A stretch of 64,000 nucleotides of DNA from assembly GCA_916048095.2 (NCBI GenBank), contig OU696596.1, forward strand, positions 248,001 to 312,000, written 5' to 3'. Source of the stretch: Sacculina carcini. Taxonomy: Eukaryota; Arthropoda; Thecostraca; Sacculinidae. The position numbers were made by a program, and so were the translations under genes. This document shows, piece by piece, positions 1 through 64,000 of the stretch. Under the pieces are notes generated by a model, which was not told the DNA's origin, did no database searches, and saw nothing but the letters and a program-made list of their open reading frames with translations. How positions within the stretch are numbered: the stretch's first letter is position 1; each line of letters opens with the position of its first letter.

Positions 1-231
1 TTACCTAAGTGTGCCCTAAGTGTTACCTAAGTGTGCCCTAATTGTTACCTAAGTGTGCCCTAAGTGTTACCTAAGTGTGCCCTAAGTGTTACCTAAGTGT
101 GCCCTAAGTGTTACCTAAGTGTGCCCTAAGTGTTACCTAAGTGTGCCCTAACTGTTACCTAAGTGTGCCCTAACTGTTACCTAAGTGTGCCCTAAGTGTT
201 ACCTAAGTGTGCCCTAAGTGTTACCTAAGTG
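1..231. repeat. 22-bp A-B dimer run, the basic local pattern
   Basis: Twenty-one monomers alternate strictly between type A (TTACCTAAGTG) and type B (TGCCCTAAGTG), beginning and ending with A. The B monomer in the fourth position carries TAATTG, and two neighbouring B monomers carry TAACTG. This alternation is the commonest local pattern of the array and is broken elsewhere by runs of A. The TAATTG and paired TAACTG variants recur in the same order at many other places, so they mark homologous segments. The run is cut off by the window edge. Confidence 0.9.
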
Positions 232-451
232 TACCCTTAGTGTTACCTAAGTGTTACCTAAGTGTTAACTAAGTGTTACTTAAGTGTTACCTAAGTGTTA
301 CCTAAGTGTTACCTAAGTGTGCCCTAAGTGTTACCTAAGTGTACCCTTAGTGTTACCTAAGTGTTACCTAAGTGTTAACTAAGTGTTACTTAAGTGTTAC
401 CTAAGTGTTACCTAAGTGTTACCTAAGTGTGCCCTAAGTGTTACCTAAGTG
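232..451. repeat. 110-bp (10-monomer) tandem pair marked by TACCCTTAGTG
   Basis: TACCCTTAGTG starts at 232 and again at 342, exactly 110 bp apart. Each copy reads TACCCTTAGTG, two type A, TTAACTAAGTG, TTACTTAAGTG, three type A, one type B and one type A. This is the second half of a 561-bp duplicated module whose first half lies before the window. It is followed by TGCTCTAAGTG at 683, 341 bp after the second TACCCTTAGTG, as also seen at 4214 to 4555. Confidence 0.9.
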
Positions 452-682
452 TGCCCTAAGTGTTACCTAAGTGTGCCCTAAGTGTTACCTAAGTGTTACC
501 TAAGTGTTACCTAAGTGTTACCTAAGTGTGCCCTAAGTGTTACCTAAGTGTGCCCTAAGTGTTACCTAAGTGTGCCCTAAGTGTTACCTAAGTGTGCCCT
601 AATTGTTACCTAAGTGTGCCCTAAGTGTTACCTAAGTGTGCCCTAAGTGTTACCTAAGTGTGCCCTAAGTGTTACCTAAGTG

Positions 683-3600
683 TGCTCTAAGTGTTACCTA
701 AGTGTGCCCTAAGTGTTACCTAAGTGTGCCCTAAGTGTTACCTAAGTGTACCCTAAGTGTTACCTAAGTGTGGCCTAAGTGTTACCTAAGTGTGCCCCAA
801 GTGTTACCTAAGTGTGCCCTAAGTGTTAACTAAGTGTTACCTGAGTGTGCCCTAAGTGTTACCTAAGTGTACCCTAAGTGTTACCTAAGAGTTACCTAAG
901 TGTTACATAAGTGTTACCTAAGTGTTACCCAAGTGTTACCTAAGTGTGCCCTAAGTGTTATCTAAGTGTGCCCTAAGTGTTACCTAAGTGTGCCCTAAAT
1001 GTTACCCAAGTGTGCCCTAAGTGTTACCTAAGTGTGCCCCAAGTGTTACCTAAGTGTGCCCTAAGTGTTACCTAAGTGTACCCTAAGTGTTACCTAAGTG
1101 TTACCTAAGTGTGCCCTAAGTGTTACCCAAGTGTGCCCTAAGTGTTACCTAAGTGTGCCCCAAGTGTTACCTAAGTTTGCCCTAAGTGTTAACTAAGTGT
1201 TACCTAAGTGTGCCCTAAGTGTTACCTAAGTGTGCCCTAAGTGTTACCTAAGTGTTACCTAAGTGTTACCTAAGTGTTACCTAAGTGTGCCCTAAGTGTT
1301 ACCCAAGTGTTACCTAAGTGTTACCTAAGTGTTACCTAAGTGTTACCTAAGTGTTACCTAAGTGTTACCTAAGTGTGCCCTAAGTGTTACCTAAGTGTGC
1401 CCTAACTGTTACCTAAGTGTGCCCTAACTGTTACCTAAGTGTGCCCTAAGTGTTACCTAAGTGTGCCCTAAGTGTTACCTAAGTGTACCCTTAGTGTTAC
1501 CTAAGTGTTACCTAAGTGTTGCCTAAGTGTTAACTAAGTGTTACCTAAGTGTGCCCTAAGTGTTACCTAAGTGTGCCCTAAGTGTTACCTAAGTGTGCCC
1601 TAAGTGTTACCTAAGTGTGCCCTAAGTGTTACCTAAGTGTGCCCCAAGTGTTACCTAAGTGTGCCCTAAGTGTTACCTAAGTGTACCCTAAGTGTTACCT
1701 AAGTGTTACCTAAGTGTGCCCTAAGTGTTACCCAAGTGTGCCCTAAGTGTTACCTAAGTGTGCCCCAAGTGTTACCTAAGTTTGCCCTAAGTGTTAACTA
1801 AGTGTTACCTAAGTGTGCCCTAAGTGTTACCTAAGTGTGCCCTAAGTGTTACCTAAGTGTTACCTAAGTGTTACCTAAGTGTTACCTAAGTGTGCCCTAA
1901 GTGTTACCCAAGTGTTACCTAAGTGTTACCTAAGTGTTACCTAAGTGTTACCTAAGTGTTACCTAAGTGTTACCTAAGTGTGCCCTAAGTGTTACCTAAG
2001 TGTGCCCTAACTGTTACCTAAGTGTGCCCTAACTGTTACCTAAGTGTGCCCTAAGTGTTACCTAAGTGTGCCCTAAGTGTTACCTAAGTGTACCCTTAGT
2101 GTTACCTAAGTGTTACCTAAGTGTTGCCTAAGTGTTAACTAAGTGTTACCTAAGTGTGCCCTAAGTGTTACCTAAGTGTGCCCTAAGTGTTACCTAAGTG
2201 TGCCCTAAGTGTTACCTAAGTGTGCCCTAAGTGTTACCTAAGTGTACCCTAAGTGTTACCTAAGTGTGGCCTAAGTGTTACCTAAGTGTGCCCCAAGTGT
2301 TACCTAAGTGTGCCCTAAGTGTTAACTAAGTGTTACCTAAGTGTGCCCTAAGTGTTAGCTAAGTGTACCATGAGTGTTACCTAAGTGTTACCTAAGTGTT
2401 ACCTAAGTGTTACCTAAGAGTTACCTAAGTGTTACATATGTGTTACCTAAGTGTGCCCTAAGTGTTACCTAAGTGTGCCCTAAGTGTTACCCAAGTGTGC
2501 CCTAAGTGTTACCCAAGTGTGCCCTAAGTGTTACCTAAGTGTGCCCTAAGTGTGCCCTAAGTGTTACCTAAGTGTACCATAAGTGTTACCTAAGTGTTAC
2601 CTAAGTGTTACCTAAGTGTTACCTAAGTGTTACCTAAGAGTTACCTAAGTGTTACATAAGTGTTACCTAAGTGTGCCCTAAGTGTTACCTAAGTGTGCCC
2701 TAAGTGTTACCTAAGTGTGCCCTAAGTGTTACCTAAGTGTGCCCTAAGTGTTACCTAAGTGTGCCCTAAGTGTGCCCTAAGTGTTACCTAAGTGTACCAT
2801 AAGTGTTACCTAAGTGTTACCTAAGTGTTACCTAAGTGTTACCTAAGTGTTACCTAAGTGTTACCTAAGTGTTACCCAAGTGTTACCTAAGTGTGCCCTA
2901 AGTGTTACCTAAGTGTGCCCTAAGTGTGCCCTAAGTGTTACCTAAGTGTACCCTTAGTGTTACCCAAGTGTTACCTAAGTGTTAACTAAGTGTTACCTAA
3001 GTGTGCCCTAAGTGTTACCTAAGTGTGCCCTAAGTGTTACCCAAGTGTGCCCTAAGTGTTACCTAAGTGTGCCCTAAGTGTTACCTAAGTGTGCCCCAAG
3101 TGTTACCTAAGTGTGCCCTAAGTGTTACCTAAGTGTACCCTAAGTGTTACCTAAGTGTTACCTAAGTGTGCCCTAAGTGTTACCCAAGTGTGCCCTAAGT
3201 GTTACCTAAGTGTGCCCCAAGTGTTACCTAAGTGTGCCCTAAGTGTTAACTAAGTGTTACCTAAGTGTGCCCTAAGTGTTACCTAAGTGTGCCCTAAGTG
3301 TTACCTAAGTGTTACCTAAGTGTTACCTAAGTGTCACCTAAGTGTGCCCTAAGTGTTACCCAAGTGTTACCTAAGTGTTACCTAAGTGTTACCTAAGTGT
3401 TACCTAAGTATTACCTAAGTGTTACCTAAGTGTGCCCTAAGTGTTACCTAAGTGTGCCCTAACTGTTACCTAAGTGTGCCCTAACTGTTACCTAAGTGTG
3501 CCCTAAGTGTTACCTAAGTGTGCCCTAAGTGTTACCTAAGTGTACCCTTAGTGTTACCTAAGTGTTACCTAAGTGTTAACTAAGTGTTACTTAAGTGTTA

Positions 3601-4554
3601 CCTAAGTGTTACCTAAGTGTTACCTAAGTGTGCCCTAAGTGTTACCTAAGTGTACCCTTAGTGTTACCTAAGTGTTACCTAAGTGTTAACTAAGTGTTAC
3701 TTAAGTGTTACCTAAGTGTTACCTAAGTGTTACCTAAGTGTGCCCTAAGTGTTACCTAAGTGTGCCCTAAGTGTTACCTAAGTGTGCCCTAAGTGTTACC
3801 TAAGTGTTACCTAAGTGTTACCTAAGTGTTACCTAAGTGTGCCCTAAGTGTTACCTAAGTGTGCCCTAAGTGTTACCTAAGTGTGCCCTAAGTGTTACCT
3901 AAGTGTGCCCTAATTGTTACCTAAGTGTGCCCTAAGTGTTACCTAAGTGTGCCCTAAGTGTTACCTAAGTGTGCCCTAAGTGTTACCTAAGTGTGCCCTA
4001 AGTGTTACCTAAGTGTGCCCTAACTGTTACCTAAGTGTGCCCTAACTGTTACCTAAGTGTGCCCTAAGTGTTACCTAAGTGTGCCCTAAGTGTTACCTAA
4101 GTGTACCCTTAGTGTTACCTAAGTGTTACCTAAGTGTTAACTAAGTGTTACTTAAGTGTTACCTAAGTGTTACCTAAGTGTTACCTAAGTGTGCCCTAAG
4201 TGTTACCTAAGTGTACCCTTAGTGTTACCTAAGTGTTACCTAAGTGTTAACTAAGTGTTACTTAAGTGTTACCTAAGTGTTACCTAAGTGTTACCTAAGT
4301 GTGCCCTAAGTGTTACCTAAGTGTGCCCTAAGTGTTACCTAAGTGTGCCCTAAGTGTTACCTAAGTGTTACCTAAGTGTTACCTAAGTGTTACCTAAGTG
4401 TGCCCTAAGTGTTACCTAAGTGTGCCCTAAGTGTTACCTAAGTGTGCCCTAAGTGTTACCTAAGTGTGCCCTAATTGTTACCTAAGTGTGCCCTAAGTGT
4501 TACCTAAGTGTGCCCTAAGTGTTACCTAAGTGTGCCCTAAGTGTTACCTAAGTG
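683..4554. repeat. 3.87-kb higher-order repeat, copy 1
   Basis: Bounded by TGCTCTAAGTG at 683 and 4555 (3,872 bp, 352 monomers). The internal landmarks are TTACCTGAGTG at 837 (+154), TTACATATGTG at 2432 (+1749), TCACCTAAGTG at 3334 (+2651) and the 110/561-bp module starting at 3543 (+2860). The same series with nearly the same spacing occurs in copies starting at 19724, 25950 and 38424. After TTACATATGTG the monomer 44 bp on is an ordinary type B, not TGCGCTAAGTG, placing this copy in the subfamily without GCGC. Compared with the copy at 19724 it is 44 bp (4 monomers) longer overall. The choice of TGCTCTAAGTG as the unit boundary is arbitrary. Confidence 0.85.
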
Positions 4555-4664
4555 TGCTCTAAGTGTTACCTAAGTGTGCCCTAAGTGTTACCTAAGTGTG
4601 CCCTAAGTGTTACCTAAGTGTACCCTAAGTGTTACCTAAGTGTGGCCTAAGTGTTACCTAAGTG
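3334..4664. repeat. TCACC/110/561-bp module, locus 1
   Basis: TCACCTAAGTG at 3334 lies 209 bp before TACCCTTAGTG at 3543. That marker repeats at 3653 (+110), 4104 (+561) and 4214 (+671). Each 561-bp half therefore holds a 110-bp tandem pair followed by a tail with four consecutive A monomers and a B monomer ending TAATTG. The halves differ by a few substitutions, for example ordinary type B at 3994 against TGCTCTAAGTG at 4555. The right edge is approximate. Confidence 0.82.
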
Positions 4665-7600
4665 TTACCTAAGTGTTACCTAAGTGTTACCTAAGTGTGC
4701 CCTAAGTGTTACCCAAGTGTTACCTAAGTGTTACCTAAGTGTTACCTAAGTGTTACCTAAGTATTACCTAAGTGTTACCTAAGTGTGCCCTAAGTGTTAA
4801 CTAAGTGTTACCTAAGTGTGCCCTAAGTGTTACCTAAGTGTGCCCTAAATGTTACCCAAGTGTGCCCTAAGTGTTACCTAAGTGTGCCCCAAGTGTTACC
4901 TAAGTGTACCCTAAGTGTTACCTAAGTGTTACCTAAGTGTGCCCTAAGTGTTACCCAAGTGTGCCCTAAGTGTTACCTAAGTGTGCCCCAAGTGTTACCT
5001 AAGTTTGCCCTAAGTGTTAACTAAGTGTTACCTAAGTGTGCCCTAAGTGTTACCTAAGTGTGCCCTAAGTGTTACCTAAGTGTTACCTAAGTGTTACCTA
5101 AGTGTTACCTAAGTGTGCCCTAAGTGTTACCCAAGTGTTACCTAAGTGTTACCTAAGTGTTACCTAAGTGTTACCTAAGTATTACCTAAGTGTTACCTAA
5201 GTGTGCCCTAAGTGTTACCTAAGTGTGCCCTAACTGTTACCTAAGTGTGCCCTAACTGTTACCTAAGTGTGCCCTAAGTGTTACCTAAGTGTGCCCTAAG
5301 TGTTACCTAAGTGTACCCTTAGTGTTACCTAAGTGTTACCTAAGTGTTGCCTAAGTGTTAACTAAGTGTTACCTAAGTGTGCCCTAAGTGTTACCTAAGT
5401 GTGCCCTAAGTGTTACCTAAGTGTGCCCTAAGTGTTACCTAAGTGTGCCCTAAGTGTTACCTAAGTGTGCCCCAAGTGTTACCTAAGTGTGCCCTAAGTG
5501 TTACCTAAGTGTACCCTAAGTGTTACCTAAGTGTTACCTAAGTGTGCCCTAAGTGTTACCTAAGTGTGCCCTAAGTGTTACCTAAGTGTGCCCCAAGTGT
5601 TACCTAAGTTTGCCCTAAGTGTTAACTAAGTGTTACCTAAGTGTGCCCTAAGTGTTACCTAAGTGTGCCCTAAGTGTTACCTAAGTGTTACCTAAGTGTT
5701 ACCTAAGTGTTACCTAAGTGTGCCCTAAGTGTTACCCAAGTGTTACCTAAGTGTTACCTAAGTGTTACCTAAGTGTTACCTAAGTATTACCTAAGTGTTA
5801 CCTAAGTGTGCCCTAAGTGTTACCTAAGTGTGCCCTAACTGTTACCTAAGTGTGCCCTAACTGTTACCTAAGTGTGCCCTAAGTGTTACCTAAGTGTGCC
5901 CTAAGTGTTACCTAAGTGTACCCTTAGTGTTACCTAAGTGTTACCTAAGTGTTGCCTAAGTGTTAACTAAGTGTTACCTAAGTGTGCCCTAAGTGTTACC
6001 TAAGTGTGCCCTAAGTGTTACCTAAGTGTGCCCTAAGTGTTACCTAAGTGTGCCCTAAGTGTTACCTAAGTGTACCCTAAGTGTTACCTAAGTGTGGCCT
6101 AAGTGTTACCTAAGTGTGCCCCAAGTGTTACCTAAGTGTGCCCTAAGTGTTAACTAAGTGTTACCTAAGTGTGCCCTAAGTGTTAGCTAAGTGTACCATG
6201 AGTGTTACCTAAGTGTTACCTAAGTGTTACCTAAGTGTTACCTAAGAGTTACCTAAGTGTTACATATGTGTTACCTAAGTGTGCCCTAAGTGTTACCTAA
6301 GTGTGCGCTAAGTGTTACCTAAGTGTTACCTAAGTGTGCCCTAAGTGTTACCTAAGTGTGCCCTAAGTGTTACCTAAGTGTGCCCTAAGTGTTACCTAAG
6401 TGTGCCCTAAGTGTTACCCAAGTGTGCCCTAAGTGTTACCTAAGTGTGCCCTAAGTGTTACCTAAGTGTGCCCCAAGTGTTACCTAAGTGTGCCCTAAGT
6501 GTTAACTAAGTGTTACCTAAGTGTGCCCTAAGTGTTACCTAAGAGTGCCCTAACTGTTACCTAAGTGTGCCCTAACTGTTACCTAAGTGTGCCCTAAGTG
6601 TTACCTAAGTGTGCCCTAAGTGTTACCTAAGTGTTACCTAAGTGTGCCCTAAGTGTTACCCAAGTGTTACCTAAGTGTTACCTAAGTGTTACCTAAGTGT
6701 TACCTAAGTATTACCTAAGTGTTACCTAAGTGTGCCCTAAGTGTTACCTAAGTGTGCCCTAACTGTTACCTAAGTGTGCCCTAACTGTTACCTAAGTGTG
6801 CCCTAAGTGTTACCTAAGTGTGCCCTAAGTGTTACCTAAGTGTACCCTTAGTGTTACCTAAGTGTTACCTAAGTGTTAACTAAGTGTTACTTAAGTGTTA
6901 CCCAAGTGTGCCCTAAGTGTTACCTAAGTGTGCCCTAAGTGTTACCTAAGTGTGCCCTAAGTGTTACCGAAGTGTACCCTAAGTGTTACCTAAGTGTTAC
7001 CTAAGTGTTACCTAAGTGTTACCCAAGTGTTACCTAAGTGTGCCCTAAGTGTTACCTAAGTGTGCCCTAAGTGTGCCCTAAGTGTTACCTAAGTGTACCC
7101 TTAGTGTTACCCAAGTGTTACCTAAGTGTTACCTAAGTGTTACCTAAGTGTGCCTTAAGTGTTACCTAAGTGTGCCCTAAGTGTTACCTAAGTGTTACTT
7201 AAGTGTTACCCAAGTGTGCCCTAAGTGTTACCTAAGTGTGCCCTAAGTGTTACCTAAGTGTGCCCTAAGTGTTACCTAAGTGTACCCTAAGTGTTACCTA
7301 AGTGTGCCCTAAGTGTTACCTAAGTGTTACCTAAGTGTGCCCTAAGTGTTACCCAAGTGTTACCTAAGTGTTACCTAAGTGTTACCTAAGTGTTACCTAA
7401 GTATTACCTAAGTGTTACCTAAGTGTGCCCTAAGTGTTACCTAAGTGTGCCCTAACTGTTACCTAAGTGTGCCCTAACTGTTACCTAAGTGTGCCCTAAG
7501 TGTTACCTAAGTGTGCCCTAAGTGTTACCTAAGTGTACCCTAAGTGTTACCTAAGTGTTACCTAAGTGTTAACTAAGTGTTACTTAAGTGTTACCTAAGT

Positions 7601-7986
7601 GTTACCTAAGTGTTACCTAAGTGTGCCCTAAGTGTTACCTAAGTGTACCCTTAGTGTTACCTAAGTGTTACCTAAGTGTTAACTAAGTGTTACTTAAGTG
7701 TTACCTAAGTGTTACCTAAGTGTTACCTAAGTGTGCCCTAAGTGTTACCTAAGTGTGCCCTAAGTGTTACCTAAGTGTGCCCTAAGTGTTACCTAAGTGT
7801 TACCTAAGTGTTACCTAAGTGTTACCTAAGTGTGCCCTAAGTGTTACCTAAGTGTGCCCTAAGTGTTACCTAAGTGTGCCCTAAGTGTTACCTAAGTGTG
7901 CCCTAATTGTTACCTAAGTGTGCCCTAAGTGTTACCTAAGTGTGCCCTAAGTGTTACCTAAGTGTGCCCTAAGTGTTACCTAAGTG
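4555..7986. repeat. 3.43-kb variant higher-order repeat, tandem copy 1 of 3
   Basis: Starts at TGCTCTAAGTG (4555) and runs to the next one at 7987 (3,432 bp, 312 monomers). Unlike the 3.85-kb units, it lacks TTACCTGAGTG at +154. After TGGCCTAAGTG (4643, +88) it goes straight into a run of A monomers, then type B and TTACCCAAGTG. TTACATATGTG is at 6260 and is followed 44 bp later by TGCGCTAAGTG (6304), so this copy belongs to the GCGC subfamily. TTACCGAAGTG lies at 6964. This looks like a rearranged derivative of the larger unit that was then amplified in tandem. Confidence 0.82.
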
Positions 7987-10900
7987 TGCTCTAAGTGTTA
8001 CCTAAGTGTGCCCTAAGTGTTACCTAAGTGTGCCCTAAGTGTTACCTAAGTGTACCCTAAGTGTTACCTAAGTGTGGCCTAAGTGTTACCTAAGTGTTAC
8101 CTAAGTGTTACCTAAGTGTTACCTAAGTGTGCCCTAAGTGTTACCCAAGTGTTACCTAAGTGTTACCTAAGTGTTACCTAAGTGTTACCTAAGTATTACC
8201 TAAGTGTTACCTAAGTGTGCCCTAAGTGTTAACTAAGTGTTACCTAAGTGTGCCCTAAGTGTTACCTAAGTGTGCCCTAAGTGTTACCCAAGTGTGCCCT
8301 AAGTGTTACCTAAGTGTGCCCCAAGTGTTACCTAAGTGTACCCTAAGTGTTACCTAAGTGTTACCTAAGTGTGCCCTAAGTGTTACCCAAGTGTGCCCTA
8401 AGTGTTACCTAAGTGTGCCCCAAGTGTTACCTAAGTTTGCCCTAAGTGTTAACTAAGTGTTACCTAAGTGTGCCCTAAGTGTTACCTAAGTGTGCCCTAA
8501 GTGTTACCTAAGTGTTACCTAAGTGTTACCTAAGTGTTACCTAAGTGTGCCCTAAGTGTTACCCAAGTGTTACCTAAGTGTTACCTAAGTGTTACCTAAG
8601 TGTTACCTAAGTATTACCTAAGTGTTACCTAAGTGTGCCCTAAGTGTTACCTAAGTGTGCCCTAACTGTTACCTAAGTGTGCCCTAACTGTTACCTAAGT
8701 GTGCCCTAAGTGTTACCTAAGTGTGCCCTAAGTGTTACCTAAGTGTACCCTTAGTGTTACCTAAGTGTTACCTAAGTGTTGCCTAAGTGTTAACTAAGTG
8801 TTACCTAAGTGTGCCCTAAGTGTTACCTAAGTGTGCCCTAAGTGTTACCTAAGTGTTACCTAAGTGTTGCCTAAGTGTTAACTAAGTGTTACCTAAGTGT
8901 GCCCTAAGTGTTACCTAAGTGTGCCCTAAGTGTTACCTAAGTGTGCCCTAAGTGTTACCTAAGTGTGCCCTAAGTGTTACCTAAGTGTGCCCCAAGTGTT
9001 ACCTAAGTGTGCCCTAAGTGTTACCTAAGTGTACCCTAAGTGTTACCTAAGTGTTACCTAAGTGTGCCCTAAGTGTTACCCAAGTGTGCCCTAAGTGTTA
9101 CCTAAGTGTGCCCCAAGTGTTACCTAAGTTTGCCCTAAGTGTTAACTAAGTGTTACCTAAGTGTGCCCTAAGTGTTACCTAAGTGTGCCCTAAGTGTTAC
9201 CTAAGTGTTACCTAAGTGTTACCTAAGTGTTACCTAAGTGTGCCCTAAGTGTTACCCAAGTGTTACCTAAGTGTTACCTAAGTGTTACCTAAGTGTTACC
9301 TAAGTATTACCTAAGTGTTACCTAAGTGTGCCCTAAGTGTTACCTAAGTGTGCCCTAACTGTTACCTAAGTGTGCCCTAACTGTTACCTAAGTGTGCCCT
9401 AAGTGTTACCTAAGTGTGCCCTAAGTGTTACCTAAGTGTACCCTTAGTGTTACCTAAGTGTTACCTAAGTGTTGCCTAAGTGTTAACTAAGTGTTACCTA
9501 AGTGTGCCCTAAGTGTTACCTAAGTGTGCCCTAAGTGTTACCTAAGTGTGCCCTAAGTGTTACCTAAGTGTGCCCTAAGTGTTACCTAAGTGTACCCTAA
9601 GTGTTACCTAAGTGTGGCCTAAGTGTTACCTAAGTGTGCCCCAAGTGTTACCTAAGTGTGCCCTAAGTGTTACCTAAGTGTTACCTAAGTGTGCCCTAAG
9701 TGTTAGCTAAGTGTACCATGAGTGTTACCTAAGTGTTACCTAAGTGTTACCTAAGTGTTACCTAAGAGTTACCTAAGTGTTACATATGTGTTACCTAAGT
9801 GTGCCCTAAGTGTTACCTAAGTGTGCGCTAAGTGTTACCTAAGTGTTACCTAAGTGTGCCCTAAGTGTTACCTAAGTGTGCCCTAAGTGTTACCTAAGTG
9901 TGCCCTAAGTGTTACCTAAGTGTGCCCTAAGTGTTACCCAAGTGTGCCCTAAGTGTTACCTAAGTGTGCCCTAAGTGTTACCTAAGTGTGCCCCAAGTGT
10001 TACCTAAGTGTGCCCTAAGTGTTAACTAAGTGTTACCTAAGTGTGCCCTAAGTGTTACCTAAGAGTGCCCTAACTGTTACCTAAGTGTGCCCTAACTGTT
10101 ACCTAAGTGTGCCCTAAGTGTTACCTAAGTGTGCCCTAAGTGTTACCTAAGTGTTACCTAAGTGTGCCCTAAGTGTTACCCAAGTGTTACCTAAGTGTTA
10201 CCTAAGTGTTACCTAAGTGTTACCTAAGTATTACCTAAGTGTTACCTAAGTGTGCCCTAAGTGTTACCTAAGTGTGCCCTAACTGTTACCTAAGTGTGCC
10301 CTAACTGTTACCTAAGTGTGCCCTAAGTGTTACCTAAGTGTGCCCTAAGTGTTACCTAAGTGTACCCTTAGTGTTACCTAAGTGTTACCTAAGTGTTAAC
10401 TAAGTGTTACTTAAGTGTTACCCAAGTGTGCCCTAAGTGTTACCTAAGTGTGCCCTAAGTGTTACCTAAGTGTGCCCTAAGTGTTACCGAAGTGTACCCT
10501 AAGTGTTACCTAAGTGTTACCTAAGTGTTACCTAAGTGTTACCCAAGTGTTACCTAAGTGTGCCCTAAGTGTTACCTAAGTGTGCCCTAAGTGTGCCCTA
10601 AGTGTTACCTAAGTGTACCCTTAGTGTTACCCAAGTGTTACCTAAGTGTTACCTAAGTGTTACCTAAGTGTGCCTTAAGTGTTACCTAAGTGTGCCCTAA
10701 GTGTTACCTAAGTGTTACTTAAGTGTTACCCAAGTGTGCCCTAAGTGTTACCTAAGTGTGCCCTAAGTGTTACCTAAGTGTGCCCTAAGTGTTACCTAAG
10801 TGTACCCTAAGTGTTACCTAAGTGTGCCCTAAGTGTTACCTAAGTGTTACCTAAGTGTGCCCTAAGTGTTACCCAAGTGTTACCTAAGTGTTACCTAAGT

Positions 10901-11506
10901 GTTACCTAAGTGTTACCTAAGTATTACCTAAGTGTTACCTAAGTGTGCCCTAAGTGTTACCTAAGTGTGCCCTAACTGTTACCTAAGTGTGCCCTAACTG
11001 TTACCTAAGTGTGCCCTAAGTGTTACCTAAGTGTGCCCTAAGTGTTACCTAAGTGTACCCTTAGTGTTACCTAAGTGTTACCTAAGTGTTAACTAAGTGT
11101 TACTTAAGTGTTACCTAAGTGTTACCTAAGTGTTACCTAAGTGTGCCCTAAGTGTTACCTAAGTGTACCCTTAGTGTTACCTAAGTGTTACCTAAGTGTT
11201 AACTAAGTGTTACTTAAGTGTTACCTAAGTGTTACCTAAGTGTTACCTAAGTGTGCCCTAAGTGTTACCTAAGTGTGCCCTAAGTGTTACCTAAGTGTGC
11301 CCTAAGTGTTACCTAAGTGTTACCTAAGTGTTACCTAAGTGTTACCTAAGTGTGCCCTAAGTGTTACCTAAGTGTGCCCTAAGTGTTACCTAAGTGTGCC
11401 CTAAGTGTTACCTAAGTGTGCCCTAATTGTTACCTAAGTGTGCCCTAAGTGTTACCTAAGTGTGCCCTAAGTGTTACCTAAGTGTGCCCTAAGTGTTACC
11501 TAAGTG
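7987..11506. repeat. 3.52-kb variant higher-order repeat, tandem copy 2 of 3
   Basis: Bounded by TGCTCTAAGTG at 7987 and 11507 (3,520 bp, 320 monomers). Landmarks match the previous copy: TTACATATGTG at 9780, TGCGCTAAGTG at 9824 and TTACCGAAGTG at 10484. It is 88 bp longer than copy 1, and an exact 2 x 88-bp tandem duplication at 8757-8932 explains this. From 8841 to about 11114 it matches 30621-32894 almost base for base (two substitutions seen by line-by-line comparison). Confidence 0.85.
8757..8932. repeat. Exact 2 x 88-bp tandem duplication
   Basis: Two identical 8-monomer blocks (8757-8844 and 8845-8932), each reading A, A, TTGCCTAAGTG, TTAACTAAGTG, A, B, A, B. TTGCCTAAGTG falls at 8779 and 8867. 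Neighbouring copies of the larger unit, and the related segment near 30.6 kb, have the block only once. It is therefore a private, in-register duplication and one of the youngest events visible. Confidence 0.88.
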
Positions 11507-14500
11507 TGCTCTAAGTGTTACCTAAGTGTGCCCTAAGTGTTACCTAAGTGTGCCCTAAGTGTTACCTAAGTGTACCCTAAGTGTTACCTAAGTGTGGCCT
11601 AAGTGTTACCTAAGTGTTACCTAAGTGTTACCTAAGTGTTACCTAAGTGTGCCCTAAGTGTTACCCAAGTGTTACCTAAGTGTTACCTAAGTGTTACCTA
11701 AGTGTTACCTAAGTATTACCTAAGTGTTACCTAAGTGTGCCCTAAGTGTTAACTAAGTGTTACCTAAGTGTGCCCTAAGTGTTACCTAAGTGTGCCCTAA
11801 ATGTTACCCAAGTGTGCCCTAAGTGTTACCTAAGTGTGCCCCAAGTGTTACCTAAGTGTACCCTAAGTGTTACCTAAGTGTTACCTAAGTGTGCCCTAAG
11901 TGTTACCCAAGTGTGCCCTAAGTGTTACCTAAGTGTGCCCCAAGTGTTACCTAAGTTTGCCCTAAGTGTTAACTAAGTGTTACCTAAGTGTGCCCTAAGT
12001 GTTACCTAAGTGTGCCCTAAGTGTTACCTAAGTGTTACCTAAGTGTTACCTAAGTGTTACCTAAGTGTGCCCTAAGTGTTACCCAAGTGTTACCTAAGTG
12101 TTACCTAAGTGTTACCTAAGTGTTACCTAAGTATTACCTAAGTGTTACCTAAGTGTGCCCTAAGTGTTACCTAAGTGTGCCCTAAGTGTTACCTAAGTGT
12201 GCCCTAACTGTTACCTAAGTGTGCCCTAAGTGTTACCTAAGTGTGCCCTAAGTGTTACCTAAGTGTACCCTTAGTGTTACCTAAGTGTTACCTAAGTGTT
12301 GCCTAAGTGTTAACTAAGTGTTACCTAAGTGTGCCCTAAGTGTTACCTAAGTGTGCCCTAAGTGTTACCTAAGTGTGCCCTAAGTGTTACCTAAGTGTGC
12401 CCTAAGTGTTACCTAAGTGTGCCCCAAGTGTTACCTAAGTGTGCCCTAAGTGTTACCTAAGTGTACCCTAAGTGTTACCTAAGTGTTACCTAAGTGTGCC
12501 CTAAGTGTTACCCAAGTGTGCCCTAAGTGTTACCTAAGTGTGCCCCAAGTGTTACCTAAGTTTGCCCTAAGTGTTAACTAAGTGTTACCTAAGTGTGCCC
12601 TAAGTGTTACCTAAGTGTGCCCTAAGTGTTACCTAAGTGTTACCTAAGTGTTACCTAAGTGTTACCTAAGTGTGCCCTAAGTGTTACCCAAGTGTTACCT
12701 AAGTGTTACCTAAGTGTTACCTAAGTGTTACCTAAGTATTACCTAAGTGTTACCTAAGTGTGCCCTAAGTGTTACCTAAGTGTGCCCTAACTGTTACCTA
12801 AGTGTGCCCTAACTGTTACCTAAGTGTGCCCTAAGTGTTACCTAAGTGTGCCCTAAGTGTTACCTAAGTGTACCCTTAGTGTTACCTAAGTGTTACCTAA
12901 GTGTTGCCTAAGTGTTAACTAAGTGTTACCTAAGTGTGCCCTAAGTGTTACCTAAGTGTGCCCTAAGTGTTACCTAAGTGTGCCCTAAGTGTTACCTAAG
13001 TGTGCCCTAAGTGTTACCTAAGTGTACCCTAAGTGTTACCTAAGTGTGGCCTAAGTGTTACCTAAGTGTGCCCCAAGTGTTACCTAAGTGTGCCCTAAGT
13101 GTTAACTAAGTGTTACCTAAGTGTGCCCTAAGTGTTAGCTAAGTGTACCATGAGTGTTACCTAAGTGTTACCTAAGTGTTACCTAAGTGTTACCTAAGAG
13201 TTACCTAAGTGTTACATATGTGTTACCTAAGTGTGCCCTAAGTGTTACCTAAGTGTGCGCTAAGTGTTACCTAAGTGTTACCTAAGTGTGCCCTAAGTGT
13301 TACCTAAGTGTGCCCTAAGTGTTACCTAAGTGTGCCCTAAGTGTTACCTAAGTGTGCCCTAAGTGTTACCCAAGTGTGCCCTAAGTGTTACCTAAGTGTG
13401 CCCTAAGTGTTACCTAAGTGTGCCCCAAGTGTTACCTAAGTGTGCCCTAAGTGTTAACTAAGTGTTACCTAAGTGTGCCCTAAGTGTTACCTAAGAGTGC
13501 CCTAACTGTTACCTAAGTGTGCCCTAACTGTTACCTAAGTGTGCCCTAAGTGTTACCTAAGTGTGCCCTAAGTGTTACCTAAGTGTTACCTAAGTGTGCC
13601 CTAAGTGTTACCCAAGTGTTACCTAAGTGTTACCTAAGTGTTACCTAAGTGTTACCTAAGTATTACCTAAGTGTTACCTAAGTGTGCCCTAAGTGTTACC
13701 TAAGTGTGCCCTAACTGTTACCTAAGTGTGCCCTAACTGTTACCTAAGTGTGCCCTAAGTGTTACCTAAGTGTGCCCTAAGTGTTACCTAAGTGTACCCT
13801 TAGTGTTACCTAAGTGTTACCTAAGTGTTAACTAAGTGTTACTTAAGTGTTACCCAAGTGTGCCCTAAGTGTTACCTAAGTGTGCCCTAAGTGTTACCTA
13901 AGTGTGCCCTAAGTGTTACCGAAGTGTACCCTAAGTGTTACCTAAGTGTTACCTAAGTGTTACCTAAGTGTTACCCAAGTGTTACCTAAGTGTGCCCTAA
14001 GTGTTACCTAAGTGTGCCCTAAGTGTGCCCTAAGTGTTACCTAAGTGTACCCTTAGTGTTACCCAAGTGTTACCTAAGTGTTACCTAAGTGTTACCTAAG
14101 TGTGCCTTAAGTGTTACCTAAGTGTGCCCTAAGTGTTACCTAAGTGTTACTTAAGTGTTACCCAAGTGTGCCCTAAGTGTTACCTAAGTGTGCCCTAAGT
14201 GTTACCTAAGTGTGCCCTAAGTGTTACCTAAGTGTACCCTAAGTGTTACCTAAGTGTGCCCTAAGTGTTACCTAAGTGTTACCTAAGTGTGCCCTAAGTG
14301 TTACCCAAGTGTTACCTAAGTGTTACCTAAGTGTTACCTAAGTGTTACCTAAGTATTACCTAAGTGTTACCTAAGTGTGCCCTAAGTGTTACCTAAGTGT
14401 GCCCTAACTGTTACCTAAGTGTGCCCTAACTGTTACCTAAGTGTGCCCTAAGTGTTACCTAAGTGTGCCCTAAGTGTTACCTAAGTGTACCCTTAGTGTT

Positions 14501-14545
14501 ACCTAAGTGTTACCTAAGTGTTAACTAAGTGTTACTTAAGTGTTA
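11507..14545. repeat. Variant higher-order repeat, tandem copy 3 of 3 (truncated)
   Basis: Starts at TGCTCTAAGTG (11507). TTACATATGTG at 13212, TGCGCTAAGTG at 13256, TTACCGAAGTG at 13916 and TACCCTTAGTG at 14488 are each exactly 3,432 bp after their counterparts in copy 2. The match ends at about 14545. There copy 2 continues with type A monomers after TTACTTAAGTG, but this copy continues with TTACCCAAGTG, entering the 693-bp duplication. The end point is placed by eye. Confidence 0.78.
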
Positions 14546-16126
14546 CCCAAGTGTGCCCTAAGTGTTACCTAAGTGTGCCCTAAGTGTTACCTAAGTGTGC
14601 CCTAAGTGTTACCGAAGTGTACCCTAAGTGTTACCTAAGTGTTACCTAAGTGTTACCTAAGTGTTACCCAAGTGTTACCTAAGTGTGCCCTAAGTGTTAC
14701 CTAAGTGTGCCCTAAGTGTGCCCTAAGTGTTACCTAAGTGTACCCTTAGTGTTACCCAAGTGTTACCTAAGTGTTACCTAAGTGTTACCTAAGTGTGCCT
14801 TAAGTGTTACCTAAGTGTGCCCTAAGTGTTACCTAAGTGTTACTTAAGTGTTACCCAAGTGTGCCCTAAGTGTTACCTAAGTGTGCCCTAAGTGTTACCT
14901 AAGTGTGCCCTAAGTGTTACCTAAGTGTACCCTAAGTGTTACCTAAGTGTTACCTAAGTGTTACCTAAGTGTTACCCAAGTGTTACCTAAGTGTGCCCTA
15001 AGTGTTACCTAAGTGTGCCCTAAGTGTGCCCTAAGTGTTACCTAAGTGTACCCTTAGTGTTACCCAAGTGTTACCTAAGTGTTACCTAAGTGTTACCTAA
15101 GTGTGCCCTAAGTGTGCCCTAAGTGTTACCTAAGTGTGCCCTAAGTGTTACCTAAGTGTGCCCTAAGTGTGCCCTAAGTGTGCCCTAAGTGTTACCCAAG
15201 TGTGCCCTAAGTGTTACCTAAGTGTGCCCTAAGTGTGCCCTAAGTGTTACCTAAGTGTACCATAAGTGTTACCTAAGTGTTACCTAAGTGTTACCTAAGT
15301 GTTACCTAAGTGTTACCTAAGAGTTACCTAAGTGTTACATAAGTGTTACCTAAGTGTGCCCTAAGTGTGCCCTAAGTGTTACCTAAGTGTACCATAAGTG
15401 TTACCTAAGTGTTACCCAAGTGTTACCTAAGTGTGCCCTAAGTGTTACCTAAGTGTGCCCTAAGTGTGCCCTAAGTGTTACCTAAGTGTACCCTTAGTGT
15501 TACCCAAGTGTTACCTAAGTGTTAACTAAGTGTTACCTAAGTGTGCCCTAAGTGTTACCTAAGTGTGCCCTAAGTGTTACCTAAGTGTGCCCTAAGTGTT
15601 ACCCAAGTGTGCCCTAAGTGTTACCAAAGTGTGCCCTAAGTGTTACCTAAGTGTGCCCCAAGTGTTACCTAAGTGTGCCCTAAGTGTTACCTAAGTGTAC
15701 CCTAAGTGTTACCTAAGTGTTACCTAAGTGTGCCCTAAGTGTTACCTAAGTGTGCCCTAAGTGTTACCTAAGTGTGCCCTAAGTGTTACCTAAGTGTGCC
15801 CTAAGTGTTACCTAAGTGTGCTTTAAGTGTTACCTAAGTGTGCCCTAAGTGTTACCTAAGTGTGCCCTAAGTGTTACCTAAGTGTACCCTAAGTGTTACC
15901 TAAGTGTGGCCTAAGTGTTACCTAAGTGTGCCCCAAGTGTTACCTAAGTGTGCCCTAAGTGTTAACTAAGTGTTACCTAAGTGTGCCCTAAGTGTTAGCT
16001 AAGTGTACCATGAGTGTTACCTAAGTGTTACCTAAGTGTTACCTAAGTGTTACCTAAGTGTTACCTAAGAGTTACCTAAGTGTTACATATGTGTTACCTA
16101 AGTGTGCCCTAAGTGTTACCTAAGTG
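13256..16126. repeat. GCGC-type block with 693-bp duplication, copy 1
   Basis: Bounded by TGCGCTAAGTG at 13256 and 16127 (2,871 bp, 261 monomers). TTACCGAAGTG occurs twice, at 13916 and 14609 (693 bp apart), and TGCTTTAAGTG is at 15819. The block matches 31604-34463 at an offset of 18,348 bp for every landmark checked up to TGCTTTAAGTG. A private change, TTACCAAAGTG near 15621, is absent from the matching position at about 33969. Related blocks end at 49676 and lie at 60138-62612. Confidence 0.82.
13575..14945. repeat. 2 x 693-bp (63-monomer) tandem duplication
   Basis: The run of landmarks TACCCTTAGTG, TTAACTAAGTG (13828 and 14521), TTACTTAAGTG, TTACCCAAGTG, TTACCGAAGTG (13916 and 14609), a B-B pair and TGCCTTAAGTG is repeated at exactly 693 bp. 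The two copies part at about 14935, after the second TACCCTAAGTG. Outer edges are approximate. The same duplication occurs near 31.9-33.3 kb and 47.4-48.5 kb, and a 660-bp version (33 bp shorter) near 36.6-37.3 kb. Confidence 0.8.
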
Positions 16127-17373
16127 TGCGCTAAGTGTTACCTAAGTGTTACCTAAGTGTGCCCTAAGTGTTACCTAAGTGTGCCCTAAGTGTTACCCAA
16201 GTGTGCCCTAAGTGTTACCTAAGTGTGCCCTAAGTGTTACCTAAGTGTGCCCCAAGTGTTACCTAAGTGTGCCCTAAGTGTTAACTAAGTGTTACCTAAG
16301 TGTGCCCTAAGTGTTACCTAAGTGTGCCCTAACTGTTACCTAAGTGTGCCCTAAGTGTTACCTAAGTGTGCCCTAAGTGTTACCTAAGTGTACCCTTAGT
16401 GTTACCTAAGTGTTACCTAAGTGTTAACTAAGTGTTACTTAAGTGTTACCCAAGTGTGCCCTAAGTGTTACCTAAGTGTGCCCTAAGTGTTACCTAAGTG
16501 TGCCCTAAGTGTTACCTAAGTGTTACCTAAGTGTTACCTAAGTGTACCCTAAGTGTTACCTAAGTGTGGCCTAAGTGTTACCTAAGTGTGCCCCAAGTGT
16601 TACCTAAGTGTGCCCTAAGTGTTAACTAAGTGTTACCTAAGTGTGCCCTAAGTGTTAGCTAAGTGTACCATGAGTGTTACCTAAGTGTTAACTAAGTGTT
16701 ACCTAAGTGTGCCCTAAGTGTTAGCTAAGTGTACCATGAGTGTTACCTAAGTGTTACCTAAGTGTTACCTAAGTGTACCCTAAGTGTTACCTAAGAGTTA
16801 CCTAAGTGTTACATAAGTGTTACCTAAGTGTTACCCAAGTGTTACCTAAGTGTGCCCTAAGTGTTATCTAAGTGTGCCCTAAGTGTTACCTAAGTGTGCC
16901 CTAAATGTTACCCAAGTGTGCCCTAAGTGTTACCTAAGTGTGCCCCAAGTGTTACCTAAGTGTGCCCTAAGTGTTACCTAAGTGTTAACTAAGTGTTACC
17001 TAAGTGTGCCCTAAGTGTTACCTAAGTGTGCCCTAAGTGTTACCTAAGTGTGCCCTAAGTGTTACCTAAGTGTGCCCTAAGTGTTACCTAAGTGTGCCCT
17101 AAGTGTTACCTAAGTGTGCCCTAAGTGTTACCTAAGTGTGCTTTAAGTGTTACCTAAGTGTGCCCTAAGTGTTACCTAAGTGTGCCCTAAGTGTTACCTA
17201 AGTGTACCCTAAGTGTTACCTAAGTGTGGCCTAAGTGTTACCTAAGTGTGCCCCAAGTGTTACCTAAGTGTGCCCTAAGTGTTAACTAAGTGTTACCTAA
17301 GTGTGCCCTAAGTGTTAGCTAAGTGTACCATAAGTGTTACCTAAGTGTTACCTAAGTGTTACCTAAGTGTTAC
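15721..17373. repeat. 660-bp spaced triplet and 333-bp dispersed duplicate
   Basis: TGGCCTAAGTG starts at 15907, 16567 and 17227, exactly 660 bp (60 monomers) apart. In all three it is followed by TGCCCCAAGTG, TTAACTAAGTG and TTAGCTAAGTG in the same order. The outer copies also share TGCTTTAAGTG (15819 and 17139), which the middle one lacks. Segments 15721-16053 and 17041-17373 match with one clear difference: TACCATGAGTG in the first, TACCATAAGTG in the second. The middle copy also carries a 66-bp doublet. Confidence 0.78.
16666..16742. repeat. 66-bp TACCATGAGTG doublet, locus 1
   Basis: TACCATGAGTG starts at 16666 and 16732, exactly 66 bp apart. The 6-monomer step is TACCATGAGTG, A, TTAACTAAGTG, A, B, TTAGCTAAGTG. 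The same doublet occurs at five other places (35058, 45915, 50502, 55859, 63438). Elsewhere TACCATGAGTG is single and lies 66 bp before TTACATATGTG. Confidence 0.88.
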
Positions 17374-18524
17374 TTAAGTGTTACCCAAGTGTGCCCTAAG
17401 TGTTACCTAAGTGTGCCCTAAGTGTTACCTAAGTGTGCCCTAAGTGTTACCTAAGTGTACCCTAAGTGTTACCTAAGTGTTACCTAAGTGTTACCTAAGT
17501 GTTACCCAAGTGTTACCTAAGTGTGCCCTAAGTGTTACCTAAGTGTGCCCTAAGTGTGCCCTAAGTGTTACCTAAGTGTACCCTTAGTGTTACCCAAGTG
17601 TTACCTAAGTGTTACCTAAGTGTTACCTAAGTGTGCCCTAAGTGTTACCTAAGTGTGCCCTAAGTGTTACCTAAGTGTGCCCTAAGTGTTACCCAAGTGT
17701 GCCCTAAGTGTTACCCAAGTGTGCCCTAAGTGTTACCTAAGTGTGCCCTAAGTGTGCCCTAAGTGTTACCTAAGTGTACCATAAGTGTTACCTAAGTGTT
17801 ACCTAAGTGTTACCTAAGTGTTACCTAAGTGTTACCTAAGAGTTACCTAAGTGTTACATAAGTGTTACCTAAGTGTGCCCTAAGTGTTACCTAAGTGTGC
17901 CCTAAGTGTTACCTAAGTGTGCCCTAAGTGTTACCTAAGTGTGCCCTAAGTGTTACCTAAGTGTGCCCTAAGTGTGCCCTAAGTGTTACCTAAGTGTACC
18001 ATAAGTGTTACCTAAGTGTTACCTAAGTGTTACCTAAGTGTTACCTAAGTGTTACCTAAGTGTTACCCAAGTGTTACCTAAGTGTGCCCTAAGTGTTACC
18101 TAAGTGTGCCCTAAGTGTGCCCTAAGTGTTACCTAAGTGTACCCTTAGTGTTACCCAAGTGTTACCTAAGTGTTAACTAAGTGTTACCTAAGTGTGCCCT
18201 AAGTGTTACCTAAGTGTGCCCTAAGTGTTACCCAAGTGTGCCCTAAGTGTTACCTAAGTGTGCCCTAAGTGTTACCTAAGTGTGCCCCAAGTGTTACCTA
18301 AGTGTGCCCTAAGTGTTACCTAAGTGTACCCTAAGTGTTACCTAAGTGTTACCTAAGTGTGCCCTAAGTGTTACCCAAGTGTGCCCTAAGTGTTACCTAA
18401 GTGTGCCCCAAGTGTTACCTAAGTGTGCCCTAAGTGTTAACTAAGTGTTACCTAAGTGTGCCCTAAGTGTTACCTAAGTGTGCCCTAAGTGTTACCTAAG
18501 TGTTACCTAAGTGTTACCTAAGTG

Positions 18525-19855
18525 TCACCTAAGTGTGCCCTAAGTGTTACCCAAGTGTTACCTAAGTGTTACCTAAGTGTTACCTAAGTGTTACCTAAGT
18601 ATTACCTAAGTGTTACCTAAGTGTGCCCTAAGTGTTACCTAAGTGTGCCCTAACTGTTACCTAAGTGTGCCCTAACTGTTACCTAAGTGTGCCCTAAGTG
18701 TTACCTAAGTGTGCCCTAAGTGTTACCTAAGTGTACCCTTAGTGTTACCTAAGTGTTACCTAAGTGTTAACTAAGTGTTACCTAAGTGTTACCTAAGTGT
18801 TACCTAAGTGTTACCTAAGTGTGCCCTAAGTGTTACCTAAGTGTACCCTTAGTGTTACCTAAGTGTTACCTAAGTGTTAACTAAGTGTTACTTAAGTGTT
18901 ACCTAAGTGTTACCTAAGTGTTACCTAAGTGTGCCCTAAGTGTTACCTAAGTGTGCCCTAAGTGTTACCTAAGTGTGCCCTAAGTGTTACCTAAGTGTTA
19001 CCTAAGTGTTACCTAAGTGTTACCTAAGTGTGCCCTAAGTGTTACCTAAGTGTGCCCTAAGTGTTACCTAAGTGTGCCCTAAGTGTTACCTAAGTGTGCC
19101 CTAATTGTTACCTAAGTGTGCCCTAAGTGTTACCTAAGTGTGCCCTAAGTGTTACCTAAGTGTGCCCTAAGTGTTACCTAAGTGTGCCCTAAGTGTTACC
19201 TAAGTGTGCCCTAACTGTTACCTAAGTGTGCCCTAACTGTTACCTAAGTGTGCCCTAAGTGTTACCTAAGTGTGCCCTAAGTGTTACCTAAGTGTACCCT
19301 TAGTGTTACCTAAGTGTTACCTAAGTGTTAACTAAGTGTTACTTAAGTGTTACCTAAGTGTTACCTAAGTGTTACCTAAGTGTGCCCTAAGTGTTACCTA
19401 AGTGTACCCTTAGTGTTACCTAAGTGTTACCTAAGTGTTAACTAAGTGTTACTTAAGTGTTACCTAAGTGTTACCTAAGTGTTACCTAAGTGTGCCCTAA
19501 GTGTTACCTAAGTGTGCCCTAAGTGTTACCTAAGTGTGCCCTAAGTGTTACCTAAGTGTTACCTAAGTGTTACCTAAGTGTTACCTAAGTGTGCCCTAAG
19601 TGTTACCTAAGTGTGCCCTAAGTGTTACCTAAGTGTGCCCTAATTGTTACCTAAGTGTGCCCTAAGTGTTACCTAAGTGTGCCCTAAGTGTTACCTAAGT
19701 GTGCCCTAAGTGTTACCTAAGTGTGCTCTAAGTGTTACCTAAGTGTGCCCTAAGTGTTACCTAAGTGTGCCCTAAGTGTTACCTAAGTGTACCCTAAGTG
19801 TTACCTAAGTGTGGCCTAAGTGTTACCTAAGTGTGCCCCAAGTGTTACCTAAGTG
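18525..19855. repeat. TCACC/110/561-bp module, locus 2
   Basis: TCACCTAAGTG at 18525 is followed by TACCCTTAGTG at 18734 (+209), 18844, 19295 (+561 from the first) and 19405. In the first 110-bp copy the monomer after TTAACTAAGTG is ordinary TTACCTAAGTG instead of TTACTTAAGTG, a private difference from the other loci. TGCTCTAAGTG follows at 19724, 319 bp after the last TACCCTTAGTG, one dimer (22 bp) less than at locus 1. Confidence 0.82.
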
Positions 19856-22800
19856 TGCCCTAAGTGTTAACTAAGTGTTACCTGAGTGTGCCCTAAGTGT
19901 TACCTAAGTGTACCCTAAGTGTTACCTAAGAGTTACCTAAGTGTTACATAAGTGTTACCTAAGTGTTACCCAAGTGTTACCTAAGTGTGCCCTAAGTGTT
20001 ATCTAAGTGTGCCCTAAGTGTTACCTAAGTGTGCCCTAAGTGTTACCCAAGTGTGCCCTAAGTGTTACCTAAGTGTGCCCTAAGTGTTACCTAAGTGTGC
20101 CCTAAGTGTTACCTAAGTGTACCCTAAGTGTTACCTAAGTGTTACCTAAGTGTGCCCTAAGTGTTACCCAAGTGTGCCCTAAGTGTTACCTAAGTGTGCC
20201 CCAAGTGTTACCTAAGTTTGCCCTAAGTGTTAACTAAGTGTTACCTAAGTGTGCCCTAAGTGTTACCTAAGTGTGCCCTAAGTGTTACCTAAGTGTTACC
20301 TAAGTGTTACCTAAGTGTTACCTAAGTGTGCCCTAAGTGTTACCCAAGTGTTACCTAAGTGTTACCTAAGTGTTACCTAAGTGTTACCTAAGTATTACCT
20401 AAGTGTTACCTAAGTGTGCCCTAAGTGTTACCTAAGTGTGCCCTAACTGTTACCTAAGTGTGCCCTAACTGTTACCTAAGTGTGCCCTAAGTGTTACCTA
20501 AGTGTGCCCTAAGTGTTACCTAAGTGTACCCTTAGTGTTACCTAAGTGTTACCTAAGTGTTGCCTAAGTGTTAACTAAGTGTTACCTAAGTGTGCCCTAA
20601 GTGTTACCTAAGTGTGCCCTAAGTGTTACCTAAGTGTGCCCTAAGTGTTACCTAAGTGTGCCCTAAGTGTTACCTAAGTGTGCCCCAAGTGTTACCTAAG
20701 TGTGCCCTAAGTGTTACCTAAGTGTACCCTAAGTGTTACCTAAGTGTTACCTAAGTGTGCCCTAAGTGTTACCCAAGTGTGCCCTAAGTGTTACCTAAGT
20801 GTGCCCTAAGTGTTACCTAAGTTTGCCCTAAGTGTTAACTAAGTGTTACCTAAGTGTGCCCTAAGTGTTACCTAAGTGTGCCCTAAGTGTTACCTAAGTG
20901 TTACCTAAGTGTTACCTAAGTGTTACCTAAGTGTGCCCTAAGTGTTACCCAAGTGTTACCTAAGTGTTACCTAAGTGTTACCTAAGTGTTACCTAAGTAT
21001 TACCTAAGTGTTACCTAAGTGTGCCCTAAGTGTTACCTAAGTGTGCCCTAACTGTTACCTAAGTGTGCCCTAACTGTTACCTAAGTGTGCCCTAAGTGTT
21101 ACCTAAGTGTGCCCTAAGTGTTACCTAAGTGTACCCTTAGTGTTACCTAAGTGTTACCTAAGTGTTGCCTAAGTGTTAACTAAGTGTTACCTAAGTGTGC
21201 CCTAAGTGTTACCTAAGTGTGCCCTAAGTGTTACCTAAGTGTGCCCTAAGTGTTACCTAAGTGTGCCCTAAGTGTTACCTAAGTGTACCCTAAGTGTTAC
21301 CTAAGTGTGGCCTAAGTGTTACCTAAGTGTGCCCCAAGTGTTACCTAAGTGTGCCCTAAGTGTTAACTAAGTGTTACCTAAGTGTGCCCTAAGTGTTAGC
21401 TAAGTGTACCATGAGTGTTACCTAAGTGTTACCTAAGTGTTACCTAAGTGTTACCTAAGAGTTACCTAAGTGTTACATATGTGTTACCTAAGTGTGCCCT
21501 AAGTGTTACCTAAGTGTGCCCTAAGTGTTACCCAAGTGTGCCCTAAGTGTTACCCAAGTGTGCCCTAAGTGTTACCTAAGTGTGCCCTAAGTGTGCCCTA
21601 AGTGTTACCTAAGTGTACCCTAAGTGTTACCTAAGTGTTACCTAAGTGTTACCCAAGTGTTACCTAAGAGTTACCTAAGTGTTACATAAGTGTTACCTAA
21701 GTGTGCCCTAAGTGTTACCTAAGTGTGCCCTAAGTGTTACCTAAGTGTGCCCTAAGTGTTACCTAAGTGTGCCCTAAGTGTTACCTAAGTGTGCCCTAAG
21801 TGTGCCCTAAGTGTTACCTAAGTGTACCATAAGTGTTACCTAAGTGTTACCTAAGTGTTACCTAAGTGTTACCTAAGTGTTACCTAAGTGTTACCCAAGT
21901 GTTACCTAAGTGTGCCCTAAGTGTTACCTAAGTGTGCCCTAAGTGTGCCCTAAGTGTTACCTAAGTGTACCCTTAGTGTTACCCAAGTGTTACCTAAGTG
22001 TTAACTAAGTGTTACCTAAGTGTGCCCTAAGTGTTACCTAAGTGTGCCCGAAGTGTTACCCAAGTGTGCCCTAAGTGTTACCTAAGTGTGCCCTAAGTGT
22101 TACCTAAGTGTGCCCTAAGTGTTACCTAAGTGTGCCCTAAGTGTTACCTAAGTGTACCCTAAGTGTTACCTAAGTGTTACCTAAGTGTGCCCTAAGTGTT
22201 ACCCAAGTGTGCCCTAAGTGTTACCTAAGTGTGCCCCAAGTGTTACCTAAGTGTGCCCTAAGTGTTAACTAAGTGTTACCTAAGTGTGCCCTAAGTGTTA
22301 CCTAAGTGTGCCCTAAGTGTTACCTAAGTGTTACCTAAGTGTTACCTAAGTGTCACCTAAGTGTGCCCTAAGTGTTACCCAAGTGTTACCTAAGTGTTAC
22401 CTAAGTGTTACCTAAGTGTTACCTAAGTATTACCTAAGTGTTACCTAAGTGTGCCCTAAGTGTTACCTAAGTGTGCCCTAACTGTTACCTAAGTGTGCCC
22501 TAAGTGTTACCTAAGTGTGCCCTAAGTGTTACCTAAGTGTGCCCTAAGTGTTACCTAAGTGTACCCTTAGTGTTACCTAAGTGTTACCTAAGTGTTAACT
22601 AAGTGTTACTTAAGTGTTACCTAAGTGTTACCTAAGTGTTACCTAAGTGTGCCCTAAGTGTTACCTAAGTGTACCCTTAGTGTTACCTAAGTGTTACCTA
22701 AGTGTTAACTAAGTGTTACTTAAGTGTTACCTAAGTGTTACCTAAGTGTTACCTAAGTGTGCCCTAAGTGTTACCTAAGTGTGCCCTAAGTGTTACCTAA

Positions 22801-23551
22801 GTGTGCCCTAAGTGTTACCTAAGTGTTACCTAAGTGTTACCTAAGTGTTACCTAAGTGTGCCCTAAGTGTTACCTAAGTGTGCCCTAAGTGTTACCTAAG
22901 TGTGCCCTAAGTGTTACCTAAGTGTGCCCTAATTGTTACCTAAGTGTGCCCTAAGTGTTACCTAAGTGTGCCCTAAGTGTTACCTAAGTGTGCCCTAAGT
23001 GTTACCTAAGTGTGCCCTAAGTGTTACCTAAGTGTGCCCTAACTGTTACCTAAGTGTGCCCTAACTGTTACCTAAGTGTGCCCTAAGTGTTACCTAAGTG
23101 TGCCCTAAGTGTTACCTAAGTGTACCCTTAGTGTTACCTAAGTGTTACCTAAGTGTTAACTAAGTGTTACTTAAGTGTTACCTAAGTGTTACCTAAGTGT
23201 TACCTAAGTGTGCCCTAAGTGTTACCTAAGTGTTACCTAAGTGTTACCTAAGTGTGCCCTAAGTGTTACCTAAGTGTGCCCTAAGTGTTACCTAAGTGTG
23301 CCCTAAGTGTTACCTAAGTGTGCCCTAAGTGTTACCTAAGTGTGCCCTAAGTGTTACCTAAGTGTTACCTAAGTGTTACCTAAGTGTTACCTAAGTGTGC
23401 CCTAAGTGTTACCTAAGTGTGCCCTAAGTGTTACCTAAGTGTGCCCTAAGTGTTACCTAAGTGTGCCCTAATTGTTACCTAAGTGTGCCCTAAGTGTTAC
23501 CTAAGTGTGCCCTAAGTGTTACCTAAGTGTGCCCTAAGTGTTACCTAAGTG
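19724..23551. repeat. 3.83-kb higher-order repeat, copy 2
   Basis: Bounded by TGCTCTAAGTG at 19724 and 23552 (3,828 bp, 348 monomers). TTACCTGAGTG lies at 19878 (+154), TTACATATGTG at 21473 (+1749) without a following TGCGCTAAGTG, TCACCTAAGTG at 22353 and the 561-bp module at 22562 (+2838). The first half aligns with copy 1 at an offset of 19,041 bp, dropping to 19,019 and then 18,997 through two 22-bp losses. It shares TGCCCGAAGTG (22045) with copy 3 (28282), while copies 1 and 4 have ordinary type B at that place. Confidence 0.85.
22353..23400. repeat. TCACC/110/561-bp module, locus 3 (second half degenerate)
   Basis: TCACCTAAGTG is at 22353 and TACCCTTAGTG at 22562, 22672 and 23123. The expected fourth TACCCTTAGTG near 23233 is missing: the sequence there has a run of A monomers, so the second 110-bp pair has been changed or partly lost. 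The 209-, 110- and 561-bp spacings of the first three markers are exact. The right edge is approximate. Confidence 0.78.
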
Positions 23552-25949
23552 TGCTCTAAGTGTTACCTAAGTGTGCCCTAAGTGTTACCTAAGTGTGCCC
23601 TAAGTGTTACCTAAGTGTACCCTAAGTGTTACCTAAGTGTGGCCTAAGTGTTACCTAAGTGTGCCCCAAGTGTTACCTAAGTGTGCCCTAAGTGTTAACT
23701 AAGTGTTACCTGAGTGTGCCCTAAGTGTTACCTAAGTGTACCCTAAGTGTTACCTAAGAGTTACCTAAGTGTTACATAAGTGTTACCTAAGTGTTACCCA
23801 AGTGTTACCTAAGTGTGCCCTAAGTGTTATCTAAGTGTGCCCTAAGTGTTACCTAAGTGTGCCCTAAATGTTACCCAAGTGTGCCCTAAGTGTTACCTAA
23901 GTGTGCCCCAAGTGTTACCTAAGTGTGCCCTAAGTGTTACCTAAGTGTACCCTAAGTGTTACCTAAGTGTTACCTAAGTGTGCCCTAAGTGTTACCCAAG
24001 TGTGCCCTAAGTGTTACCTAAGTGTGCCCCAAGTGTTACCTAAGTTTGCCCTAAGTGTTAACTAAGTGTTACCTAAGTGTGCCCTAAGTGTTACCTAAGT
24101 GTGCCCTAAGTGTTACCTAAGTGTTACCTAAGTGTTACCTAAGTGTTACCTAAGTGTGCCCTAAGTGTTACCCAAGTGTTACCTAAGTGTTACCTAAGTG
24201 TTACCTAAGTGTTACCTAAGTATTACCTAAGTGTTACCTAAGTGTGCCCTAAGTGTTACCTAAGTGTGCCCTAACTGTTACCTAAGTGTGCCCTAACTGT
24301 TACCTAAGTGTGCCCTAAGTGTTACCTAAGTGTGCCCTAAGTGTTACCTAAGTGTACCCTTAGTGTTACCTAAGTGTTACCTAAGTGTTGCCTAAGTGTT
24401 AACTAAGTGTTACCTAAGTGTGCCCTAAGTGTTACCTAAGTGTGCCCTAAGTGTTACCCAAGTGTGCCCTAAGTGTTACCTAAGTGTGCCCTAAGTGTTA
24501 CCTAAGTGTGCCCCAAGTGTTACCTAAGTGTGCCCTAAGTGTTACCTAAGTGTACCCTAAGTGTTACCTAAGTGTTACCTAAGTGTGCCCTAAGTGTTAC
24601 CCAAGTGTGCCCTAAGTGTTACCTAAGTGTGCCCCAAGTGTTACCTAAGTGTGCCCTAAGTGTTAACTAAGTGTTACCTAAGTGTGCCCTAAGTGTTACC
24701 TAAGTGTGCCCTAAGTGTTACCTAAGTGTTACCTAAGTGTTACCTAAGTGTCACCTAAGTGTGCCCTAAGTGTTACCCAAGTGTTACCTAAGTGTTACCT
24801 AAGTGTTACCTAAGTGTTACCTAAGTATTACCTAAGTGTTACCTAAGTGTGCCCTAAGTGTTACCTAAGTGTGCCCTAACTGTTACCTAAGTGTGCCCTA
24901 ACTGTTACCTAAGTGTGCCCTAAGTGTTACCTAAGTGTGCCCTAAGTGTTACCTAAGTGTACCCTTAGTGTTACCTAAGTGTTACCTAAGTGTTAACTAA
25001 GTGTTACTTAAGTGTTACCTAAGTGTTACCTAAGTGTTACCTAAGTGTGCCCTAAGTGTTACCTAAGTGTACCCTTAGTGTTACCTAAGTGTTACCTAAG
25101 TGTTAACTAAGTGTTACTTAAGTGTTACCTAAGTGTTACCTAAGTGTTACCTAAGTGTGCCCTAAGTGTTACCTAAGTGTGCCCTAAGTGTTACCTAAGT
25201 GTGCCCTAAGTGTTACCTAAGTGTTACCTAAGTGTTACCTAAGTGTTACCTAAGTGTGCCCTAAGTGTTACCTAAGTGTGCCCTAAGTGTTACCTAAGTG
25301 TGCCCTAAGTGTTACCTAAGTGTGCCCTAATTGTTACCTAAGTGTGCCCTAAGTGTTACCTAAGTGTGCCCTAAGTGTTACCTAAGTGTGCCCTAAGTGT
25401 TACCTAAGTGTGCCCTAAGTGTTACCTAAGTGTGCCCTAACTGTTACCTAAGTGTGCCCTAACTGTTACCTAAGTGTGCCCTAAGTGTTACCTAAGTGTG
25501 CCCTAAGTGTTACCTAAGTGTACCCTTAGTGTTACCTAAGTGTTACCTAAGTGTTAACTAAGTGTTACTTAAGTGTTACCTAAGTGTTACCTAAGTGTTA
25601 CCTAAGTGTGCCCTAAGTGTTACCTAAGTGTACCCTTAGTGTTACCTAAGTGTTACCTAAGTGTTAACTAAGTGTTACTTAAGTGTTACCTAAGTGTTAC
25701 CTAAGTGTTACCTAAGTGTGCCCTAAGTGTTACCTAAGTGTGCCCTAAGTGTTACCTAAGTGTGCCCTAAGTGTTACCTAAGTGTTACCTAAGTGTTACC
25801 TAAGTGTTACCTAAGTGTGCCCTAAGTGTTACCTAAGTGTGCCCTAAGTGTTACCTAAGTGTGCCCTAATTGTTACCTAAGTGTGCCCTAAGTGTTACCT
25901 AAGTGTGCCCTAAGTGTTACCTAAGTGTGCCCTAAGTGTTACCTAAGTG
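23552..25949. repeat. 2.40-kb higher-order repeat with a 1,430-bp internal deletion
   Basis: Bounded by TGCTCTAAGTG at 23552 and 25950 (2,398 bp, 218 monomers). The left part follows copy 2 exactly: TTACCTGAGTG at +154 and TTGCCTAAGTG at +836 (24388). The right part follows the tail of copy 2 at an offset of 2,398 bp: TCACCTAAGTG at 24751 against 22353, and TACCCTTAGTG at 24960 against 22562. The difference from copy 2 is 1,430 bp, exactly 130 monomers, and the missing segment includes TTACATATGTG. The join lies at about 24.45 kb. Confidence 0.82.
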
Positions 25950-26081
25950 TGCTCTAAGTGTTACCTAAGTGTGCCCTAAGTGTTACCTAAGTGTGCCCTA
26001 AGTGTTACCTAAGTGTACCCTAAGTGTTACCTAAGTGTGGCCTAAGTGTTACCTAAGTGTGCCCCAAGTGTTACCTAAGTG
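24751..26081. repeat. TCACC/110/561-bp module, locus 4
   Basis: TCACCTAAGTG at 24751 is followed by TACCCTTAGTG at 24960 (+209), with the 561-bp partner at 25521. Both halves carry a second TACCCTTAGTG about 110 bp on. It lies at the end of the internally deleted unit and leads into TGCTCTAAGTG at 25950. Confidence 0.82.
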
Positions 26082-29000
26082 TGCCCTAAGTGTTAACTAA
26101 GTGTTACCTGAGTGTGCCCTAAGTGTTACCTAAGTGTACCCTAAGTGTTACCTAAGAGTTACCTAAGTGTTACATAAGTGTTACCTAAGTGTTACCCAAG
26201 TGTTACCTAAGTGTGCCCTAAGTGTTATCTAAGTGTGCCCTAAGTGTTACCTAAGTGTGCCCTAAATGTTACCCAAGTGTGCCCTAAGTGTTACCTAAGT
26301 GTGCCCCAAGTGTTACCTAAGTGTGCCCTAAGTGTTACCTAAGTGTGCCCTAAGTGTTACCTAAGTGTTACCTAAGTGTGCCCTAAGTGTTACCCAAGTG
26401 TGCCCTAAGTGTTACCTAAGTGTGCCCCAAGTGTTACCTAAGTTTGCCCTAAGTGTTAACTAAGTGTTACCTAAGTGTGCCCTAAGTGTTACCTAAGTGT
26501 GCCCTAAGTGTTACCTAAGTGTTACCTAAGTGTTACCTAAGTGTTACCTAAGTGTGCCCTAAGTGTTACCCAAGTGTTACCTAAGTGTTACCTAAGTGTT
26601 ACCTAAGTGTTACCTAAGTATTACCTAAGTGTTACCTAAGTGTGCCCTAAGTGTTACCTAAGTGTGCCCTAACTGTTACCTAAGTGTGCCCTAACTGTTA
26701 CCTAAGTGTGCCCTAAGTGTTACCTAAGTGTGCCCTAAGTGTTACCTAAGTGTACCCTTAGTGTTACCTAAGTGTTACCTAAGTGTTGCCTAAGTGTTAA
26801 CTAAGTGTTACCTAAGTGTGCCCTAAGTGTTACCTAAGTGTGCCCTAAGTGTTACCTAAGTGTGCCCTAAGTGTTACCTAAGTGTGCCCTAAGTGTTACC
26901 TAAGTGTGCCCCAAGTGTTACCTAAGTGTGCCCTAAGTGTTACCTAAGTGTACCCTAAGTGTTACCTAAGTGTTACCTAAGTGTGCCCTAAGTGTTACCC
27001 AAGTGTGCCCTAAGTGTTACCTAAGTGTGCCCCAAGTGTTACCTAAGTTTGCCCTAAGTGTTAACTAAGTGTTACCTAAGTGTGCCCTAAGTGTTACCTA
27101 AGTGTGCCCTAAGTGTTACCTAAGTGTTACCTAAGTGTTACCTAAGTGTTACCTAAGTGTGCCCTAAGTGTTACCCAAGTGTTACCTAAGTGTTACCTAA
27201 GTGTTACCTAAGTGTTACCTAAGTATTACCTAAGTGTTACCTAAGTGTGCCCTAAGTGTTACCTAAGTGTGCCCTAACTGTTACCTAAGTGTGCCCTAAC
27301 TGTTACCTAAGTGTGCCCTAAGTGTTACCTAAGTGTGCCCTAAGTGTTACCTAAGTGTACCCTTAGTGTTACCTAAGTGTTACCTAAGTGTTGCCTAAGT
27401 GTTAACTAAGTGTTACCTAAGTGTGCCCTAAGTGTTACCTAAGTGTGCCCTAAGTGTTACCTAAGTGTGCCCTAAGTGTTACCTAAGTGTGCCCTAAGTG
27501 TTACCTAAGTGTACCCTAAGTGTTACCTAAGTGTGGCCTAAGTGTTACCTAAGTGTGCCCCAAGTGTTACCTAAGTGTGCCCTAAGTGTTAACTAAGTGT
27601 TACCTAAGTGTGCCCTAAGTGTTAGCTAAGTGTACCATGAGTGTTACCTAAGTGTTACCTAAGTGTTACCTAAGTGTTACCTAAGAGTTACCTAAGTGTT
27701 ACATATGTGTTACCTAAGTGTGCCCTAAGTGTTACCTAAGTGTGCCCTAAGTGTTACCCAAGTGTGCCCTAAGTGTTACCCAAGTGTGCCCTAAGTGTTA
27801 CCTAAGTGTGCCCTAAGTGTGCCCTAAGTGTTACCTAAGTGTACCATAAGTGTTACCTAAGTGTTACCTAAGTGTTACCTAAGTGTTACCTAAGTGTTAC
27901 CTAAGAGTTACCTAAGTGTTACATAAGTGTTACCTAAGTGTGCCCTAAGTGTTACCTAAGTGTGCCCTAAGTGTTACCTAAGTGTGCCCTAAGTGTTACC
28001 TAAGTGTGCCCTAAGTGTTACCTAAGTGTGCCCTAAGTGTGCCCTAAGTGTTACCTAAGTGTACCATAAGTGTTACCTAAGTGTTACCTAAGTGTTACCT
28101 AAGTGTTACCTAAGTGTTACCTAAGTGTTACCCAAGTGTTACCTAAGTGTGCCCTAAGTGTTACCTAAGTGTGCCCTAAGTGTGCCCTAAGTGTTACCTA
28201 AGTGTACCCTTAGTGTTACCCAAGTGTTACCTAAGTGTTAACTAAGTGTTACCTAAGTGTGCCCTAAGTGTTACCTAAGTGTGCCCGAAGTGTTACCCAA
28301 GTGTGCCCTAAGTGTTACCTAAGTGTGCCCTAAGTGTTACCTAAGTGTGCCCCAAGTGTTACCTAAGTGTGCCCTAAGTGTTACCTAAGTGTACCCTAAG
28401 TGTTACCTAAGTGTTACCTAAGTGTGCCCTAAGTGTTACCCAAGTGTGCCCTAAGTGTTACCTAAGTGTGCCCCAAGTGTTACCTAAGTGTGCCCTAAGT
28501 GTTAACTAAGTGTTACCTAAGTGTGCCCTAAGTGTTACCTAAGTGTGCCCTAAGTGTTACCTAAGTGTTACCTAAGTGTTACCTAAGTGTCACCTAAGTG
28601 TGCCCTAAGTGTTACCCAAGTGTTACCTAAGTGTTACCTAAGTGTTACCTAAGTGTTACCTAAGTATTACCTAAGTGTTACCTAAGTGTGCCCTAAGTGT
28701 TACCTAAGTGTGCCCTAACTGTTACCTAAGTGTGCCCTAACTGTTACCTAAGTGTGCCCTAAGTGTTACCTAAGTGTGCCCTAAGTGTTACCTAAGTGTA
28801 CCCTTAGTGTTACCTAAGTGTTACCTAAGTGTTAACTAAGTGTTACTTAAGTGTTACCTAAGTGTTACCTAAGTGTTACCTAAGTGTGCCCTAAGTGTTA
28901 CCTAAGTGTACCCTTAGTGTTACCTAAGTGTTACCTAAGTGTTAACTAAGTGTTACTTAAGTGTTACCTAAGTGTTACCTAAGTGTTACCTAAGTGTGCC

Positions 29001-29810
29001 CTAAGTGTTACCTAAGTGTGCCCTAAGTGTTACCTAAGTGTGCCCTAAGTGTTACCTAAGTGTTACCTAAGTGTTACCTAAGTGTTACCTAAGTGTGCCC
29101 TAAGTGTTACCTAAGTGTGCCCTAAGTGTTACCTAAGTGTGCCCTAAGTGTTACCTAAGTGTGCCCTAATTGTTACCTAAGTGTGCCCTAAGTGTTACCT
29201 AAGTGTGCCCTAAGTGTTACCTAAGTGTGCCCTAAGTGTTACCTAAGTGTGCCCTAAGTGTTACCTAAGTGTGCCCTAACTGTTACCTAAGTGTGCCCTA
29301 ACTGTTACCTAAGTGTGCCCTAAGTGTTACCTAAGTGTGCCCTAAGTGTTACCTAAGTGTACCCTTAGTGTTACCTAAGTGTTACCTAAGTGTTAACTAA
29401 GTGTTACTTAAGTGTTACCTAAGTGTTACCTAAGTGTTACCTAAGTGTGCCCTAAGTGTTACCTAAGTGTACCCTTAGTGTTACCTAAGTGTTACCTAAG
29501 TGTTAACTAAGTGTTACTTAAGTGTTACCTAAGTGTTACCTAAGTGTTACCTAAGTGTGCCCTAAGTGTTACCTAAGTGTGCCCTAAGTGTTACCTAAGT
29601 GTGCCCTAAGTGTTACCTAAGTGTTACCTAAGTGTTACCTAAGTGTTACCTAAGTGTGCCCTAAGTGTTACCTAAGTGTGCCCTAAGTGTTACCTAAGTG
29701 TGCCCTAAGTGTTACCTAAGTGTGCCCTAATTGTTACCTAAGTGTGCCCTAAGTGTTACCTAAGTGTGCCCTAAGTGTTACCTAAGTGTGCCCTAAGTGT
29801 TACCTAAGTG
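25950..29810. repeat. 3.86-kb higher-order repeat, copy 3
   Basis: Bounded by TGCTCTAAGTG at 25950 and 29811 (3,861 bp, 351 monomers). Landmarks: TTACCTGAGTG 26104 (+154), TTACATATGTG 27699 (+1749, no TGCGCTAAGTG after it), TGCCCGAAGTG 28282, TCACCTAAGTG 28590 and the module at 28799 (+2849). The shared TGCCCGAAGTG makes it the closest relative of copy 2. Near 26350 it has ordinary type B where copies 1 and 2 have TACCCTAAGTG. Confidence 0.85.
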
Positions 29811-29920
29811 TGCTCTAAGTGTTACCTAAGTGTGCCCTAAGTGTTACCTAAGTGTGCCCTAAGTGTTACCTAAGTGTACCCTAAGTGTTACCTAAGTGTG
29901 GCCTAAGTGTTACCTAAGTG
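28590..29920. repeat. TCACC/110/561-bp module, locus 5
   Basis: TCACCTAAGTG at 28590 is followed by TACCCTTAGTG at 28799 (+209), with the 561-bp partner at 29360. Both halves show the 110-bp tandem pair, and the tail runs into TGCTCTAAGTG at 29811. It matches loci 1, 4, 6, 7 and 8 in layout. Confidence 0.82.
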
Positions 29921-30620
29921 TGCCCTAAGTGTTACCTAAGTGTGCCCTAAGTGTTAACTAAGTGTTACCTGAGTGTGCCCTAAGTGTTACCTAAGTGTAC
30001 CCTAAGTGTTACCTAAGAGTTACCTAAGTGTTACATAAGTGTTACCTAAGTGTTACCCAAGTGTTACCTAAGTGTGCCCTAAGTGTTATCTAAGTGTGCC
30101 CTAAGTGTTACCTAAGTGTGCCCTAAATGTTACCCAAGTGTGCCCTAAGTGTTACCTAAGTGTGCCCCAAGTGTTACCTAAGTGTGCCCTAAGTGTTACC
30201 TAAGTGTACCCTAAGTGTTACCTAAGTGTTACCTAAGTGTGCCCTAAGTGTTACCCAAGTGTGCCCTAAGTGTTACCTAAGTGTGCCCCAAGTGTTACCT
30301 AAGTTTGCCCTAAGTGTTAACTAAGTGTTACCTAAGTGTGCCCTAAGTGTTACCTAAGTGTGCCCTAAGTGTTACCTAAGTGTTACCTAAGTGTTACCTA
30401 AGTGTTACCTAAGTGTGCCCTAAGTGTTACCCAAGTGTTACCTAAGTGTTACCTAAGTGTTACCTAAGTGTTACCTAAGTATTACCTAAGTGTTACCTAA
30501 GTGTGCCCTAAGTGTTACCTAAGTGTGCCCTAACTGTTACCTAAGTGTGCCCTAACTGTTACCTAAGTGTGCCCTAAGTGTTACCTAAGTGTGCCCTAAG
30601 TGTTACCTAAGTGTACCCTT

Positions 30621-32894
30621 AGTGTTACCTAAGTGTTACCTAAGTGTTGCCTAAGTGTTAACTAAGTGTTACCTAAGTGTGCCCTAAGTGTTACCTAAGT
30701 GTGCCCTAAGTGTTACCTAAGTGTGCCCTAAGTGTTACCTAAGTGTGCCCTAAGTGTTACCTAAGTGTGCCCCAAGTGTTACCTAAGTGTGCCCTAAGTG
30801 TTACCTAAGTGTACCCTAAGTGTTACCTAAGTGTTACCTAAGTGTGCCCTAAGTGTTACCCAAGTGTGCCCTAAGTGTTACCTAAGTGTGCCCCAAGTGT
30901 TACCTAAGTTTGCCCTAAGTGTTAACTAAGTGTTACCTAAGTGTGCCCTAAGTGTTACCTAAGTGTGCCCTAAGTGTTACCTAAGTGTTACCTAAGTGTT
31001 ACCTAAGTGTTACCTAAGTGTGCCCTAAGTGTTACCCAAGTGTTACCTAAGTGTTACCTAAGTGTTACCTAAGTGTTACCTAAGTATTACCTAAGTGTTA
31101 CCTAAGTGTGCCCTAAGTGTTACCTAAGTGTGCCCTAACTGTTACCTAAGTGTGCCCTAACTGTTACCTAAGTGTGCCCTAAGTGTTACCTAAGTGTGCC
31201 CTAAGTGTTACCTAAGTGTGCCCTTAGTGTTACCTAAGTGTTACCTAAGTGTTGCCTAAGTGTTAACTAAGTGTTACCTAAGTGTGCCCTAAGTGTTACC
31301 TAAGTGTGCCCTAAGTGTTACCTAAGTGTGCCCTAAGTGTTACCTAAGTGTGCCCTAAGTGTTACCTAAGTGTACCCTAAGTGTTACCTAAGTGTGGCCT
31401 AAGTGTTACCTAAGTGTGCCCCAAGTGTTACCTAAGTGTGCCCTAAGTGTTAACTAAGTGTTACCTAAGTGTGCCCTAAGTGTTAGCTAAGTGTACCATG
31501 AGTGTTACCTAAGTGTTACCTAAGTGTTACCTAAGTGTTACCTAAGAGTTACCTAAGTGTTACATATGTGTTACCTAAGTGTGCCCTAAGTGTTACCTAA
31601 GTGTGCGCTAAGTGTTACCTAAGTGTTACCTAAGTGTGCCCTAAGTGTTACCTAAGTGTGCCCTAAGTGTTACCTAAGTGTGCCCTAAGTGTTACCTAAG
31701 TGTGCCCTAAGTGTTACCCAAGTGTGCCCTAAGTGTTACCTAAGTGTGCCCTAAGTGTTACCTAAGTGTGCCCCAAGTGTTACCTAAGTGTGCCCTAAGT
31801 GTTAACTAAGTGTTACCTAAGTGTGCCCTAAGTGTTACCTAAGAGTGCCCTAACTGTTACCTAAGTGTGCCCTAACTGTTACCTAAGTGTGCCCTAAGTG
31901 TTACCTAAGTGTGCCCTAAGTGTTACCTAAGTGTTACCTAAGTGTGCCCTAAGTGTTACCCAAGTGTTACCTAAGTGTTACCTAAGTGTTACCTAAGTGT
32001 TACCTAAGTATTACCTAAGTGTTACCTAAGTGTGCCCTAAGTGTTACCTAAGTGTGCCCTAACTGTTACCTAAGTGTGCCCTAACTGTTACCTAAGTGTG
32101 CCCTAAGTGTTACCTAAGTGTGCCCTAAGTGTTACCTAAGTGTACCCTTAGTGTTACCTAAGTGTTACCTAAGTGTTAACTAAGTGTTACTTAAGTGTTA
32201 CCCAAGTGTGCCCTAAGTGTTACCTAAGTGTGCCCTAAGTGTTACCTAAGTGTGCCCTAAGTGTTACCGAAGTGTACCCTAAGTGTTACCTAAGTGTTAC
32301 CTAAGTGTTACCTAAGTGTTACCCAAGTGTTACCTAAGTGTGCCCTAAGTGTTACCTAAGTGTGCCCTAAGTGTGCCCTAAGTGTTACCTAAGTGTACCC
32401 TTAGTGTTACCCAAGTGTTACCTAAGTGTTACCTAAGTGTTACCTAAGTGTGCCTTAAGTGTTACCTAAGTGTGCCCTAAGTGTTACCTAAGTGTTACTT
32501 AAGTGTTACCCAAGTGTGCCCTAAGTGTTACCTAAGTGTGCCCTAAGTGTTACCTAAGTGTGCCCTAAGTGTTACCTAAGTGTACCCTAAGTGTTACCTA
32601 AGTGTGCCCTAAGTGTTACCTAAGTGTTACCTAAGTGTGCCCTAAGTGTTACCCAAGTGTTACCTAAGTGTTACCTAAGTGTTACCTAAGTGTTACCTAA
32701 GTATTACCTAAGTGTTACCTAAGTGTGCCCTAAGTGTTACCTAAGTGTGCCCTAACTGTTACCTAAGTGTGCCCTAACTGTTACCTAAGTGTGCCCTAAG
32801 TGTTACCTAAGTGTGCCCTAAGTGTTACCTAAGTGTACCCTTAGTGTTACCTAAGTGTTACCTAAGTGTTAACTAAGTGTTACTTAAGTGTTAC
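30621..32894. repeat. 2.27-kb near-identical copy of 8841-11114
   Basis: Line-by-line comparison at an offset of 21,780 bp (1,980 monomers) shows two substitutions in about 2,274 bp. TACCCTTAGTG near 9439 is TGCCCTTAGTG near 31219, and a type A monomer near 9670 is TTAACTAAGTG near 31450. No difference was seen from about 31460 to 32894. Outside the interval the two diverge at once: on the left because of the 88-bp insertion in the first copy, on the right because this copy enters the second 693-bp repeat. The similarity of distant copies points to recent exchange. Confidence 0.83.
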
Positions 32895-34463
32895 CCAAGT
32901 GTGCCCTAAGTGTTACCTAAGTGTGCCCTAAGTGTTACCTAAGTGTGCCCTAAGTGTTACCGAAGTGTACCCTAAGTGTTACCTAAGTGTTACCTAAGTG
33001 TTACCTAAGTGTTACCCAAGTGTTACCTAAGTGTGCCCTAAGTGTTACCTAAGTGTGCCCTAAGTGTGCCCTAAGTGTTACCTAAGTGTACCCTTAGTGT
33101 TACCCAAGTGTTACCTAAGTGTTACCTAAGTGTTACCTAAGTGTGCCTTAAGTGTTACCTAAGTGTGCCCTAAGTGTTACCTAAGTGTTACTTAAGTGTT
33201 ACCCAAGTGTGCCCTAAGTGTTACCTAAGTGTGCCCTAAGTGTTACCTAAGTGTGCCCTAAGTGTTACCTAAGTGTACCCTAAGTGTTACCTAAGTGTTA
33301 CCTAAGTGTTACCTAAGTGTTACCCAAGTGTTACCTAAGTGTGCCCTAAGTGTTACCTAAGTGTGCCCTAAGTGTGCCCTAAGTGTTACCTAAGTGTACC
33401 CTTAGTGTTACCCAAGTGTTACCTAAGTGTTACCTAAGTGTTACCTAAGTGTGCCCTAAGTGTGCCCTAAGTGTTACCTAAGTGTGCCCTAAGTGTTACC
33501 TAAGTGTGCCCTAAGTGTGCCCTAAGTGTGCCCTAAGTGTTACCCAAGTGTGCCCTAAGTGTTACCTAAGTGTGCCCTAAGTGTGCCCTAAGTGTTACCT
33601 AAGTGTACCATAAGTGTTACCTAAGTGTTACCTAAGTGTTACCTAAGTGTTACCTAAGTGTTACCTAAGAGTTACCTAAGTGTTACATAAGTGTTACCTA
33701 AGTGTGCCCTAAGTGTGCCCTAAGTGTTACCTAAGTGTACCATAAGTGTTACCTAAGTGTTACCCAAGTGTTACCTAAGTGTGCCCTAAGTGTTACCTAA
33801 GTGTGCCCTAAGTGTGCCCTAAGTGTTACCTAAGTGTACCCTTAGTGTTACCCAAGTGTTACCTAAGTGTTAACTAAGTGTTACCTAAGTGTGCCCTAAG
33901 TGTTACCTAAGTGTGCCCTAAGTGTTACCTAAGTGTGCCCTAAGTGTTACCCAAGTGTGCCCTAAGTGTTACCTAAGTGTGCCCTAAGTGTTACCTAAGT
34001 GTGCCCCAAGTGTTACCTAAGTGTGCCCTAAGTGTTACCTAAGTGTACCCTAAGTGTTACCTAAGTGTTACCTAAGTGTGCCCTAAGTGTTACCTAAGTG
34101 TGCCCTAAGTGTTACCTAAGTGTGCCCTAAGTGTTACCTAAGTGTGCCCTAAGTGTTACCTAAGTGTGCTTTAAGTGTTACCTAAGTGTGCCCTAAGTGT
34201 TACCTAAGTGTGCCCTAAGTGTTACCTAAGTGTACCCTAAGTGTTACCTAAGTGTGGCCTAAGTGTTACCTAAGTGTGCCCCAAGTGTTACCTAAGTGTG
34301 CCCTAAGTGTTAACTAAGTGTTACCTAAGTGTGCCCTAAGTGTTAGCTAAGTGTACCATGAGTGTTACCTAAGTGTTACCTAAGTGTTACCTAAGTGTTA
34401 CCTAAGAGTTACCTAAGTGTTACATATGTGTTACCTAAGTGTGCCCTAAGTGTTACCTAAGTG
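31604..34463. repeat. GCGC-type block with 693-bp duplication, copy 2
   Basis: Bounded by TGCGCTAAGTG at 31604 and 34464 (2,860 bp, 260 monomers). TTACCGAAGTG is at 32264 and 32957 (693 bp apart), TGCTTTAAGTG at 34167 and TTACATATGTG at 34420. The landmarks from 31604 to 34167 sit 18,348 bp after those of the block at 13256. The block is 11 bp shorter than copy 1 because one A monomer is missing from the run before TTACATATGTG. It stands downstream of HOR copy 3 and the linking segment 29811-31603. Confidence 0.83.
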
Positions 34464-35057
34464 TGCGCTAAGTGTTACCTAAGTGTTACCTAAGTGTGCC
34501 CTAAGTGTTACCTAAGTGTGCCCTAAGTGTTACCTAAGTGTGCCCTAAGTGTTACCTAAGTGTGCCCTAAGTGTTACCCAAGTGTGCCCTAAGTGTTACC
34601 TAAGTGTGCCCTAAGTGTTACCTAAGTGTGCCCCAAGTGTTACCTAAGTGTGCCCTAAGTGTTAACTAAGTGTTACCTAAGTGTGCCCTAAGTGTTACCT
34701 AAGTGTGCCCTAACTGTTACCTAAGTGTGCCCTAAGTGTTACCTAAGTGTGCCCTAAGTGTTACCTAAGTGTACCCTTAGTGTTACCTAAGTGTTACCTA
34801 AGTGTTAACTAAGTGTTACTTAAGTGTTACCCAAGTGTGCCCTAAGTGTTACCTAAGTGTGCCCTAAGTGTTACCTAAGTGTGCCCTAAGTGTTACCGAA
34901 GTGTACCCTAAGTGTTACCTAAGTGTTACCTAAGTGTACCCTAAGTGTTACCTAAGTGTGGCCTAAGTGTTACCTAAGTGTGCCCCAAGTGTTACCTAAG
35001 TGTGCCCTAAGTGTTAACTAAGTGTTACCTAAGTGTGCCCTAAGTGTTAGCTAAGTG

Positions 35058-35255
35058 TACCATGAGTGTTACCTAAGTGTTAACTAAGTGTTACCTAAGT
35101 GTGCCCTAAGTGTTAGCTAAGTGTACCATGAGTGTTACCTAAGTGTGGCCTAAGTGTTACCTAAGTGTGCCCCAAGTGTTACCTAAGTGTGCCCTAAGTG
35201 TTAACTAAGTGTTACCTAAGTGTGCCCTAAGTGTTAGCTAAGTGTACCATGAGTG
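35058..35255. repeat. TACCATGAGTG doublet, locus 2, expanded to a triplet
   Basis: TACCATGAGTG starts at 35058, 35124 (+66) and 35245 (+121). The first two form the usual 66-bp doublet. After the second, the sequence re-enters TGGCCTAAGTG, TGCCCCAAGTG, TTAACTAAGTG and TTAGCTAAGTG before the third, so a further duplication took place here. TTACATATGTG follows at 35311, 66 bp after the third copy, as at single-copy loci. Confidence 0.82.
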
Positions 35256-35904
35256 TTACCTAAGTGTTACCTAAGTGTTACCTAAGTGTTACCTAAGAGT
35301 TACCTAAGTGTTACATATGTGTTACCTAAGTGTGCCCTAAGTGTTACCTAAGTGTGCCCTAAGTGTTACCCAAGTGTGCCCTAAGTGTTACCCAAGTGTG
35401 CCCTAAGTGTTACCTAAGTGTGCCCTAAGTGTGCCCTAAGTGTTACCTAAGTGTACCATAAGTGTTACCTAAGTGTTACCTAAGTGTTACCTAAGTGTTA
35501 CCTAAGTGTTACCTAAGAGTTACCTAAGTGTTACATAAGTGTTACCTAAGTGTGCCCTAAGTGTTACCTAAGTGTGCCCTAAGTGTTACCTAAGTGTGCC
35601 CTAAGTGTTACCTAAGTGTGCCCTAAGTGTTACCTAAGTGTGCCCTAAGTGTGCCCTAAGTGTTACCTAAGTGTACCATAAGTGTTACCTAAGTGTTACC
35701 TAAGTGTTACCTAAGTGTTACCTAAGTGTTACCTAAGTGTTACCCAAGTGTTACCTAAGTGTGCCCTAAGTGTTACCTAAGTGTGCCCTAAGTGTGCCCT
35801 AAGTGTTACCTAAGTGTACCCTTAGTGTTACCCAAGTGTTACCTAAGTGTTAACTAAGTGTTACCTAAGTGTGCCCTAAGTGTTACCTAAGTGTGCCCTA
35901 AGTG

Positions 35905-36300
35905 TTACCCAAGTGTGCCCTAAGTGTTACCTAAGTGTGCCCTAAGTGTTACCTAAGTGTGCCCTAAGTGTTACCTAAGTGTGCTTTAAGTGTTACCTAA
36001 GTGTGCCCTAAGTGTTACCTAAGTGTGCCCTAAGTGTTACCTAAGTGTACCCTAAGTGTTACCTAAGTGTGGCCTAAGTGTTACCTAAGTGTGCCCTAAG
36101 TGTTACCTAAGTGTGCCCTAAGTGTTACCTAAGTGTGCCCTAAGTGTTACCTAAGTGTGCCCTAAGTGTTACCTAAGTGTGCTTTAAGTGTTACCTAAGT
36201 GTGCCCTAAGTGTTACCTAAGTGTGCCCTAAGTGTTACCTAAGTGTACCCTAAGTGTTACCTAAGTGTGGCCTAAGTGTTACCTAAGTGTGCCCCAAGTG
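35905..36300. repeat. 2 x 198-bp (18-monomer) tandem duplication, locus 1
   Basis: TGCTTTAAGTG starts at 35982 and 36180, exactly 198 bp apart, each followed by A, B, A, B, A, TACCCTAAGTG, A, TGGCCTAAGTG. The second copy then goes to TGCCCCAAGTG, TTACCCAAGTG and an A run. The same duplication is present at 46839 and 47037, an offset of 10,857 bp, so the duplicated state was itself copied. Confidence 0.82.
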
Positions 36301-37224
36301 TTACCCAAGTGTTACCTAAGTGTTACCTAAGTGTTACCTAAGTGTTACCTAAGTGTTACCTAAGTGTTACCTAAGTGTGCCCTAAGTGTTACCTAAGTGT
36401 GCCCTAACTGTTACCTAAGTGTGCCCTAACTGTTACCTAAGTGTGCCCTAAGTGTTACCTAAGTGTGCCCTAAGTGTTACCTAAGTGTACCCTTAGTGTT
36501 ACCTAAGTGTTACCTAAGTGTTAACTAAGTGTTACTTAAGTGTTACCCAAGTGTGCCCTAAGTGTTACCTAAGTGTGCCCTAAGTGTTACCTAAGTGTGC
36601 CCTAAGTGTTACCGAAGTGTACCCTAAGTGTTACCTAAGTGTTACCTAAGTGTTACCTAAGTGTTACCCAAGTGTTACCTAAGTGTGCCCTAAGTGTTAC
36701 CTAAGTGTGCCCTTAGTGTTACCCAAGTGTTACCTAAGTGTTACCTAAGTGTTACCTAAGTGTGCCTTAAGTGTTACCTAAGTGTGCCCTAAGTGTTACC
36801 TAAGTGTTACTTAAGTGTTACCCAAGTGTGCCCTAAGTGTTACCTAAGTGTGCCCTAAGTGTTACCTAAGTGTGCCCTAAGTGTTACCTAAGTGTACCCT
36901 AAGTGTTACCTAAGTGTGCCCTAAGTGTTACCTAAGTGTTACCTAAGTGTGCCCTAAGTGTTACCCAAGTGTTACCTAAGTGTTACCTAAGTGTTACCTA
37001 AGTGTTACCTAAGTATTACCTAAGTGTTACCTAAGTGTGCCCTAAGTGTTACCTAAGTGTGCCCTAACTGTTACCTAAGTGTGCCCTAACTGTTACCTAA
37101 GTGTGCCCTAAGTGTTACCTAAGTGTGCCCTAAGTGTTACCTAAGTGTACCCTTAGTGTTACCTAAGTGTTACCTAAGTGTTAACTAAGTGTTACTTAAG
37201 TGTTACCCAAGTGTGCCCTAAGTG

Positions 37225-38962
37225 TTACCTAAGTGTGCCCTAAGTGTTACCTAAGTGTGCCCTAAGTGTTACCGAAGTGTACCCTAAGTGTTACCTAAGT
37301 GTTACCTAAGTGTTACCTAAGTGTTACCCAAGTGTTACCTAAGTGTGCCCTAAGTGTTACCTAAGTGTGCCCTAAGTGTGCCCTAAGTGTTACCTAAGTG
37401 TACCCTTAGTGTTACCCAAGTGTTACCTAAGTGTTACCTAAGTGTTACCTAAGTGTGCCTTAAGTGTTACCTAAGTGTGCCCTAAGTGTTACCTAAGTGT
37501 TACTTAAGTGTTACCCAAGTGTGCCCTAAGTGTTACCTAAGTGTGCTCTAAGTGTTACCTAAGTGTGCCCTAAGTGTTACCTAAGTGTGCCCTAAGTGTT
37601 ACCTAAGTGTACCCTAAGTGTTACCTAAGTGTGGCCTAAGTGTTACCTAAGTGTGCCCCAAGTGTTACCTAAGTGTGCCCTAAGTGTTAACTAAGTGTTA
37701 CCTGAGTGTGCCCTAAGTGTTACCTAAGTGTACCCTAAGTGTTACCTAAGAGTTACCTAAGTGTTACATAAGTGTTACCTAAGTGTTACCCAAGTGTTAC
37801 CTAAGTGTGCCCTAAGTGTTATCTAAGTGTGCCCTAAGTGTTACCTAAGTGTGCCCTAAATGTTACCCAAGTGTGCCCTAAGTGTTACCTAAGTGTGCCC
37901 CAAGTGTTACCTAAGTGTGCCCTAAGTGTTACCTAAGTGTACCCTAAGTGTTACCTAAGTGTTACCTAAGTGTGCCCTAAGTGTTACCCAAGTGTGCCCT
38001 AAGTGTTACCTAAGTGTGCCCCAAGTGTTACCTAAGTTTGCCCTAAGTGTTAACTAAGTGTTACCTAAGTGTGCCCTAAGTGTTAGCTAAGTGTACCATG
38101 AGTGTTACCTAAGTGTTACCTAAGTGTTACCTAAGTGTGCCCTAAGTGTTACCTAAGTGTGCCCTAAGTGTTACCGAAGTGTACCCTAAGTGTTACCTAA
38201 GTGTTACCTAAGTGTTACCTAAGTGTTACCCAAGTGTTACCTAAGTGTGCCCTAAGTGTGCCCTAAGTGTTACCTAAGTGTACCCTTAGTGTTACCCAAG
38301 TGTTACCTAAGTGTTACCTAAGTGTTACCTAAGTGTGCCTTAAGTGTTACCTAAGTGTGCCCTAAGTGTTACCTAAGTGTTACTTAAGTGTTACCCAAGT
38401 GTGCCCTAAGTGTTACCTAAGTGTGCTCTAAGTGTTACCTAAGTGTGCCCTAAGTGTTACCTAAGTGTGCCCTAAGTGTTACCTAAGTGTACCCTAAGTG
38501 TTACCTAAGTGTGGCCTAAGTGTTACCTAAGTGTGCCCCAAGTGTTACCTAAGTGTGCCCTAAGTGTTAACTAAGTGTTACCTGAGTGTGCCCTAAGTGT
38601 TACCTAAGTGTACCCTAAGTGTTACCTAAGAGTTACCTAAGTGTTACATAAGTGTTACCTAAGTGTTACCCAAGTGTTACCTAAGTGTGCCCTAAGTGTT
38701 ATCTAAGTGTGCCCTAAGTGTTACCTAAGTGTGCCCTAAATGTTACCCAAGTGTGCCCTAAGTGTTACCTAAGTGTGCCCCAAGTGTTACCTAAGTGTGC
38801 CCTAAGTGTTACCTAAGTGTACCCTAAGTGTTACCTAAGTGTTACCTAAGTGTGCCCTAAGTGTTACCCAAGTGTGCCCTAAGTGTTACCTAAGTGTGCC
38901 CCAAGTGTTACCTAAGTTTGCCCTAAGTGTTAACTAAGTGTTACCTAAGTGTGCCCTAAGTG
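37225..38962. repeat. 880-bp tandem duplication
   Basis: Segment 37225-38082 matches 38127-38962. TTACCGAAGTG (37269, 38171) is 902 bp apart, while TGCTCTAAGTG (37544, 38424), TTACCTGAGTG (37698, 38578) and TTACCTAAGTT (ending 38037, 38917) are 880 bp apart. A 22-bp dimer has been lost in the second copy near 38.2 kb. Between the copies is a short stretch with TTAGCTAAGTG and TACCATGAGTG. From TGCTCTAAGTG to TTACCTAAGTT I saw no difference between the copies. Confidence 0.83.
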
Positions 38963-41900
38963 TTACCTAAGTGTGCCCTAAGTGTTACCTAAGTGTTACC
39001 TAAGTGTTACCTAAGTGTTACCTAAGTGTGCCCTAAGTGTTACCCAAGTGTTACCTAAGTGTTACCTAAGTGTTACCTAAGTGTTACCTAAGTATTACCT
39101 AAGTGTTACCTAAGTGTGCCCTAAGTGTTACCTAAGTGTGCCCTAACTGTTACCTAAGTGTGCCCTAACTGTTACCTAAGTGTGCCCTAAGTGTTACCTA
39201 AGTGTGCCCTAAGTGTTACCTAAGTGTACCCTTAGTGTTACCTAAGTGTTACCTAAGTGTTGCCTAAGTGTTAACTAAGTGTTACCTAAGTGTGCCCTAA
39301 GTGTTACCTAAGTGTGCCCTAAGTGTTACCTAAGTGTGCCCTAAGTGTTACCTAAGTGTGCCCTAAGTGTTACCTAAGTGTGCCCCAAGTGTTACCTAAG
39401 TGTGCCCTAAGTGTTACCTAAGTGTACCCTAAGTGTTACCTAAGTGTTACCTAAGTGTGCCCTAAGTGTTACCCAAGTGTGCCCTAAGTGTTACCTAAGT
39501 GTGCCCCAAGTGTTACCTAAGTTTGCCCTAAGTGTTAACTAAGTGTTACCTAAGTGTGCCCTAAGTGTTACCTAAGTGTTACCTAAGTGTTACCTAAGTG
39601 TGCCCTAAGTGTTACCCAAGTGTTACCTAAGTGTTACCTAAGTGTTACCTAAGTGTTACCTAAGTATTACCTAAGTGTTACCTAAGTGTGCCCTAAGTGT
39701 TACCTAAGTGTGCCCTAACTGTTACCTAAGTGTGCCCTAACTGTTACCTAAGTGTGCCCTAAGTGTTACCTAAGTGTGCCCTAAGTGTTACCTAAGTGTA
39801 CCCTTAGTGTTACCTAAGTGTTACCTAAGTGTTGCCTAAGTGTTAACTAAGTGTTACCTAAGTGTGCCCTAAGTGTTACCTAAGTGTGCCCTAAGTGTTA
39901 CCTAAGTGTGCCCTAAGTGTTACCTAAGTGTGCCCTAAGTGTTACCTAAGTGTACCCTAAGTGTTACCTAAGTGTGGCCTAAGTGTTACCTAAGTGTGCC
40001 CCAAGTGTTACCTAAGTGTGCCCTAAGTGTTAACTAAGTGTTACCTAAGTGTGCCCTAAGTGTTAGCTAAGTGTACCATGAGTGTTACCTAAGTGTTACC
40101 TAAGTGTTACCTAAGTGTTACCTAAGAGTTACCTAAGTGTTACATATGTGTTACCTAAGTGTGCCCTAAGTGTTACCTAAGTGTGCCCTAAGTGTTACCC
40201 AAGTGTGCCCTAAGTGTTACCCAAGTGTGCCCTAAGTGTTACCTAAGTGTGCCCTAAGTGTGCCCTAAGTGTTACCTAAGTGTACCATAAGTGTTACCTA
40301 AGTGTTACCTAAGTGTTACCTAAGTGTTACCTAAGTGTTACCTAAGAGTTACCTAAGTGTTACATAAGTGTTACCTAAGTGTGCCCTAAGTGTTACCTAA
40401 GTGTGCCCTAAGTGTTACCTAAGTGTGCCCTAAGTGTTACCTAAGTGTGCCCTAAGTGTTACCTAAGTGTGCCCTAAGTGTGCCCTAAGTGTTACCTAAG
40501 TGTACCATAAGTGTTACCTAAGTGTTACCTAAGTGTTACCTAAGTGTTACCTAAGTGTTACCTAAGTGTTACCCAAGTGTTACCTAAGTGTGCCCTAAGT
40601 GTTACCTAAGTGTGCCCTAAGTGTGCCCTAAGTGTTACCTAAGTGTACCCTTAGTGTTACCCAAGTGTTACCTAAGTGTTAACTAAGTGTTACCTAAGTG
40701 TGCCCTAAGTGTTACCTAAGTGTGCCCTAAGTGTTACCCAAGTGTGCCCTAAGTGTTACCTAAGTGTGCCCTAAGTGTTACCTAAGTGTGCCCCAAGTGT
40801 TACCTAAGTGTGCCCTAAGTGTTACCTAAGTGTACCCTAAGTGTTACCTAAGTGTTACCTAAGTGTGCCCTAAGTGTTACCCAAGTGTGCCCTAAGTGTT
40901 ACCTAAGTGTGCCCCAAGTGTTACCTAAGTGTGCCCTAAGTGTTAACTAAGTGTTACCTAAGTGTGCCCTAAGTGTTACCTAAGTGTGCCCTAAGTGTTA
41001 CCTAAGTGTTACCTAAGTGTTACCTAAGTGTCACCTAAGTGTGCCCTAAGTGTTACCCAAGTGTTACCTAAGTGTTACCTAAGTGTTACCTAAGTGTTAC
41101 CTAAGTATTACCTAAGTGTTACCTAAGTGTGCCCTAAGTGTTACCTAAGTGTGCCCTAACTGTTACCTAAGTGTGCCCTAAGTGTTACCTAAGTGTGCCC
41201 TAAGTGTTACCTAAGTGTGCCCTAAGTGTTACCTAAGTGTACCCTTAGTGTTACCTAAGTGTTACCTAAGTGTTAACTAAGTGTTACTTAAGTGTTACCT
41301 AAGTGTTACCTAAGTGTTACCTAAGTGTGCCCTAAGTGTTACCTAAGTGTACCCTTAGTGTTACCTAAGTGTTACCTAAGTGTTAACTAAGTGTTACTTA
41401 AGTGTTACCTAAGTGTTACCTAAGTGTTACCTAAGTGTGCCCTAAGTGTTACCTAAGTGTGCCCTAAGTGTTACCTAAGTGTGCCCTAAGTGTTACCTAA
41501 GTGTTACCTAAGTGTTACCTAAGTGTTACCTAAGTGTGCCCTAAGTGTTACCTAAGTGTGCCCTAAGTGTTACCTAAGTGTGCCCTAAGTGTTACCTAAG
41601 TGTGCCCTAATTGTTACCTAAGTGTGCCCTAAGTGTTACCTAAGTGTGCCCTAAGTGTTACCTAAGTGTGCCCTAAGTGTTACCTAAGTGTGCCCTAAGT
41701 GTTACCTAAGTGTGCCCTAACTGTTACCTAAGTGTGCCCTAACTGTTACCTAAGTGTGCCCTAAGTGTTACCTAAGTGTGCCCTAAGTGTTACCTAAGTG
41801 TACCCTTAGTGTTACCTAAGTGTTACCTAAGTGTTAACTAAGTGTTACTTAAGTGTTACCTAAGTGTTACCTAAGTGTTACCTAAGTGTGCCCTAAGTGT

Positions 41901-42251
41901 TACCTAAGTGTACCCTTAGTGTTACCTAAGTGTTACCTAAGTGTTAACTAAGTGTTACTTAAGTGTTACCTAAGTGTTACCTAAGTGTTACCTAAGTGTG
42001 CCCTAAGTGTTACCTAAGTGTGCCCTAAGTGTTACCTAAGTGTGCCCTAAGTGTTACCTAAGTGTTACCTAAGTGTTACCTAAGTGTTACCTAAGTGTGC
42101 CCTAAGTGTTACCTAAGTGTGCCCTAAGTGTTACCTAAGTGTGCCCTAAGTGTTACCTAAGTGTGCCCTAATTGTTACCTAAGTGTGCCCTAAGTGTTAC
42201 CTAAGTGTGCCCTAAGTGTTACCTAAGTGTGCCCTAAGTGTTACCTAAGTG
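38424..42251. repeat. 3.83-kb higher-order repeat, copy 4
   Basis: Bounded by TGCTCTAAGTG at 38424 and 42252 (3,828 bp, the same length as copy 2). TTACCTGAGTG is at 38578 (+154), TTACATATGTG at 40140 (+1716) without TGCGCTAAGTG, TCACCTAAGTG at 41031 and the module at 41240 (+2816). The offset from copy 2 is 18,700 bp at both ends but varies inside (18,667-18,678) through 11- to 33-bp losses and gains, so the equal length comes partly from compensating changes. Ordinary type B stands where copies 2 and 3 have TGCCCGAAGTG. Confidence 0.83.
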
Positions 42252-42361
42252 TGCTCTAAGTGTTACCTAAGTGTGCCCTAAGTGTTACCTAAGTGTGCCC
42301 TAAGTGTTACCTAAGTGTACCCTAAGTGTTACCTAAGTGTGGCCTAAGTGTTACCTAAGTG
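41031..42361. repeat. TCACC/110/561-bp module, locus 6
   Basis: TCACCTAAGTG at 41031, TACCCTTAGTG at 41240 (+209) and its 561-bp partner at 41801, both with a 110-bp pair. The tail passes into TGCTCTAAGTG at 42252. Confidence 0.82.
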
Positions 42362-45300
42362 TGCCCCAAGTGTTACCTAAGTGTGCCCTAAGTGTTAACT
42401 AAGTGTTACCTGAGTGTGCCCTAAGTGTTACCTAAGTGTACCCTAAGTGTTACCTAAGAGTTACCTAAGTGTTACATAAGTGTTACCTAAGTGTTACCCA
42501 AGTGTTACCTAAGTGTGCCCTAAGTGTTATCTAAGTGTGCCATAAGTGTTACCTAAGTGTGCCCTAAATGTTACCCAAGTGTGCCCTAAGTGTTACCTAA
42601 GTGTGCCCCAAGTGTTACCTAAGTGTGCCCTAAGTGTTACCTAAGTGTACCCTAAGTGTTACCTAAGTGTTACCTAAGTGTGCCCTAAGTGTTACCCAAG
42701 TGTGCCCTAAGTGTTACCTAAGTGTGCCCCAAGTGTTACCTAAGTTTGCCCTAAGTGTTAACTAAGTGTTACCTAAGTGTGCCCTAAGTGTTACCTAAGT
42801 GTGCCCTAAGTGTTACCTAAGTGTTACCTAAGTGTTACCTAAGTGTTACCTAAGTGTGCCCTAAGTGTTACCCAAGTGTTACCTAAGTGTTACCTAAGTG
42901 TTACCTAAGTGTTACCTAAGTATTACCTAAGTGTTACCTAAGTGTGCCCTAAGTGTTACCTAAGTGTGCCCTAACTGTTACCTAAGTGTGCCCTAACTGT
43001 TACCTAAGTGTGCCCTAAGTGTTACCTAAGTGTGCCCTAAGTGTTACCTAAGTGTACCCTTAGTGTTACCTAAGTGTTACCTAAGTGTTGCCTAAGTGTT
43101 AACTAAGTGTTACCTAAGTGTGCCCTAAGTGTTACCTAAGTGTGCCCTAAGTGTTACCTAAGTGTGCCCTAAGTGTTACCTAAGTGTGCCCTAAGTGTTA
43201 CCTAAGTGTGCCCCAAGTGTTACCTAAGTGTGCCCTAAGTGTTACCTAAGTGTACCCTAAGTGTTACCTAAGTGTTACCTAAGTGTGCCCTAAGTGTTAC
43301 CCAAGTGTGCCCTAAGTGTTACCTAAGTGTGCCCCAAGTGTTACCTAAGTTTGCCCTAAGTGTTAACTAAGTGTTACCTAAGTGTGCCCTAAGTGTTACC
43401 TAAGTGTGCCCTAAGTGTTACCTAAGTGTTACCTAAGTGTTACCTAAGTGTTACCTAAGTGTGCCCTAAGTGTTACCGAAGTGTACCCTAAGTGTTACCT
43501 AAGTGTTACCTAAGTGTTACCTAAGTGTTACCCAAGTGTTACCTAAGTGTGCCCTAAGTGTTACCTAAGTGTGCCCTAAGTGTTACCTAAGTGTGCCCTA
43601 AGTGTTACCCAAGTGTTACCTAAGTGTTACCTAAGTGTTACCTAAGTGTTAACTAAGTGTTACTTAAGTGTTACCTAAGTGTTACCTAAGTGTTACCTAA
43701 GTGTGCCCTAAGTGTTACCTAAGTGTACCCTTAGTGTTACCTAAGTGTTACCTAAGTGTTAACTAAGTGTTACTTAAGTGTTACCTAAGTGTTACCTAAG
43801 TGTTACCTAAGTGTGCCCTAAGTGTTACCTAAGTGTGCCCTAAGTGTTACCTAAGTGTGCCCTAAGTGTTACCTAAGTGTTACCTAAGTGTTACCTAAGT
43901 GTTACCTAAGTGTGCCCTAAGTGTTACCTAAGTGTGCCCTAAGTGTTACCTAAGTGTGCCCTAAGTGTTACCTAAGTGTGCCCTAATTGTTACCTAAGTG
44001 TGCCCTAAGTGTTACCTAAGTGTGCCCTAAGTGTTACCTAAGTGTGCCCTAAGTGTTACCTAAGTGTGCTCTAAGTGTTACCTAAGTGTGCCCTAAGTGT
44101 TACCTAAGTGTGCCCTAAGTGTTACCTAAGTGTACCCTAAGTGTTACCTAAGTGTGGCCTAAGTGTTACCTAAGTGTGCCCCAAGTGTTACCTAAGTGTG
44201 CCCTAAGTGTTACCTAAGTGTACCCTAAGTGTTACCTAAGTGTGCCCTAAGTGTTACCTAAGTGTGCCCTAAGTGTTACCTAAGTGTACCCTTAGTGTTA
44301 CCTAAGTGTTACCTAAGTGTTAACTAAGTGTTACCTAAGTGTGCCCTAAGTGTTACCCAAGTGTGCCCTAAGTGTTACCTAAGTGTGCCCCAAGTGTTAC
44401 CTAAGTTTGCCCTAAGTGTTAACTAAGTGTTACCTAAGTGTGCCCTAAGTGTTACCTAAGTGTGCCCTAAGTGTTACCTAAGTGTTACCTAAGTGTTACC
44501 TAAGTGTTACCTAAGTGTTACCCAAGTGTTACCTAAGTGTGCCCTAAGTGTTACCTAAGTGTACCCTAAGTGTTACCTAAGTGTTACCTAAGTGTGCCCT
44601 AAGTGTTACCCAAGTGTGCCCTAAGTGTTACCTAAGTGTGCCCCAAGTGTTACCTAAGTGTGCCCTAAGTGTTACCTAAGTGTGCCCTAATTGTTACCTA
44701 AGTGTGCCCTAAGTGTTACCTAAGTGTGCCCTAAGTGTTACCTAAGTGTGCCCTAAGTGTTACCTAAGTGTTACCTAAGTGTTACCTAAGTGTTACCTAA
44801 GTGTGCCCTAAGTGTTACCGAAGTGTACCCTAAGTGTTACCTAAGTGTTACCTAAGTGTTACCTAAGTGTTACCCAAGTGTTACCTAAGTGTGCCCTAAG
44901 TGTTACCTAAGTGTGCCCTAAGTGTTACCTAAGTGTGCCCTAAGTGTTACCCAAGTGTTACCTAAGTGTTACCTAAGTGTTACCTAAGTGTTACCTAAGT
45001 ATTACCTAAGTGTTACCTAAGTGTGCCCTAAGTGTTACCTAAGTGTGCCCTAACTGTTACCTAAGTGTGCCCTAACTGTTACCTAAGTGTGCCCTAAGTG
45101 TTACCTAAGTGTGCCCTAAGTGTTACCTAAGTGTACCCTTAGTGTTACCTAAGTGTTACCTAAGTGTTAACTAAGTGTTACTTAAGTGTTACCCAAGTGT
45201 GCCCTAAGTGTTACCTAAGTGTGCCCTAAGTGTTACCTAAGTGTGCCCTAAGTGTTACCGAAGTGTACCCTAAGTGTTACCTAAGTGTTACCTAAGTGTA

Positions 45301-46838
45301 CCCTAAGTGTTACCTAAGTGTGGCCTAAGTGTTACCTAAGTGTGCCCCAAGTGTTACCTAAGTGTGCCCTAAGTGTGCCCTAAGTGTTACCTAAGTGTGC
45401 CCTAAGTGTTACCTAAGTGTGCCCTAAGTGTTACCCAAGTGTGCCCTAAGTGTTACCTAAGTGTGCCCTAAGTGTTACCTAAGTGTGCCCCAAGTGTTAC
45501 CTAAGTGTGCCCTAAGTGTTAACTAAGTGTTACCTAAGTGTGCCCTAAGTGTTACCTAAGTGTGCCCTAACTGTTACCTAAGTGTGCCCTAAGTGTTACC
45601 TAAGTGTGCCCTAAGTGTTACCTAAGTGTACCCTTAGTGTTACCTAAGTGTTACCTAAGTGTTAACTAAGTGTTACTTAAGTGTTACCCAAGTGTGCCCT
45701 AAGTGTTACCTAAGTGTGCCCTAAGTGTTACCTAAGTGTGCCCTAAGTGTTACCGAAGTGTACCCTAAGTGTTACCTAAGTGTTACCTAAGTGTACCCTA
45801 AGTGTTACCTAAGTGTGGCCTAAGTGTTACCTAAGTGTGCCCCAAGTGTTACCTAAGTGTGCCCTAAGTGTTAACTAAGTGTTACCTAAGTGTGCCCTAA
45901 GTGTTAGCTAAGTGTACCATGAGTGTTACCTAAGTGTTAACTAAGTGTTACCTAAGTGTGCCCTAAGTGTTAGCTAAGTGTACCATGAGTGTTACCTAAG
46001 TGTTACCTAAGTGTTACCTAAGTGTACCCTAAGTGTTACCTAAGAGTTACCTAAGTGTTACATAAGTGTTACCTAAGTGTTACCCAAGTGTTACCTAAGT
46101 GTGCCCTAAGTGTTATCTAAGTGTGCCCTAAGTGTTACCTAAGTGTGCCCTAAATGTTACCCAAGTGTGCCCTAAGTGTTACCTAAGTGTGCCCCAAGTG
46201 TTACCTAAGTGTGCCCTAAGTGTTACCTAAGTGTACCCTAAGTGTTACCTAAGTGTTACCTAAGTGTGCCCTAAGTGTTACCCAAGTGTGCCCTAAGTGT
46301 TACCTAAGTGTGCCCCAAGTGTTACCTAAGTTTGCCCTAAGTGTTAACTAAGTGTTACCTAAGTGTGCCCTAAGTGTTACCTAAGTGTGCCCTAAGTGTT
46401 ACCTAAGTGTTACCTAAGTGTTACCTAAGTGTTACCTAAGTGTGCCCTAAGTGTTACCCAAGTGTTACCTAAGTGTTACCTAAGTGTTACCTAAGTGTTA
46501 CCTAAGTGTTACCTAAGTGTTACCTAAGTGTGCCCTAAGTGTTACCTAAGTGTGCCCTAACTGTTACCTAAGTGTGCCCTAACTGTTACCTAAGTGTGCC
46601 CTAAGTGTTACCTAAGTGTGCCCTAAGTGTTACCTAAGTGTACCCTTAGTGTTACCTAAGTGTTACCTAAGTGTTGCCTAAGTGTTAACTAAGTGTTACC
46701 TAAGTGTGCCCTAAGTGTTACCTAAGTGTGCCCTAAGTGTTACCTAAGTGTGCCCTAAGTGTTACCTAAGTGTGCCCTAAGTGTTACCTAAGTGTGCCCT
46801 AAGTGTTACCTAAGTGTGCCCTAAGTGTTACCTAAGTG
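42252..46838. repeat. Mosaic of short pieces of several higher-order types
   Basis: This stretch starts as a 3.85-kb unit (TGCTCTAAGTG 42252, TTACCTGAGTG 42406) but after about 43.45 kb changes type repeatedly. TTACCGAAGTG occurs at 43473, 44815, 45255 and 45750, spaced 1342, 440 and 495 bp, unlike the regular 693-bp pairs elsewhere. A TGCTCTAAGTG at 44067 lacks TTACCTGAGTG at +154. The register of 11 is kept throughout. It looks like several joined exchange products or deletions. A private monomer TGCCATAAGTG lies near 42537. Confidence 0.7.
45915..45991. repeat. 66-bp TACCATGAGTG doublet, locus 3
   Basis: TACCATGAGTG starts at 45915 and 45981, 66 bp apart, 165 bp after TTACCGAAGTG at 45750. 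The same 165-bp spacing holds at 34893 to 35058, 50337 to 50502, 55694 to 55859 and 63273 to 63438, so the doublet belongs to one inherited segment. Confidence 0.86.
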
Positions 46839-47157
46839 TGCTTTAAGTGTTACCTAAGTGTGCCCTAAGTGTTACCTAAGTGTGCCCTAAGTGTTACCTA
46901 AGTGTACCCTAAGTGTTACCTAAGTGTGGCCTAAGTGTTACCTAAGTGTGCCCTAAGTGTTACCTAAGTGTGCCCTAAGTGTTACCTAAGTGTGCCCTAA
47001 GTGTTACCTAAGTGTGCCCTAAGTGTTACCTAAGTGTGCTTTAAGTGTTACCTAAGTGTGCCCTAAGTGTTACCTAAGTGTGCCCTAAGTGTTACCTAAG
47101 TGTACCCTAAGTGTTACCTAAGTGTGGCCTAAGTGTTACCTAAGTGTGCCCCAAGTG
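46762..47157. repeat. 2 x 198-bp tandem duplication, locus 2
   Basis: TGCTTTAAGTG starts at 46839 and 47037 (198 bp apart). This repeats the arrangement at 35982 and 36180 at an offset of 10,857 bp, including the exit of the second copy into TGCCCCAAGTG, TTACCCAAGTG and a run of A. TTACCGAAGTG at 47466 keeps the same offset from 36609. Confidence 0.82.
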
Positions 47158-49676
47158 TTACCCAAGTGTTACCTAAGTGTTACCTAAGTGTTACCTAAGT
47201 GTTACCTAAGTGTTACCTAAGTGTTACCTAAGTGTGCCCTAAGTGTTACCTAAGTGTGCCCTAACTGTTACCTAAGTGTGCCCTAAGTGTTACCTAAGTG
47301 TGCCCTAAGTGTTACCTAAGTGTGCCCTAAGTGTTACCTAAGTGTACCCTTAGTGTTACCTAAGTGTTACCTAAGTGTTAACTAAGTGTTACTTAAGTGT
47401 TACCCAAGTGTGCCCTAAGTGTTACCTAAGTGTGCCCTAAGTGTTACCTAAGTGTGCCCTAAGTGTTACCGAAGTGTACCCTAAGTGTTACCTAAGTGTT
47501 ACCTAAGTGTTACCTAAGTGTTACCCAAGTGTTACCTAAGTGTGCCCTAAGTGTTACCTAAGTGTGCCCTAAGTGTGCCCTAAGTGTTACCTAAGTGTAC
47601 CCTTAGTGTTACCCAAGTGTTACCTAAGTGTTACCTAAGTGTTACCTAAGTGTGCCTTAAGTGTTACCTAAGTGTGCCCTAAGTGTTACCTAAGTGTTAC
47701 TTAAGTGTTACCCAAGTGTGCCCTAAGTGTTACCTAAGTGTGCCCTAAGTGTTACCTAAGTGTGCCCTAAGTGTTACCTAAGTGTACCCTAAGTGTTACC
47801 TAAGTGTGCCCTAAGTGTTACCTAAGTGTTACCTAAGTGTGCCCTAAGTGTTACCCAAGTGTTACCTAAGTGTTACCTAAGTGTTACCTAAGTGTTACCT
47901 AAGTATTACCTAAGTGTTACCTAAGTGTGCCCTAAGTGTTACCTAAGTGTGCCCTAACTGTTACCTAAGTGTGCCCTAACTGTTACCTAAGTGTGCCCTA
48001 AGTGTTACCTAAGTGTGCCCTAAGTGTTACCTAAGTGTACCCTTAGTGTTACCTAAGTGTTACCTAAGTGTTAACTAAGTGTTACTTAAGTGTTACCCAA
48101 GTGTGCCCTAAGTGTTACCTAAGTGTGCCCTAAGTGTTACCTAAGTGTGCCCTAAGTGTTACCGAAGTGTACCCTAAGTGTTACCTAAGTGTTACCTAAG
48201 TGTTACCTAAGTGTTACCTAAGTGTTACCCAAGTGTTACCTAAGTGTGCCCTAAGTGTTACCTAAGTGTGCCCTAAGTGTGCCCTAAGTGTTACCTAAGT
48301 GTACCCTTAGTGTTACCCAAGTGTTACCTAAGTGTTACCTAAGTGTTACCTAAGTGTGCCTTAAGTGTTACCTAAGTGTGCCCTAAGTGTTACCTAAGTG
48401 TTACTTAAGTGTTACCCAAGTGTGCCCTAAGTGTTACCTAAGTGTGCCCTAAGTGTTACCTAAGTGTGCCCTAAGTGTTACCTAAGTGTACCCTAAGTGT
48501 TACCTAAGTGTTACCTAAGTGTTACCTAAGTGTTACCCAAGTGTTACCTAAGTGTGCCCTAAGTGTTACCTAAGTGTGCCCTAAGTGTGCCCTAAGTGTT
48601 ACCTAAGTGTACCCTTAGTGTTACCCAAGTGTTACCTAAGTGTTACCTAAGTGTTACCTAAGTGTGCCCTAAGTGTGCCCTAAGTGTTACCTAAGTGTGC
48701 CCTAAGTGTTACCTAAGTGTGCCCTAAGTGTGCCCTAAGTGTGCCCTAAGTGTTACCCAAGTGTGCCCTAAGTGTTACCTAAGTGTGCCCTAAGTGTGCC
48801 CTAAGTGTTACCTAAGTGTACCATAAGTGTTACCTAAGTGTTACCTAAGTGTTACCTAAGTGTTACCTAAGTGTTACCTAAGAGTTACCTAAGTGTTACA
48901 TAAGTGTTACCTAAGTGTGCCCTAAGTGTGCCCTAAGTGTTACCTAAGTGTACCATAAGTGTTACCTAAGTGTTACCCAAGTGTTACCTAAGTGTGCCCT
49001 AAGTGTTACCTAAGTGTGCCCTAAGTGTGCCCTAAGTGTTACCTAAGTGTACCCTTAGTGTTACCCAAGTGTTACCTAAGTGTTAACTAAGTGTTACCTA
49101 AGTGTGCCCTAAGTGTTACCTAAGTGTGCCCTAAGTGTTACCTAAGTGTGCCCTAAGTGTTACCCAAGTGTGCCCTAAGTGTTACCTAAGTGTGCCCTAA
49201 GTGTTACCTAAGTGTGCCCCAAGTGTTACCTAAGTGTGCCCTAAGTGTTACCTAAGTGTACCCTAAGTGTTACCTAAGTGTTACCTAAGTGTGCCCTAAG
49301 TGTTACCTAAGTGTGCCCTAAGTGTTACCTAAGTGTGCCCTAAGTGTTACCTAAGTGTGCCCTAAGTGTTACCTAAGTGTGCTTTAAGTGTTACCTAAGT
49401 GTGCCCTAAGTGTTACCTAAGTGTGCCCTAAGTGTTACCTAAGTGTACCCTAAGTGTTACCTAAGTGTGGCCTAAGTGTTACCTAAGTGTGCCCCAAGTG
49501 TTACCTAAGTGTGCCCTAAGTGTTAACTAAGTGTTACCTAAGTGTGCCCTAAGTGTTAGCTAAGTGTACCATGAGTGTTACCTAAGTGTTACCTAAGTGT
49601 TACCTAAGTGTTACCTAAGAGTTACCTAAGTGTTACCTATGTGTTACCTAAGTGTGCCCTAAGTGTTACCTAAGTG
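47158..49676. repeat. GCGC-type block with 693-bp duplication, copy 3
   Basis: TTACCGAAGTG at 47466 and 48159 (693 bp apart), TGCTTTAAGTG at 49380 and TGCGCTAAGTG at 49677. First TTACCGAAGTG to TGCTTTAAGTG is 1,914 bp against 1,903 bp in copies 1 and 2, one extra monomer, consistent with an added A in the run near 48.2 kb. The left part is replaced by the 198-bp duplication. At 49633, where other copies have TTACATATGTG, this one has TTACCTATGTG, so the CATATG hexamer is lost. Confidence 0.78.
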
Positions 49677-50501
49677 TGCGCTAAGTGTTACCTAAGTGTT
49701 ACCTAAGTGTGCCCTAAGTGTTACCTAAGTGTGCCCTAAGTGTTACCTAAGTGTGCCCTAAGTGTTACCTAAGTGTGCCCTAAGTGTTACCCAAGTGTGC
49801 CCTAAGTGTTACCTAAGTGTGCCCTAAGTGTTACCTAAGTGTGCCCCAAGTGTTACCTAAGTGTGCCCTAAGTGTTAACTAAGTGTTACCTAAGTGTGCC
49901 CTAAGTGTTACCTAAGTGTGCCCTAACTGTTACCTAAGTGTGCCCTAACTGTTACCTAAGTGTGCCCTAAGTGTTACCTAAGTGTGCCCTAAGTGTTACC
50001 TAAGTGTTACCTAAGTGTGCCCTAAGTGTTACCCAAGTGTTACCTAAGTGTTACCTAAGTGTTACCTAAGTGTTACCTAAGTATTACCTAAGTGTTACCT
50101 AAGTGTGCCCTAAGTGTTACCTAAGTGTGCCCTAACTGTTACCTAAGTGTGCCCTAACTGTTACCTAAGTGTGCCCTAAGTGTTACCTAAGTGTGCCCTA
50201 AGTGTTACCTAAGTGTACCCTTAGTGTTACCTAAGTGTTACCTAAGTGTTAACTAAGTGTTACTTAAGTGTTACCCAAGTGTGTCCTAAGTGTTACCTAA
50301 GTGTGCCCTAAGTGTTACCTAAGTGTGCCCTAAGTGTTACCGAAGTGTACCCTAAGTGTTACCTAAGTGTTACCTAAGTGTACCCTAAGTGTTACCTAAG
50401 TGTGGCCTAAGTGTTACCTAAGTGTGCCCCAAGTGTTACCTAAGTGTGCCCTAAGTGTTAACTAAGTGTTACCTAAGTGTGCCCTAAGTGTTAGCTAAGT
50501 G

Positions 50502-50578
50502 TACCATGAGTGTTACCTAAGTGTTAACTAAGTGTTACCTAAGTGTGCCCTAAGTGTTAGCTAAGTGTACCATGAGTG
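50502..50578. repeat. 66-bp TACCATGAGTG doublet, locus 4
   Basis: TACCATGAGTG at 50502 and 50568, 66 bp apart, inside the first 5.35-kb copy and 165 bp after TTACCGAAGTG at 50337. Confidence 0.86.
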
Positions 50579-51777
50579 TTACCTAAGTGTTACCTAAGTG
50601 TTACCTAAGTGTGCCCTAAGTGTTACCTAAGAGTTACCTAAGTGTTACATAAGTGTTACCTAAGTGTTACCCAAGTGTTACCTAAGTGTGCCCTAAGTGT
50701 TATCTAAGTGTGCCCTAAGTGTTACCTAAGTGTGCCCTAAATGTTACCCAAGTGTGCCCTAAGTGTTACCTAAGTGTGCCCCAAGTGTTACCTAAGTGTG
50801 CCCTAAGTGTTACCTAAGTGTACCCTAAGTGTTACCTAAGTGTTACCTAAGTGTGCCCTAAGTGTTACCCAAGTGTGCCCTAAGTGTTACCTAAGTGTGC
50901 CCCAAGTGTTACCTAAGTTTGCCCTAAGTGTTAACTAAGTGTTACCTAAGTGTGCCCTAAGTGTTACCTAAGTGTGCCCTAAGTGTTACCTAAGTGTTAC
51001 CTAAGTGTTACCTAAGTGTTACCTAAGTGTGCCCTAAGTGTTACCCAAGTGTTACCTAAGTGTTACCTAAGTGTTACCTAAGTGTTACCTAAGTATTACC
51101 TAAGTGTTACCTAAGTGTGCCCTAAGTGTTACCTAAGTGTGCCCTAACTGTTACCTAAGTGTGCCCTAAGTGTTACCTAAGTGTGCCCTAAGTGTTACCT
51201 AAGTGTGCCCTAAGTGTGCCCTAAGTGTTACCTAAGTGTACCATAAGTGTTACCTAAGTGTTACCTAAGTGTTACCTAAGTGTTACCTAAGTGTTACCTA
51301 AGTGTTACCCAAGTGTTACCTAAGTGTGCCCTAAGTGTTACCTAAGTGTGCCCTAAGTGTGCCCTAAGTGTTACCTAAGTGTACCCTTAGTGTTACCCAA
51401 GTGTTACCTAAGTGTTAACTAAGTGTTACCTAAGTGTGCCCTAAGTGTTACCTAAGTGTGCCCTAAGTGTTACCCAAGTGTGCCCTAAGTGTTACCTAAG
51501 TGTGCCCTAAGTGTGCCCTAAGTGTTACCTAAGTGTGCCCCAAGTGTTACCTAAGTGTGCCCTAAGTGTTACCTAAGTGTACCCTAAGTGTTACCTAAGT
51601 GTTACCTAAGTGTGCCCTAAGTGTTACCCAAGTGTGCCCTAAGTGTTACCTAAGTGTGCCCCAAGTGTTACCTAAGTGTGCCCTAAGTGTTAACTAAGTG
51701 TTACCTAAGTGTGCCCTAAGTGTTACCTAAGTGTGCCCTAAGTGTTACCTAAGTGTTACCTAAGTGTTACCTAAGTG

Positions 51778-53108
51778 TCACCTAAGTGTGCCCTAAGTGT
51801 TACCCAAGTGTTACCTAAGTGTTACCTAAGTGTTACCTAAGTGTTACCTAAGTATTACCTAAGTGTTACCTAAGTGTGCCCTAAGTGTTACCTAAGTGTG
51901 CCCTAACTGTTACCTAAGTGTGCCCTAACTGTTACCTAAGTGTGCCCTAAGTGTTACCTAAGTGTGCCCTAAGTGTTACCTAAGTGTACCCTTAGTGTTA
52001 CCTAAGTGTTACCTAAGTGTTAACTAAGTGTTACTTAAGTGTTACCTAAGTGTTACCTAAGTGTTACCTAAGTGTGCCCTAAGTGTTACCTAAGTGTACC
52101 CTTAGTGTTACCTAAGTGTTACCTAAGTGTTAACTAAGTGTTACTTAAGTGTTACCTAAGTGTTACCTAAGTGTTACCTAAGTGTGCCCTAAGTGTTACC
52201 TAAGTGTGCCCTAAGTGTTACCTAAGTGTGCCCTAAGTGTTACCTAAGTGTTACCTAAGTGTTACCTAAGTGTTACCTAAGTGTGCCCTAAGTGTTACCT
52301 AAGTGTGCCCTAAGTGTTACCTAAGTGTGCCCTAAGTGTTACCTAAGTGTGCCCTAATTGTTACCTAAGTGTGCCCTAAGTGTTACCTAAGTGTGCCCTA
52401 AGTGTTACCTAAGTGTGCCCTAAGTGTTACCTAAGTGTGCCCTAAGTGTTACCTAAGTGTGCCCTAACTGTTACCTAAGTGTGCCCTAACTGTTACCTAA
52501 GTGTGCCCTAAGTGTTACCTAAGTGTGCCCTAAGTGTTACCTAAGTGTACCCTTAGTGTTACCTAAGTGTTACCTAAGTGTTAACTAAGTGTTACTTAAG
52601 TGTTACCTAAGTGTTACCTAAGTGTTACCTAAGTGTGCCCTAAGTGTTACCTAAGTGTACCCTTAGTGTTACCTAAGTGTTACCTAAGTGTTAACTAAGT
52701 GTTACTTAAGTGTTACCTAAGTGTTACCTAAGTGTTACCTAAGTGTGCCCTAAGTGTTACCTAAGTGTGCCCTAAGTGTTACCTAAGTGTGCCCTAAGTG
52801 TTACCTAAGTGTTACCTAAGTGTTACCTAAGTGTTACCTAAGTGTGCCCTAAGTGTTACCTAAGTGTGCCCTAAGTGTTACCTAAGTGTGCCCTAAGTGT
52901 TACCTAAGTGTGCCCTAATTGTTACCTAAGTGTGCCCTAAGTGTTACCTAAGTGTGCCCTAAGTGTTACCTAAGTGTGCCCTAAGTGTTACCTAAGTGTG
53001 CTCTAAGTGTTACCTAAGTGTGCCCTAAGTGTTACCTAAGTGTGCCCTAAGTGTTACCTAAGTGTACCCTAAGTGTTACCTAAGTGTGGCCTAAGTGTTA
53101 CCTAAGTG
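51778..53108. repeat. TCACC/110/561-bp module, locus 7
   Basis: TCACCTAAGTG 51778, TACCCTTAGTG 51987 (+209) and its 561-bp partner 52548, each with a 110-bp pair, followed by TGCTCTAAGTG at 52999. Together with locus 8 it is part of the 5.35-kb duplication. Confidence 0.82.
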
Positions 53109-55858
53109 TGCCCCAAGTGTTACCTAAGTGTGCCCTAAGTGTTAACTAAGTGTTACCTGAGTGTGCCCTAAGTGTTACCTAAGTGTACCCTAAGTGTTAC
53201 CTAAGAGTTACCTAAGTGTTACATAAGTGTTACCTAAGTGTTACCCAAGTGTTACCTAAGTGTGCCCTAAGTGTTATCTAAGTGTGCCCTAAGTGTTACC
53301 TAAGTGTGCCCTAAATGTTACCCAAGTGTGCCCTAAGTGTTACCTAAGTGTGCCCCAAGTGTTACCTAAGTGTGCCCTAAGTGTTACCTAAGTGTACCCT
53401 AAGTGTTACCTAAGTGTTACCTAAGTGTGCCCTAAGTGTTACCCAAGTGTGCCCTAAGTGTTACCTAAGTGTGCCCCAAGTGTTACCTAAGTTTGCCCTA
53501 AGTGTTAACTAAGTGTTACCTAAGTGTGCCCTAAGTGTTACCTAAGTGTGCCCTAAGTGTTACCTAAGTGTTACCTAAGTGTTACCTAAGTGTTACCTAA
53601 GTGTGCCCTAAGTGTTACCCAAGTGTTACCTAAGTGTTACCTAAGTGTTACCTAAGTGTTACCTAAGTATTACCCAAGTGTTACCTAAGTGTGCCCTAAG
53701 TGTTACCTAAGTGTGCCCTAACTGTTACCTAAGTGTGCCCTAACTGTTACCTAAGTGTGCCCTAAGTGTTACCTAAGTGTGCCCTAAGTGTTACCTAAGT
53801 GTACCCTTAGTGTTACCTAAGTGTTACCTAAGTGTTGCCTAAGTGTTAACTAAGTGTTACCTAAGTGTGCCCTAAGTGTTACCTAAGTGTGCCCTAAGTG
53901 TTACCTAAGTGTGCCCTAAGTGTTACCTAAGTGTGCCCTAAGTGTTACCTAAGTGTGCCCCAAGTGTTACCTAAGTGTGCCCTAAGTGTTACCTAAGTGT
54001 ACCCTAAGTGTTACCTAAGTGTTACCTAAGTGTGCCCTAAGTGTTACCCAAGTGTGCCCTAAGTGTTACCTAAGTGTGCCCCAAGTGTTACCTAAGTTTG
54101 CCCTAAGTGTTAACTAAGTGTTACCTAAGTGTGCCCTAAGTGTTACCTAAGTGTGCCCTAAGTGTTACCTAAGTGTTACCTAAGTGTTACCTAAGTGTTA
54201 CCTAAGTGTGCCCTAAGTGTTACCCAAGTGTTACCTAAGTGTTACCTAAGTGTTACCTAAGTGTTACCTAAGTATTACCTAAGTGTTACCTAAGTGTGCC
54301 CTAAGTGTTACCTAAGTGTGCCCTAACTGTTACCTAAGTGTGCCCTAACTGTTACCTAAGTGTGCCCTAAGTGTTACCTAAGTGTGCCCTAAGTGTTACC
54401 TAAGTGTACCCTTAGTGTTACCTAAGTGTTACCTAAGTGTTGCCTAAGTGTTAACTAAGTGTTACCTAAGTGTGCCCTAAGTGTTACCTAAGTGTGCCCT
54501 AACTGTTACCTAAGTGTGCCCTAACTGTTACCTAAGTGTGCCCTAAGTGTTACCTAAGTGTTACCTAAGTGTTACCTAAGTGTGCCCTAAGTGTTACCCA
54601 AGTGTTACCTAAGTGTACCCTAAGTGTTACCTAAGTGTTACCTAAGTGTGCCCTAAGTGTTACCTAAGTGTGCCCTAAGTGTTACCTAAGTGTGCCCTAA
54701 GTGTTACCTAAGTGTGCCCTAAGTGTTACCTAAGTGTGCTTTAAGTGTTACCTAAGTGTGCCCTAAGTGTTACCTAAGTGTGCCCTAAGTGTTACCTAAG
54801 TGTACCCTAAGTGTTACCTAAGTGTGGCCTAAGTGTTACCTAAGTGTGCCCCAAGTGTTACCTAAGTGTGCCCTAAGTGTTAACTAAGTGTTACCTAAGT
54901 GTGCCCTAAGTGTTAGCTAAGTGTACCATGAGTGTTACCTAAGTGTTACCTAAGTGTTACCTAAGTGTTACCTAAGAGTTACCTAAGTGTTACATATGTG
55001 TTACCTAAGTGTGCCCTAAGTGTTACCTAAGTGTGCGCTAAGTGTTACCTAAGTGTTACCTAAGTGTGCCCTAAGTGTTACCTAAGTGTGCCCTAAGTGT
55101 TACCTAAGTGTTCCCTAAGTGTTACCTAAGTGTGCCCTAAGTGTTACCCAAGTGTGCCCTAAGTGTTACCTAAGTGTGCCCTAAGTGTTACCTAAGTGTG
55201 CCCCAAGTGTTACCTAAGTGTGCCCTAAGTGTTAACTAAGTGTTACCTAAGTGTGCCCTAAGTGTTACCTAAGTGTGCCCTAACTGTTACCTAAGTGTGC
55301 CCTAACTGTTACCTAAGTGTGCCCTAAGTGTTACCTAAGTGTGCCCTAAGTGTTACCTAAGTGTTACCTAAGTGTGCCCTAAGTGTTACCCAAGTGTTAC
55401 CTAAGTGTTACCTAAGTGTTACCTAAGTGTTACCTAAGTATTACCTAAGTGTTACCTAAGTGTGCCCTAAGTGTTACCTAAGTGTGCCCTAACTGTTACC
55501 TAAGTGTGCCCTAACTGTTACCTAAGTGTGCCCTAAGTGTTACCTAAGTGTGCCCTAAGTGTTACCTAAGTGTACCCTTAGTGTTACCTAAGTGTTACCT
55601 AAGTGTTAACTAAGTGTTACTTAAGTGTTACCCAAGTGTGTCCTAAGTGTTACCTAAGTGTGCCCTAAGTGTTACCTAAGTGTGCCCTAAGTGTTACCGA
55701 AGTGTACCCTAAGTGTTACCTAAGTGTTACCTAAGTGTACCCTAAGTGTTACCTAAGTGTGGCCTAAGTGTTACCTAAGTGTGCCCCAAGTGTTACCTAA
55801 GTGTGCCCTAAGTGTTAACTAAGTGTTACCTAAGTGTGCCCTAAGTGTTAGCTAAGTG

Positions 55859-55935
55859 TACCATGAGTGTTACCTAAGTGTTAACTAAGTGTTACCTAAG
55901 TGTGCCCTAAGTGTTAGCTAAGTGTACCATGAGTG
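55859..55935. repeat. 66-bp TACCATGAGTG doublet, locus 5
   Basis: TACCATGAGTG at 55859 and 55925, exactly 5,357 bp after locus 4, so both were carried by the same large duplication. Confidence 0.86.
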
Positions 55936-57123
55936 TTACCTAAGTGTTACCTAAGTGTTACCTAAGTGTACCCTAAGTGTTACCTAAGAGTTACCTAAGT
56001 GTTACATAAGTGTTACCTAAGTGTTACCCAAGTGTTACCTAAGTGTGCCCTAAGTGTTATCTAAGTGTGCCCTAAGTGTTACCTAAGTGTGCCCTAAATG
56101 TTACCCAAGTGTGCCCTAAGTGTTACCTAAGTGTGCCCCAAGTGTTACCTAAGTGTGCCCTAAGTGTTACCTAAGTGTACCCTAAGTGTTACCTAAGTGT
56201 TACCTAAGTGTGCCCTAAGTGTTACCCAAGTGTGCCCTAAGTGTTACCTAAGTGTGCCCCAAGTGTTACCTAAGTTTGCCCTAAGTGTTAACTAAGTGTT
56301 ACCTAAGTGTGCCCTAAGTGTTACCTAAGTGTGCCCTAAGTGTTACCTAAGTGTTACCTAAGTGTTACCTAAGTGTTACCTAAGTGTGCCCTAAGTGTTA
56401 CCCAAGTGTTACCTAAGTGTTACCTAAGCGTTACCTAAGTGTTACCTAAGTATTACCTAAGTGTTACCTAAGTGTGCCCTAAGTGTTACCTAAGTGTGCC
56501 CTAACTGTTACCTAAGTGTGCCCTAAGTGTTACCTAAGTGTGCCCTAAGTGTTACCTAAGTGTGCCCTAAGTGTGCCCTAAGTGTTACCTAAGTGTACCA
56601 TAAGTGTTACCTAAGTGTTACCTAAGTGTTACCTAAGTGTTACCTAAGTGTTACCTAAGTGTTACCCAAGTGTTACCTAAGTGTGCCCTAAGTGTTACCT
56701 AAGTGTGCCCTAAGTGTGCCCTAAGTGTTACCTAAGTGTACCCTTAGTGTTACCCAAGTGTTACCTAAGTGTTAACTAAGTGTTACCTAAGTGTGCCCTA
56801 AGTGTTACCTAAGTGTGCCCTAAGTGTTACCCAAGTGTGCCCTAAGTGTTACCTAAGTGTGCCCTAAGTGTTACCTAAGTGTGCCCCAAGTGTTACCTAA
56901 GTGTGCCCTAAGTGTTACCTAAGTGTACCCTAAGTGTTACCTAAGTGTTACCTAAGTGTGCCCTAAGTGTTACCCAAGTGTGCCCTAAGTGTTACCTAAG
57001 TGTGCCCCAAGTGTTACCTAAGTGTGCCCTAAGTGTTACCTAAGTGTTACCTAAGTGTGCCCTAAGTGTTACCTAAGTGTGCCCTAAGTGTTACCTAAGT
57101 GTTACCTAAGTGTTACCTAAGTG

Positions 57124-58454
57124 TCACCTAAGTGTGCCCTAAGTGTTACCCAAGTGTTACCTAAGTGTTACCTAAGTGTTACCTAAGTGTTACCTAAGTA
57201 TTACCTAAGTGTTACCTAAGTGTGCCCTAAGTGTTACCTAAGTGTGCCCTAACTGTTACCTAAGTGTGCCCTAACTGTTACCTAAGTGTGCCCTAAGTGT
57301 TACCTAAGTGTGCCCTAAGTGTTACCTAAGTGTACCCTTAGTGTTACCTAAGTGTTACCTAAGTGTTAACTAAGTGTTACTTAAGTGTTACCTAAGTGTT
57401 ACCTAAGTGTTACCTAAGTGTGCCCTAAGTGTTACCTAAGTGTACCCTTAGTGTTACCTAAGTGTTACCTAAGTGTTAACTAAGTGTTACTTAAGTGTTA
57501 CCTAAGTGTTACCTAAGTGTTACCTAAGTGTGCCCTAAGTGTTACCTAAGTGTGCCCTAAGTGTTACCTAAGTGTGCCCTAAGTGTTACCTAAGTGTTAC
57601 CTAAGTGTTACCTAAGTGTTACCTAAGTGTGCCCTAAGTGTTACCTAAGTGTGCCCTAAGTGTTACCTAAGTGTGCCCTAAGTGTTACCTAAGTGTGCCC
57701 TAATTGTTACCTAAGTGTGCCCTAAGTGTTACCTAAGTGTGCCCTAAGTGTTACCTAAGTGTGCCCTAAGTGTTACCTAAGTGTGCCCTAAGTGTTACCT
57801 AAGTGTGCCCTAACTGTTACCTAAGTGTGCCCTAACTGTTACCTAAGTGTGCCCTAAGTGTTACCTAAGTGTGCCCTAAGTGTTACCTAAGTGTACCCTT
57901 AGTGTTACCTAAGTGTTACCTAAGTGTTAACTAAGTGTTACTTAAGTGTTACCTAAGTGTTACCTAAGTGTTACCTAAGTGTGCCCTAAGTGTTACCTAA
58001 GTGTACCCTTAGTGTTACCTAAGTGTTACCTAAGTGTTAACTAAGTGTTACTTAAGTGTTACCTAAGTGTTACCTAAGTGTTACCTAAGTGTGCCCTAAG
58101 TGTTACCTAAGTGTGCCCTAAGTGTTACCTAAGTGTGCCCTAAGTGTTACCTAAGTGTTACCTAAGTGTTACCTAAGTGTTACCTAAGTGTGCCCTAAGT
58201 GTTACCTAAGTGTGCCCTAAGTGTTACCTAAGTGTGCCCTAAGTGTTACCTAAGTGTGCCCTAATTGTTACCTAAGTGTGCCCTAAGTGTTACCTAAGTG
58301 TGCCCTAAGTGTTACCTAAGTGTGCCCTAAGTGTTACCTAAGTGTGCTCTAAGTGTTACCTAAGTGTGCCCTAAGTGTTACCTAAGTGTGCCCTAAGTGT
58401 TACCTAAGTGTACCCTAAGTGTTACCTAAGTGTGGCCTAAGTGTTACCTAAGTG
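57124..58454. repeat. TCACC/110/561-bp module, locus 8
   Basis: TCACCTAAGTG 57124, TACCCTTAGTG 57333 (+209) and its 561-bp partner 57894, each with a 110-bp pair. TGCTCTAAGTG follows at 58345. It is the 5,346-bp-shifted copy of locus 7. Confidence 0.82.
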
Positions 58455-60137
58455 TGCCCCAAGTGTTACCTAAGTGTGCCCTAAGTGTTAACTAAGTGTT
58501 ACCTGAGTGTGCCCTAAGTGTTACCTAAGTGTACCCTAAGTGTTACCTAAGAGTTACCTAAGTGTTACATAAGTGTTACCTAAGTGTTACCCAAGTGTTA
58601 CCTAAGTGTGCCCTAAGTGTTATCTAAGTGTGCCCTAAGTGTTACCTAAGTGTGCCCTAAATGTTACCCAAGTGTGCCCTAAGTGTTACCTAAGTGTGCC
58701 CCAAGTGTTACCTAAGTGTGCCCTAAGTGTTACCTAAGTGTACCCTAAGTGTTACCTAAGTGTTACCTAAGTGTGCCCTAAGTGTTACCCAAGTGTGCCC
58801 TAAGTGTTACCTAAGTGTGCCCCAAGTGTTACCTAAGTTTGCCCTAAGTGTTAACTAAGTGTTACCTAAGTGTGCCCTAAGTGTTACCTAAGTGTGCCCT
58901 AAGTGTTACCTAAGTGTTACCTAAGTGTTACCTAAGTGTTACCTAAGTGTGCCCTAAGTGTTACCCAAGTGTTACCTAAGTGTTACCTAAGTGTTACCTA
59001 AGTGTTACCTAAGTATTACCTAAGTGTTACCTAAGTGTGCCCTAAGTGTTACCTAAGTGTGCCCTAACTGTTACCTAAGTGTGCCCTAACTGTTACCTAA
59101 GTGTGCCCTAAGTGTTACCTAAGTGTGCCCTAAGTGTTACCTAAGTGTACCCTTAGTGTTACCTAAGTGTTACCTAAGTGTTGCCTAAGTGTTAACTAAG
59201 TGTTACCTAAGTGTGCCCTAAGTGTTACCTAAGTGTGCCCTAAGTGTTACCTAAGTGTGCCCTAAGTGTTACCTAAGTGTGCCCTAAGTGTTACCTAAGT
59301 GTGCCCCAAGTGTTACCTAAGTGTGCCCTAAGTGTTACCTAAGTGTACCCTAAGTGTTACCTAAGTGTTACCTAAGTGTGCCCTAAGTGTTACCCAAGTG
59401 TGCCCTAAGTGTTACCTAAGTGTGCCCCAAGTGTTACCTAAGTTTGCCCTAAGTGTTAACTAAGTGTTACCTAAGTGTGCCCTAAGTGTTACCTAAGTGT
59501 GCCCTAAGTGTTACCTAAGTGTTACCTAAGTGTTACCTAAGTGTTACCTAAGTGTGCCCTAAGTGTTACCCAAGTGTTACCTAAGTGTTACCTAAGTGTT
59601 ACCTAAGTGTTACCTAAGTATTACCTAAGTGTTACCTAAGTGTGCCCTAAGTGTTACCTAAGTGTGCCCTAACTGTTACCTAAGTGTGCCCTAAGTGTTA
59701 CCTAAGTGTGCCCTAAGTGTTACCTAAGTGTGCCCTAAGTGTTACCTAAGTGTACCCTTAGTGTTACCTAAGTGTTACCTAAGTGTTGCCTAAGTGTTAA
59801 CTAAGTGTTACCTAAGTGTGCCCTAAGTGTTACCTAAGTGTGCCCTAAGTGTTACCTAAGTGTGCCCTAAGTGTTACCTAAGTGTGCCCTAAGTGTTACC
59901 TAAGTGTACCCTAAGTGTTACCTAAGTGTGGCCTAAGTGTTACCTAAGTGTGCCCCAAGTGTTACCTAAGTGTGCCCTAAGTGTTAACTAAGTGTTACCT
60001 AAGTGTGCCCTAAGTGTTAGCTAAGTGTACCATGAGTGTTACCTAAGTGTTACCTAAGTGTTACCTAAGTGTTACCTAAGAGTTACCTAAGTGTTACATA
60101 TGTGTTACCTAAGTGTGCCCTAAGTGTTACCTAAGTG

Positions 60138-62612
60138 TGCGCTAAGTGTTACCTAAGTGTTACCTAAGTGTGCCCTAAGTGTTACCTAAGTGTGCCCTAA
60201 GTGTTACCTAAGTGTGCCCTAAGTGTTACCTAAGTGTGCCCTAAGTGTTACCCAAGTGTGCCCTAAGTGTTACCTAAGTGTGCCCTAAGTGTTACCTAAG
60301 TGTGCCCCAAGTGTTACCTAAGTGTGCCCTAAGTGTTAACTAAGTGTTACCTAAGTGTGCCCTAAGTGTTACCTAAGAGTGCCCTAACTGTTACCTAAGT
60401 GTGCCCTAACTGTTACCTAAGTGTGCCCTAAGTGTTACCTAAGTGTGCCCTAAGTGTTACCTAAGTGTTACCTAAGTGTGCCCTAAGTGTTACCCAAGTG
60501 TTACCTAAGTGTTACCTAAGTGTTACCTAAGTGTTACCTAAGTATTACCTAAGTGTTACCTAAGTGTGCCCTAAGTGTTACCTAAGTGTGCCCTAACTGT
60601 TACCTAAGTGTGCCCTAACTGTTACCTAAGTGTGCCCTAAGTGTTACCTAAGTGTGCCCTAAGTGTTACCTAAGTGTACCCTTAGTGTTACCTAAGTGTT
60701 ACCTAAGTGTTAACTAAGTGTTACTTAAGTGTTACCCAAGTGTGCCCTAAGTGTTACCTAAGTGTGCCCTAAGTGTTACCTAAGTGTGCCCTAAGTGTTA
60801 CCGAAGTGTACCCTAAGTGTTACCTAAGTGTTACCTAAGTGTTACCTAAGTGTTACCCAAGTGTTACCTAAGTGTGCCCTAAGTGTTACCTAAGTGTGCC
60901 CTAAGTGTGCCCTAAGTGTTACCTAAGTGTACCCTTAGTGTTACCCAAGTGTTACCTAAGTGTTACCTAAGTGTTACCTAAGTGTGCCCTAAGTGTTACC
61001 TAAGTGTGCCCTAAGTGTTACCTAAGTGTTACCTAAGTGTTACCTAAGTGTGCCCTAAGTGTTACCTAAGTGTGCCCTAAGTGTTACCTAAGTGTGCCCT
61101 AAGTGTTACCGAAGTGTACCCTAAGTGTTACCTAAGTGTTACCTAAGTGTTACCTAAGTGTTACCCAAGTGTTACCTAAGTGTGCCCTAAGTGTTACCTA
61201 AGTGTGCCCTAAGTGTGCCCTAAGTGTTACCTAAGTGTACCCTTAGTGTTACCCAAGTGTTACCTAAGTGTTACCTAAGTGTTACCTAAGTGTGCCTTAA
61301 GTGTTACCTAAGTGTGCCCTAAGTGTTACCTAAGTGTTACTTAAGTGTTACCCAAGTGTGCCCTAAGTGTTACCTAAGTGTGCCCTAAGTGTTACCTAAG
61401 TGTGCCCTAAGTGTTACCTAAGTGTACCCTAAGTGTTACCTAAGTGTTACCTAAGTGTTACCTAAGTGTTACCCAAGTGTTACCTAAGTGTGCCCTAAGT
61501 GTTACCTAAGTGTGCCCTAAGTGTGCCCTAAGTGTTACCTAAGTGTACCCTTAGTGTTACCCAAGTGTTACCTAAGTGTTACCTAAGTGTTACCTAAGTG
61601 TGCCCTAAGTGTGCCCTAAGTGTTACCTAAGTGTGCCCTAAGTGTTACCTAAGTGTGCCCTAAGTGTGCCCTAAGTGTGCCCTAAGTGTTACCCAAGTGT
61701 GCCCTAAGTGTTACCTAAGTGTGCCCTAAGTGTGCCCTAAGTGTTACCTAAGTGTACCATAAGTGTTACCTAAGTGTTACCTAAGTGTTACCTAAGTGTT
61801 ACCTAAGTGTTACCTAAGAGTTACCTAAGTGTTACATAAGTGTTACCTAAGTGTGCCCTAAGTGTGCCCTAAGTGTTACCTAAGTGTACCATAAGTGTTA
61901 CCTAAGTGTTACCCAAGTGTTACCTAAGTGTGCCCTAAGTGTTACCTAAGTGTGCCCTAAGTGTGCCCTAAGTGTTACCTAAGTGTACCCTTAGTGTTAC
62001 CCAAGTGTTACCTAAGTGTTAACTAAGTGTTACCTAAGTGTGCCCTAAGTGTTACCTAAGTGTGCCCTAAGTGTTACCTAAGTGTGCCCTAAGTGTTACC
62101 CAAGTGTGCCCTAAGTGTTACCTAAGTGTGCCCTAAGTGTTACCTAAGTGTGCCCCAAGTGTTACCTAAGTGTGCCCTAAGTGTTACCTAAGTGTACCCT
62201 AAGTGTTACCTAAGTGTTACCTAAGTGTGCCCTAAGTGTTACCTAAGTGTGCCCTAAGTGTTACCTAAGTGTGCCCTAAGTGTTACCTAAGTGTGCCCTA
62301 AGTGTTACCTAAGTGTGCTTTAAGTGTTACCTAAGTGTGCCCTAAGTGTTACCTAAGTGTGCCCTAAGTGTTACCTAAGTGTGCCCTAAGTGTTACCTAA
62401 GTGTGGCCTAAGTGTTACCTAAGTGTGCCCCAAGTGTTACCTAAGTGTGCCCTAAGTGTTACCTAAGTGTTACCTAAGTGTGCCCTAAGTGTTAGCTAAG
62501 TGTACCATGAGTGTTACCTAAGTGTTACCTAAGTGTTACCTAAGTGTTACCTAAGAGTTACCTAAGTGTTACATATGTGTTACCTAAGTGTGCCCTAAGT
62601 GTTACCTAAGTG
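60138..62612. repeat. GCGC-type block, copy 4, shortened by 385 bp
   Basis: Bounded by TGCGCTAAGTG at 60138 and 62613 (2,475 bp, 225 monomers). TTACCGAAGTG lies at 60798 and 61106, only 308 bp apart instead of 693, a loss of 385 bp (35 monomers). TGCTTTAAGTG is at 62316. The left part aligns with the block at 31604 at an offset of 28,534 bp (60798 against 32264), and the right part at 28,149 bp. In the final TGCTTT part TACCCTAAGTG is replaced by ordinary type B near 62380. Confidence 0.8.
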
Positions 62613-64000
62613 TGCGCTAAGTGTTACCTAAGTGTTACCTAAGTGTGCCCTAAGTGTTACCTAAGTGTGCCCTAAGTGTTACCTAAGTGTGCCCTAAGTG
62701 TTACCTAAGTGTGCCCTAAGTGTTACCCAAGTGTGCCCTAAGTGTTACCTAAGTGTGCCCTAAGTGTTACCTAAGTGTGCCCCAAGTGTTACCTAAGTGT
62801 GCCCTAAGTGTTAACTAAGTGTTACCTAAGTGTGCCCTAAGTGTTACCTAAGTGTGCCCTAACTGTTACCTAAGTGTGCCCTAACTGTTACCTAAGTGTG
62901 CCCTAAGTGTTACCTAAGTGTGCCCTAAGTGTTACCTAAGTGTTACCTAAGTGTGCCCTAAGTGTTACCCAAGTGTTACCTAAGTGTTACCTAAGTGTTA
63001 CCTAAGTGTTACCTAAGTATTACCTAAGTGTTACCTAAGTGTGCCCTAAGTGTTACCTAAGTGTGCCCTAACTGTTACCTAAGTGTGCCCTAACTGTTAC
63101 CTAAGTGTGCCCTAAGTGTTACCTAAGTGTGCCCTAAGTGTTACCTAAGTGTACCCTTAGTGTTACCTAAGTGTTACCTAAGTGTTAACTAAGTGTTACC
63201 TAAGTGTTACCCAAGTGTGCCCTAAGTGTTACCTAAGTGTGCCCTAAGTGTTACCTAAGTGTGCCCTAAGTGTTACCGAAGTGTACCCTAAGTGTTACCT
63301 AAGTGTTACCTAAGTGTACCCTAAGTGTTACCTAAGTGTGGCCTAAGTGTTACCTAAGTGTGCCCCAAGTGTTACCTAAGTGTGCCCTAAGTGTTAACTA
63401 AGTGTTACCTAAGTGTGCCCTAAGTGTTAGCTAAGTGTACCATGAGTGTTACCTAAGTGTTAACTAAGTGTTACCTAAGTGTGCCCTAAGTGTTACCTAA
63501 GTGTACCATGAGTGTTACCTAAGTGTTACCTAAGTGTTACCTAAGTGTACCCTAAGTGTTACCTAAGAGTTACCTAAGTGTTACATAAGTGTTACCTAAG
63601 TGTTACCCAAGTGTTACCTAAGTGTGCCCTAAGTGTTATCTAAGTGTGCCCTAAGTGTTACCTAAGTGTGCCCTAAATGTTACCCAAGTGTGCCCTAAGT
63701 GTTACCTAAGTGTGCCCCAAGTGTTACCTAAGTGTGCCCTAAGTGTTACCTAAGTGTACCCTAAGTGTTACCTAAGTGTTACCTAAGTGTGCCCTAAGTG
63801 TTACCCAAGTGTGCCCTAAGTGTTACCTAAGTGTGCCCCAAGTGTTACCTAAGTTTGCCCTAAGTGTTAACTAAGTGTTACCTAAGTGTTCCCTAAGTGT
63901 TACCTAAGTGTGCCCTAAGTGTTACCTAAGTGTTACCTAAGTGTTACCTAAGTGTTACCTAAGTGTGCCCTAAGTGTTACCCAAGTGTTACCTAAGTGTT
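62613..64000. repeat. Terminal segment, copy of the 34.46-35.1-kb region, array continues
   Basis: TGCGCTAAGTG at 62613 and TTACCGAAGTG at 63273 parallel 34464 and 34893. From about 63181 to 63510 the sequence matches 34801-35130 at an offset of 28,380 bp with few substitutions: TTACCTAAGTG for TTACTTAAGTG near 63192, and TTACCTAAGTG for TTAGCTAAGTG near 63493. A private TTCCCTAAGTG lies near 63889. The window ends 2 bases into a monomer with no sign of the array ending. Confidence 0.78.
63438..63514. repeat. 66-bp TACCATGAGTG doublet, locus 6
   Basis: TACCATGAGTG at 63438 and 63504, 66 bp apart. The monomer before the second one is ordinary TTACCTAAGTG here, while the other five loci have TTAGCTAAGTG, a private change or a conversion by a neighbouring type A monomer. 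Confidence 0.85.

Follow-up and report, generated by a model that had tools for sequence, protein, structure and literature searches.

Nested, in-register duplications of many lengths in an 11-bp satellite array of Sacculina carcini

Short satellite units have long been linked to nested growth: the unequal-crossover model of Smith (1976) is said to build arrays by the nested doubling of short units through unequal exchange, and the mouse major satellite carries nested short periods that end in one uniform 234-bp unit. The array described here resembles both in the nested doubling by unequal exchange that we propose for it; unlike the mouse satellite, it does not end in a uniform unit. Human satellite III (GAATG; Y arrays including DYZ1) likewise combines a very short monomer with kilobase units of hundreds of monomers (PMC2588610, PMC4022460), and in the passages compared the GAATG arrays have higher-order repeats (HORs) of 3,360, 3,600 and 5,630 bp (PMC2588610). 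By our own division of these lengths, the 3.36 and 3.6 kb units hold about 670-720 pentamers and the 5.63 kb unit up to about 1,130. HOR units that comprise several hundred short monomers therefore have a precedent, the 3.36 and 3.6 kb HORs of GAATG being in print (PMC2588610). The initial annotation had measured the present array against alpha satellite, whose HORs usually have from a few to a few tens of monomers, a remark that is fair as stated and yet the wrong comparison, given GAATG HORs of about 670-1,130 monomers (PMC2588610).

The present array differs from human satellite III in monomer sequence and length and in having no dominant unit; in the passages compared, the 3.6 kb unit of Yq12 is described as extending over all of the array that was sequenced. 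Among those passages, the nearest description to the patchwork reported below is that of a 61-bp VNTR at human Xp22.33, whose irregular HORs, 1.6 and 2.5 kb long, are arranged in a complex way (PMC2588610), although its monomer is 61 bp and its array 18 kb long. The cascading alpha-satellite HORs of human chromosome 15, in which monomer types recur within the unit and sub-periods are nested (PMC11050224), are similar in these respects; there, in the part of the source compared, monomers are about 171 bp and the 15mer unit has 429 copies, 65% of them canonical, whereas here units are few and partial. The nested irregular periods reported here are thus of a kind already described, in the passages compared, for human short-unit satellites.

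The window, that is, the whole stretch of 64,000 nucleotides that was analysed, is filled from position 1 to 64000 on the plus strand by a single head-to-tail satellite that continues past both ends. Tandem Repeats Finder (TRF) returned one row spanning 1-64000, with a period of 22, 2909 copies of 22 bp, 91% matches and 0% indels. We cut the window in 11-base steps from base 1 and accepted a monomer when it had at most four mismatches to either of two consensus sequences; all 5,818 monomers of 11 bp fitted in one phase and on one strand, with two bases left at the end, and across the 64 kb this cut revealed no unique sequence, inversion, insertion or phase shift. There are 37 distinct monomer types, four of which occur once. 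TTACCTAAGTG has 2,890 copies and TGCCCTAAGTG 1,473, the remaining 35 types summing to 1,455. These two main types, which together account for 4,363 of the 5,818 monomers, recur throughout the monomer string and often alternate, producing a 22-bp dimer. Shifted by 11 bp, the window is 82.8% identical to itself; shifted by 22 bp, 92.0%. The window is satellite DNA in the sense of a long head-to-tail array of a short noncoding unit. The list of open reading frames of at least 30 aa, from which frames running off the window ends are excluded, has 54 entries, all of 32 aa, and a search of the window against Rfam gave no match at the gathering score. The array probably has no coding role, and no function beyond that of any satellite block in heterochromatin.

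Some observations on composition stand apart. CpG occurs 34 times in the 64 kb, with 2,898 expected from base composition. The variant TGCCCGAAGTG has just two copies, at 22045 and 28282, 6,237 bp apart and in the same context; this pair is the mark of one recent duplication. Searches of viral contigs with a 33-mer and a 22-mer taken from the repeat gave no match, nor was the 22-mer found in bacterial and archaeal genome contigs. The satellite family was not recognised among the matches listed in a full-text literature search with monomer and dimer strings, as judged from titles and abstract openings. These negatives say little, the contigs searched being viral, bacterial and archaeal. One 11-letter match, in a paper on Bradysia satellites (PMC12405879), falls within the probe for a 145-bp satellite in the part of the text concerned and was taken as chance.

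The initial annotation had proposed a hierarchy of five nested periods, 11, 22, 110, 561 and about 3,850 bp, and its two inner claims held. The rare monomer TACCCTTAGTG occurs 107 times, and of its 106 spacings 17 equal 10 monomers, in line with the 110-bp period first named; the repetition of the pair at 561 bp (51 monomers) was recovered as five tandems with at least 95% equal monomers, four of them exact, at 2.08-2.14 copies. Exact 110-bp tandems number 16 in the window, each of 2.3 copies, and in 16 of 16 both the unit and a 3-monomer overhang are identical. A 605-bp (55-monomer) tandem is equally frequent (five at 95% equal monomers or more, 2.07-2.18 copies), and a 693-bp tandem occurs twice at this threshold (2.16 copies). 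Further exact tandems that hold at least two rarer monomers have units of 66 bp (five), 88 bp (one) and 198 bp (one).

28766..29018, plus strand: 110-bp tandem with TACCCTTAGTG, 2.3 copies, one of 16 with one common unit
28656..29854, plus strand: 561-bp tandem, 2.14 copies
3400-4598, 41108-42273, 51844-53042 and 57190-58388, plus strand: the other 561-bp tandems
26269..27533, plus strand: 605-bp tandem, 2.09 copies
969-2288, 20054-21307, 30130-31394 and 58664-59928, plus strand: the other 605-bp tandems

The extent first given for the nested periods, 232..42251, proved too narrow, since the array extends over 1-64000, with 561-bp tandems reaching 58388. Because copy numbers are just 2.07-2.3, we read the inner tandems as products of single duplication events that larger copies then took along. 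Extra homology was looked for at the junctions of the inner tandems and was not found, the flanking homology being 0-3 monomers compared with a mean of 3.2 and a median of 1 at random breakpoints.

At the kilobase scale, comparing the monomer string with itself gave 145 ungapped matches of high score; 74 of them have at least 100 monomers and are at least 97% equal, and together these cover 4,783 of the 5,818 monomers (82%). Lempel-Ziv (LZ) parsing gave 268 factors for the window versus 397-420 in five order-6 Markov strings. Adjacent or near-adjacent copies occur at lags of 218, 320, 348 and 486-487 monomers (2,398, 3,520, 3,828 and 5,346-5,357 bp), and the three best-scoring copies are dispersed, at lags of 28,534, 18,348 and 12,441 bp.

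17832..24992 (17832-21164 and 21660-24992), plus strand: two neighbouring units, lag 3,828 bp, 94.4% of monomers equal
25807..31603 (25807-27742 and 29668-31603), plus strand: two half-unit copies, lag 3,861 bp, 98.3% of monomers equal
5325..12375 (5325-8855 and 8845-12375), plus strand: adjacent tandem duplication, lag 3,520 bp, 98.4% of monomers equal
49248..59840 (49248-54494 and 54605-59840), plus strand: adjacent tandem duplication, lag 5,346-5,357 bp, 98-99% of monomers equal
27974..32450, and again at 56508-60984 (28.5 kb off), plus strand: longest dispersed copy, 98.8% equal over 407 monomers

Units of 3,872, 3,828, 3,861 and 3,828 bp had been listed as the top level of the hierarchy. 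Using marker words that we picked ourselves, each of these lengths could be measured (3,872 bp from 595 to 4467; 3,861 bp from 25862 to 29723; 3,828 bp from 19636 to 23464 on one marker and from 39227 to 43055 on another), but they do not follow one another. The spacings on one marker are 3,872, 3,432, 3,520, 8,217, 3,828, 2,398, 3,861, 12,441, 1,815, 8,932 and 5,346 bp, so that between 4467 and 19636 spacings of 3,432, 3,520 and 8,217 bp intervene and the units of 3.83-3.87 kb are not successive. A partner 345-355 monomers away exists for 30.5% of the array, a share that rises to 45% for lags of 305-360. The nested periods of 110, 561 and about 3,850 bp are real; a regular five-level hierarchy was not confirmed, given inner tandems of 2.07-2.3 copies and the 30.5% covered at 345-355 monomers. 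The proposal is in this way partly supported: the higher-order periods read as a patchwork in which duplications differ widely in length, rather than as a homogenised HOR with five levels stacked on one another.

Similarity did not fall with distance. Weighted identity is 97.4% for lags below 400 monomers and 98.3-98.7% in four wider bands, and no decay was seen in 80 score-selected segments (Spearman 0.13, p 0.26); spread was therefore probably fast relative to mutation. A preference for the 22-bp register was not seen either, with 37 even and 43 odd lags among 80 segments of at least 100 monomers, whose lags are not independent of one another.

Long periods beyond the 22-bp dimer exist, as the autocorrelation of rare monomers over lags 1-999 makes clear, the peaks being at 348 (0.105), 55 (0.095), 632 (0.092), 320 (0.077), 486 (0.073) and 51 (0.070); lag 312 scores 0.068, and the median over lags is 0.019. 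As a null, we took the highest autocorrelation over lags 8-999 in 20 Markov strings per order, which gave 0.037 (order 1), 0.044 (order 2), 0.048 (order 4) and 0.073 (order 6). Lags 348, 55 and 51 exceed the nulls of orders 1, 2 and 4; lag 51 fails at order 6, whose strings already hold some of the structure being tested. Peaks at 10, 51 and about 348-352 monomers had been predicted, and the outcome is mixed. Lags 348 and 51 pass the low-order nulls, but lag 10 scores 0.037 for rare monomers, within the nulls, although it ranks sixth (0.376) when all monomers are counted. In the predicted range 348 is high and 351 moderate (0.050), whereas 349, 350 and 352 are low (0.032, 0.023 and 0.020). Lags 632, 320, 486 and 312 score comparably to or above lag 51.

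Taken together, we consider it probable that the satellite is young and owes its structure to in-register unequal exchange over a wide range of sizes, in which steps of 310-350 monomers (3.4-3.9 kb) may have been favoured. Copies would have been exchanged unequally and repeatedly, in register with the 11-bp monomer, the pieces ranging from a few to about 500 monomers and each event duplicating or deleting a piece; later, larger duplications would carry the smaller ones inside them and so generate the nested periods of 110, 561/605 and 3.4-5.4 kb. Register, copy numbers, lags and similarity are direct readings of the monomer string, and the exchanges themselves would be homologous recombination. 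By our estimate, about 10 in every 11 blunt random joins would break the phase; a register that stayed perfect over many duplications favours slippage, or exchange guided by homology, over blunt joining. It is the register alone that speaks for homology, since homology at the junctions is no longer than at random breakpoints. The copies lie in register with the monomer at distances that differ by whole monomers, as unequal exchange would leave them; replication slippage or break-induced copying would likewise preserve the register.

Array growth was also simulated, starting from 400 monomers with in-register duplication and deletion, few mutations, piece sizes even on a log scale and hand-picked parameters. 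The corresponding statistics of the window are a coverage of 0.85, a best single-lag band of 0.26, 268 LZ factors, a longest exact repeat of 249 monomers and a top autocorrelation of 0.105. With pieces of up to 1,000 monomers (27 runs), coverage (0.56-0.99) and band (0.13-0.48) bracketed the window, but the longest repeat exceeded that of the window in 27 of 27 runs, LZ factors fell below 268 in 26 and the top autocorrelation was higher in 24. Pieces of up to 500 (36 runs) came nearer to the window in LZ factors and longest repeat, with coverage below it in all 36 runs and the band below it in 35; pieces of up to 60 left long copies absent in all five runs. With the step fixed at 300-360 monomers, the band lay above the window's 0.262 (0.35-0.65) and LZ factors were too few, each in 17 of 17 runs. 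No simulated setting matched all five statistics, and the support for broad exchange is therefore qualitative only. In these models, ordinary unequal exchange is enough to produce nested and mixed periods, with no unit built in; the window lies between a broad size spectrum and a fixed step, so that a favoured step may be needed, and a mixture with a step near 310-350 monomers is our guess rather than a fitted value.

The strongest alternative, which we nonetheless consider rather unlikely, is a true HOR array, in which homogenisation acts on one unit of about 3.85 kb (about 350 monomers) and the other lags represent decayed or truncated copies of that unit. Lag 348 does score highest for rare monomers among lags below 1,000 and marks the centre of the best single-lag band, each of the marker words b to g is found 8 to 13 times, often in a shared order, and the joint coverage at lags 305-360 and the imperfect fit of broad-size simulations point in the same direction. 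Against this stand the modest share covered at 345-355, the fixed-step runs, which overshot the band with too few factors, and the separation of the three best-scoring copies by 12-28 kb. None of the full-unit squares at lags 312, 348, 351 and 352 reaches 95%, although one at lag 320 does. As to a multi-monomer unit repeated in tandem with high identity, neighbouring copies were seen at lags 320 and 348 and a half unit at 351, but lags 345-355 cover 30.5% of the array; a unit of all-distinct monomers, the Willard type as worded in the passage compared (PMC11050224), was not found, two types making up 4,363 of the 5,818 monomers.

Single-base differences between copies add a separate question. 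We screened 3,713 positions in families of at least four, using informative flanks of eight monomers per side, and obtained 24 single-copy outliers (for example 5556, 12178, 20802, 31219 and 49633). In 13 a variant had become the main type, in 3 (7536, 31219 and 49633) one of two variant bases, 3-5 bp apart, had reverted in a doubly variant monomer, and 8 had moved away from the consensus. Changes toward the consensus thus number 16 of 24, one base each, where a random single-base change would point that way in about 0.8% of cases (about 0.2 expected; binomial p about 1e-28), and two sets of 20 arrays simulated with novel mutation only gave 1 and 2 variant-to-main changes among 53 and 54 calls. 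Without the single-copy restriction, variant-to-main changes made up 16 of 26 events with flanks of six monomers, 26 of 39 with eight and 17 of 26 with ten; some of these, such as a variant with 22 versus 7 copies, may be ancient polymorphisms rather than reversions. Losses exceeded gains by 13 to 2 for whole monomers (two-sided p 0.007) and by 16 to 6 for all possible single-base events (p 0.052), the 6 being a hand count.

Symmetric gene conversion is disfavoured as the cause of these changes, and a single-base reversion beside an unchanged base 3-5 bp away seems short for gene conversion; consensus calling in repeats is the likelier source. It is doubtful, in our judgement, that the excess reflects very short-patch correction, which would copy single bases from neighbouring monomers, purge variants and, with duplication, keep the satellite uniform. 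As consensus calling could yield the 16 of 24 pattern, an assembly artefact, with the patchwork produced by mis-joined reads, has this in its favour; we regard it as very unlikely, in view of zero phase shift in 64 kb and of long copies that share rare variants and differ at few sites, although a wrong order of blocks stays compatible with both. Hardly credible is telomeric or telomere-derived DNA: the minus strand reads TTAGGTAACAC / TTAGGGCACAC, with TTAGG or TTAGGG in both main monomers (4,363 of 5,818), starts that we take to resemble insect or vertebrate telomere repeats, but the window shows no chromosome end, and a telomerase-made telomere is a uniform repeat set by one RNA template, of which 37 monomer types in an order copied over kilobases are not expected and which, as a candidate class, was rejected on these grounds.

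In-register unequal exchange of many sizes remains the reading that we favour, and the window is a clear record of satellite growth, with its perfect register, few variants and many traceable duplications. Should raw reads bear out the changes toward the consensus, conversion could be measured here directly, base by base. The array further suggests that nested periods need no selected unit, and that in-register duplication of pieces differing widely in size, one size perhaps being favoured, suffices.
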